In this document: in pieces, positions 1 to 64,000 of the stretch
Numbering within the stretch: the stretch's first letter is position 1
Layout of the letters: every line of letters starts with the position of its first letter
Origin: Megamerina dolium
Lineage: Eukaryota > Arthropoda > Insecta > Diptera > Megamerinidae
Reading direction: 5' to 3'
Length of the DNA stretch: 64,000 nt
Assembly (NCBI GenBank): GCA_963854835.1
Contig: OY978525.1
Location: forward strand, 84,185,833-84,249,832
Position numbers and translations under genes: made by a program
The notes under the pieces: model-generated
What the model was told of the DNA's origin: nothing
What the model saw: only the letters and a program-made list of their open reading frames with translations
Databases searched by the model: none

Positions 1-80
1 TAGTAGACAAGTAGAAGGCTACAAACCATAAGCTAGAAATAAATAGTATTAAATAAAAATAGATACTTGTGATTTAATCA

Positions 81-155
81 GCCGCGGATGAACATCTACA
101 CTTCAGCCGGGGATTGAATTCACGACCTACAGATCAGAAGGCCAACACACTAACC
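81..155 (-). repeat. tRNA-like SINE fragment
   Basis: On the minus strand this stretch has a tRNA-like layout: a D-arm/A-box-like start (GGTTAGTGTGTTGG) and about 30 nt later a B-box-like segment (GTGAATTCAATCCCC). It does not fold into a full cloverleaf with a usable anticodon stem that I can see, so I read it as a tRNA-derived SINE remnant. A shorter related piece containing the words CTTCAGCCGGGGATT recurs near 56,712. Confidence 0.35.
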
Positions 156-223
156 AAAATTTATGTTATTATTTAATGTAATTAATTTTTTAAAATTAAA
201 AAAAAAGTAAATATTTTTTTTAA

Positions 224-302
224 TGTGTGCCCTTCGAGATTAAACCCGGGTCCTTCCCAATGCACAGCTCAGGTCTAACCACTCGTATACTACACTATGT
301 AT
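224..302 (-). repeat. tRNA-derived SINE-like remnant with A/T-rich tail
   Basis: The minus strand reads as a degenerate tRNA. TAGTATACGAGTGGTTAGAC resembles an A box and D arm, and ACCCGGGTTTAATC resembles a T arm/B box with its conserved GTTCGA mutated to GTTTAA. An A/T-rich stretch follows at 170-223, as in SINE tails. The decayed T loop argues against a working tRNA gene. Confidence 0.4.
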
Positions 303-449
303 GTGGCGTTGGCTAAAAAGTAGTTTCATTTTACAATATTTAAGTTGAAGGGTAAAAACCAATAAGTGTGATAAGGATAGATGCATAACACTTGTACTGA
401 AGCAAAATCGTTTGTAAGAAGATGATAGAAAATCAAATGTATACAAATA

Positions 450-2760
<2,311 letters not shown>

Positions 2761-2905
2761 TACATTCATGTGAAACATATGCGTTCATGATTTGATTTTA
2801 ATTAAACATTTACAGTTACAGTAATCATAAAAACAATAAACACACGAGCACATACTTTTAGTAGTTCGAAACTGAATGCTTATATTTTCGTAAAAAATAT
2901 TTTGT

Positions 2906-2921
2906 GGCCCTAAAAAGGGCT
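2906..2921 (-). other. Histone mRNA 3' stem-loop
   Basis: On the minus strand AGCCCTTTTTAGGGCC forms a short hairpin with a T-rich loop, followed by ACAAAATA. This matches the stem-loop at the 3' end of replication-dependent histone mRNAs, the binding site of SLBP, with its downstream ACAAA. It lies 45 nt after the histone H4 stop codon, normal spacing. The first base pair is mismatched (A opposite C). Confidence 0.8.
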
Positions 2922-2965
2922 GTTGTTATTACACATATGTAGTATAATTTTCGTATTTAATTTTT

Positions 2966-3208
2966 CTAACCGCCAAAACCGTATAAAGTACGTCCCTGCC
3001 TCTTCAAGGCATATACCACATCCATCACATTCATAGCATTTATCGTTTTCTTTTGGCATGCTCAGTATATGTAACAGCATCACGAATGACATTTTCAAAA
3101 AATACACCACGCGTATACGAGGTATTAAACCAGAAATACGTTTCACACCACCGCAACGAGCTAAACGTCTAATAGCTTGTTTTGTAATACCTTGACAATA
3201 TATAGCTG
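2966..3208 (-). pseudogene. Histone H4 pseudogene, 5'-truncated and frameshifted
   Basis: The minus strand encodes most of histone H4 in pieces. [22 protein letters not shown] matches the H4 region around residues 29-50. After frame changes come [18 protein letters not shown] and then [16 protein letters not shown], the exact H4 C terminus, followed by TAG at 2966-2968. The proline of ITKPAIRR is glutamine, RRGG reads RCGG, and there are at least two frameshifts. The N-terminal tail (about 25 residues) is missing: the sequence degrades just before a (TA)n tract at 3217. The 3' stem-loop shows it derives from a replication-dependent cluster gene and not from a polyadenylated retrocopy. Confidence 0.85.
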
Positions 3209-3215
3209 ACAACAG

Positions 3216-3216
<1 letters not shown>

Positions 3217-3293
<77 letters not shown>
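3217..3293. repeat. (TA)n tract, segment 1 of a split microsatellite
   Basis: Pure TA repeat lying between the broken 5' end of the histone H4 remnant and the truncated end of a Tc1-like element. Confidence 0.95.
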
Positions 3294-3296
<3 letters not shown>

Positions 3297-3844
3297 TATT
3301 AAATTTTTGGTTTGAAGTGCTGTGCCGGGCTTGCGCCAAATTTTTGCGCGACCATCGCTGCCAAAAATATTAAATTTACATTCATCTGTGAATAAGACTC
3401 TTCGCCAAAAGTCCTCATCCATATCCTTGTACTTGTTTGCAAAATCCAGACGAAGTTGTCTATTTTTTCCAGAAATAAGCGGTTTTTTACGTGGAACTCT
3501 GCTTCGATAGCCGTTATACCGTAAAGCTCTTTGTACGGTTTTTGGGTGAACATGTTTGGCTGACACCGCAGGAATACTACCGGCTAACTTTGGCGCACTT
3601 ATTTTTGGATTTTGGCCACTTCTCTTAGGATAAGGTTTACATCTCGGCGAGAAAGTTTTTTTGGTCGACAAGTTCTGGGCCTATTTTCCACTGTTTTGTA
3701 AGTTTTATGTTTTCTTATTACGTTTTGCACACTTGCACAGGACAAATTCAAAATTTTTCCTATATCACGGTAGGATTTGCTTTCTTTAAAGTGTTTAATT
3801 ATTAAATCTTTAACACCAGACTCTATTTGTTTTCCTTTGCCCAT
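3294..3844 (-). pseudogene. Tc1-like transposase, N-terminal half
   Basis: Translation from the methionine at 3844 (MGKGKQIESGVKDLIIKHF) gives a Tc1-type paired-like DNA-binding domain, with two helix-turn-helix units, the KSYRDIGKILN and RPKKLSRRD segments, and then KNPKISAPKLA-like linker sequence. After a one-base frameshift near 3610 the frame continues through RKKPLISGKNRQLRLDFANK to the first catalytic block LFTDECKFNIFGSDG. It ends at WRKPGTALQ, close to the (TA)n tract. The second aspartate and the glutamate of the DD34E triad are gone. It resembles Tc1-like element B only loosely, so it is a different family. Confidence 0.8.
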
Positions 3845-4178
3845 TATTTTGCTTTCAAGTCTACCGACAACGATGAAATCACTAATAATACTGAATAAAT
3901 ATGCGTAAGTGAAGAAAGCAAAAAAAATATAACGGTACTTTTCCAAAGAAATTGCAAAAACACGTGTTTTCTTGTATTGTATTTAAACTTTTGTCCAGTG
4001 TATTTTTTGAGTTTTTGATGAATTTACAGTTATCTATGCGACAAATACAAATTTTTTGTTATTGTGTTTGCTTACTGATAGACTGCAAAAAAACTGCTTA
4101 CTTAGATTTTCGCAGCAATGCTTTATACGAGTTAAAATTAAGATTTGTGGGGTGTATTTAAATTTTAGTCCCTGACTG
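3294..4178 (-). mobile_element. Tc1-like element A, 3'-truncated
   Basis: The element's 5' end on the minus strand is CAGTCAGGGACTAAAATTTA, starting at 4178 and followed outwards by TA, as expected for Tc1-type termini. The other end is lost: the transposase stops at the (TA)n tract near 3294, after the first catalytic block. About half of a normal 1.6-1.7 kb element remains. Confidence 0.75.

Positions 4179-4238
<60 letters not shown>
4179..4238. repeat. (TA)n tract, segment 2
   Basis: TA repeat with one ACATA interruption, lying directly between the outer termini of Tc1-like elements A and B. Confidence 0.95.
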
Positions 4239-5999
<1,761 letters not shown>

Positions 6000-6280
6000 A
6001 GTAAAAGAAATGCGCAAGTTATTAGGTTGAGTGTCCAGCATACACTGTTTTATTGAACGAAAAATATTCTTAATCTAAGCCTAACTGCCTAAGCCCTGTT
6101 CAACGGAAAACGCTGAGCTTGCGCCTCGTGTATTGCTCAACGTTGGTGGTGTCTGGGATTTTGTTTATTCAATATCTTGATATCTTGCGCATGTCGCTGA
6201 CTAGGCAAATGCAGTCACGTAGCCCACAATGTGCTCTCATATCGTTATAAATTACAGTGCGCACTCGTATCGTGATAACT
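6000..6280 (-). repeat. 3' LTR of the gypsy-type element
   Basis: 281-bp LTR, beginning AGTTATCACGATACG and ending TTTACT on the minus strand. It matches the copy at 12643-12923 with about four substitutions and no visible indel, so the insertion is young relative to the other elements here. Confidence 0.95.
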
Positions 6281-6292
6281 CCTCCCTTTCTT
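6281..6292 (-). other. Polypurine tract
   Basis: AAGAAAGGGAGG on the minus strand lies directly against the 3' LTR, where plus-strand DNA priming occurs in LTR elements. The env stop codon (6291-6293) overlaps its first bases. Confidence 0.8.
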
Positions 6293-7668
6293 AGTGAAGG
6301 ACGTCCTCGGCCTCCTTTAACTCCTCGATGATGTTTTGGATAGTATGATTCTGATGAGTTCTTTTGTATCGCTGGTGTACCTTGAAGAGTCCATAACAGA
6401 CAATAAGAATCGAAATTACGGCAGCGCCGGACAGAAGAGGGCCAGTTATTATTCCTTTTTTAAGATACTCGATGTGGCGCAGGTTCTGAATGTTCAATCT
6501 TTGGAGGTATGGTAGACTTAATATTTCCTGGTGGCTTGTAATATTGAGGAGTGTGGATGTAGGTGAGCCAGGTAACTTCTTTATGATATTTTTTTGATTC
6601 AAGTACAGGGATTCGTTGATTGTTATTTCACCATCAAATGTAATCAAAAAGGTTCCAGTAACAACCTTCCGGATATTGTCATTTGTTTTTATAACGGCTG
6701 TTTCATCGTTGAGGATGATGACACCATCATCTATCATAATTAATGACTCGAGGTGAGAGGGTCGGCTGCTGCAGCATACCAGAATGAAGTTGTTGTGCGC
6801 ACGTTGGATGTTGCAGTTTTTTGCAGAATGAAGTTGTCAACGTAGCGCTGCAGTTTCCAATTGCCAGTATCTGATTTCCGCAATCCGCGACGTTGTTTTC
6901 TCCGGCAAAATGAATAATTGTATTATTACGTTGAACAGGATATAAAACAAGCTTTTTACAAACTAAAATAGGTTTAGGATATTTAATTAAAAAATATAAA
7001 AAATTAGTATCTAGTAGGGCCTTGACATAAGCTACTGCCATTAAATCTGATATAGTTACATTTGTGGAGTGCTCATTGATAATATTATTTACATCGTTTG
7101 AGTCTAAAATTAATGGGTTTATTATCCCAATCTTTGTTAGGGTAATCGACAACATTAAATTTTCAAGTTCAGTTATCAAAATTCTACTTCTAGCGAGTAA
7201 AGTTTCATACAAATGCTCGGAGTCAATGATTTTATCTTTTGTGTTGCTAATGATGTTGTTAACTATATCGGTGAGTTTGTTAATCTGTTCCTGCGTTCTT
7301 GTATTAATCAATGACTGTCTATTCTCTGAATCAATGAGCTCCTGTTGTTTAAATTTTAAATTTTCAAAGTCCGGGGTCCCGGCGACTATCTTCAACGCTG
7401 TACCCAGAAAATTAATACTTCTTGCGTTTCTGTGGTGGACACTTATTGTGTTCAGCAGTGTCTTTATATGTCCTATGTTGGCATCGAGTATTTTTTTCAT
7501 ATGCGACTGGGGAAAATGGTTCATGATTTTCTTTGTATCTTCAACCAACTCTGAGTACATTGTAAGGTTCGTCGTATGCCTCAGATACTCAAAATTCTCC
7601 CAAATAGTCACGTCTCCGTCTATGATAGGTATGTAGTCCGAGTTAGAGTAGTCCGTCAATTTTGCCAT
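6291..7668 (-). pseudogene. env: Envelope (F-type) gene of the gypsy-type element, frameshifted
   Basis: Two overlapping minus-strand frames (7668-6727 and 6737-6291) together have the layout of a gypsy-group Env, a relative of baculovirus F fusion proteins. There is a basic residue-rich cleavage-like site followed by the conserved SINFLGTALK fusion-peptide region near 7400, long heptad-like helices, a cysteine cluster towards the C terminus, one membrane segment near 6380-6440 and a short charged tail. Upstream of 7668 the frame stays open through a hydrophobic, signal-peptide-like stretch to a TTTTTCCAG acceptor at about 7704, so the start codon is probably supplied by splicing. A single frameshift at 6727-6737 breaks the gene upstream of the membrane anchor. 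Confidence 0.85.
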
Positions 7669-7732
7669 TGTTGTTGAGATGAGAAGTAGTACAATCAGAG
7701 TCCTGGAAAAATAAAAATGAATTAAAACTATG

Positions 7733-10700
7733 CTACTTTAAATTGTCCTTATGGACCACCCTCCCTTTTATAAGAACCGTTGTCCCCAGGTCGGCTTCAA
7801 CTGTTTCTTCAACGCACAAAGGTGTCAATTTGTTCCCCAACCTTCTGTTCGTTTTTACAAGAACTTTTTCTCCTACCCGGAAGGTCCTATTTCTCCTATT
7901 TTCATTAAGCCTTTGCATTTGGGTTTCCTGCGCCTTATGAACCCTTTCTCTAATCTGTGCCTCAAATTCTGGAACTGATACATGAATCACATCAATCGGG
8001 CGTTTATTTGTAACCGAATGAATGGTTTTATTATATTCTATGGTTGCCTGAAGTATTGACGTCACCGTGTTGTCAATAGATTTTTCAAGTTTAAGACACC
8101 GGACGATTTCCAACAGTGTACTATGAAATCTTTCAACCTGCCCGTTTGAAACGCTATGCAGAGGTGGTGCATTGATAATCTGTACGTTAAAATTATTAAA
8201 CAAGAGTGACTTTATAGTCTCAGAATTAAGAGAGGGCTCATTGTCGCAATATATCGCTTTGGTGCGATGATAAAAATTCATAAGCTGCAGAATCGGCATT
8301 TCCACATCCACCATAGTTCTCGATGCGATAGGCTGAACAATGGCGAATTTAGAGAACTTGTCCACACATGTTAAGAAATATTTTTTGTCTGTTGAAAAAA
8401 TATCTATATGCAGCATTTCTCCGACATATGAAGGAATGGATGTTTTACCTACAGTCTGTTTTTGTGGATGCCGATCGTATTTAGCTCTCTGGCAGATTTT
8501 GCAATTTGTGACAACTTCATTTGCCAACCGTGTCATCTTCGGAAAAAAATAATCCTCTAAAATTTGTTTTGTATTTTCTTGGGCGGCTCTGTGAGCCCTG
8601 TTATGTTCAGTTACAACAATTTCCCTTTGTTCGTTTTTATTGGTAACGTCTGTAACCATTTTTTTTGCATAGCGGAATGTTGTTGTGGGGAACGTTTGGA
8701 CTAATTCGTGTTGGATAAGTGCCAAGATTGACATTTCGCAATGAATTGCGTTAACTACGTCTTTTTTTACAAGATCACATATTGTTTCTATTAGGGTTTT
8801 TTTTATCAGAAAAGGAAACAAAGTGCCTGGTTTTATTTCCGAACATAATGAAAGTTTGGAATGTTGACGGCACTGTACCATACTCAATGATAATTTGATT
8901 GCGGAAGCAATTTACCGGCTTATCAGTAGATTCAATTGTGTACGTGAGTGAGGCTTCACTGTGGATTGTAGCCATGTCTGAACTGCATTCCTCTTCCAAA
9001 GCATGGATATTTTGTCGCGACAACGCATCGGCAACATGGTTCTCTTTACCGGGTTTATAAAAAATTTTGGCGTTGTGCTCATCGATAAAGGCTCTCCAAC
9101 GCTTTATCTTAGCGTTTGGATTTCGGTCTGAAACCGCAAACGTAAGTGGCTGATGGTCCGTATAGATATTTAAATCCTTCGTCCCATACAGATATTTTCG
9201 AAGGCATTTTAAAGCCCAGACTATAGCGAGCAGTTCGCGCTCGTTAGTTGTAAAATTTAGTTCTCTATCTTTGAGAGTTCTTGAGATGAAGGTTATAGGT
9301 TTCCCGTTTTGTGATAAAACCGCCCCAATGCCACAGGCAGACGCGTCGGTCGTTAGATCGAACGGTTTCCTGTAGTCCGGATAAAGTAACAAAACATCTT
9401 CAGAGACCAGGACCTCTTTAAGTTTATTAAAGGCCTGGTACTGTTGCTCGTCAAAGCTTACTGGAATCTTTTTTGATTGTCCGGCGCTTACTTTGCCATT
9501 TTCGCCCTTTAGTATATCAGTCAATGGCCTTGCTATCGCAGCAAAATCTTTAATGAAACATCGATAATAGCTTGCTAGTCCCAAAAAAGATCTAACATTA
9601 AAAAGCGTAGTGGGTTGCTCATAGTTACGAATTGCTTCCACTTTACTAGGGCTTGTTGTGATCCCCCCTCGAGACACCACAAAACCCAAAAATTCGACTT
9701 TATCTTTGAAAAAATTGGATTTCTCGCGTGAAATCCTCATATTTGCTTCGTACAACCTATCTAAGACCCAGGCGATGTGGTCGACATGAGCCTCCATTCT
9801 TTCTGAAAAAATTATTACGTCATCGACGTAAACATAACATGTTTTCCCTATTTGTTCCCTGAGAACGTCGTCTATGGCCCGCTGAAATATGCTGTGCGCA
9901 TTTTTTAATCCGAAAGGTAACCTACAGAACTCGTATTTAGCGTTGCCCACCGAAAAGGCTGTTTTTTCTCGGTCCCGCTCCTCAAGCAAAATTTGGTGAA
10001 ATCCTGACTTAAGGTCCAGTGTTGTAAAATATCTGGCTTTTCCCAGATTTGACAAAATAACATTTACGTTGGGAATAGGATACCTGTCAGCCACTGTTTT
10101 AGAGTTAAGCTTCCTATAATCCATAACGAGTCGCTTATTCACATTCCCTTGTTCGTCAACGCCCTTCTTGTCTACCACCCAAACAGGATTGTTGTAAGGT
10201 GACCTAGATGGCCTGATTATACCATCCTTAAGCATTTTGCGTATTTCAGCATTTACGAAATCTGTCACACCCATAGGGTATGGGTAAAATTTTGAATATA
10301 CCGGTTCCTCATTCTCTGTGCGAATGGTTGCGATAATATTGGTATTAAAAGGTAATGCCGTGTTGGGTTCCGCGAAAGCACCCGTATCTTTCATCATTTT
10401 GCAAAATTTTCTTGATACGGCCTGAGGCACCTCAATGGCTTTTACGTTTGTAAAATTTACGTTTCTGCATTTTAGAAATTGCATATTTTCTGACCCAGAG
10501 CTAGTGTCTAGTTTTTTATTTTTAAAATCTAATGTTGCACTCACTTGTGTTAACAAGTCGAGTCCAATAATTCCGTCAAATGTGGAAAGACTATGTAGAA
10601 TAAAGAAGGTGGCGTCAGTATTAAAAATTTTCAAAAGACACTTTTGTGTTATGGTGTTAAAGCCATGAAGAGATTTTACCAGAAAAGGTTGGTCGACCTG

Positions 10701-10822
10701 TTTCGCATATTTTATTTCTTGTAGCGGCTTGATGAAATTCTTTGACGCCCCTGTGTCAATCAGGAATTTAACTGTTCTCCCTGCTATCACTCTTTCTATG
10801 TATGGAAGCAGGGAGTTGTTCC
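7733..10822 (-). pseudogene. pol: Pol polyprotein of the gypsy-type element
   Basis: The frame begins downstream of the gag slippery site and runs through protease (LIDTGASKNF, near 10,770), reverse transcriptase (YVYVDDVIIFS near 9,830 as the YxDD active site; LPFGLKNAHSIFQ before it), RNase H (TDASACGIGAVLSQ, YTDHQPLTFA) and integrase. Integrase has the HHCC zinc motif (HNRAH ... CKICQRA) and a full DDE set (HIDIFSTDK, YCDNEPS, SNGQVERFHSTL). It ends at 7733, just before the env acceptor. One frameshift lies in the 8,775-8,887 overlap, between RNase H and the integrase zinc motif. All catalytic residues I can check are present, so only this lesion separates the gene from an open frame. Confidence 0.9.
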
Positions 10823-12154
10823 TAAAAAATTAATCTGATCACTTTCTGAGAGTTCATCCTCAATATCTACCACCTCATTGCCTGCCTCAGCTTGATAATC
10901 ATAATTCTCTTGGCCTAGTGGTTCTTCGATTTGTAGTAGGTGGTTGATTCTTTGTTGCTTCAGGCCCGTACACCTTGCGGTACCGCTATTCGGTCTTTTA
11001 GCTGCCTGGTTTACGTTATTCTGTTGCTGCGTCACCCACTGGTTGGCGCGTGTTTGTCCTTGTGCTTGGTCACTGCGATTAGCTTGAAACTGAGTTGGAC
11101 GTATAAAATATGACGTCGACGGATCGACTTCCATCGGCTCCGCTGGTTGTTTTTGTTGCTGAGCCGCATTAGCAGGCCCCTGTCTTTTGCTAAAATATGG
11201 GTTTTTTCTTTGTGGCAAGGCACTATTATCCCCCGCTTGGTATTTTTCCCTAGCCTACTGTCTATGTTCACTTTTGTGAGCCTTATCTTCTAAGCTCCTG
11301 GCATAATTATTAGCAAAAGCGTAGCGCTCATGGTTGGATTCGACCTCTTGGGCCAACGCAAGCGCCGAAGGGAGGTCTTTTGGTCGTGCAGCAAAGAGCA
11401 CATCACTGAGTGATTTTTTTGTACCTGAAATGAATACGCGTAGAGCGTCACTTCTGTATTTTTCATTTAAAGACGACGCCAGAGGGCCATCGTACGTCAT
11501 TATAGTTTTATTTGTGAGGAGAGTTAATTTTTTCTCTACCTCATCGTAGTATTGTAGAAGCGTCAGGCTTCCCGGCCTAAGTGTGGACAGTTCTTGTTCC
11601 ACAAGATAAATGGGACGCTTGTCAGCGTACGTGAAATCCAGCCTATTGATTATGGCTTTGAAATTTAACGGCGTACCGAAAGACGCTAACACCGTGTTGG
11701 CCGGACCCTTAACTTTGTTTCTTAATATTCCGAGTGCTTGATAATGTGCGGAGCTGCCCCCATAACTTTCGTAGACCTTGTATGCGGTATGTGCCGCTTT
11801 TCGCCATGAGACATATGTCTCATATTTACCGTCGAAATCCGGCAGTGACTTGACTATATCTAAGGTTTCCCTACATGGCACATCGTCCCTAATTTCTGCC
11901 TCTTCGTAAGCTTCTATTTCCGGCACACTGACAGCTAAATTGTTTACAATCTTGTTAATCTCTTCTAACTTTTTGTCGAAATTTCTTTCCTGTACCGTAA
12001 GCGCACTGCTTACAGCGGCCTCGACTATCGCTTTTAGCTGTTCTGCGTTAATGTTCATTTTCGAATCTTTTTCTAAATCAGAAACTCCCAATTTTTTAAA
12101 GTTTCCTAATAGAATCTCTATTTCTGTTTCACTATCACTCATGAAATTTAACAA
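10796..12154 (-). pseudogene. gag: Gag of the gypsy-type element
   Basis: One frame of about 450 codons, from MLNFM at 12154 (the more likely start is MSDSE at 12142) to TAG at 10796, interrupted by one in-frame TAG at 11255. The first 300 residues have a gypsy-group Gag body, with an acidic N terminus, a helix-rich centre (LDIVKSLPDFDGKYETYVSW) and a capsid-like region. The C-terminal third is Gln/Asn-rich with RQGPANAAQQQ and an RINHLLQ segment, and ends in an acidic tail before the slippery site. I see no intact CCHC zinc knuckle, as in several insect errantiviruses. The stop at 11255 fits a CAG-to-TAG change. Confidence 0.85.
10823..10829 (-). promoter_or_regulatory. U UUU UUA ribosomal -1 frameshift heptamer
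   Basis: In the gag frame the minus strand reads AAT TTT TTA, placing the heptamer T TTT TTA in the right phase for a -1 slip. After slippage the frame runs open into the protease without a stop. Gag terminates only 27 nt after the heptamer (TAG at 10796). The heptamer is the same as the one used by HIV-1. I have not verified a downstream stem-loop or pseudoknot. Confidence 0.75.
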
Positions 12155-12624
12155 AGATTAGGATTCACTTCTTTTTTATTCTATTAACCAACAAAAGCGC
12201 AAAACTATGAAACTTTACAAAGATTAGGATTGAATTCTCTTTTATTCTATTAACTAACAAAAGCGCAAAACTATGAAATTTCACAAAGATTAGGATTCAC
12301 TTCTTTTTTATTTTATTAACTAACAATAACGCAAAACTATTGAGCACTCTACTTACATGTCAAAATTTTTCAACAACTTCACGCTGAGTGTTAGTGTTTC
12401 GTTGCTGTTTTGTTGAATATTTATAATTTGTTGCAGCTCACTGCCGCTGTTGCTTTGCTGGATATTTATAATTTGTTGCGGCTTGCTGCCGTTGTTGTTT
12501 TTATGAACAAGATAAAATTAATTTATATTTAGGCAATTTTGCATGCCTTTAGTTAAAGTTTCTTTTATTTTTAACAAAATAAAATTGCGCGATATTTCGA
12601 CACTTTATTTTTATTTCGCGGATT
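12141..12624 (-). repeat. Leader of the gypsy-type element with two tandem repeat arrays
   Basis: The untranslated leader between primer site and gag holds two short arrays. One is a 66-bp unit repeated three times, with starts at 12141, 12207 and 12273 and the recognisable word CAAAGATTAGGATT; its first unit overlaps the first codons of gag. The other is a 45-bp unit repeated twice, with ATATTTATAATTTGTTGC at about 12417 and 12462. In Drosophila gypsy the same interval carries the Su(Hw) insulator, also a repeat array. I do not see the Su(Hw) core here, so equivalence is only a suggestion. Confidence 0.75.
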
Positions 12625-12642
12625 TGCCCCACGTTGGGCGCC
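12625..12642 (-). other. Primer binding site (tRNA-Lys type)
   Basis: Directly inside the 5' LTR the minus strand reads GGCGCCCAACGTGGGGC. GGCGCCCAAC matches the complement of the tRNA-Lys 3' end used by the gypsy group. Confidence 0.75.
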
Positions 12643-12923
12643 AGTAAACGAAATGCGCAAGTTATTAGGTTGAGTGTCCAGCATACACTGTTTTATTGAA
12701 CGAAAAATTTTCTTAATCTAAGCCTAATTGCCTAAGCCCTGTTCAACGGAAAACGCTGAGCTTGCGCCTCGTGTATTGCTCAACGTTGGTGGTGTCTGGG
12801 ATTTTGTTTATTCAATATCTTGATATCTTGCGCATGTCGCTGACTAGGCAAATGCAGTCACGTAGCCCACAATGTGCTCTCATATCGTTATAAATTACAG
12901 TGAGCACTCGTATCGTGATAACT
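12643..12923 (-). repeat. 5' LTR of the gypsy-type element
   Basis: 281-bp direct copy of the LTR at 6000-6280, next to the primer binding site on its inner side and TATA on its outer side. As the upstream LTR it should carry the element's promoter. I did not identify a clear TATA box. Confidence 0.95.
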
Positions 12924-12924
12924 T

Positions 12925-12997
<73 letters not shown>
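12924..12997. repeat. (TA)n-(GT)n compound microsatellite, segment 4
   Basis: About 40 bp of TA repeat run directly into about 33 bp of GT repeat. It sits between the gypsy-type LTR and the degraded 3' part of an R1-like element. Confidence 0.95.
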
Positions 12998-12998
<1 letters not shown>

Positions 12999-13039
12999 CA
13001 TGTAGCTCACAATCATATCTCGAACAAGATAAAAATATA

Positions 13040-15548
13040 TGCTCTGCGCTGTTGCGTCATCGTGCCCGAATCTGAGGAGGTACTCCCTGAAACAGTCATG
13101 ACCCGACAAAAACTGCGGTAAAATTCTGTCTCCGTGTTTTCTATCGACCCAGGCTTGCACGTTTCTGACGAGCCTGTGCGTCCACCTTCCTTTTTCTGCG
13201 GCGTCCCATTGTGTTTGCCACTCGTCGAAGCTCATCTGTCACTCCTCTTTACGTTCATCTGCCGTTAGTCGCCTATTCATGCTTTTTGCTCTGTTGTAGA
13301 CTCTGCTCAGCTCTGAAGCCATTATGTCTGGCGGCATAATGCCAGATATAACACCGACCGCCTCGTGCGACACAGTTCTAAAAGCGCAGACAACTCTAAT
13401 GGCGCTTAGCCTAAAATTGCTTTCGCCTTCTTGAGATATGTTTTTTGACGCAGGACTCTTCCCCATATTGGTGCCGCATACATCAATACCGACTGGCTTA
13501 CTTTAGCCAGGAGTGCTCTCCTACTCTGGCTAGGGCCGCCAATATTCGCCATTTTTCTTGGCAGAGCCGCTGTCACTGCAGCGGCCTTACTACATGCTTT
13601 TTTAATATGAGCCTTGAAATTTAGTGTCGCATCAATCATCACACCAAGGTATCTCAGTGACGATTGCTTTGGGACATTGTAGCCGTCAATGTTCAGGGTG
13701 ATTTTTTCCATTTTATTCCTGCTCAAAATAAGGACCGCCTCTGTTTTCTGCCCTGCAAGCTGAAGCTTTGTCATCTTGAGCCACTCCTTAATCTTCGACG
13801 CTGTCTCATTGCAGATGCTCTGAATCTGGTAAAGTTCCTTCGCAACGATCGTCACTGCAATATCGTCCGCATACCCAATTATCTGAGCTTCCTTTGGCAG
13901 CGAGAGGTGTAACTCCCCATCGTACAACACTTTCCATAGCAACGGGCCCAGTACGGAGCCCTGCGGTACTCCGCCCGTTACAACATAGCTTTTGGGATCT
14001 TCGTCGGTATCGTATAATAACAGTCTGTTAGACAGATAGTTGTTTATTATCCGTAAATTTTGCAAATGCGTCTATGGTGGATCGATGTCTCCTAAAGCCG
14101 ACTCACCTTCTATATGACGCTTCAGACCTGTGTAGATCAGCCTCTCCAGTATTTTGGCCATCGTGTCGATCATGCATAGTGGTCGATACGCACTCGGCTC
14201 ACCTGCCGGTTTATTCGGTTTCTGATGTAGATCTAGACGCTGCTTCTTCCACACTCTCGGAAAAACCCCTTCATTCAAGCAACGCATATATAGCTCTGCG
14301 AAAACCTTCGTATTATGTTTAACGGCGATCTTAAGCGCCTTGTTCGGGATACCATCAAGTCCAGGCGCCTTTGTGTTACCGAACCTCCGCCGCCATTATT
14401 ATCTCCGCCTCGTCGATTAGCACTGCATCCTCTACTGCGGGTGTCACTTGGCCTCTACCACCTTTTACCTTCATCATGACTATTTTGTACGCGTCGCCCC
14501 ACGGGTTGTCGTCCACTTTTTCACAAAGTTCTTTGAAGCACGAGGACTTGCTTCTTTTTATCGCCTTCTTAAACTCCTTGCGTTTTTTCTTGAAGCATTC
14601 ACGCAGTCTTGTATGCTCCGCTGTACCTATGCTTCTTTGGAAGAGTCGTCTCGCTCTATGACATTCGCTTCTTAGCGTGTTAATTTCATCGTTCCACCAA
14701 TATGCGGCTATCTAGACATATTCTGTCCTTTCCTGCACATGGCAGCGTCGCAGGCTTTGCTAACATACTTCATCAACATGTCGGCTTGTTCGTCCACGTC
14801 GTTTGAGCTTTCCGGATTCTGATCTAGCATGAATCTGAAGGCTTCCTCATCTAGCGTTTCCACCTTCAACCCTTTGGTCTGTGTTTTTTGCAGCCTCCCT
14901 AGAATCTGTGCATGCTTGCCGAATTCCAAAATGATCACTATGTGTGTAAAAGTGGCACACCTGCCAACTTGCCGTTCGCACCAGTGCACGGCTGACGAAC
15001 GTAATGTCAATTATTGATCCTCGACCGTTCTTCTCGAAGGTATTCTTTCCGCCGGTATTGAGCAACACCGCGTCTAGCATGGAGAACACCTTAAGCAGAG
15101 CATCACCCCGTATATTCGTATAACTGCTGCCCCATTCCTCTGCCCATGCATTGAAGTCGCCTGCTATCACGTTTGGCGTAGTATTTCGAGCGTTTTCCAC
15201 TAGCTCGTCCAGGATCCTTTCGTAGTCGACATGCGTCACACTCGGCGGAATGTAACAGCTGTAGATATTAATTCCACAGATCTTCGCCCGCGTATAGTGT
15301 CTTTTTCCATTGAGTGGCTTGTCTTGGAGGGAGTTGCCCCCACAGGCCCATATGGCAGCTTTGTTTCCATGATCAGAGATCCAGGTTCCGGCGCTTAGGT
15401 TCTTGTACTGCTCGCATACTATCGCAACGTCTATCTTCTCCTCATATATTGTCTGCATCAGTAGCTGCTGCGCAGCTTCACAGTGGTTTAGGTTGATTTG
15501 TACAACTCTCACTTGAGCCTTTTGCACGCTGCTTGATATAGGAGACAC
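13040..15548 (-). pseudogene. ORF2 (endonuclease-reverse transcriptase) of R1-like element
   Basis: The ORF begins near 15,548 with an AP-type endonuclease: VVQINLNHCEAAQQ, AIVCEQY, VIAGDFNAWAEEWGS and SIIDITF ... SDHFGI, all diagnostic. A linker follows with the WWNDEI-like and CFKELCEKVDDNPWG segments, seen only by changing frame between 14,300 and 14,850. The reverse transcriptase has LNEGVFPRVWKKQRL and YRPLCMIDTMAKILE, then a deletion of roughly 100 residues at about 14,070, then GGVPQGSVLGPLLW and IGYADDIAVTI with the catalytic DD intact. The C-terminal part (LSGHDCFREYLLRFG) is cut before its zinc-binding motif. At least five frame changes or stops make it dead. Confidence 0.8.
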
Positions 15549-15555
15549 TTCCTAC

Positions 15556-16436
15556 TGCCGATTTGGTGACCCGTATCCTCCTTCCCGATATTTTTGCATG
15601 CTCCACAGAATGGTTTTTTGTCACATACCTTTGCGAAGTGACCCTTCTCGCCACATTTCATGCAACTTTTGCAACTTTTGCCTCCCTGATGTGTTTGATC
15701 GCTCTCTCGTCGAAGTAGCTTAACTCCTTTACTTGCGATCGAATAGCCTCCACTATATCCTCCTTGGTGGTAATTTCATCGAGGTCGCGGATTACCACCG
15801 ATATCTCGTGTGTTAGCGCTCTGATATGCGCTTGATCACCTAGCACCTTGCTTATCTCCTTCTCATAGACTCCCGTGTTCGTCATCTGCGCCTTTTTTAG
15901 TTCAAGGAGAATCTCTCCTTTCGCCGTCTTCCGCGAAACGTTCTCACCGAGTTCCTGCAGAGCATCGTCTTTTTTAACAGCCCTAAGTACATATGTCACT
16001 GTATGACATGTTTCCAGCACATGCGATGACTATCGCAACCGGTCTCGGGGGCGGCGTATAGGTTGCCTTCTTAGCGGTTTGTGCTTTGCGCTTGACCTGC
16101 GTCCAGCCATTTGCCTTCTCCACTTTTTCTTTATCTTTTGCAGGATTATTTCCTCCATCCTTCCTGCTCGCACTGGCCATCGGCTTGAGCACTTCTTCGT
16201 GGTCGGGTTTATTCTTCTTAGGCGGTGTCTTTCGAGCGAACTGTTTATCTTCGCGGGGTCTCTTCGGCGTTGAGTCTATCGACGTCAGCCTTTGGGGACA
16301 TTTCGTCTGACTTCTTTAATTTTATTGTACTCGTTTTGTGCGCATGTATGAAGTCTCGCGACTGAGCTAAGTAGATCTCTAATTTGGTTGTTAATCGAAC
16401 GTTGCGGCAGAAGCATTGCTTCCGTCAACTTGCTGA
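15556..16436 (-). pseudogene. ORF1 (zinc-knuckle nucleic-acid-binding protein) of R1-like element
   Basis: Three frame-shifted pieces cover a gag-like ORF1. The N-terminal piece (SKLTEAMLLPQRSINNQIRD, near 16,430-16,320) looks helical. The middle piece is lysine- and proline-rich (KRPREDKQFARKTPPKKNKP ... WTQVKRK). The C-terminal piece contains the SYSDI ... LRAVKKDD region, conserved in R1-type ORF1 proteins, and then CCHC knuckles (CMKCGEKGHFAKVC, near 15,655-15,610). Frameshifts lie near 16,290, at about 15,983 and near 15,660. The protein would package element RNA. Confidence 0.7.
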
Positions 16437-17710
16437 TTATAATATTGGTATTGAATGCACTTGCAAGGCAACCTTTGATAAATGTTCATAATTTTTCCCA
16501 TGTATTTTCCACCAATTTATCACATCGAAATCTTCACTTATTTTCACTATTTTCTTGCTATATCTTTCTACCTCTTTTGGAGGAGTGGCTGACATAGTGG
16601 TCATAGTGGCTGATTTTTCCAATAAGTCAGAAAAGAAAAACTGTATGTCCCTATTAATAAGTATTTGATTTTGCGATTTTGAAGATGAAAGACTGATTCT
16701 GTAGGTTTAGGTGGGGTGATTGGAGTAGAAGTAGAAGGTAAAAGAGAAATGGTTGCGGAATTATTAAAGTTATTGATTTGAATAACACAAAATATCTAAA
16801 TTTCTGTTAAACTTATGGGCTTGCTTTTTTACTGCCGGTGGATACAAAAAATAAACTGTTTTATGCCACAAACTTAGGTTGCTTATCCACATAATATCAA
16901 TTTTATCCAAAATAGTTTTTTTCAATAATACAGATATACAGATTAATAGAAGGTATAACAAAGTACAAAGAGGGGCTACTACAAAGTTGCATTTGTTAAA
17001 AAACGATTTCAAAGTTTTCGCAGAGTTCAAGTAACGCTTTAAGTGTTGAATTATTTATAAGTAAAAAACGTTGACTTTCTCCATTTTCTGACCATAATCA
17101 GTTGTCGACAGTCTGTGCTGCAAACTAGCTTTTTTAAAATATTGTACGATCTTTTTGCATGTCATTAAAATTTCAGTTGTTTTTTCGAAAATTATGTCTA
17201 AAATATTTGCCAATAAATAACTGCTGTAATTTAAGCAAATGTTGGGCTGAGCTTTAACAATATATGCCCCCTGTCCGTTATAAACTTTAAAGTTTCAAAA
17301 TTGGACACACCAAACTCGATCAAATTTTAAAATTTTTCACATATATTACTGGCAGTTGACCTTTCATTGATTTGATTCCTAAAATCATATCATGTGCTCT
17401 TTTTGGTAGTGCAAAGTGACAACAACGACCCATTCTGTTGTACATGCATCAATGGAAGTTTTTTTTGTCTTCTGTTGCCACTGTTTTAATTTGATTCCGC
17501 GTCCTTATAAGCATGGCAACATTTAAGCCGGTTCAAATTAGACTTTTGATTTGCAGAATATTTTAAGAGTTCACAACACTCGCTGCAGTATACTAGTCCC
17601 GTTAAAGTGGTGCCGCCCTCTTTCTGTATTACCGCCAATGTATTCCATATAGTTTCTGCCCTTGCGTACCAAGGAGAATTTGCAATATTACACAAATGTA
17701 ATATGCGCAA
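16437..17710 (-). pseudogene. hAT transposase remnants (BED finger to dimerisation domain)
   Basis: Three separated minus-strand pieces in the right order belong to a hAT-family transposase. At 17,710-17,490 a BED-type zinc finger region reads GLVYCSECCELLKYSANQKSNLNR, with cysteines and a later His/Cys. At about 16,900-16,780 the segment LWHKTVYFLYPPAVKK matches the middle of hAT cores. At 16,622-16,440 FDVINWWKIHGKNYEHLSKVALQ matches the C-terminal dimerisation domain, which stops just before the usual SERVFS-like motif. Stretches between the pieces are too degraded to read. No terminal repeats were found. The R1-like remnant directly abuts its C-terminal end. Confidence 0.65.
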
Positions 17711-17936
17711 AAGAACCTATGCATTTTATTTATACATATTCATACAAGTTTGATTGTTATCAGCGTATTGTTTGTTTCTTGCAAAGTGTGCATGCATTGA
17801 AATTATTTACTTAGTCCTATATTTTCAATCAAATCAAATGATCGCAAAAATAAGTAGTATCGAAATGAGTGTCGGACATTTACAGTCGAACATTTCATAC
17901 ATATCTGAAATGATTGGGTCGAACCCGGTATATAAT
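17711..17936. other. Unassigned AT-rich spacer
   Basis: No coding, repeat or RNA signal that I can support. It lies between the hAT remnant and the TTAA-flanked MITE. Confidence 0.5.
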
Positions 17937-18625
17937 TTAAGGGGGTCCACCTGTGTAAAATTTTCGAAAAATCGATTTATTTTTTTTATATTTTTCGCAT
18001 CTTTAAAGAGAGGTTCTAAAGGATGAGGAAGGGGAAGTTTATGGTCCTGGTATTGCAGATTAAATGTGAGTCTATAATACAAAGTTTTGTTGTGTTTCCA
18101 AACTTTGAAAGCGTTTTTCTCGAAACCATATTTTTGAATTTTGTGGGCAGGATTAAAAAAAATCGACTTAACCGATTGACTTGAAATTTTGACACACTCA
18201 TTAATACAGATAACTGAAGGTACCCACGTAGCGTTTTTTCGAATATCGAAAAAAAGCATGAAAACGAATAATTTTTATAAAAACAACTGCCATTTCTTCA
18301 ATTTTTAAAATTTCGTCAAAATCCTACGTCAGTACCTCAACGATATAAACAGAAATAAGATTTTTTTTACTTTTTGCGTTTTAGATAACTGGTTCGAGCG
18401 GAATCTTGCCCACAATTTCGGTATTTCATTTTGAAGGGTTCACTTTGAACGCCCTTAATGAGTACAAGCCTTCGGATTACACTATTGGAAAAATTTACTA
18501 TTGAAATATAAGCACAAACCTTCAAAATAACGTAAAACTTATTCTTATTTTCGAATTAGTTCTCCTAACGAAAATTCCCGAAAAAGCGTTCGAAATGCCG
18601 CGCTCACACAGGTGGACCCCCTTAA
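17937..18625. mobile_element. TTAA-flanked MITE (piggyBac-type target)
   Basis: The unit 17941-18621 (681 bp) starts GGGGGTCCACCTGTGT and ends with its exact inverse ACACAGGTGGACCCCC. TTAA lies immediately outside both ends (17937-17940 and 18622-18625). TTAA duplication is the hallmark of piggyBac-superfamily transposition. The interior is AT-rich and encodes no transposase, so this would be a non-autonomous element. The 16-bp perfect terminal repeat indicates moderate age. Confidence 0.85.
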
Positions 18626-20794
18626 TGCACAACGCTTCGTTTGAGTTGCGTGATCAATTATACCCAAACATTTTTAAGCATGCACAAATGTCCAAAAAGT
18701 GATTTCGCAGTTCGATTTTTTGATCATTCGTTGAAATTCAATGTAAAGGATTGAAAGTAATGAAGTAATTTCATTCCCTTTTCTGCTTTTGCTTTGTCGT
18801 CACATTAAGAAATAGACAGCCAAACATGCCAATTATTTTTGCGTGATTGGTCATATATGCGAACAAATATATGTATGTATTTTAGACAACAACAATTGTC
18901 TATTCCTTTGTGTGACGACAGAGCAAAATCAGAGAAAGCAATCCTGCAAAAAAAGCCACTTGTCCGGGATGTGTCCGAGATCAGTCGCAAAGGAATATGC
19001 GACTAATCGCACTTTATAATTCCCATGAACATTTTCATTTAAATTATATAGGAATATACCCGTTTTTGCACAGATCAGGAATAATTTGTTTTTATTAATT
19101 GCATTATAATTCTGTTGTAAAAAAAAAGTTTTTTTTTAATTCGCCGTGATTCGAACCTTGGTACAGATCAAACAATTTATTTTCATTCATTGTATTATTA
19201 TCGCTTCATGTCTTTCACTATCGTGTGATCTATCATCGTCGCTCTACCATCTACGCTAATATGTAACATATTGCTGGCTTAAAAGCTAATCACTTCAAAG
19301 TGTAGAAAACCTCAAAAAAAAAAAAAACAAAGCTTTTTAAAAAAATACTTTTCTTTAACTTAAATTGTACTAAAAAGTAAAATTAAAACACTCTATAAAA
19401 TTGTTCTCAAAAATAGAAAATAAAAACTTGAATGTCAAACATAATCGGAAAATTAATTTGAAAATCCGTTCGATTGCTCTCACTTCATATAAATATCCAT
19501 TGCCTTGCAAATCTTAAAGAAAATCATGGGGGGCCAGTGTATGGTAATTACACTTTGTTTGAAAAGGCCCATATGCGTTTTGTTAACATTTGCGGGACAG
19601 TGGATATTTATATAAAGTGAAAGAATTCAATCATTGTTCATGGCATTGCTCTCTTCAAAATATCTGTATACTGCAACTCTGTTAAGGGACCCTGATTACA
19701 ATCAGCGAAAAGCTCAAAATCCAAAGTAGGACTTCTCTAATATTTACAAGTTTTCTGACTTAATTTAGATTAAATTATAAATATCTTTAATTCTTCTTGG
19801 AGTAGAGATTCCAGGAAATAATTGTTTGGACAGAAGAATGAAATTTTGAAAAACAATCGATCATAAGCTCTATCGGATCTATAGGATCTTAATTTTGTCA
19901 ATACCTACGGACCATATATGAAAATTAAATAGAGAAAACATGCTAAATTAAAAATATTTTTTTTATTTTGTGGGTCTGGGAGATGTAGTGCAATGAAAGG
20001 GTTAACGCACACACACAGATGTGATACCTGTATCTATAATTGCACAAAGAAATAGCGTTTGCAATTGCTTTATAACAAGTGCTAAATTTAATAATAGACC
20101 AACACATGTACATGTCGGAAATTTTATTCGATTCAATTATTATCAAGAATATTATTTTTTTTCCTAGTTTGAAGACACCCAACAAACCATAATCTTATGA
20201 TAAAAAAACAAAAATATTTAGATGATTTTCATATGATCCCATAAAGTCATATGTCATAACTTCAAGTAATACGAGTAATTGTAAGTCAATCATAATTGTA
20301 TATGATATTTCAATACATTGTTTGTGCAAAAACTATAATTGTATCAAGTAAATGCTTATATACATATTAATTTTTTATGCGTACATCTTCATTTACAAGC
20401 GACGAAGAAGTAAAGCGAAACAACTGACGAGTTACAACATCAAAAAATATAGGTTACAAAGTAGTATTGTGTAAATAGAGACCAACAACAAAAATTATTA
20501 CACTATTGTATACGTATAAACTTATGATAATATGACGTGTTATGACACATTATGAACACCTTCATTTTATAGAAACGAAATAATTGAACAAATCTCTTAA
20601 TCAACGTATTATAATGATACTATATTGTTTGCTGGGTGTATAATGTGTTAACATATGCCATATCCGTGTATAGTTTCAGTTAAGCTTTTTGCAGGAAAAG
20701 CTCAACAATTATTCTATACAAGTCCTTTTGTGAGTGTTGAGACATTTTGAGTGCTACACTGCTTTAAGAATTCTAAGAAAAAGTATTAGTCAAT
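18626..20794. other. Intergenic AT-rich region upstream of the REEP gene
   Basis: No protein-coding signal. It contains a tRNA-like remnant (19,145-19,265) and an AT-rich stretch at about 20,170-20,330 that shares words (CATATGTGATAACTTGAAGT-like, AATTTCAATAC) with 56,480-56,590, so both are parts of one dispersed repeat. The 100 bp before the REEP start codon (TTTCAGTTAAGC at about 20,673) may hold its transcription start, but I cannot fix it. Confidence 0.5.
19145..19265 (-). repeat. tRNA-related SINE remnant
   Basis: On the minus strand TAGCGTAGATGGTAGAGCG resembles a tRNA A box, and about 85 nt later GGTTCGAATCACGG is a near-perfect B box, followed by an A-rich tail. The box spacing is about twice that of a tRNA gene, so I read it as a SINE or an expanded tRNA pseudogene. 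Confidence 0.45.
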
Positions 20795-24517
<3,723 letters not shown>

Positions 24518-25197
24518 TATACTTTGCGAAAATGGTCATCAAACATCAAGAACAACAGCAGATATTATCGAAATCCATTTTATCAACACATTTTATTACT
24601 TATATTAATATGCATGTAAAAACTTATAATCCAAATTGAAACAAAAAAAAATGCTATGGTGACTTATTGGAATTGTCGAAAGTACTCCTATTCTTCTATT
24701 TGTGATTTATTTAATAGTATTATTAGTTCATTACCTTTAATTATATATTTGGACACAGTAAGGCACTAACCCACATAAAGACAGCCGTTTTGATTGCCAC
24801 TTTAACTTCTAATCATAAAAAGTGGTCACCACCAACCATTGGAAATTGTAACCAGAAAAATTATATATACCAACATTAAATCGTTATATAAAACCATATT
24901 GATTTATAACAAAATGCAAAGAAAAGTACGCGAAATTAAAATGACCTTTTAAAAATTAAAAACTCAACAGAACTGTAATTTAAAAATCAACTATACAAAT
25001 TTAAGTAATATTTATTACGAAAAAACCATAACTTGCCGAAGCATATTTCAATCGTTTAATATGTTTTCGCTTTACAAAAGTAAAACGAGTAACAATCATT
25101 CTTTAAGAGAAAAATTATAAAATCTATTCAAATATATATTGTATAAGACAATTAATAAAAATTGAGTATGATCTAAATGGAAAAAACTGTTTTTCAC
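24518..25197. other. 3' flank of the REEP gene
   Basis: AT-rich sequence after the REEP stop, probably its 3' UTR followed by spacer. No clear canonical polyadenylation signal stands out, and no coding or repeat feature is supported. Confidence 0.45.
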
Positions 25198-25786
25198 ATA
25201 GAGCCTATTTTTGTGTATATAAAAAACCAAAAATTGTTTGTCGCTAATGCCCATATAAGGTGTCAAAGTCAAACTTAAAATTTGCGATCGAAATTACTCA
25301 ATACATTCGCAATTTTTCTTACAATATGGGTATCAAAAAAAGGTATTTTTAATACCTTTCCAATGATTTCAAATATTTTGAAGTTATGATCAAAATAAAC
25401 AATTTTTTAATTATTTTTCAAAAACCAATTTTTTTCGAAAATAATCACTATTGACCTATAAAAAATTTACAACCATATTTAAGGCCATAGAATTTCCTTT
25501 TCAATGGTGGATTAACATATTTTTATTAATTTTTATGTATTTTCAATATTTTTTATCTTCATACTTTGTCTACTGCAATTAAGTGTATTCGGAAAAAGTA
25601 GTGAAACAAAGGAGAATTATAGTAATACTTCTAATTAGATAAAGATAACATTGTTTATGTAAAATGTTGGCCGAGAATAAAAAATATGTCGTTGGTTACA
25701 CTTTTCAAAGCCCCGTTATTTCAAAATATAACAATTATTGGGAATTGCTCTGATTGATTTGGTATTTGTTGATTGAGTTGTTAAAA

Positions 25787-26220
25787 TGAGTGATTTTAAT
25801 TTATCATAGAATGGCACTTCCTTCGACAAGTGAAAGTTGCATATTAAAAAATTACTTGCATTCTCATATTTATGGGTTGCAGAATACTACGCAAGAATTT
25901 ATAATGAACGAATTGGACGTTTCGCGTCATACGGCCATAAATTGGTCAAGCTTTTGTCGGCAAGTGGTGTATGACGGCATGGGACCTACAGCCCAAAAAG
26001 TTAGCGGAGTAGGAAAAACTAGAAATCGACGAAAGTTAGTTCGGGAGGCGAAAGTATCATCGGGGTCATACAGTTGAGGGGCAGTGGGTGTTCGGAGGTG
26101 TAAAGATAGGTAGCAACCTGCTTTTTTGTCTCTCTGGAGAGGAGAGATAAGGAAACCCTGATCTCTATAATCAAGGACTGGATTTATCCCGTCAAACCTA
26201 TTGTGTCTGATCTTTGGATG
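25787..26220 (+). pseudogene. Merlin transposase, 5' half
   Basis: The frame contains ELDVSRHTAINWSSFCRQVV and KVSGVGKT, then after a frameshift near 26,022 continues as EIDES (a catalytic aspartate), a TAG where lysine is expected, then FGRRKYHRGHTVEGQWVFGGV, the signature of Merlin/IS1595 transposases (ISXO2-like domain). A second frameshift near 26,145 precedes LISIIKDWI and IVSDLWM, the second catalytic region (SDxW). The gene is cut at 26,220/26,221 by BEL1 and resumes at about 48,991. Confidence 0.82.
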
Positions 26221-26225
26221 GTAAG

Positions 26226-26701
26226 TGCTAAAGCATTATGCAATTAAACTTATATGTATGTATGTACCTTTTTTGCGTGCATATTCATTTGATTATTGTA
26301 TATTTAATTGTAACCTTGAAACATATGACCGGTAGTAAACTCCACATACATTTCATAAACATAAAATGCAGCGTCATCGTTATATGACCGCCGATGAAAT
26401 AAAACAACAGCGTGTATAGTGGACTATATGCATTGCCTAAATATGCTGTCAAGGCAAATTATGTAAAATGTTTCATTAGTGCATATTTTGCATTTAAGTG
26501 TATTTTTTTATATATTTAATTGTAATTTAATTTATATGCTAATTTCCAATAAATAGAGAAATCGACTACAGGTCTATGTCAATTGTAGTACAACAAATGC
26601 ATTTCACTAAGTTGTTCATTCTATTCTTGACATAAGTAATCCAGGTTCAAGTCTAGAACACTCCGAGCGAAACGCTTGTGTTTGCATCGCTAGACGTAAC
26701 A
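26226..26701 (+). repeat. BEL1 5' LTR
   Basis: Starts TG and ends ACA just before the primer site. The stretch ATTCATTTGATTATTGTATA through TTTATATGCTAA (26,281-26,542) is nearly identical to the 3' LTR, with small indels. The last 160 bp (26,543-26,701) have no counterpart there. Confidence 0.8.
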
Positions 26702-26704
26702 TTT

Positions 26705-26720
26705 TGGTGACCCCGATGAG
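26705..26720 (+). other. BEL1 primer binding site
   Basis: TGGTGACCCCGATGAG directly downstream of the 5' LTR has the TGG start and position of a tRNA primer site. I did not assign the tRNA. Confidence 0.55.
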
Positions 26721-26904
26721 ATCCTGAATCGCATGGAATCTGTAGCTGCCTGAAGTTATTCTGAAGGACGCAAAGCATCATCCAAAGGACACATCCAGAA
26801 TTTTAGACACGTTTATTGTCTTGAAGATCACATAAGGCTCGTATGATCCGTGAACAACCAGCAATCTTGGTATCGGCACAAGGCTAGCGCCAACAACAAC
26901 AACG

Positions 26905-27463
26905 TTGCAACATTCGAACAATAAGAAATCTCAACAATTTGGTTTTGACTGTGTTATCAATACTTCACCCAAGGTTTACTACGACAAAATATCTGAACTT
27001 ACATTAAAGTACCGAGAAATGTTTGAATCAGCCATGTTGGAAACTTCAAAAAGGCCAGCAGTCGAAAAGCCCACTTTGTCAAACAGGACAATTATTTCAC
27101 ATAACAGCGACACAACAGCACATCTCTCAACAATTCCTTCGGTTAGAAGACAAATTGTGATGATGAAGTCGCTGAAACAATTACTCATTCAAGATCCGAC
27201 TGCTGCGAATATGAAGCTAAAAGAAACACTTTGTGGGTAGATTCAAGATCTGCATTTCACAATATGGGAATCGGTTCAAGATCCTTTGAAGGAAGGATAC
27301 GACATGGACTCATACAAGAATCTTGAAGAAATGGTAATCAATAACTTAACTTTGACGTCCAATAATGTACCACAAAACTTCCGGATTTGCACCGATTTGC
27401 ATAGTAATCTACCAATGCCTGAAATTGCTCTTCCAAAATTTACTGGAGATTATCTAAAGTGGC
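26905..27463 (+). pseudogene. BEL1 gag, N-terminal part
   Basis: The frame reads into a BEL-type Gag. An N-terminal helical region (YYDKISELTLKYREMFESAM) is followed after a TAG at 27,238 by more of the same frame, including LPMPEIALPKFTGDYLKWH, the conserved start of the BEL Gag core (DUF1759-like). It is interrupted at 27,463 by the RTE insertion and continues at 38,404. Confidence 0.75.
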
Positions 27464-27671
27464 ACATTTCACGCCAGTGAACGAAGGGCTGGCAACAATC
27501 CGCATCAGAGCAAAATTCTTTAACATCAGCCGTATATGTGCCCACGCTCCGACGGATGTGACCAAGGAGAGCTTCTTTCAGCACCTCGAAGAAGCTTACG
27601 ACCGCTGCCTCCGCCACGATATCAAAATCGTGCTTGGCGACTTTAATGCCAAAGTGGGCAAGGAAAGTACC
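27464..27671 (+). pseudogene. RTE-like endonuclease, N-terminal fragment
   Basis: Encodes HFTPVNEGLATIRIRAKFFN, then SRICAHAPTDVTKESFFQHL and HDIKIVLGDFNAKVGKES, the AP-endonuclease core of RTE-like elements of the kind annotated as craniofacial-development-protein-2-like. The frame is open to the BEL2 insertion and continues at 35,964 with FGPTVGKFSLHQN after removal of BEL2 and one GTACC copy. Confidence 0.85.
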
Positions 27672-27906
27672 TGTTTGGCCATATACCTATATATAAGTTA
27701 TCAGTGAAGTTCTATTATTATAAGTATCTTATTATATTATATTATTGTGAATTATATTATATTATTATTGCTATAGAGTAACTATGAATTCATCTCTATT
27801 TAGTACATAATCATTTATACAACTGTGTAAACCGTTGATTTGTATACTCTTGTTAAATAGAAATATTATATTAAATTCAATTGTTATAAAACCAAAGCTG
27901 GTGTTA

Positions 27907-28448
27907 TGCTGCAACTAACCACCGACGTAGCGTACATACGTACCGTTAGTATGTAAGAGAAAAATTTGTCAAAAGTTATGCCCGTAGCAGCGACGGAGAA
28001 ATCGACTTTTCTTTCTTATATACATACATAACAATGTTGCCATGTAACACTGTGCGTGCATGCTTTTAATCACACTTACCATTTTCATGATCAAATTTCA
28101 TAATATATATGTTATAAACTAAAAAAAAAATTAATATACGTGAAGTATATTTTAATAAATAACTAAACACAATAATAGTTTTGATTAATTAAAAAAAAAA
28201 AACTAAACTTATTTAGTTAAGTTTTTATTCATTTATAAAAGTCTAAGCTGGTAACCCTGTAAACATATAGAGCGATCAGCTGACACGTTTTTACGTAAAA
28301 AATCAAATTGCTGTTGATTCTCTCCGCTACGAGCAACGTCTACGTCACCGTCATACGTTGGTGAGTTTTCGTTAACACGGCATTCCCATAAGATAGGTCG
28401 TGTCAGCTGACACGTTCTACGTTTTTACGTCGGTGGCTAGTTGCAGCA
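27907..28448. mobile_element. MITE copy 1 in BEL2 5' LTR
   Basis: 542 bp with inverted termini TGCTGCAACTAACCACCGAC / GTCGGTGGCTAGTTGCAGCA, flanked by TTA (27,904-27,906 and 28,449-28,451). Three-base TWA duplications are typical of PIF/Harbinger. There is no coding capacity. Confidence 0.85.
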
Positions 28449-28451
28449 TTA

Positions 28452-28993
28452 TGCTGCAACTAGCCACCGACGTAGCGTACGTACGTACCGTTCGTACGTA
28501 AGAGCAAAAATTTGTCAAAAGTTATGCCCGTAGCAGCGACGGAGAAATCGACTGTTCTTTCTTATATACATACATAACAATGTTGCCATGTAACACTGTG
28601 CGTGCATGCTTTTAATCACACTTACCATTTTCATGATGAAATTTCATAATATATATGTTATAAACTAAAAAAAAAATTAATATACGTGAAGTATATTTTA
28701 ATAAATTACTAAACACGATGATAGTTTTGATTAATTAAAAAAAAAAACTAATCTTATTTAGTTAAGTTTTTATTCATTTATAAAAGTCTAAGCTGGTAAC
28801 CCTGTACACATATAGAGCGATCAGCTGACACGTTTTTACGTAAAAAATCAAATTGCTGTTGATTCTCTCCGCTACGAGCAACGTCTACGTCACCGTCCTA
28901 CGTTGGTGAGTTTTCGTTAACACGGCATTCCCATAAGATAGGTCGTGTCAGCTGACACGTTCTACGTTTTTACGTCGGTGGCTAGTTGCAGCA
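28452..28993. mobile_element. MITE copy 2 in BEL2 5' LTR
   Basis: Second 542-bp copy in the same orientation, separated from copy 1 by a single TTA and followed by TTA (28,994-28,996). The copies differ at only a handful of positions, such as ACTTTTCTTTC versus ACTGTTCTTTC and AATAACTAAAC versus AATTACTAAAC. Confidence 0.85.
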
Positions 28994-29047
28994 TTAGACT
29001 CTGTAAATTTCGTTGTCGACAACAAAATTCATTGTTGTTCAACATTT

Positions 29048-29066
29048 TGGCGCCCGAGCAGGACTT
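29048..29066 (+). other. BEL2 primer binding site
   Basis: TGGCGCCCGAGCAGGACTT starts 3 nt after the LTR end. It has the TGG start of a tRNA primer site. Confidence 0.65.
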
Positions 29067-30595
29067 AAAAGAAAAGTTTCTCTTTTTTTGTGTTTAAAGT
29101 CTAATTTTCTTAAAAGTCTAATAATATATTCGTGATATATAAGAAAGTGAACGTTAGTGTTTGATCCAAAAAATTGTGCGAAGAAGAGCGTTGCGAGGAT
29201 GCAACATTAGGATCAGCAAGCGAAGACTGGCTTCAGGATTATCAGGAGAGCTGTCTGGTGCGTACATAGAAGGAAAGTGGTAACAAAAAATGAAAGTATC
29301 AGGAATGCATAAAGTATTGTAAATGATAGATTCAGTAGACAATAGTTTGTGGTCAATAAAAGATATATATATAAATGTTTTTTTTTCAATAAAAGATATA
29401 TCAGTGAAAAATATAAAATTTGCGATAACGTTATTTCATTGATTTATGGCTAAAATGATAAAGACCGTGTTGAAAAGTAACTGGGTAACCGTTAATTAGA
29501 TGCAAGTAAATTTTATTCGAACATTTCGCAAGTTTATGCTAAACAATTAAATATATGGCCTACAAATATTTCCTATAAATGTGGTAGCAGTTGGAAAAAC
29601 ACTGAAAATTCATTTATTCAATTTGCACTGGTAACAAGTTCTCAAAAGAACGAACGAAATTTTAGTTGAGCACATATCGAATTTACGGTATTATTATCAA
29701 ACGTTGTGCAATTGCATTCGTTATCACTTTCTATCTTAACTGCATGTATTTTAAAATTTGAACGTACGTGTGTGTTGGTAGAAACTTCGGGTTCATATTC
29801 TCATTAATTGTGCAGTTGGATTTGATTTCGGTTTTCTCTTCAGTAAGTTGCATAATGTTGGGAACATTTTTATCTGCTATTTGTTTGTGGAACCATTGAA
29901 ATAAAAACCAAAAAAAAAAAAAAAAAGCATATTGACCATATGAATAGTTGTCGTCGCTCTCACTGTTGATTGCTAGTATATTAACAGTTTGAAAACCCTT
30001 ACATTATTAAACATATTGATCATATGAATCGTTGTCGTTGTTATACCTCTGTTGTGCTTGGTACATTAACATTTATAAACCATTCGATCCATTGCGCCTT
30101 GAATGATTATTGTTTGTGCATCTATAGAGATATTGTCAGACACAATTTGGTTTTTGGGGTGAATTTTGAAGTTTAAAGTTGCCGCGACAATTGTTGGTGT
30201 TATTGTTGTGAATATACAACGTAAACGCATATATCACTATACATTGGAGTTTTGAGTGTGGTACCAAACGTATATCTAACAAATACGTACATTATTGATG
30301 ATTGCCATATTAAGTTAACCGAAAGGAAAGGTTTCGTTTTTTAAATAAATAAATAAAAGCACATTGAACAATACATAAATTGTTTTTCTTTTTTTAATTG
30401 CTGGGTTGCTTCGCTATCTAGAAAATATTATAGGGTGCTGGTTAATTCGTCATTTTGCAATTAAATCGAGATTGTCTAACTATTTGCTTGAATTAAATTG
30501 AACATTTGGAAACAAATTGTATTCGACTAGACTCAATATTGTTGGTAAATTTATTGAATTTATTAAACGTAATAAATTACTAAATAATTACGATC
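29067..30595 (+). other. BEL2 untranslated leader with a direct repeat
   Basis: About 1.5 kb, AT-rich, with no supported coding. It contains an A-run (about 29,910-29,926) and a roughly 85-bp imperfect tandem duplication: GCATATTGACCATATGAATAG at 29,927 and ACATATTGATCATATGAATCG at 30,011, each followed by GTTGTCGT and later TACATTAACA/TATATTAACA-type words. Confidence 0.6.
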
Positions 30596-31645
30596 ATGCC
30601 TGGAAGTTTGAGCGATGAAGCCGCTTCTGTTCAAAAGCCAAGTACTTTAAGGCAGCAAAGAGCAACAGCGCGTGGTAATATAACACGTATAAAAAACATG
30701 CTTGATAATCCAACGGTAACTTGGAATATTATAGATTTGGAATGCCGGCTAGAAATCTTAGATTCTTATATTAAACAAATAATGGCATATTTGTTTAATA
30801 TTATTCAGCTTATGGGGCAATATAAGCGTCGAGAGAGTCCAATGTTGGAGAGTACACTTGGTATTACCACGCCTCAATCGTCTCGTCTTCCGAATCTGAA
30901 ATTACCGACATTTAGTGGAAAGTACACGGAGTACAAAAATTTTATAAGCTCATTCAATAACTGGGTCCATGATGAGCCACATCTAGCGACAATTGAAAAA
31001 TTTAATCATTTGATGAGTTGTTTATCGGGTGACGCGCTCAGAACGGTAAAGGCATTTCAAGTCACAGAAGCCAATTATAAGAAAGCATTGGATCGTTTAG
31101 CAGAACGATACGATAAAAAAGGTTTGATATTTTTTGATAATATCGAGCAGATATTTGACATTCCAAAAATGATAAAACCAAATGCTTCAGCGCTTAGAAA
31201 TGTGGTTGACATTGTATCCGCAATTTATGATTCGTTGCAATCATTGGGTACAGAGATGGATATAACAAATGCATTACTCATTCAACTGGTACTATCAAAA
31301 GTCACGATGCCAATCACTCGAAGTAAATGACGACAGGTCGAGTAAATACGGCAGTGCTGATCAACAGAATCCTCATAGAATTAAATCGCCTAATAAAAAG
31401 AAAAATGAATACAAAACATCATTTGCAGTTGCTGCGAGTAGTTTGTATAATCAATGCATTTTTTGTAAATTGAATGGGCATTCAATACATAGTTGCAACT
31501 CTTTCGCTGCATTGACCGTTGGTAAACGGTTCGATTTTGTAAAAAAAATCTGGAAATTGTATAAATTGCTTAAAGAAAGGACACTCGGGCCGGAATTGTT
31601 CTCGATCTCATTGTCGAGTTTGTCAACGTCCTCATCACACTCTAC
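30596..31645 (+). pseudogene. BEL2 gag
   Basis: The start is MPGSLSDEAASVQKPSTLRQ. The BEL Gag core follows with LPNLKLPTFSGKYTEYKNFI, DEPHLATIEKFNHLMSCLSGDA and RLAERYDKKGLIFF (about residues 100-190). A frameshift near 31,300 and another near 31,550 are needed to reach the C-terminal zinc knuckles: CIFCKLNGHSIHSC at about 31,455-31,500, then KKGHSGRNCSRSHCRVC at about 31,575-31,625. The product would assemble the particle and bind RNA. Confidence 0.8.
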
Positions 31646-31659
31646 TGCATAAATATGAG

Positions 31660-33914
31660 TTGCAGCAGCAATCAAATCACTTTAATAATCAGTTATCTGT
31701 GTTACCATCAACATCTGCTACTGCCAATGATACTCCACAACAATCGTTCCAGCGTTCTTCACACCATGTCTCGAATACAAATGATGTCGTTGTATTTACT
31801 ACAGCTATAGTTAGAATAAAAGATCGCTATAGAAGTACCCACCTAGTAAGAGCGCTTTTAGACTCTGGATCACAAATAAATTTCATGAGTGAAGATTGTG
31901 CACAGAAATTACATTTAAAACGAGAATTTAAAGATCTAAATTTATCGGGTATTGGGGAGTTAAATGCGAACTTACGACATAAAGTTAATACGATTATAGA
32001 ATCCAGAGTTAATGAGTTAATGGTTTTTGGGTCATAAAGTCCATCTCGAGTTACCAACCTGAAGTTATTTTACCCGTTCACTCGTGGCAAGTCCCGGGGA
32101 ATATTGAGCAGGCAGATCCCCACTTTAATAAAAGACAAAAAATTTATTTGTTGATTGGTGCCGATATATTTTTCGAACTTTATCAATCGGTCAAATAAAA
32201 TTAAAATTGCGAACAACATTTTATGAAGAGTACCAAGCGATTACCAACTGGTCGTTTTGAAGTTCGGTTGCCATTTAAAATGAATTCGTCAGCACTCGGA
32301 GTCTCATATGAAACGGCAAAACGACGATTTTTGTCACTTGAGCGTAGGCTTATGAGGACACCTGATGTCAAAGAAATGTATAATAATTTTATGATCGAAT
32401 AATTGTCGTTAGGCCATATGTCTAAAACGGAAAACATAATTCCGACAGGGCCACATTATTTCATACCACACCAAGTTGTCATAAGGCCTGAGAGTTTGAC
32501 AACCAAGTTAAGAGTTGTGTTTGATGCTTCATGTAAAACATCATTCAATATCTCATTTAACGATACTATAATGGTCGGCCCAACTATTCAACCAGAGCTC
32601 TATACAAATTTATTGAAATTTCGTTGTCGTAAATTTGCCATTACGGCAGATATTACAAAAATGTATAGACAAGTACAAGTCCATGAAGCAGATCGACAAT
32701 TTCAGCTTATTTTGTGGCGGAAACATCCAAACATGCCTATACAAATGTACAAACTAAACACAATAACATATGGCACTGCACCAGCACCGTTCTTGGATAT
32801 TCGGTGCTTAAATGAACTTGGCAATATTAATAGAGAAATTCGTGCGATTTCAAGGGTTATACAAGAGGACTTCTATGTGGACGATTTATTGTCAGGTGCT
32901 GAAACATTGGAGGAGCTTGAAAGCATTCAATATGATATAACAAAAATTCTTGATTCAGCTGGCTTTAAGTTTTCGAAATGGTATTCTAACCACCAGGTTC
33001 TCAATAATAGCGACAATGTTGAAAAAGAAATCACATTTAACGACACCGAAACCACTAAAACTCTGGGTATAGTTTGGCATCCGAAAAGTGATAAGCTTAA
33101 TTTTAATCTCGTTGCAAATTTTGATACTTTGAAGGCTACTAAGCGCAATATTTTGTCGGTGTCTTCCCGGTTGTTTGACCCATTGGGGCTTCTACGACCA
33201 GTTATTACAAAAGCAAAAATATTGCTGCAAGAATTGTGGTTGCTAAAGTTAGACTGGGATGAATCAGTTCCAATGTCGGTGGCTACAAGCTGGGAGATCT
33301 TTAAAAAAAACTTCCGAAAAATTCCAGAGATACATGTTCCTCGATACGTTAATATTCAAACAGTTCAAATTCACGGTTTCGCTGATGCATCTATGCGTGC
33401 ATATGGTTGTTGTATATATATACTTAGCAAATGTGGTAGTAATTACAAGTCCATACTGTTTACAGCCAAGTCGAAAGTTGCTCCACTTAAAACTAAAACT
33501 CTTCCAAGACTTGAGCTTTGTGCCGCTCACTTGTTAGCAAAAATGTGGAAAATTATAGAGCCAATTTTATTGCCATACGCAGAAAAGGTAACTTTTTGGA
33601 GCGATTCAGAAATTGTGTTATACTGGCTTAAAAAGCACCCATCCACATTATCAACTTTTGTTGGGAATAGGGTATCGGACATTCAAGAAGTGGCGAATAA
33701 GGCTACATGGAGGCACGCTCAGAACCCTGCGGATATTGTATCGCGAAGTTGCAATGTAGATGAGCTATGCCAGTCTATATGGTTTGATGGTCCTACATTT
33801 TTAATGGAGGAGGAAGATAATTGGCCAGTAAATGCGCACTTTGAGCCCGCAGAAACATTGTCATCGGCAGAAATGCGCAAGTCTAAAGCGATCGTACTAG
33901 TTGTTGAAAAATAA
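31660..33914 (+). pseudogene. BEL2 pol: protease, reverse transcriptase, RNase H
   Basis: The aspartic protease lies at about 31,840-31,900 (VRALLDSGSQINFMSEDC). The stretch 32,038-32,402 contains stops and frame changes but still shows GADIFFEL and SYETAKRRFLSLERRLM-like pieces. From 32,403 an open frame of 503 codons carries RT with VFDASCKTS, ITADITKMYRQVQV, and EDFYVDDLLSG as active site. Connection and RNase H follow: SSRLFDPLGLL, IHGFADASMRAYG, TFWSDSEIVLYWL and ADIVSRSC. Motif order matches BEL/Pao and not Ty3/gypsy. The frame ends at TAA near 33,914. Confidence 0.87.
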
Positions 33915-33956
33915 CGTAACATAATCTACGAAATAATTGAAAATTCATCGACGTAC

Positions 33957-35434
33957 ATGAAAATATTGCGAACACTTGCATATGTTTATCGATTTATAAA
34001 GCCGATCAAAAATGAGCATACAGAACAACCAATTACAGCAAAAGAACTTGAGCTATCATTTTTCAAAGTCGTAATTCAAATAATTCAGCATGAGGAATAC
34101 GCTGAACAAATAAAATGTATGAAAAGCTCATTGTTATTAAGCAACAACTCCAACAATTAAATCCGTTTCTGCACGAATTTGAAGAAAATGGCAGAAAATT
34201 TACTTTAGTGTGTGTTGGTGGCAGATTATTAAATGCCCCACTACCTTATGATACTAAGCATCCTTTATTGATGCCTAAGACCCGATTCGTAACTCTGTAT
34301 GCCACCCATTTGCATTTGTCAAATTGTCATGCAGGACCACGAGCTCTAATTGGTCTAATTGGTCTAATGCGGCTGAAAATATGGTCAATAAATTCAAGAG
34401 AAGTGGCTCTTAATGTAGTTCGCAATTGCATACATTGTTTTAGGTACAAGCCTAGATTAATGACACAAATTATGGGAAATTTACCTAGAGACCGACTTTT
34501 ATCAGTGCGACTATTTTTGATAACCGGAGTAGATTTTTGTGGTCCGATATACACGTCATATAGAATTCGTGGTAGACCTCCTTATAAGACATATGTAGCT
34601 ATATTCGTTTGTTTTTCGTCAAAGGCTGTTCACATCGAAGCTGTTTCTGATTTGTTCACTAACGCTTTCATTTCTTGTTTTAAAAGATTCATCGGAAGGA
34701 GAGGTCTTCCAGAGAAGGCTATGTGCGACAACGCTACAAATTTTGTGGGAGCCAATGCAAAGCTGAAAGAGCTGAACGACGTGTTTTTCGGAGAGCAGAG
34801 TCAGAACAAAATACTCAATTTCGTAGCAGAGAGAGGAGTGACTTTCGAATTCATCCCGCCGCGCGCCCCTCATTTCGTAGGCCTGTGGGAAGCGGCCGTC
34901 AAATCCATGAAGAATCTTTTTTATCGCACCGTCGCGCACGCCAACCTAACGTTCGAGGAATTGTCAACTGTCTTGGTCGAAATAGAGGCCATTTTAAATT
35001 CAAGGCCGATCGCTCCAATGTCCGAAGATCTCAGCGACGGAGAGGCGCTCACGCCAGCGCATTTATTAATCGAGTGCTCTTTAAAGGCCATACCCGAACC
35101 TACTATAGAGCACGAAGTTCTGACGTATTCAAAACGATGGCAACGTATCTGCTATCTAAAAGGGCGATTTTGGTCTGTGTTCTGCAGAGATTACCTCCTC
35201 GGGCTGCAAGTCAGGGCCAAATGGCTCAAGCCCCAACAAAACGTAGAGGTTGGTTCAATGGTTATTGTTCACGAAGACAACCTGCCTCCACAGAAATGGT
35301 TGCTAGGCAGAATAGTAGATGTCATTGTTGGAAAAGATGACATGGTTCGTGTGGCCAATATTCAAACGCAAAATGGAATTATTAAACGTGCGATACATAA
35401 ATTGACACCTTTACCACAAGGGCAGCTGTTTTAA
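33957..35434 (+). pseudogene. BEL2 integrase
   Basis: Two overlapping frames, with a shift near 34,120-34,160. The zinc-binding region ends with CIHCFRYKPRLMTQIMGNLP. The catalytic core carries GVDFCGPIYTSY (D), MCDNATNFVGANAKL (D) and PPRAPHFVGLWEAAVKSMK (E), complete for BEL integrases. The C-terminal domain (VGSMVIVHEDNLPPQKWLLGRI) precedes TAA at 35,434, 28 nt before the 3' LTR. From about 34,740 to 35,290 the DNA is distinctly richer in G and C than the rest of BEL2. Confidence 0.88.
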
Positions 35435-35461
35435 TATATGAATATATCAACGGCGCCGGGA

Positions 35462-35958
35462 TGTTTGGCCATATACCTATATATAAGTTATCAGTGAAGT
35501 TCTATTATTATAAGTATCTTATTATATTATATTATTATTGAAATAGAGTAACTATGAATTCATCTCTATTTAGTACATACTCATTTATACAACTGTGTAA
35601 ACCGTTGATTTGTATACTCTTGTTATATTGAAATATTATATTAAATTCAATTGTTATAAAACCACTGCTGGTGTTAAAAAAAAAATAAATAAATAGGGGG
35701 CACTTAAAGCCCCAAAGGGCTCATTGGCCGAGCTTCTCTTCCATTACTGTTGTGCGTCTTAAATTTGGACAGTATTAGAAGGGACCTACTTATTTTAACG
35801 GGTTCCGAACGGCAGAACACTTGTGACATCACTTTTTCTGAGCTTTGTCACAGAGTTCTCTTAGAAGCTTTTTCATGGCAAGTTGTTACTGGTGGTTACA
35901 GCTGGTGTTAGACTGTGTAAATTTCGTTGTCGACAACAAAAATCATTGTTGTTCAACA
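35462..35958 (+). repeat. BEL2 3' LTR with a SINE-like insertion
   Basis: Matches the 5' LTR over 35,462-35,676 and 35,911-35,958. The 224-bp insertion between them is flanked by a 10-bp duplication GCTGGTGTTA. No convincing long polypurine tract precedes it (CGGCGCCGGGA). Confidence 0.9.
35677..35900. mobile_element. SINE-like insertion in BEL2 3' LTR
   Basis: 224 bp with A-rich sequence at the left end (AAAAAAAAATAAATAAATAG) and a 10-bp target duplication (35,667-35,676 and 35,901-35,910). Internal words such as TCTCTTCCATTACTGTTGTG recur in diverged form near 56,597-56,630, and CTTAAAGCCCCAAAGGGCTC resembles a piece near 22,405. This is a dispersed repeat family. Tail orientation is not settled. 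Confidence 0.65.
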
Positions 35959-35963
35959 GTACC

Positions 35964-38345
35964 TTTGGTCCAACTGTCGGAAAATTCAGCCTCCACCAGA
36001 ACACCTTCAATAACGGAATGAGGCTGATCGACTTCGCCGCAACACGAAACATGGTAATTAGTGGTATCAGATTCCAGTATCTCGACATCCATAAAGCGAC
36101 ATGGATGTCTCCAGATCAACGAACAAGAAGTAAAAATGATCATATGGTGATTGACGGAAGGCATGCTTCCAGTGTGATGGACGTGAAATCGTTCCATGGT
36201 AACAACATCGTCTCGGATAATTACCTTGTTGCCGTTAATGTGCTAACACGTTTATGTGTTGCAAAAAACAAACGTAGTCCCACACAGAGAAAGCTCGACG
36301 TCAGTAAGCTGCGATCACCAGAGACAGCAGATGCATTTGCCCCTCGACTATCGGATCTGCTTATGCAGAAACTCTCCCACTTGATGGAACATGCGCACGG
36401 TGGACACATATATCCCACTCCATGACTACTGCTGCCGAGGAGGTAATCGGTTACTACCGGCCTCTGAGCAATGAGTGGTTTGATCAGCAGTGTCACGACG
36501 CTACCGCAGAGAAAGACGCCGCCAACAGAAAAACCCTGCGTGCAGGAGCAACGCGAGCTGTTAATGAACGGTACAGAGAGAAAAGGAGTGCAGAGAGACG
36601 TCTTTTCAGGGCCAACAAGAGGGATTTGAAAAGGCGTGTGTGAGGAGATAAAGATGTGTGCCAACAAGAATGAGACTCGAAAATTCTTCGAAAAGATCAA
36701 GAGTGGCGGTTTAAACCCCGGAGCCTCTTCTTGTCGTGACAGAAATGGGAGTCTGGTCACAGATGTCCAGAGTGTACTGAGACTATGGAGGGAACACTTC
36801 ACGTTACTGAATGGCGGTGCTACGAACAATTCCGCCATTGGAGGGGTTTGCCCGATAACCCCAATTACAGATGATGGTGTTGATGTTGAAACTTCCATTT
36901 TAAAGCTGAAGAACAACAATGCTGCAGATGCTGATGGCCTGCCTGCCGAGTTGTTTAAGACCGGAGGCGATGAGCTGCTCGCCTGCATGTACCAGCTCAT
37001 AAGCAGAATATGGAATATGAAAGGATGCCTGATGATCTCTGTCCCGTACATAAAAAAGGAGACCCCACTATTTGCGCCAACTATCGTGGAATAAGTCTCC
37101 TGAGCATCGCATACAAGGTTCTATCGATCATACTGTCTGAAAGGTTGAAGCCTATGCTCAACAACCTGATTGGACCTTATCAGTGTGGCTTTAGACCTGG
37201 TAAATCCACTATCGACCAGATTTTCACACTGCGCCAAATCCTGGAGAAGACCCAAGGAAAACAGATCGACACACCACCTATATATTGATTATAAAGCCGC
37301 TTTCGACAGTCCGGTAAGGAATTACCTCTACGCAACAATGTCTGAGTTCGTTATTCCTGAAAAGTTCATTCGACTTTGTAGAATGACACTGCATAACTGC
37401 TGTTGTGCAGTGAAAATTGGGAAGGACCTCTCCACACCGTTTAATATCGAACGGGGTTTCAGACAAGGTGATTCGTTATCATGCGACTTCTTCAATCTTA
37501 TTATGGAGAAACTAATAAGAGCTGCTGATCTACGACATAATGGCACTATCTTCAACAAAGGTGTCATGCTACTGGCAATTGACGACGATATTGACATAAT
37601 CGGCATGAACACGCGACCAGTCAGTGCAGCATTCTCAGAGTTGGAAAGACAGTCGCGTCGGATGGGTCTTACGGTGAACGAGGGCAAGACGAAGTATCTA
37701 GTGTCAACAACCAAGATGTCCCGACGTCTTGGACTGCGCGTCACTGTTGACAACTACGCTTTTGAAGTTGTAAGGGACTTTGTCTATCTTGGAACCAGCA
37801 TTAACAGCAGTAATGACGTTAGCCTGGAGATATTGCGAAGGAACGCTCTTGCAAACAAGTGTTTCTTTGGGCTAAGTAAGCAATTGAGAAGTGGTGCCCT
37901 CTCTCTAAGAACGAAAACTACACTCTACAACTCTCTCATCATGCTTGTCCTTACGTATGGCGCTGAAGCCTGGACAACTTCCACCTCGGATGAGCGAATG
38001 CTTGGAGTTTTCGAGAGATAAGTCCTTCGGAAGATCTTTGGACCTATTTGCGTTGGTGGCGAGTACCGAATAAGGTACAACCATGAGCTGTACGAGCTGT
38101 ATGCCGATATTGACATAGTAAAGCGCATCAAAATCCAGCGGCTGCGCTGGCTAGGTCATGACGAGCGAATGGAAGAACACGCTCCAGCAGGTGTTATATT
38201 CGGAACCCGCTGGAGGACGACGCAGAAGAGGAAGACCTAACCTCCGATGGAAGGACCAAGCACTGGAGAACCCGACGGTGCTTGGAATTTCTAACTGGCG
38301 CCAGTTAGCAAAGAACAGAGATGGCTTGCGAAGCATGTTATATTC
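35964..38345 (+). pseudogene. RTE-like element 1: endonuclease end and reverse transcriptase
   Basis: The endonuclease continues with FGPTVGKFSLHQNTFNNGMR, RFQYLDIHKATWMSPD and KNDHMVID, ending the AP-endonuclease fold near 36,240. A linker follows over several frames (TTAAEEVIGYYRPLSNEWFD at 36,422). RT shows NYRGISLLSIAYKVLS, YQCGFRPGKSTIDQIFTLRQ, IDYKAAFDS (first D), RGFRQGDSLSCDFFNLIMEK, and an active-site block LAIDDDIDIIG where AYADDIDI is usual. The C terminus has YLGTSINSSNDVSLEI, LILTYG-like (LVLTYGAEAWT) and RGRPNLRWKDQ near 38,240. Frame changes occur near 36,420, 36,640, 37,090, 37,270 and 38,020. Confidence 0.85.
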
Positions 38346-38403
38346 GGCCTAAATCAATATTCGGTTGTTATGGCCACATAAGTAATTAAGCTCCTAAAGT
38401 GGC

Positions 38404-39677
38404 GAGCATTTTTGATTTGTTCTCGCAATTAGTATAGAAGCAACAACTTCCAGCTATACACAACTTCTTGGGATCCCATGCTGCTATACATACTAGTCAA
38501 AAAATTGTATCGAGGCATCCACAATTTGTATGAAAGATCACTTTCAACTCCAAAGGTGCCTCAACATATCAAACACTTTTTAACCTTCCTCGAAGTACAA
38601 TTACAATCAATGGAATCTATCGGATACAAAGTAAAATCACAAAAAGCATTTTCTACAGCTGCAACCACGCAAAAGTTCAACAATGCATGCAAATTATGCA
38701 GCATCAGTTTCCATCCTTTGTATTTCTGCAAACAATTTTTGCAATTATCCACATCAGAAAGATTGAATTGGGTGCAAAACAATAAACTATGTGTCAATTT
38801 TTTTAGGCAAGACCATACAGCAAAAACCTGAACTTCAAGATCCTGTACTAACTGCGACAAGAAACAGAATTCATTAGTGCACTTAGACATAAGAAAGGTC
38901 TGTACTTCCAACCATTGTTCCTGCCCAGCCAAACCACAATCTTGATATCACTACCTGGTAAATCCCTACCAATATTCAACTAGCTGATCCAGAATTTCAC
39001 CAACAAGGGAAAATTGACATCTTGTTTGGTGCTGAATTCTAATCGAATGCCTACTGGACAACCTCTCCACTAATCTCCCAGTCCTGCAAAATACAAAACT
39101 TGGTTGGATCCTAAGTGAAAAGATTGGAAACGATTCCGAATCATCAGAGATACTAACTTGTTCTGTTTTTGGGAACCAAGCAGACACCAGAGACACTAAT
39201 GTCACACTGGATGAGGTGGTAGAACGGCTATGGAAAATGGATGAAGTAGAACCAAAGGAAATAGGGTTATCGCCAGCAGAACAGCGATGCGAGGCATATT
39301 TCGCTCAAAACGCTCGCACCAATGACGAAGGTCGCTTTGTTGTCAAACTACCATTTCTTGAAACACGTCAACCTTGGGATCGTCACGAGAAATAGTCTCA
39401 ACAGATTTTTATGTCTGGAACGGCGACTACAGAAAATTACAGTGCGGAATCAATACGTCCAATGAATGGAAGAATTCAAGCGATTGGGACACATGAAAGA
39501 AGTAAAATCCTATTTCATCCAGAAGATCACCGGTATCAAGTCATCATGTGGAGAAATCATCCAACAGCAAATGCTAATGATTTTTCATTGGGAGCTCTGA
39601 TTCTGCAGCACAATTCCTACGTTGACGATGGACTAGGGGGTTCAGACAGTCTTATAACGGCCATCACAGCACAATAG
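38404..39677 (+). pseudogene. BEL1 gag end, protease and RT start
   Basis: After the RTE insertion the Gag frame resumes with HFLTFLEVQLQSMESIGYK and a zinc-binding stretch with CKLCSISFHPLYFCKQF, RLNWVQNN and LCVNFF (38,680-38,800). Further on, across several frames, come NRMPTGQPL-like protease-end sequence, TLDEVVERLWKMDEVEPKEI (39,205-39,260), FVVKLPFLETRQPW and RYQVIMWRNHP. SYVDDGLGGSDSL then marks the RT active site. Most of the RT palm before YVDD is deleted: only about 30 codons separate MWRNHP from YVDD. The R1-like insertion at 39,678 cuts it. Confidence 0.75.
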
Positions 39678-39869
39678 TTTTTTTTTTTTTTTTGCGGTGA
39701 GGAGGTAACAAAATGGCTGACCCACTGACCCGTAACTATCGTTACAATTACAGAGTGTGTCGTCGCAGACACTTAAAAAACTTCCCCCTCCATCAAGGAA
39801 TTTTGAACCTACCCCGGAACCACGGTAGTATTACTTCGGGGTAGGGCCCTAGTGAGTCTTTATTAGACT
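39678..39869 (-). other. Poly(A) tail and 3' UTR of the R1-like element
   Basis: Seventeen T on the plus strand mark the reverse-transcribed poly(A) tail directly against the target duplication. The adjacent 175 bp hold no coding; part of it can pair with itself (TACCCCGAAGTAATAC ... GTTCCGGGGTA), which may be an element RNA structure. Confidence 0.8.
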
Positions 39870-42805
39870 TCACTCGTTTTGACCTGCGTCCAGGTTCCGC
39901 TTCTTTCTTCTGAGTACGCATTCCGTATACCGCGAAATAGCGTTCCAGTTTTCTTCGCTGTGTAACAGTTTTTCAACCAGGTTTTCAACTGTCCATAACC
40001 CGATTTGCTGCTCCAATACGCTCCTTTCATTACTCCATCTTTCGCAACTAAAGAAAGTATGCTCTACGTCGTCGTCTTCCGCATCATCGTATACGCATCT
40101 GGCATGCGCTCTCTTCCCCATTCTATGTAAATATTTACAGAAATAGCCGTGGCCAGATAACAACTGGGTTAGGTAATTAACCTCTCCGTGTCTTCGCCCA
40201 ATCCATTCACATATGCTTGGTATAATTTTTATGGTCCATCTGCCATACGTGTCGTTCTCCCATTTCTCTTGCCAGATATTAATTGTCTGCTCTCTTATTT
40301 GCTTTTCAGCTTGTGGTGTATAGCCTCCAGATTTTTTTAGTAGGTACAACTTTTTTCGCTCTTCTGCTAGCAGGTCAATTGGTGTTACACCCGCTATTGC
40401 CAGCACCGCACTATACGACACTGTGCGATAGGCACATGTTATTCGTAGGGCCATAGTCCTTTGTACAGCTGATATAATTTTCCTTCTGCAACCCGTTTTG
40501 AGTGTGTCGGCCCATAGTTCACATCCATATAGTAGGATGGAATGGTTTACCGCCATTAAGACTTTACGCTTGCTAGGCAACGGTCCACCGATGTTTGCCA
40601 TCAGTCTTCTTAGTGATGCTGTAACTTTAGCTGCTTTGTTTGTAGCATACTGCAATTGTGCCGTATATGTGAGCTTGGAGTCCAATCTAACTCCTAGATA
40701 TTTAACCACCTTCTGTGTAGTTATTTGTTCGTCGAATTTGACGCCCCGTTATGAGCAGCAGTTCAGTTTTCTGCATTGCTAACTGAAGTCCGTGGGAATT
40801 TAGCCATTCTTGCGTGCGTATCATCACTTGATTGAGTTTTCGTTGTGCTTCTACTGTATTTCTCGCAGTTATAACAGCTGCTATATCATCTGCAAAGCCC
40901 ACTAGGAATGTATCGTCTGGCATTTCTATGCGTAGTATTTCATCGTAACTTATATTCCAGAGATCTGGACCGTGGATTGAACCTTGGGCTGCACCAGCCG
41001 TTATTTTTTTCGTCTTTGGTCCAGCGTTTGTATTGTATGTGAGTACGCGGTCACATAAATAGCTGCGTATCATTCTACTCAAGTATGCAGGTATCCGGAA
41101 GCGTTGTCCTAAGGCTTCTATCATGTCCGACCATTTCACGCTGTTGAACGCGTTTCTAACATCTAGGGTCGCTATCAAGACTTCTGGTCTAGAATAGTGG
41201 TTACTTCTTTTTGTTATCGAGGCTGCTTCCACCACTTCTTGAATCGCTCCCACGGTAGACCTCCCTTTTCTAAAACCATGCTGTCTGTCACTGAGCCCGC
41301 CGGCTGCTTGTATTGCACCTGTGATACGAGGTTTAAGAAGCTTCTCTAATAATTTCCCAGCTGTATCAAGCATACAGAGTGGGCGATATGCACCTGGTGT
41401 CATTGGGTCACCTTTGCCTTTGCTTACCACAATTAGTTGTTGGTTCTTCCACACCTCTGGAAATATCCCTTCTTTGAGACATGCGTTGTACATATCTAAC
41501 AGTACCTGCGGCTGGTGGTGTACAAGTTCCTTTAATACTTCTCCTGGGATTTTGTCGGGGCCTGGTGCCTTTTTATTTTTAAGCGTACTTGCTGCATATT
41601 CTAGTTCTTCTTCGCTGAAAAGCAGAATTTCTCCTGGTTCTCTAACTGGATCCTCCGGCCGTAAGGGATGTTGTGGAAACAAGGTCGAGACTATATTCTT
41701 CATTGTTTCTTCATCCATATCATTTGTCACAACTTTGCTACCTAGTTTCTTCATAACGATTTTGTATCCTAGTCCCCAGGGATCGTTGTTTACGTCTTTG
41801 CATAGTTCAGCCCACTTTTCATTTTTGCTGCGGAAAATAGCAGACTTGAGTTCTGCCTTTGCATTCTTGTATGCTGCACGCTCTATAATAAAGTTTTCTC
41901 TACGTCTGGCCCTTGTTAGAATGCGTCTACACTGCAGGCAGATTCGTCTCAGTTTTGCAACTTTTTCATTCCACCAGTATACCGATTTGTGTCGCCTGTA
42001 TCCCGTTTTCGGCATGGAAGCATCACAAGCCTTTTTAATCGCGCTCATTGTTTGAGTAGCTATTTCCCTAGCGGCATGGGTTTCGTCAACCATATTTGCT
42101 CGTCTATTGAACTCCGTCCGCAATACGTCTCTGTTCAATCTATCCACATTCCATTTGCGCGGTATTTTGACGCCATCCACTGGTGCATCATTTTGGCCTT
42201 GAAACTGATAAGAGTAGGAGGTGTACTGATGGTCACTGGCCGTGAAATCCTCTAGTACCCTCCAGCAAATAATTTTCCCAGCTATTGATTCTGTAGCAAA
42301 CGTTATGTCTGGTGTGGTGCTCTCGCAGCCTGGCCGTCTAAACGTCCTTACCAATAAGGCTAAGCCTTGAAGCCATGTCCACTACCCTACGACCTCGGGC
42401 GTCCATCGTTGGCATACCCCACTCCGGAGCACGGGAGTTAAAATCACCTGCTACAACTAAAGCTCCTTCGAGTTCTAGAGCCTTGTCTTCGATGTCATTC
42501 AGTTTATCCTGGAAGGTCATTATATCATCGCTCGGAGTAAGATAACAGCTCACCAATGTAACACTCTTAATACGTACATAAACGTAACAAGATCCTCTGC
42601 CGCTGTCAGTGACCTGAATGCTGCTGGTTATAGGTATCCAAATGGCTGCTGTTGACGCGTCATCTTCAAGCCATGTTCCGCTTTCAATTTTATTGTATTG
42701 CGCACTGATAATCACCATATCAACTTCATGTTCTGCGACTATCTGAGGTAAAAGCGCATCAGCTGTTTTACTTCTATGTAGGTTTGCTTGAAGTATTTTC
42801 ATCAT
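39870..42805 (-). pseudogene. ORF2 of the R1-like element (endonuclease, RT, CCHC)
   Basis: The start ATG at 42,805 overlaps the ORF1 stop as ATGA. The endonuclease has ILQANLHRSKTADALLP, VIISAQYN, ALVVAGDFNSRAPEWGM and TPDITFATE ... TASDHQY. A WWNEKV linker (YWWNEKVAKLRRICLQCRR) precedes RT, which has AYRPLCMLDTAGKLLEK, RQHGFRKGRSTVGAI, LDVRNAFNSVKWSD (first D), AGAAQGSIHGPDLWN and VGFADDIAAVI (DD intact). The C-terminal domain contains LLSGHGYFCKYLHRMG and a CVYDDAEDDDVEHTFFSC zinc motif. Frameshifts near 42,350 and near 40,750 are the only clear lesions in about 980 codons. Confidence 0.9.
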
Positions 42806-44281
42806 CTCTTCGCTGGTTTCTTATAAGCCGCACATTTGCTCGTACCTGGTATATGATTTAGCTCCTTAAAAATTGCATGTGCGCAGAGACAGCATTTTGG
42901 GGGATTTATGCAATCTCGTATCATGTGTCCGTTTTCTCCGCAACGTATGCATAACCCCTGGCCTTTCCTATCTGGCCCATTACAGTTTGCTTGGAGGTGC
43001 CCAGACCCGAAGCATCTATAACAGCGTTTAATTTCATCCAGCTGTTTTACCCTACATCTGGTCCATCCAATTTTTATGCGCTGTGTTTTAAGGATGATAT
43101 TTGCTGCTTCTACTGACAAAGTCACAAACGCACGACATTGTTCCCTACTGTTTGCTTTTGTCAACTGGACTCCAACTTCTTCCTCTGGCATCTCAACGGC
43201 TTCTCTAACTGCTGCGGAAACCTCCTCTGAGTCCGTGAACGAATCTAAATCTCGAATCTCGATAGTGGCCCTCGTTTTGAGATCTCACCGTCGCGGTGTC
43301 TTTCAACGAGTTTTTTATTGCTTCGCAGAACTCTTCTTTCTTCCCTCCTTTTGCAAGCTCTAGTAGTATGGATCCATCTCTTGTCTTCTTAACACAACGT
43401 ATTGCGATTTCAGCTTCTTCTGGTTTTACCTTCTGACGGAAGTCTCTAAGAATTTCCGCATAACTGGTACCTTCTGCCGGCTTCACAAGTACAGCTTCTG
43501 GGCGATCCCTCAGTGTCTTGGGTTTGCTCTTATTTACCACAACTTACTTCTTTTTGTCGCCCTCTTTTAGTGCTGGAGTACCACTACACACCGTTTTCGG
43601 TTCATTAGATCTCGGCTTTCTTCGGTTTACCCTCAACCAACCTTCTGGCTCTTTGGACCTTGTCTTCTTGCCGGATTCGGGAACAACAGGGCTTGTTGCG
43701 ACGGGTTTGTTAAGGCATGTTAACGGCGTACTATCATCGGCTACTTTTGTATTAGTTAAGCGCGAAGCTTTAACTTCCCGCTCTTTCTCTCTTTCTACTT
43801 CCGTCGCCTTCCAGCTCTTCCTATAACTTTCTATTACGTCAAACAGTTCGCTTAGTTCGGATACTCCGTCTTTCACGTCCATGCTAACGTTCCTCTGTCT
43901 TTGCATTGCCTGCTTCATCTTTCGGAGTACATTCCTGCATTTCGCAAAGAAATCCTCTTCAAGAACTCTCATCTTGAGAATTAGCTCCAATCTAGGGGAT
44001 CCGTTCACCTGAGGGGTTTTCACCGATTGAGTCTCCGACGCACATGCTGCTTTTCTGGCCGTAGAACTGCTTACAGCAATTCCGGCACCATTGGCAGTGG
44101 TAGGCGTCGAGTAATCGGGATTTTTTTCCTTCTCACTTGAGTCCATCTGGACTTCCGCCACCCTTGTGTTAACCTTTGCTGGTGATCTGGACACCAACGA
44201 GCTTTTCCTGAAAGCGACTACGCTTTCCTCCACTTGATCTTCTTTATTTTCTGTTATTTTGCTTTCCTTGTTTTGTTCCAT
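42802..44281 (-). pseudogene. ORF1 of the R1-like element (gag-like, three zinc knuckles)
   Basis: From MEQNKESKITENKEDQVEE at 44,281 the N-terminal 240 codons are charged, with a coiled-coil-prone central part (LELILKMRVLEEDFFAKCRN ... KSWKATEVEREKEREVKASR). A TAA at 43,544 interrupts the frame. The next piece has TSYAEILRDFRQKVKPEEAE and LLELAKGGKKEEFCEAIK, conserved in R1-type ORF1 proteins. A one-base shift near 43,275 leads to TIEIRDLDSF and then knuckles CYRCFGSGHLQANC, CIRCGENGHMIRDC and a third CCLCAH...C motif. It ends with AKR-TGA at 42,802, overlapping ORF2. Confidence 0.87.
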
Positions 44282-44919
44282 TCTTTCTTATTTTACCAGC
44301 GCATCGTGTGCAGAGGGGCGGGCCGTAATAGTCAGGATCGGGTATACCCTCGGGGAGGAAAAACCCTTACCCCAGTTCCCTGAGGCCTAACCTACGCTTT
44401 ACCGATCCCGGAATACACGGACGGACTAGCGCTCGGCCGGGGCAATGCAGGCTACAACTCCTGCATCCAATGCACACTCCCTGACCAGGGACCGAAGTGG
44501 CTGGTTTCAGCTACACGCCACAGCTCACACCTCGGCAGAGCAAGCTCACAGCACTCCTTCAGCACCGTCAGCGGAAATGGCCAACGGTGAATTCGGAGAC
44601 TCCCAGCGTGCTGTAGCGTGCAACGATCTGTCCAGTACACCTTCTAATTTAAGAGGAGACGTACTGGGGTTCCCTCTTACGGTGTTGTCCATCGTTGCCG
44701 CCGAAGCGGGGAGCGCTTATAGCGGCGCTTACCCGCTTGTCACATCTGCATTTTTGGACTTGCGAGACTTTTAATCTGCGTCCTTGCTGATGCCGCTCTT
44801 GGCCGGGGACTGCTTATTGTTTATTCGCAGCTAACCTGTAGGTGGACAAGTCCACAGACAGTCCGTTCACGATCCGCCACCAGTGACCCCCCCAGTAGCC
44901 TGAGCTTAGCCCTGAGCTA
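44282..44919 (-). other. 5' UTR / promoter region of the R1-like element
   Basis: GC-richer than its surroundings, as in many R1-type 5' UTRs. It carries the internal promoter region of the element by position. The 5' edge is fixed by the target duplication at 44,920. No coding is supported. Confidence 0.65.
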
Positions 44920-44929
44920 AGCACAATAG

Positions 44930-46075
44930 TAACTCATACACATCTTATAGAAGCATGGTTTCAACTTACGCAAATGGTGTGCAAGTCATCCACAACTGCT
45001 ACAAAACATTCCTCGAGATGACCAAGAAGTAAAGTTAGACTTCACCAACACCAACAACGATTCAATTAAAACATTAGGATTATTATGGCTACCAAAATCT
45101 GACCACTTTTGCGTTAACGTAAGACTAGATCCAATAAAGGTAGTCACAAAGCGATCTATTACTTCAGATTTAGCCAGACTTTTCGATCCTTTGCGAATTG
45201 TTGCACCAGTCATAGTAACAGCCAAGATGTTTGTCCAGGAACTTTGGCAATTAAAAATAAGTTGGGATGACGCCTTACCAGCTGAATTGCATACAAGATG
45301 GGTAAAGCTTCGCAGTAACCTAAGTGAACTGGATGATTTAAAATTTTCGCGTCACATCTTTAGTGGAGACATCCCAAAGACTTCAACTTCACGCATTCTC
45401 TGATGCTTCAGAAAAGGCATATGGTACTTCGGTCTACATCAGATCAATATTAAAGGAAGGGCAAGTAATTGTAAGGCTATTATGTGCAAAGTCACGAGTG
45501 GCACCGTTAAAGCAACAAACCCTTCATCGTCTTGAACTCTGTATCTTGGTATTAGGTGCTCAACTGACCGCGAGGGTCAAAACAGACCTAAAATTAGATG
45601 TACCTACGTACCTCTGGACTGATTCACAGATAGTGTTGGCATGGATAAATTCACCTTCATCATCGCACCATACATTTGTAGTAAATCGTGTATCTGTCAT
45701 GCAGGAAAGTTCCATTGCTGAACAATGGCGTCATGTAAGCTCACAACACACTCCCGCTCATGTGTTTTCACGAGGTTTATCACTAAAGAGGCTAGCAGCC
45801 TGTAACCTATGGTTTTATGGGCCACTATTTCTGCATGTTCAAGAAGACTCTTGGCCACAGCCATACTTAAAGGCATTATCAGTATGCAAGGACAATATCC
45901 TCATGGAACAAAAGGCGACATCAACTCCTTTAACAACTACTGACCATGATAAAGGAAGCATAATTAGAACATTCGGCATAATGGCTCATTCAAAACATTG
46001 CAACGAGTCACACGCTGCATACTCAGATTCATCAACAATGCCAGAAAGCATTCAACACAGTCAGAGATTACCTTA
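44930..46075 (+). pseudogene. BEL1 RT end and RNase H
   Basis: After the R1-like insertion, BEL1 continues out of frame with SDHF/RLDPIKVVTKRSI and ARLFDPL-like connection sequence (44,940-45,200). From 45,363 an open frame reads RLQLHAFSDASEKAYGTSVY (RNase H first D), KSRVAPLKQQTLHRLELC, TYLWTDSQIVLAWI (second region) and QHTPAHVFSRGLS, where the final DxxSR-type motif has lost its aspartate. It ends near 46,076. Confidence 0.8.
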
Positions 46076-47290
46076 ACCGTAGACGAATTAGAAAATTCTC
46101 TTATAGTAATTGTTCAGACAATGCAGCAGTCAGATTTTGAGGAAGATCTCAAACACCTCAAGAAACACAATTACGTTAGTAAGAACAGTCCTATCGGCAA
46201 TCTTTCCCCATTTTTGGACATGAATGGCATTATTCAAGTTGGAAGGCGATTACAAGCATTCGAGCTTGCTTACGATGCCAAACACCAAATGTTAATTCCG
46301 TACATCAACCATATCACAAAGTTATTGATGCAGATGATTTATAAACAAAATCATCATTGCGGAGGCCATCCTTATTAGCTTATACAAGACAGAAATTTTG
46401 GCCAATAAAAGAAAAATCCATGGCACGCTCAATTGTTCAAAGATGTACCAAGGCCAAACCAAAACCATTTGGTCAAATTATGGGCAACCTCCCATCAACA
46501 AGAGTCAGGCCAGCAAGACCAATTCACCAATTTAGGCGTTGATTTCTGTGGGCCGTTTTGGGTTCACTTTAAGATTAGAGGAAAGAAACCACAGAAAGCC
46601 TATATAGCAGTATTTTGTTGCTTCGCAACAAAAGCAGTTCATTTGGAGTTAGTCAGCGACCTGACGACGGATGAGTTTCGTGGTGCATTAAAACGTTTTA
46701 TAAGCCGAAGAGGTCACTGTCAAAATTTGTACTTTGACAACGCAACAAACTTTGTTGGTGCCAAAAATCAACTAACAGAGCTTAATGAAACAATTCATTC
46801 CAACAAACCACGACAATCAATTCTAAAGGAGTGCAGCGGTAGAAGCATAACATTTCACTTCATACCACCGAGAGCGTCACACTTTGGTGGCCTTTGGGAA
46901 GCTATGGTTAAGTCTGAGAAGCATCTATTAGTCATTGACTTGTAAAGAACTAAACACTGTGCTGATAGAAATTGAGGGCATTCTTAATTCAAGACCAAAT
47001 TGCCCACTCTCGGAAGACTCAAATGACTTAGCTGCCCTAACTTCTGGGCACTTACTTATAGGAGCACCATTAAACGCACAGGTCCATTCAAGGGCCAAAC
47101 CAACAAACTCCAACCTCTTGACCAGATGGAAGTTGGTCAGTCATCTTAAAAGGGAATTCTGGAAGCGATGGTCTCGGGACTATTTGTGTGAGCTCCAATC
47201 GAGAAATAAATGGGAAAACAAGCAGTCCAATATCAGCATTGGCGACATCATCAAAGAGGAATACTGCAATACTCAAGTGTCTGTTTAACA
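46076..47290 (+). pseudogene. BEL1 integrase
   Basis: Spread over four frames. The zinc-binding domain is read from about 46,180 (LSPFLDMNGIIQVGRRLQAF, HHCGGHPY) to 46,470. The core from 46,433 has NLGVDFCGPFWVHFKIRG (D), LYFDNATNFVGAKN (D) and PPRASHFGGLWEAMVKSEK (E), a complete BEL DDE set, then a frameshift at about 46,940 and LNTVLIEIEGILNSRPNCPL, REFWKRWSRDYLCELQ and SIGDI. It lies directly upstream of the env-like gene. Confidence 0.82.
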
Positions 47291-47351
47291 GAAGATGAGA
47301 ACGAAAAGCAGTAAGGAAAATAATATTCCAACATAGAAAAGACGTACATCC

Positions 47352-48583
47352 ATGCATCGAGGAATTTCGACGCTATTGATTACACTGATGATCCTGCCAA
47401 TCATAATGGGCTCTCCAATACAAGTCAGAAAATGAATCTAACTTGTTGCAACTACTCAGAAATCAAACATCCATCATCGATTTTACAATAAACATCATCA
47501 AGCAGGACCAAATAACAGCTAAGGCACGTTTTGACCAAATCAACAACCAAGTCACTCAAATTTGGAACCAAATAAACCATAAATATCATCATTTAGAGCT
47601 ACTGCATCTGTTTAATGCGTTGTCCATACAACTGACTCTAATGATAACTGAACTTCAAAGCACACAGGCATTCATACTGGATGTGCTGACAGACACTAAC
47701 CATAGCAAACTCCATCCATTGCTGTTAACCCCTGATCAGCTACAGACAGAAATTGAAACAATTAGACTGCATCTGTCAACATCGTTGGAACTTCCTGTAA
47801 CCCAAGAATATTGCAGTTATATAAACTAATGACGGTTAAGGGAGGACTCACGCAGGATCACATTGTATTCAAAATAACATTACCTCTTTTGGAACTTAAC
47901 CAATTCGAACTCTTGAGACTGGCTCCAATTCCAAATTCGGTGAACGAAACAATGGTGGTAGTAGACACATGCGCTTCCATTTTGGCAATGAATGCTATCC
48001 ATAAGCAGTATCTTCTATTCGACGATGATGGGACCGTAATATATGAGTGCGAGATTGGCCTGTTCAACAACAATACACGCCAGAATTGTAAATTAAGGCG
48101 AATAGATAACAACGTCACCTTTACACCATTGTATAACAAAAACCAGTGGATATATCCCTTCCCGAAATTCTCACTGCTGTGTATGATAAAGATGTCATCC
48201 CGTTGTTTTTGAAAGGCTCCGGCTTATTAACTCTCCAACCGAAGTGTGTCCTCAAGCAAAAATTTACCTCTTTTAAAAGATAGCAGTCAGTATCAAGCAA
48301 CCTGACGACATCCTACACAAGACTAGCAAAAATCTTGCAACTATCAAAAGAAGAAAAGCTAGGTTCCTTAGTGCATGAAGTGAATAAAAACACGTACGCA
48401 ATACAAATGAAAAACCTCACCGCGTTACAACACGTATTAGCCAAGACTAAACTAGTTCAGCTGAATGAGATTACAGCTCCAAACTACCATCATCAAGCAG
48501 TCAGTTTAGAAAAGACGCAGCATCGTACCATCCAGTACAGCAAGGATGACTCCTCAACTGCGTCCACGACGACAAACAGCTGA
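47352..48583 (+). pseudogene. BEL1 env-like gene, broken
   Basis: Downstream of integrase, a methionine at 47,352 starts a short hydrophobic signal-peptide-like stretch that ends in a stop near 47,432. Further frames give a long heptad-rich, Asn/Gln-rich region (47,443-47,829), a region with LLTPDQLQTEIETIRLHL, then a piece with cysteines (CASILAM ... YECEIGLFNNNTRQNCKLRR, 47,811-48,212), and a C-terminal piece (48,335-48,583). Layout and position match the env-like third gene of roo-type BEL elements, whose proteins resemble insect F-type fusion proteins. At least three frame breaks make it non-functional. I am less sure of the homology than of the position. Confidence 0.6.
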
Positions 48584-48636
48584 GAATTTAGTTTAGATTA
48601 ATCCTAGTTCTACAAATTGTTCAACGCGGGGCAGAA

Positions 48637-48994
48637 TGTTTAAGCATTAAGCACTTAAATATATATTTATGTATGTATATATGTATGTGTATACATATGT
48701 ATGTTCCTATATTCCATGCATATTCATTTGATTATTGTATATTTAATTGTAACCTTAACAGCATATGACTGGTAGTAAAATCCACATACATTTCATAAAC
48801 ATAAAATGCAGCGTCGTCGTTATATGACCGCCGATGAACTAAAACAACAGCGTCGCTGTTATTACGTATAGTGGACAATATGCATTACCTAAACATGCTG
48901 TCAAGGCAAATTATGTAAAATGTTTCATTAGTGCATATTTTGCATTTAAGTGTAATTTTTTATATATTTAATTGTAATTTAATTTATATGCTAA
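48637..48994 (+). repeat. BEL1 3' LTR, 3'-truncated
   Basis: Starts TGTTTAAGCATTA after the purine-rich CGCGGGGCAGAA and stays parallel to the 5' LTR to TTTATATGCTAA. Merlin sequence then resumes, so about 160 bp of LTR end are missing. The copy has an extra run (CGCTGTTATTACG near 48,853-48,866) absent from the 5' LTR. Confidence 0.8.
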
Positions 48995-49315
48995 CTAACG
49001 ACTGTTTTCGGAGGATGGTTTGTACACTTTAACGTGAACCTCTCCATAAACTTCAGAGGCCCAGAAACTCTGCAGAACACCAACACAATTGAAGGGCTAT
49101 GGAGGCATGTGAAGCACTCCATGCCCCAATATCACAGAAGTAAGCGACACTACGATGGATATTTGACAAAATTCATGCTTTTAAAATATTGCCTGCATAG
49201 CAATATTGATATGCTTATGCACTTTTTCAAGATGGCTGGAGCGCTATATAATCCGCTACAGTCATCTTTTGTTAAATTTACAAATGTAGAAGAATATGAA
49301 ATTGAAGTAAAATAA
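48991..49315 (+). pseudogene. Merlin transposase, 3' half
   Basis: The sequence picks up exactly where the 5' half stops. A DCFRRM-like segment is followed by VNLSINFRGPETLQNTNTIEGLWRHVK, the C-terminal signature of Merlin (NTIEG with the catalytic glutamate), and HYDGYLTKFMLLKYC. It ends at TAA near 49,315, followed by the right terminal arm. Confidence 0.85.
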
Positions 49316-49853
49316 AAAAAAAATTACATACTAAAAAGACTTTTGTAAAATATTGATGGAGGCGAAGCCGGTCTGTAAGGGCTATTTTTTGTTTGCCTTC
49401 GGCCGGCTATCAAGAGAATTTTATCTAAAAATACTGATGGTCGCGAAACTAAATTTGAAGGCATACAGGTAATTCTATCAAATGCCATCCATATTGAAAA
49501 ATTTCATGAAGTATCAATTTTAAAAAATATTAAAAATATATAAGCAGTCTCTAAAACTATGTTTTATATACCATTGAAAAGGTAATTGTATGGCCGTGAA
49601 AATAGTTCTAAATTTTTTATATATCAATCGTGATTATTTTCGAAAAAATCGGTTTTTGAAAAAAATATTTAAAAATTTTGATCATAACTTTTAAAATGAT
49701 CAAAATGGGTTATAAATGTTATATATCACTGAATAGGTATTAAAAAGACCGTATTGTATGCAAAAATTGTCTTATATGGACGTTAGCGACAAACAATTTT
49801 TGTTTTTTATATTCACAAAAATAGACTCCATGCGAAGAATTTTTTTTCTTTAA

Positions 49854-49854
<1 letters not shown>

Positions 49855-49911
<57 letters not shown>
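49855..49911. repeat. (TA)n tract
   Basis: Pure TA repeat between the right Merlin arm and the 3' end of the LOA-like element. Confidence 0.95.
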
Positions 49912-49915
<4 letters not shown>

Positions 49916-49970
49916 GATTAGCCGAATCAGGCCACTTATATGGGTCCCTTTTCGTCCCTCAAATCATGTG

Positions 49971-52900
49971 TTAATTATTTGTTCGGTTGCAGAATTCTTC
50001 TACTTCCTTCCTCATAATAACATCACGCGTTATTTCAAGCATGTCTTTGTGGGGTATGTTCCACATTTCGAGTTCATCAATAAATTGGCGACCCAGTGTG
50101 GACATCCTCCTGCTTGCCAATGCAGGACACTGGCACACTATGTGCGCCGCTGTATCTGCCTCTTCCATGCATAATCTGCAAATGTCAGCATCCTCCCCAT
50201 CAACAAGACCCATCTTGCTGAGGTGGTACCTGAAATTGCCATGCCCAGTTATTAATGCAGTTAACCAGCTTAGAGTTATTCGTCTTAGACTGAGAGCCAT
50301 CCCCGATTCACTGCCCTTTGATAGCCTCAACGAAGCCTTTGCCTGTCTACAAGTAGATAAGTTCTCCCATCTCGTCAGATGGAGTTTCTTTATCCACTCT
50401 TCGACCTTTGCCTTCACCGTCCCGCTGCTGAGAGCAACTACTGGTCCATAAAATTCAGCTTCAGATCCTTGTCTAGCCAAGGCGTCGGCAGCTTCATTCT
50501 GTTCTATACCAATGTGTCTCTTCACCCACATAAGAGTAATCGCATTACTACGAGCACACCCATTAAGTTTCTGAACACATTCGAGCGCCAACTTAGAAGA
50601 TACTGTAGGTTGTTGCAGTCGCCTGACCACCGCCTGGTTATCGAGTGCTAGCAAGATTTTCTTACATTGCACCTTTTCATCCAGTAGATGGTCTAGCGCA
50701 TGCATTACATCAAGAATTTCTGCTTGATAGACCGATACGTATCTTCCCAGATTCAGAGTGCATGCCAGTCCCAACTCTTTAGAGAAGATTCCAGCATCCG
50801 CTCTGCCATCCATTAATGAAATATCTGTAAAAATACTGATGTCATTTTCCTCACATACATCATGTGCACCCTATCTAACTTGCTTGCTGGGTGACCTTAG
50901 GCCACCAGACCACAGCAGCATACGTTATTAAGGGCCTTACCATCGTTGTTTAGATCCAGTGCGCTGCTCTGGGAGTAATTCCCCACATGAGACCGAACAA
51001 TCTCTTACACTGATGCAATACCCGCTTGCCCTTCTGGATCTTGTCATCGACGTGACTATTCAGCTTGTTATCCAGGATGACACCTAGATACTTTACTTTC
51101 CTTGAGACGTTGATTTTTTATCGAAAAAGCCTAAGAGGGTCTATTGTTAGTCCAGTCCTCTTTTTAGTAAAGAGTACTGTTTCCAACTTACTAGCATTTA
51201 CAGAGAGATCTTGTTCCGTGCACCATCCTTCAACCATTTTGAGTGCACCTCTCATGGTATCATAAATAGTGTCCAAGAACTTACCGCTCACCGTTACCGC
51301 TATGTTATCTGCATACCCGACGATGTGTATGCCTTTAGAGTCCAGAAGCTGAAGTAGAGGATCGACCGTGATGTTCCAAAGGATGAGCGATAATACGCCC
51401 CCCTGTGGACACCCTTTGACTACCCTACCTCTGAGTCTGTAACTCCCATTTTGAAAGTTTATTGCCCTTTTCCTTAGCATGCTGTCCACCCACCTTATAA
51501 TGATTGGGCTGTCTTCACGAGTAGAAAGGGCCATCCTTAGCTTATCGAAACCAATCTTATCGCAGGCACATTCTATATCCATAAAAGTAGACATAGAAAT
51601 CCCTCCACAAAACAGTTCCCTTTCCGCTACGCGAACGAGTTCGTGCAGGGCCGTTTCAGTTTATTTGCCAGCTCTGTATGCGTGCTGACACTTGCTCAGT
51701 GGTTTTGTCGGAAGCGTTGTCCTTTCCATGTAGTCCGCTAGTACTCCCTCCATACATTTAAGCAAAAAGGAGGTCAAGCTAACCGGCCGGAAAGATTTAG
51801 ACTCTAGTAGTCCATTTTCCCGGCTTTGGAAGAAAGACAACCTTAGTCTCTCTCCATTGAGTCGGGATATATCCTGTAGCCAGGCAAGTAGTAAATATTC
51901 CCAGAAGCCTGTCTACCAGAGCTTCTGCACCCCACTGAATTAGGGCTGGAAATATCCCGTCTGTACCCGCTGTTTTCAATGGAGAGAAACGCTTAATGGC
52001 GTTTATCACTCCATCTCTGGTGACTATCCTTTCAGCTTCCAATCTTTCATTCCTGTTTGTACCCTTGCGGGTGGCTTCCCAAGGATCTTCCGATATAAGG
52101 CTTCGTGGAAAATGCACCTCGACTCTCCGATTGTCTTTGTAAAGGATCCATTCATTTTGCGAATTAATCCCAATTTTGACTCCGGGTCCTTTGATATGAT
52201 CCTCTGTAATCTACATACATCGGTCATATCTTGCATATTTGAGCAGAATTCCCTCCACGTTTTCCTTTTACGGTTGCGTCTTCTTCAGCTCCCTTTTCTT
52301 TGACTTGTAGTCTTCCCACGCGTTGGGGTCCCCTCTCATGTGACGATTAAAAGCCTTCATTGTCTCCTTTTTCATGGATTCCAGTTCCCCATTCCACCAT
52401 GGAGTGGGATCTCCTTCGTCCACTACCGTCAGAGGACATGAAGCTTCAAATGCTTTGATCATGACTTAGCCGATAGCCCTCACCTGATACTCAACATGTT
52501 CGCTTGTTCTAGGTCTCTTAAACCTGCTTGGCAATAATTCCTCAAGAACTTCGCAGTACCTTGTACAATCCGTTCGTTTCGGTATCCTTACCATTCTACA
52601 GTCGTTCCTATGTCTTTTATCGGAAGTGACCCCAAACTGAATGGCCCTGTGGTCCGACATGGTTAGTCTGTCTACAACCCTCCAATCCAAAATCCTATCC
52701 AACATTTTGACATTCGTCAGAGTAACATCAATGACCTCGCAACGACGTGCGTCGACAAAGGTCGGTTCTGTTCCCCTATTGGCAACTTGTAGACCAAATC
52801 TTTCTATAAATTCGAGTAGAAACTCTCCTCTATAGTTTTCATTGCTGCTGCCCCACACAGAACTGTGCGCATTGGCATCGCAACCTAAGATCAGACCAAC

Positions 52901-53407
52901 CCCCTTACCATCACAGAATCTCACTAGAGCTTCCACCTCTCTTGAAGGTGGTTCGTCTGGAGAATCGTATGGAAGGTATGCTAATGCGATCATAAATGAT
53001 CCCGCACCGTCACCTATTCTCACTACTGTGAGATCCGGTGAGCACAAGTTAGACATTAGAATCGCACGTATCCCATGTCTAACTAAAATGCATGTTCTCA
53101 ACTTCCCATCTGTTTGTGAATAAAGTAAAGTGGTCGTTTGTGCAGATAGGCCTTTGATCCTTCCATGAAGGATCCAGGGCTCCTGAACTAGTGCAATGTC
53201 AAGCTCATCCTCATCGAAGCTCCGCACCATCATTGCTGATGCTGCTTTGCTGTGGTGAATATTGATTTGACACACATTTAGTGGTTCCTGGCGCGGGCCC
53301 ACCTCCCCCGGCTTCTTCCTTGCAGAATCTGCCACTAGCCCCACGCCAGGAGCCGCGTCGCACCCCTCATACTGCATCTTTCTGGAATTTAACGACGGCC
53401 TGTTCAA
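49971..53407 (-). pseudogene. ORF2 of the LOA-like element (EN-RT-RNase H)
   Basis: It starts near 53,407, overlapping ORF1 by about 40 nt. The endonuclease has CQINIHHSKAASAMMV, ALVQEPWIL, LILGCDANAHSSVWGSS and MSDHRAIQFGV. A stop at about 52,464 is followed by a WWNGELESMKKETM linker; further frames give KTAGTDGIFPALIQWG and WRETKVVFLPKPGK. RT has KGCPQGGVLSLILWN and the active site VGYADNIAVTV, with Asn in place of the second Asp. After a deletion comes RNase H: DGRADAGIFSKELG, VYQAEILDVMHAL, LLALDNQAVV and RHIGIEQNEAADALAR. The C-terminal zinc motif is CRLCMEEADTAAHIVCQC. The YADN change alone should abolish RT activity. Confidence 0.85.
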
Positions 53408-54700
53408 GACCGCATTTGAGTCTCACCCCTGCGATCCTGACGTCCTCCGCGTCCTCCTTAGGACACAGCACGGTGAGTACGACACCTGCCCTTTCTGCCT
53501 CGCCAAACTTTTCTGTGCGGATAACACTCCATTTGGAAGTGTCCTTCACACAGGCGTTCTGGCGATGCAGCCTTCTGAGGATGATGTCGCTGGCCACAGC
53601 ATTGCCATGAGCAACAATCACCATCTTCCTCTTTGTCGACAAGGCAGTTAGGCTGTCATATTTGAGCTTCGCACCCTCCCACAAACCGGTTAGGTGATCC
53701 ACTATCTTGCACAGCCATTGCTTGGATTGCTGATTTTTGCACCTTAGTACGAACCATCCGCTCTCCACCCTTGTCCTGCCGACAAATCCAATGTCATTGA
53801 CATCGTCTTCAAGGGACTCCATGGCATCCAACAAAGATACCATGAAGGTACTCAGATGAGTATCCTCCAGACGCTCCTCTAGTGACAAGTCCATGACTCC
53901 CATAACGAGGTCAGCTTCCGTTACTTGAGCGTAAGTCTTCCTAGCCCTGGTTGGCTCGCCCTTTGCCTGTTCAGCCCGACATTTAGGCGCTCTGCCAAGA
54001 CCTCTCGGCCCAGGTGCCGCATGCGAGGACTGTGAGTTCGCTGGGTTAACAATCTTTCCAGATTGTCCACCCCGCTCATGTTAGGCTTGGACCTCGAGCC
54101 CCTTTTGGAGCGACTGACGGCCTTTATAATTGGCCGTCCCTCTCTCCGAGCACTTGCCCCTTTTGGTGTCTGCGTGGAAGAATTATCAACCTTCTCAAGG
54201 GACGGTTGTCCATCCTTCCCAGCATCCACCTCAATTGGCCCCTCCGTCGTCTTCAGATGAGGCTCCTCAGGCGTTGAACTTTTCAAAGTTGTTCCGGAGC
54301 TATCGCCCCTGAACCTCTTCCCCGAGTTCTCCACCTCCAAGGTCGACTCATCTTGCAGAAGTCCACTGAGTTGGCCCGAGAGCTGCTCAATGGTCTTCTC
54401 CGACGATTTCATGGCCTTTTTACGTTGTCTCTTTCGCTTCTGCTTCTCCCGTTTCTTCAACAGGATTCGCTCTGCTCTGGAGACTCCGTCCTCTTCGCTT
54501 ACACCTGATAAATCTAACGATTCCGCTTCACTAGGAGCGTCTTCGTCCACACCATCAGATGTTCGGCCAGATATTTTACGCTGCCTCCAAACCGGCTTCT
54601 CTGCCGACCTGGTGACACCGTCCTCTTCATTCAACACCGTCGCAGCCGCCGGCTTAGATCTTCCGAGACCCGTTCCGTCCGCTACGATAGATGCTGCCAT
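53367..54700 (-). pseudogene. ORF1 of the LOA-like element
   Basis: The N-terminal 259 codons (54,700-53,921) are low-complexity and charged, with a strongly basic stretch (LLKKREKQKRKRQRKKAMKS) and Ser/Thr/Pro-rich tracts. A frameshift at about 53,910 leads to a globular C-terminal domain (53,903-53,367): DGMESLEDDVNDIGF-like, VGRTRVESGWFVLRCKNQQS, YDSLTALSTKRKMVIVAHGN and RRLHRQNACVKDTSKW, resembling the DUF4780-type domain of some insect retrotransposon ORF1 proteins. There are no CCHC knuckles, unlike the R1-like ORF1 proteins here. The domain assignment is from memory and should be searched. Confidence 0.7.
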
Positions 54701-55290
54701 TGATTTTGGGCTGGCTAAAAGCTCGGCTTCTATAGAAACCTATCAGCACTACTTCGTATGAGGCAGTGCTGTTCGCCATTGCAGGAACTCAGAACGTTGC
54801 AGAGGTGGGAACGAGTGGTGCAGCTAACAGCTCGGCCTCTGGTGAAGCCTTATTGTCCGCCGCCCCACCCTTTTACACCCCTGGAACCCCCAGATTTTTG
54901 GATCGAGATCCGGTTTTTGGGTTCCCACGAGTTGCGAAGAAATAAATGTCCGCCTGCGCAGAGATTCGCAGTACGCAGGTAAGGCTACTTATTACGGAGG
55001 GCGCCAGGTATCCGTAAGCTCACGTTAGCGACTGGGCTATTTGAAAAAGGGGCCCCCAGCCAGGCTGATTTTCGGTACGGATCGCTTAACACCTTAATCC
55101 AGCCCCTCACCTCCGACTATGATAAAAGTACGTTGCCGAATGCTGTACTATTAAAGAGTAACAAACACTCATCAACTTACCCTTATCTTAGCTAGATACC
55201 GCCTGACATCGTATAGGCTAAACTGTGGTATCTATTTCCAGTCGGCACCCTCCAGGCGGCTTCAGTGGAGGATTTTGCCGACCTTTCCTT
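54701..55290 (-). other. Putative 5' UTR of the LOA-like element
   Basis: GC-richer than the sequence that follows at 55,300 onward, with no coding. It ends approximately where base composition drops sharply. No target duplication could be matched, so the edge is approximate. Confidence 0.5.
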
Positions 55291-56794
55291 TAAGTAGGAT
55301 ATAGTTTTATTAATTTTAAAAAATTTGCTATTTCGTCTAAAATGAATTTAGGGTGACCCAAATTAGGCAAATAATTGCGAAAAAAATTATTTTAAAAAAA
55401 TTCATGTTTTACAATGCTGTTCAAGAAAAAAAACTCTATTAACTTTATTCAAAATTTGTTTACACTATTTCGTGTGCTGTAATCGCTGTGAGCTCGAATG
55501 GTGTAATGAGTTCGTATTTCAGCATTTTCCATCACAATTCCCATGTTTTAGCCAATATGGTAGTTATTTCCTGGCGTATGATGTAAGTTCATTCTCCTAA
55601 GACTGATCCGAGTAAACCCAAAAACTTTTTTGACACTTATTTATGGACGGTTTGCTCATATTTGAGCTCATTAAAGAGTATATAAGAGTATGATTTTCGT
55701 TTTGGGTGGACTTTCTTTATGAGTCAAAAAAGACTCCTAAATATGAATCATAAATTAGTCCTAAATATGAATCATAGAAGATTCATAAATTGGATTAGCT
55801 ATGATTTCTTCCTGGATAAATGTATGAACATTTTTTGACTCTTGAATCTTAAATTAACTCGTTATGACTCATTTGTGAACGTTTTATTGGATGAATATAT
55901 GAGCCTTTTTGTACTTTCTTATGAGCCTTAAATTAGATAATTTTTGATTGCTTTATGAATTATTAATTTGTAATCAACACTATATTTTTGCAAATTGTTA
56001 TCAATTAGTTTATATCTATTTTAAAATTATATGGATACAAATTTGAAATATATTTTCATAAATTTGCGAATGTACAATGTATGAAAATAGAAATTGTCGA
56101 GAACTCCTAAGTAGCAGGGCGTCCATCATATATTCATATGCGATACTACTCAAAAATGTGTATGTTTTTTGAAGATAAATAATTTTTCTTATTGTACAAT
56201 CATAGCTTTGATAACAAATTTGAAAACATTTTAAAGTGAACACTAAAAAACGTTCAGAAATAAGAACATAATATGAGCGTTTATTCTAAAGCTTCATAAA
56301 TAATGCATAATAAATAATAATTATAGAATCATATATGTATAACCTCTCAAAAGACATTCAGAAATATGAACATAATATGAGCATTTATTCGAGTGTCTCA
56401 TAAATAACACATAATTATGAGTCTTTTTGAAGTCAATCTTATGAACGCTCAAAAAACGTTCAGAAAAAAATAGGCGATTCATAAGATCATATAAAGACAT
56501 ATGTGATAACTTGAAGTTGAACGAAAATATGAAATATGCGAGCCCCTCATAATATCGCCGTCATAATTGCATGTGAAATTTCAATACTTCAATAGGTTCT
56601 CTTCCAATACTGTTGTGCATGTTAAAGAGCTCACAGAGCTCTTTTAGAAGTTATCACTTGCTGACCGGTGGATACCATTTGAAAGAAAAATCCTTTCGAT
56701 ATTACAGTTGTGCTTCAGCCGGGGATTATATTTTATAAATGATATCTGATTATTTTTTTATCAAAATATTTGTTTTTTTTTTAATATTAATATA
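55291..56794. repeat. AT-rich repeat region with both-strand TATGAG/CTCATA words
   Basis: No coding signal. Short words such as TATGAGTC, TATGAACG, TCATAAAT and GAACGTT recur on both strands between 55,620 and 56,480, giving weak internal palindromy. Nearly duplicate segments CAGAAATAAGAACATAATATGAGC (about 56,255) and its 56,348 counterpart show a degenerate tandem repeat of about 93 bp. The end (56,480-56,590) shares sequence with 20,215-20,330. SINE-like pieces lie at 56,597-56,660 and near 56,712. Confidence 0.55.
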
Positions 56795-56910
56795 TCAAAA
56801 GAGACGTTTCTCGTAAATATGATTGCTTTTCGATTTGATGATGGCAGCACAAACTTTAGGCATTCTTTCCACTAATTTTTGGAGTTTTTCTGGTTGTGGT
56901 TGTTGCCAAG
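56795..56910 (-). pseudogene. Tc1-like transposase C, C-terminal end
   Basis: The minus strand reads WQQPQPEKLQKLVERMPKVC and AAIIKSKSNHI, the last helix and ending of a Tc1 transposase (usually LVDSMPRRCAAVI). The preceding part is at 59,064 onward, separated only by RTE copy 2. Confidence 0.75.
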
Positions 56911-59063
56911 TGGTGGTATTTTCTCAAGGTAATGTATCTAACTACCTCAACAGGGTGGGGCTCGCGCAATACTTGGTGAACTCATCGCAAGTCAACTGAC
57001 TGGATGTCATGTAACTGTTTTGCGTACTATGTGATGGCACCTTCATTCTGTAATGAGGGTGGCATCATGCTCATCATGCATTCTGCTTGCTATATGACGG
57101 GCAATGAAGGTACTTTTTTCCAACTGTCGGAAAATTCAGCCTTCACCAGAACACTTTCGATAACGGAATGAGGCCGGTCGACTTCGCAGCGGCACGAAAC
57201 AAGGTATTAGTAGTACCAGATTTCAACATCTCTACATCCATAAAGTGAAGTACCTATTTCCAGATCAACGAACGAAAAACTAAATGGATAACGTGATGAT
57301 CGACGGAAGGCATGTTTTCAGTGCGAATGGCCTTGAAATTAATTCGTGGTGCCAACAACGACTTGGATCACTACCTTGTTGCAGCTAAGGTGCAAACACG
57401 GTTTTGTGTCGCAAAGAACAATGTGCCACACAGAAAAAGCTTGACGTCAATATTTGTAATCACCAGAGACAGCAAATGCTTTTACCACTCCACTATCAGA
57501 TCTGCTTATACAGAAAACTCCCCTTCTTGATGATTCATGCGCACAGTGGACACATATATCCCACTCCATGACTACTGCTGCCGAGGAGGTAATCGGTTTC
57601 TACCGGCCTCTGAGAAATCAGAAAGACGCCACTTACAAAAAAACACTCTGTGCAGGTGATCCGAGAACTGTTAAAAAGGGGTACATGGTGCAGGGAGACG
57701 TCTTTTCAGCAAGAAGAGAGCGCAAGAAATACGCGAGTTTAAGGAGATACAAATGTGTGGAGACAGGAATGAGACTCGAAAATTCTTCGGAGTGGAGTGG
57801 AGGAGGGTCCCAAACTCCCCAAACACTGACAATGGGGTAGATGTTCCTTCACACAACCATAACGAGATCAGAGAGGCCAACTCCAGTATGAAAAACAAAG
57901 CTCCAGGTGCTAATGGTTTGCCTGCCGAGTTGTTTATTACCGGAGGCGATGAGCTTCTCACCATCATGCACCAGCTCATATGCAAAATGTGGTCGGATGA
58001 AACCATGAAAGGAGACCCCGCATTTTGCGCCAACTACCGTGGAATAAGTCTTCTTAGCATTGCATTCAAGGTTCTATAGATCATACTGTGTGAAAGATTG
58101 AAGCCTATGCAACCTGATTGGACCTTATTAGTGTGGTTTCAGACCTCGTAAATTCACCATCGACCAGATTTTCACGCTGCGCTAAATCCTGCAGAAGACC
58201 CACGAAAAACAGATCGACACACACCATCTATTTGTTGATTATAAGGCCGATTTCGACAGTCCGGTAAGGAATTAGATCTACGCAACAACGTCTGAGATCG
58301 GTATTCCTGCGAAGCTCATTTGTCTTTGCAGAATAACACTGTATAAGTACCGTTGGCCAAGACAATTGGGAAGGACCACTCCCCGCCGCTTAATACCGAA
58401 CGGGGTTTCAGAGAAGATGATTCGTTATCATGCGATTTCTTTAATATTATGAAAAAAATAATACGAGCTGCCGATCTTAGACATAATGGCACTATCTTCA
58501 TCAAAAGTGTCATGCTGTTGGCGTATGCCGATGATTTTGACATATTCGGCATGAACACACGAGCAGTCAGTGCAGCATTCTCAGAGTTAGAAAGAGAGAC
58601 AGCACGTCCCTGTTGATAAGTAGTGAAGCTTTTGAAGTAGTGATAGTGAGTGAGATATAGTGAGATAGTAGTGAGATATTGCGAAGGATCACTCTTGCTA
58701 ACAGATGCTACTTTGGGCTAAGTAAGCAATTGAGAAGTGGGCCCTCTCTCGAGCAAAGATAACCACACTCTACAAGTCTCTCATCATGGCTGTCCTTACA
58801 TATGGCGCCGAAGCTTAGACAATTTCCACCTCAGATGAGAGAATGCTCGGAAGAATACGCTCCGACTAAGAAGGGGTTGTATTCGGAACCCGCTGGTGGA
58901 CGACGCAAAAGAGGCAGACCTAACATCCGGTGGAAAGACCAAGTAGTGGAGAACTTGTCAGCACTGGGAATTTCTAAGTGACGCCAGTTAGCGAAGTAAA
59001 GAGTTGGTTGGCGAAGCATGTTTGGTTCGGCTTAAATCGATTTTCGGTCACATAAGTAAATAA
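56911..59063 (+). mobile_element. RTE-like element, copy 2
   Basis: Inserted in Tc1-like element C with a 12-bp duplication GTTGTTGCCAAG (56,899-56,910 and 59,064-59,075). From about 57,108 it parallels copy 1 at 35,964-38,393: CCAACTGTCGGAAAATTCAG opens both and CACATAAGTAA(A/T)TAAG closes both. It is more decayed, with many frame breaks, but its active-site block reads AYADDFDIFG. The first 200 bp (56,911-57,107) have no counterpart in copy 1 and are unassigned. Confidence 0.85.
57119..59035 (+). pseudogene. RTE-like endonuclease/RT, copy 2, heavily decayed
   Basis: Readable pieces in order: an endonuclease end at 57,119-57,330, TTAAEEVIGFYRPL at 57,568, GANGLPAELFITGGDELL at 57,905-57,965, NYRGISLLSIAFKVL near 58,030, RTTFTLR-like template contacts near 58,180, ERGFREDDSLSCDFFNIMKK at 58,400, LLAYADDFDIFGMN at 58,515, then the TYGAEA- and RGRPNIRWKDQ-like end at 58,795-58,945. 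Numerous stops and short indels break every domain. Compared with copy 1 it lacks about 200 bp around 58,620-58,680. Confidence 0.8.
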
Positions 59064-59830
59064 GTTGTTGCCAAGCCTTCTGACGAGATTCTAACAAATG
59101 AGATTCGCTGGCTGGCCACATTTTTTGAACCTCTCTTTCGACCTGAACCCATAATAATTCAATTGGATTCGCGTAGGGCGATTTTGCTTTCTTTCGATTT
59201 GATGTACTTGGGCAAAGTTTGGATGTGTGTTTAGGGTCATTATCTTGCTGAAACACAAACCCTCTTACCTATTAAACCGACGCCAGATGGAATAACGTTG
59301 ATCTGAAGTATTCGGTGATACTGTACCTGTTCAGCATCATTCCATCGATTTTCACCAAATCCCCTACACACACCATCATAGCAAAAACAAGCCCAAACCA
59401 TCATATTGTCACCTCCTAACTTGACTTAACACATCAAGATTGATATCGTCCGTCTGGTTTTTACTTCGAATTAGATCCTTAATACCTGTTTCCATTGATC
59501 TATCGACCAATTGACATGTTCTTTTGTCCATTTGAGTAGTTTTTGAACATTTATAGGACGCAATATGTTTTTTTGGCAGCGATCATACAAACCGGCTTGA
59601 TGCAACTGACGTGCCGCCGATGTTTCGGAGATTGGATTCAATAAGGTTTCATTAAATCTCGTAAATCAGGTTTTGAATCAGGAACGTTCATTCCATTTTG
59701 TCATTTGTAACAGACGATCATCCTGTTTGGTTGTTTTTCTGGGTCTACCAAAGCGTGTTCTGTCCTCAAACAAAATATGTTCAATATGACGGTCTTCGTC
59801 GAAAAAATATAGTGAGAAATACCAAATATG
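59064..59830 (-). pseudogene. Tc1-like transposase C, main part
   Basis: Reading from about 59,800 across frames: FEDRTRFGRPRKTTKQDDR (end of DNA-binding domain), ISETSAARQLHQAGLYDR, NVQKLLKWTKEHVNWSIDQW, a GGDNMMVWACF segment, the second catalytic block FQQDNDPKHTSKLC and ANPIELLWVQVEREVQKMWP with the glutamate of DD34E. The first catalytic aspartate region is too broken to identify. The gene stops at QKAWQQ at the RTE insertion. Confidence 0.75.
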
Positions 59831-59920
59831 TGTCATTTTTTAAATTAAACCAAACTTTTGCAGGGTAGTGTACTTCTTGCTGAATTTCTAATCTCTTCGT
59901 ATACAGTTGGGGATTTTAAA

Positions 59921-60295
59921 TCACGATGAATGTATTCGTTGGGAATGAATTGAATTGAATTGAAAATTTAATTTAGAGGCAGAACCCAAAATAGGTACAA
60001 GTGGCTTCAGTATAATTTTTGAGATTAGTAGCTTGTTCTCCAAGGATAGATCCGAGTGGTTCTTTAATAGCCAAAATAGGGACCTGACTTTTAGTCCAAG
60101 TTGTTTCCGTTTGGTCAAAATATGATACTACCATGCGAATTTCCTGCCAAACTGAAGTGCAAGATATTTAGTATGATGTGCTTGGGGCAGACGGCAATTG
60201 TTGAACATTTGCTTTTTTGCGCCATCTATCCAGCCATGCATCTAAATCATTTGCTTCCTTACTCCTAGTCATTATAACAGTGTCATCTGGTTAGT
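59921..60295 (-). pseudogene. Jockey-like reverse transcriptase fragment
   Basis: The minus strand from 60,295 reads DDTVIMTRSKEANDLDAWLD (the RT active site of Jockey-clade elements, first residues lost) and AHHTKYLALQFGRKFAW, then in another frame KRKQLGLKVRSLFWLLKNHS, LENKLLISKIILKPLVPILG and SASKLNFQFNSIHSQRI. This order and wording match the thumb and C-terminal end of Jockey-type RT. About 125 codons of a roughly 900-codon protein remain. Confidence 0.8.
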
Positions 60296-60299
60296 TGGT

Positions 60300-60620
60300 T
60301 ACTCATCACTATTGTGACTGACACGAATGTTGACAGCATCGAAACGAATGTCAACAAAAAGAAATAAGCGATAACCAGAACAAGCCAACGAGAAAGAAAG
60401 ACATAAATCTCGACTACGATAGAGGATGGTTCTGGAGTGTTGCCAACAGTATAAATAGAGCCAGTGTTGACAAATGCAAATCAATCGAATCCCGAACGTG
60501 ATTGCGCAAACATCGATACAGTATTAGAGGCGAAGGTTGCAAGTACATTAAAAGAGTTATTGTAAATAGTTGATTGTAAACATAGTTCATTAAATAAATT
60601 GTCAGTAGTGCCTTGTCGTT
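60300..60620 (+). promoter_or_regulatory. Putative 5' LTR with TATA box and polyadenylation signal
   Basis: TATAAATAG at 60,450-60,458 is a strong TATA box, and AAATAAA at 60,592-60,598 would be the R/U5 polyadenylation signal 135 bp on. The LTR edges and primer site cannot be fixed without the second LTR. Confidence 0.45.
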
Positions 60621-60971
60621 TGAAGCCGCCAATTTGATGTGTCGACCAATGCCACGGGTACTCCAACTAGAAACAGAAGCATCAGATGTGGTTGAAGCAG
60701 TGTGTTAGGCATTCAAGTTCGTAGTGCAGCCTGAAGCTAAAACAACAGGTCGATGTTAAAACAAATTTACTGGTAAGTGCTTCATTTGAGACAAACCAGG
60801 ACACATGGCGCTGACTGCCGTCTACGACGAAAGCGATCAAGATCGAATTCTCCAGGAAGACAAAAGAGTCAGTTCCGCGCGGTGTGAACAACGGGTGAGA
60901 ATGCACAAATTCTGGGTAAGATAAAGAAACGAGAATCTATTAGAAATTGCACGTGGGAACATGAATTCATT

Positions 60972-63900
60972 GTGGCCGACATCACCGATGACGTAATAAT
61001 TGGTGTTGATTTTATGATTGACAATGGGCTTACGTTAGATTTAAATCAACGGACACTACGCTATGCAAATATCGAGTTACCATTGAACATCGGTTGCAAG
61101 CGTAGTGTAAACATCAAACGAATACTGGCATGTCAACGCCAAGAGGTTCCAGCAAAATCAGAAGCGGTGATTTGGGCACAGATGAGTGTTGATCATGAGA
61201 CAGGCAAGTTCTGGGTAGTGGAAACGGATAAAGAAATAACGAATAAAAACATCATACTTAGTAGGACGTTAGTGGAACCTAAAGAAAATGGAATAGTACC
61301 GGTGCGAATATTAAATCCAACTAATACATCTACAGGTGTGAAGAAATTAATGGTGATTGGTCAAGAAAAGGCTTTACAACTATTGGAGAAGTACAGTTCA
61401 ATATTTTCTTCAAATGAAAAAACTGGAGGACGAACTGCCAACGTGAAACATTACATTGACACCGGTGATTCTAAACTAATTGGTCAGGCACCATGATGAG
61501 TTCCATTGGCCAAAAGAGATGAAGCCATTAAGTTGATTACCAATATGCAGAAACAAGGTGTTATTGAACCATCAGCGAGTCCATGGTGTTCACCAGTTGT
61601 ACTGGTAAAGAAGAGGGATGGAAGTGCTCGATTCTGTGTGGATTACAGAAAGCTAAATGATATCACGAAAAAAAGACAACTATCCACTGCCAAGAATCCA
61701 TGACACTCTGGACACGCTATCTGGAGCGAAGTGGTTCTCAACTCTTGATCTGCAAAGTGGCTACTAGCAAATGGAACTTAGTAAGGAGAACAAAGAGAAA
61801 ACAGCTTTCAGTATTGGCGATGGTCTATGGCAATTTACAGTTATACCAATGCAATGCGCCAGCTACTTTCGAACGTTTGATGGAGCGTGTACTCAGAGGA
61901 CTACTCTGGAAAACGTGCTTGGTGTACCTCGATGACATTATCGTGATGGTAAAAGATTTTGACGACCACCTGAAAAAGTTGAAAGAAGTATTTGAGCGTA
62001 TACAATCAGCAGGGCTTAAACTGAATATGAAAAAGTGTTCACTCTTCAGGCGAGAAGTTAAATCTCTTGGAAATAAAGTAACAACAGAAGGGGTACATAC
62101 CGACGAGGAGAAAGTAGCAGTAGTACAAGAATTGCCTATTCCGTCGAATCTTCACAAGTTAAGAAGCTTCCTAGGCTTATGTACCTGGCTTTGGTTCCTG
62201 GATTTACAACCATCGCCAGCAGTCTGCATGAGTTAACAAGAAAGAACAAATCATTTGTATGAGGCGAGGAACAACAGAAAGCATTCGAACAACTGAAAGA
62301 AAGACTCTGTTCAGCACCAGTATTAGCGTATCCAGTACCTGGTCAAAAGTTTGTGTTGGACACAGATGCGAGTGGCTATAAAATTGGTAGTGTGCTCTCT
62401 CAGATCATAGATGGGCAAGAAAAAGTAATAGCATACTACAGTAAAATCCTGTCGAAGCCAGAAAGAAACTACTGTGTCACTCGAAGAGAGTTGCTCGCAA
62501 TACTGGAATGTGCAAAGTATTTCCATAAATACTTGTACGGTCAGTCATTTCATCTAAGAACTGACCAATCAGCGCTAAGGTGGTTATTACAATTTAAAAA
62601 CCCAGAAGGACAATTGGTGCGCTGGATTGAAATGCTGCAGTGTTATGATTTTACTATCGAGTATCGTAAAGGAGGATATCACGGCAACGCGGATGCTCTA
62701 TCTCGTCGTCCCTGCAAAATGGAATGTAAACATTGTTCTCGAGCGGAAAGCAAGGAGCGCATTGTCGACATACGAATTACGAATATATTGCAGGAGTGGT
62801 CATGGACCACCGAACGAGTGCAAGAAGATCAACGGAACGACCCAGATCTCGTAAAGATTATGGAATACAAGAAGCAGGGCATACGTCCAGATTGGCAAGA
62901 AATGAGAGTCCAATAGCAAAGGCATACTGGGCGCAGTGGCAAATCCTACACTTACGAGACGGATGTTTGTTCCGAAAATGGGAAAGTGAAGATGGAAAAA
63001 TCACTAATGATCTTCTAGTGGTACCCAAGGCAAGAATAAATGAAGTGATAGCTGAGTATCACAATGCTTCGAGTGGAGGGCATTTGGGCATCACCAAGAC
63101 CGTCGAGAAAATAAAGAAGCGATTTTATTGGGTTGGATGTCATGACCATGTCACTGATTGGATTCAGAAGTGTAAGCAATGTGCAATGGCCAAAGGTCCC
63201 AATAAAAAAAGGCGAGGTAAAATGCACCAATACACCGTAGGTGCTCCATTTGAGCGAATTGCTATGGACATAGCTGGACCATTTCCAACAAGCAACTCAG
63301 GGAACAAGTATGTTCTGGTGGTTATAGATTACTTCAGTAAATGTACTGAAGTATACCCCATTCCAAATCAATGGATCAATCAATGGATTACTCGTTTTGC
63401 TGTGCCGATGGAGTTACACTCAGACCATGGTCGAAATTTCGAATCAGCTGTATTCCAAGAGATGTGCCGTATGTTGGGTATATACAAAACTCGTACAACA
63501 CCTTTGCATCCACAATCTGATGGCATGGTAGATCGATTTAACCGTACCGTGGATGAATATTTGAGAAAAGTCGTAGATAAATACCAAAGAGACTGGGATG
63601 TACATATACCAATGTTCCTCATGGCATATCGATGCGCACAACATGAGACGACGGCTACTACACCAGCAATGGCAATTTTTGGAAACGAGTTAAGACTTCC
63701 AGCTGATTTAAAATTTGGAGTCGTAACACCAACGAGATCAACCGAAGGTAATTATACTAGCGAAAAGCGGGAACAGTTGGATGAAGTACATCAGTTCATC
63801 AGAGAGCGGTCGAAGATGATAAGCGATAAGATGAAGGCCAGGTATGACTTGAAAGCAAATTCAAAAGAGTTCTATGAAGGAGAGCTTGTAATGTTTCAAA

Positions 63901-64000
63901 ATCCACAATGAAAGAAAGGCATGTTCCCTAAACTACAGACTCATTGGGAAGGACCATATGAGGTTATAGCAAAGATAAATGACGTAGTGTATAGTATTCA
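60972..64000 (+). pseudogene. Pol of Ty3/gypsy element 2 (PR-RT-RNase H-IN), partial
   Basis: Protease end: DDVIIGVDFMIDNGLTLDLN. Linker and [34 protein letters not shown], and TCLVYLDDIIVM with the catalytic DD (about 61,918-61,950). RNase H: FVLDTDASGYKIGSVLSQ, HLRTDQSALRWLLQF and GNADALSRRP. Integrase: EYHNASSGGHLGI ... CKQCAMA zinc motif, AMDIAGPFPTS (D), ELHSDHGRNFE (D) and SDGMVDRFNRTVDE, where Asp replaces the catalytic Glu. Lesions: tandem TGA-TGA at 61,495, a frameshift near 61,690, TAG near 61,767, a frameshift near 62,195, TGA near 62,260, a shift near 62,900 and TGA at 63,909. The frame continues past the window edge. Confidence 0.87.

Follow-up and report, generated by a model that had tools for sequence, protein, structure and literature searches.

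The 64,000-nucleotide stretch of Megamerina dolium DNA analysed here (the window) raises the question of whether its transposable elements were inserted one into another and, if so, how much of their order can still be read. Seven families are stacked one in another in the window; the nesting is real and clearly legible (Table 1). Briefly, a Merlin-type transposon contains BEL1, the gag of BEL1 contains a 5'-truncated RTE-like LINE, and this LINE contains BEL2. A tandem MITE pair lies in the left LTR of BEL2 and a truncated SINE in the right one, and a separate cut in the BEL1 RT holds a minus-strand R1-like LINE. We assign a probability of about 95% to the reading that the stack was built by successive independent transpositions via ordinary mechanisms. 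It is an ordinary nested insertion, as usual in repeat-rich genomes, and mechanistically nothing new.

Table 1 Elements of the nest and their target duplications, in window positions.
Feature	Position	Strand	Basis or remark
Merlin left half: left TIR, EIDE and SDLW transposase motifs, intron start (GTAAG)	25182..26225	+	
BEL1 5' LTR, 476 bp	26226..26701	+	TG start; PBS after CA end, read in sequence
BEL1 leader and gag left of RTE	26702..27463	+	
RTE duplication CTAAAGTGGC, 10 bp	27454-27463 and 38394-38403		
RTE-like LINE left piece, 5'-truncated	27464..27666	+	Endonuclease region by eye
BEL2 duplication GTACC, 5 bp	27667-27671 and 35959-35963		
BEL2, TG...CA LTRs	27672..35958	+	LTR pair; Pfam; GTACC duplication
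TTA	27904, 28449, 28994		Before, between and after two MITE units
MITE unit 1, BEL2 5' LTR	27907..28448	+	
MITE unit 2, head-to-tail with unit 1	28452..28993	+	One TTA in common (28449-28451)
SINE duplication GCTGGTGTTA	35667-35676 and 35901-35910		
SINE, 5'-truncated, putatively tRNA-derived, BEL2 3' LTR	35677..35900	-	Duplication GCTGGTGTTA
RTE-like LINE right piece, RT and 3' end	35959..38393	+	RVT_1; target duplication
BEL1 gag remainder to RT	38404..39677	+	
R1-like duplication AGCACAATAG	39668-39677 and 44920-44929		
R1-like LINE: ORF1 with CCHC knuckles, ORF2 endonuclease and RT, A-tail	39678..44919	-	
BEL1 RT remainder, Pao peptidase A17, integrase (weak), DUF5641	44930..48636	+	Pfam matches
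BEL1 3' LTR, final ~159 bp absent	48637..48994	+	PPT then TG; homology ends 48994
Merlin right half: NTIEGLW motif, right TIR	48995..49847	+	
Second RTE copy, without BEL2	57099..59064	+	

The termini and duplications are directly visible in the window. All five duplications quoted in the original prediction are exact at the element ends, and its nesting chain and element types hold, with paralogue empty sites at every level below Merlin. CTAAAGTGGC and AGCACAATAG occur in two places each and nowhere else on the two strands of the 64-kb window; a shared run of at least 10 bases was found in 0.05% of random pairs of 20-base window pieces. GTACC is short and frequent in the window, so its weight comes from its exact position at the TG...CA ends. 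A third copy of GCTGGTGTTA, at 27897-27906, is the other BEL2 LTR's own target.

Furthermore, empty sites were observed in paralogues. With a 289-base query, 40 of the 41 genome matches listed span the RTE join without BEL2 (three were read base by base), and the left and right RTE pieces form one open frame once BEL2 is taken out. The RTE site in BEL1 gag is empty in three of four paralogue copies (L055, L057, L058); the fourth, L053, has a deletion across the site and is hence uninformative. The window gag has its own deletion of ~240-260 bp, 60 bases past the RTE site, and BEL2 gag, tried as a reference for this join, gave no meaningful match. Both paralogues of the R1-like site in BEL1 RT (L054, L056) are empty, and the MITE/SINE site is uninterrupted in 26 of 28 BEL2 LTRs outside the window. 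Dense repeat regions such as this one might be misjoined in assembly so that separate repeats imitate nesting, but misjoins would not yield exact duplications in five sets where elements end, or paralogues with the corresponding single-copy empty sites; we therefore reject misassembly, whose probability we regard as negligible.

The family assignments draw on domain content. BEL/Pao elements carry a Pao peptidase A17, a DUF1759 gag, DUF5641, LTRs and a 4-6 bp duplication. BEL2 belongs here by Pfam matches to DUF1759, A17 and DUF5641, together with its LTRs and duplication; its RT match falls slightly below the Pfam cut-off, and no integrase was matched in the BEL2 frames tested. Among 131 first-look BEL2 candidates, 40 were scored. 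BEL1 is placed in BEL/Pao by its Pao peptidase A17, DUF5641 and LTR pair. Pfam found no match in the BEL1 gag frame 26854-27237 or in two frames tested within its gag/early RT segment, and matched a broken Baculo_F-like env region at 47407-48209. In six other copies, the BEL1 LTR end reaches 26701 twice and 26700 twice. The RTE-like label rests on an RVT_1 domain in the right piece (E 2.8e-12, 37170-38018) and an endonuclease read by eye, the left piece alone having no Pfam match. R1 clade elements have three CCHC in ORF1, an endonuclease-RT ORF2 and no RNase H. Six-frame Pfam analysis of the R1-like LINE gave one CCHC, the endonuclease and the RT, with no RNase H, and three CCHC knuckles were seen in ORF1 by eye only; on these domains and this reading the element appears to belong to the R1 clade. 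R1 proper inserts in 28S rDNA; this R1-like element sits in BEL1 RT. A search of solved structures confirmed a LINE-type RT and nothing further.

The Merlin halves are joined by several lines of evidence. Their TIRs (25182-25555 and 49847-49521) form an inverted match of 70%. The joined frame matches PF12762 with E 2.4e-4 and 21.6 bits, below the Pfam curated cut-off of 27 bits; the joined protein has 50 homologues, 47 of them with PF12762 and the best (59%) from Rhagoletis pomonella, and EIDE, SDLW and NTIEGLW are aligned between them. With BEL1 removed, the protein aligns across the join to Rhagoletis proteins. The join is spanned by 21 of the 47 genome matches listed, and 18 of these 21 are longer by 43-55 bases because of a short intron at the join, identified from paralogues in the same genome. 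This corrects the earlier account, as BEL1 occupies the remnant of a short Merlin intron.

Merlin elements make target duplications of 8-9 bp; none is visible at the element ends here, and it may be eroded. No BEL1 duplication was found at its edges either, probably because a later deletion removed the 3' LTR end. In an alternative reading BEL1 never inserted here, and a deletion or rearrangement placed its edge beside the Merlin halves; this could account for the absent duplication, the truncated 3' LTR and the ~50 bp of intron missing relative to Merlin paralogues. We consider this improbable, since the halves lie on either side of BEL1, correctly ordered and oriented and with inverted TIRs that match, and the 5' LTR edge starts with TG, as the 3' LTR does.

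The stack is best explained by the following history of successive transpositions, with the mechanisms presumed to be those usual for each family. A Merlin element inserted first, and its short intron then received BEL1. Into BEL1 gag went a 5'-truncated RTE, presumably via target-primed reverse transcription, making the 10-bp duplication, and BEL2 integrated into the RTE with a 5-bp duplication. The TWA-target MITE probably inserted twice at one TTA of the left BEL2 LTR, and the SINE entered the right LTR at the corresponding site. Independently of the RTE branch, the R1-like LINE inserted into BEL1 RT. A single later deletion probably removed the end of the BEL1 3' LTR, the BEL1 duplication and the ~50 bp of Merlin intron.

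The original prediction also held that this locus gives the relative insertion times of six families. A partial order does stand: nesting fixes Merlin before BEL1, BEL1 before the RTE, the RTE before BEL2 and BEL2 before the MITEs and SINE, and also BEL1 before the R1-like LINE. The families number seven and the order is incomplete: the R1-like LINE is unordered against the RTE, BEL2, MITE and SINE, and the MITE against the SINE. LTR divergence gives no dates. The LTR pairs differ at 17/292 positions in BEL1 and 9/266 in BEL2 (p = 0.12), or at 11/267 in BEL1 once the TATG run that makes up its first 25 aligned bases is set aside (p = 0.41 against BEL2). These divergences do not bring out the age difference expected if BEL1 is older, which counts against our preferred reading. 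The BEL2 LTR pair compared with MITE divergence gave p 0.03 with two lineages counted. Nesting yields a partial order only, and LTR clocks are too coarse at this locus.

Both insertions in the BEL2 LTRs postdate BEL2. MITEs carried in BEL2 before its insertion were rejected, as the right LTR lacks them, and a SINE present beforehand was rejected, as the left LTR lacks it. A full-length relative in L075 occupies the same BEL2 LTR site; the 5' LTR of the L075 element was sought to see whether that SINE predates integration, and no LTR was found in the stretch examined. A and B boxes were seen by eye in the full-length copies L063 and L075, ARAGORN calls no tRNA, and the window SINE lacks the tRNA-like head. 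One BEL2 LTR site, GGTGTTA, has received the MITE and, on two occasions, the SINE; the two SINE insertions are probably independent.

The MITE is of PIF/Harbinger type by its 3-bp TWA duplication and TIRs; 28 single copies are flanked by TAA (16), TTA (11) or TCA (1). Genome-wide, 53 exact unit-to-unit junctions were found and one run implies four units. One apparent unit in the MITE tree, L013_D2, is a unit-finder artefact and was disregarded. Window unit 2 differs by 0.4% from the MITE sequence that is commonest in the genome. Tandem duplication on the spot (or recombination), starting from a single copy, would fit the head-to-tail window units with their single common TTA, and the 34 of 43 resolved junctions that are head-to-tail. 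We regard it as unlikely, though a serious alternative to two insertions, as unit 1 is slightly nearer to other copies (1.9%, 2.0%) than to unit 2 (2.2%) and 9 of the 43 are inverted. Two insertions probably formed the window pair. Some dimers may have moved as units, as suggested by L031 (TTA outside, TAA inside) and the near-identical first units of L010 and L014. At even odds, the nest is not a matter of chance but bears the mark of two targeting effects that recur: a MITE repeatedly entering its own target duplication, its mostly head-to-tail multimers making up an incipient satellite and some dimers having moved as units, and a single GGTGTTA site used by the MITE and twice by the SINE.

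Collectively, the locus is a clean worked example of insertion order read at one site, and the MITE multimers are a natural system for how tandem arrays begin from double insertions. In the parts of PMC6911290 drawn on here, nested LTR retrotransposon clusters likewise hold younger elements in older ones, read via duplications and flank continuity, whereas the Megamerina locus brings DNA transposon, LTR, LINE, SINE and MITE together at a single place in an insect genome. Double insertions of the P element (McGurk and Barbash 2018, as cited in PMC9659126 and PMC8909793) are interpreted as a pair of insertions into a single site and share the tandem units and one junction of target-duplication size; the Megamerina element differs as a TWA-target MITE with its many exact junctions and longer run. 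Coral CMITE arrays, as far as the consulted sections of PMC2872659 describe them, also have full-sized MITEs in tandem, but these are of the TTAA piggyBac type, and their authors propose replication slippage.

Seven element families, one more than the original prediction counted, are stacked here in an ordinary nest: BEL1 lies in Merlin, an RTE in the BEL1 gag, BEL2 in the RTE, and a MITE pair and a SINE in the BEL2 LTRs, with an R1-like LINE separately in the BEL1 RT. That sequence-only reading proved very good; its layers are upheld by target duplications, by joined flanks and by paralogous empty sites, namely related copies that read through an insertion point with one duplication copy and no insert. 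In-silico removal of the insertions left continuous flanks for the Merlin protein, the RTE open frame and the BEL1 RT spacing. Copies were searched in a genome of 500.5 Mb in 8 contigs, where the window is C1:84185833-84249832.

Main features of the nest (window coordinates)
Feature	Position	Strand	Remark
Merlin inverted ends	25182-25555 vs 49847-49521		identity 70% counting gaps, 86% in ungapped columns
BEL1 5' LTR	26226-26701
R1-like LINE	39678-44919	minus	AGCACAATAG on both sides
BEL1 3' LTR	48637-48994

The RTE, which is 5'-truncated, is flanked by a CTAAAGTGGC duplication with copies at 27454 and 38394. Three of the four paralogous BEL1 gag pieces (L055, L057, L058) are empty at this site, each with one motif copy (CTAAAGTGGC in two, CTTAGGTGGC in one), and a deletion covers the site in the fourth (L053). 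BEL2 carries a GTACC duplication and LTRs of the form TG...CA, and its removal leaves a single open frame across the joined RTE flanks. With the best 40 of 1616 genome candidates scored, 40 of the 41 matches listed span this join at 91-92% identity; the remaining match is partial (bases 1-131) and adjoins one of the others. In three fetched copies the match at the join is exact, while 12 bases elsewhere have no counterpart in the window copy. The window holds another RTE copy at 57099-59064; it has no BEL2, and its 5' truncation leaves about 15 bases to the left of the BEL2 site. For the R1-like LINE, two paralogous RT pieces (L054, L056) lack the insert and show a single AGCACAACAG; both carry a small deletion near the site. 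BEL1 freed of this insert and one duplication copy has a 12-residue gap between two RT anchors, equal to that of BEL2.

The transposase motifs EIDE, SDLW and NTIEGLW occur in order, split across both sides of BEL1. The joined Merlin frame, read through frame shifts, matched PF12762 with an E-value of 2.4e-4 and a score of 21.6 bits, below the curated cut-off of 27, while one half alone gave E 0.05 and the other no match. Of 114 candidate proteins, 50 matched the joined protein, and 47 of these carry PF12762; the closest, from the fruit fly Rhagoletis pomonella, shares 59% identity over 90%, and the alignment continues past the join with a gap of one residue. This affinity of the Merlin protein would point to a tephritid-like fly as the likely host. 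With the best 40 of 89 genome candidates scored, 21 of the 47 matches listed span the join, 18 of which exceed the query length by 43-55 bases. Among six aligned stretches, four (L150, L151, L152, L154) hold an extra stretch starting GTAT at the join, L155 holds one whose left edge is disturbed, and in L153 this place is deleted. The 54-base stretch of L150 (GTATGT...TTAAG) is read as an intron because its removal restores the protein frame by eye. Since genome copies hold this intron at the join, sequence comparison places the BEL1 insertion within it. The predicted cutting of Merlin by BEL1 stands with two corrections: the insertion point is an intron, and a target duplication, looked for at the BEL1 edges, was not visible.

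The BEL1 LTR reaches 26701 in two and 26700 in two of six other copies; these extend further than the window 3' LTR, which ends at 48994, so about 159 bp are missing from the latter. A single deletion may have removed most of the Merlin intron together with the duplication and the end of the LTR, which would explain both the truncated LTR and the absent duplication. BEL1 frames are short and broken, with Pao peptidase, DUF5641 and an integrase match under its cut-off; a Pfam search of the gag and early RT frames gave no match. Downstream of the integrase lies a broken Baculo_F-like env region at 47407-48209 (E 1.7e-6 for 47766-48209; 0.008 for 47407-47826). Relative to three paralogues, the gag has lost about 240-260 bp at 38458-38463; the edges of this deletion overlap by about 6 bases.

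Domain searches of frames identified retroelement and transposon domains on both flanks of the nest. Minus-strand Ty3/gypsy-type frames at 6730-10829 carry RT/RNase H and integrase domains and match the Gypsy envelope strongly (E 6e-103). Right of the Merlin end, minus-strand LINE frames (49971-54739) with endonuclease, RT and RNase H adjoin a TA microsatellite.

The left BEL2 LTR is arranged as TTA-MITE-TTA-MITE-TTA and the right as GCTGGTGTTA-SINE-GCTGGTGTTA, and each LTR, being without the other's insert, serves as a control for its partner. Thirty LTRs were fetched, two being the window's own, and 26 of the other 28 are uninterrupted at the insertion site, both LTRs of one element being counted separately. 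The query stopped at this site, so only the final 46-48 LTR bases were open to discovery. The site (27906 / 35676) is interrupted in 4 of the 30: by the window MITE pair, by the window SINE, in L075 and in L063, where the LTR breaks two bases beyond it into gypsy-like sequence (by eye). In L075 the insert is a SINE of full length, again at this position and again flanked by a GCTGGTGTTA duplication. Because the SINE of the window is truncated and its partner LTR lacks it, the two SINE insertions were probably independent events. GGTGTTA precedes one (L109) of 18 other fetched SINE left flanks, two of which (L099 and L106) are the same flank.

Insertion times had been expected to be readable from this one locus; nesting does give an order, but only a partial one. 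The BEL1 LTRs differ by 17 mismatches and two gaps over 292 aligned bases, a divergence of 17/292 = 5.8% (3.4-9.2), against 9/266 = 3.4% (1.6-6.3) for BEL2 (p = 0.12); after removal of the first 25 aligned bases, a TATG run, BEL1 falls to 11/267 (p = 0.41). Over about 541 bases, MITE unit 2 has 2 differences from the sequence commonest in the genome and, if both are on one clock, is on this account younger than BEL2 (p = 0.03).

The window MITE pair (within 27907-28996) is a multimer whose units have single TWA triplets, the 3-bp target, in common. A search of 1282 candidates, with the best 40 scored, listed 119 matches. Of 40 full-unit places, a top-scoring and non-random sample, 12 are such chains; nine contain at least two full units, all nine in the same orientation. 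Outside these chains, L020 is an inverted pair whose central 50 bases, the start of one unit, are gone, and L030 is a MITE within another partial copy. The junction GTTGCAGCATWATGCTGCAAC has 53 exact copies in the genome (reversed control, 0), including three junctions spaced 543 bases at C3:852287-853393 that imply four units. Orientation was examined at 50 of the 53 places. The 37 newly fetched junctions comprise 23 head-to-tail, 7 inverted and 7 not called. The 13 from the first search comprise nine full-unit pairs, all head-to-tail, and four with a 202-base unit made of both ends of the same MITE (head-to-tail in L011 and L035, inverted in L013 and L033). Collectively, 34 of 43 called junctions are head-to-tail (p = 2e-4), or 31 of 40 (p = 7e-4) with the tetramer and the L010/L014 pair each counted once. 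Repeated insertion at the flanking TWA, together with loss of inverted pairs through palindrome instability, is a plausible source of this excess. In the portions of the literature consulted, P-element tandems are ascribed to double insertion (PMC9659126, PMC8909793), and coral MITEs are described in tandem (PMC2872659).
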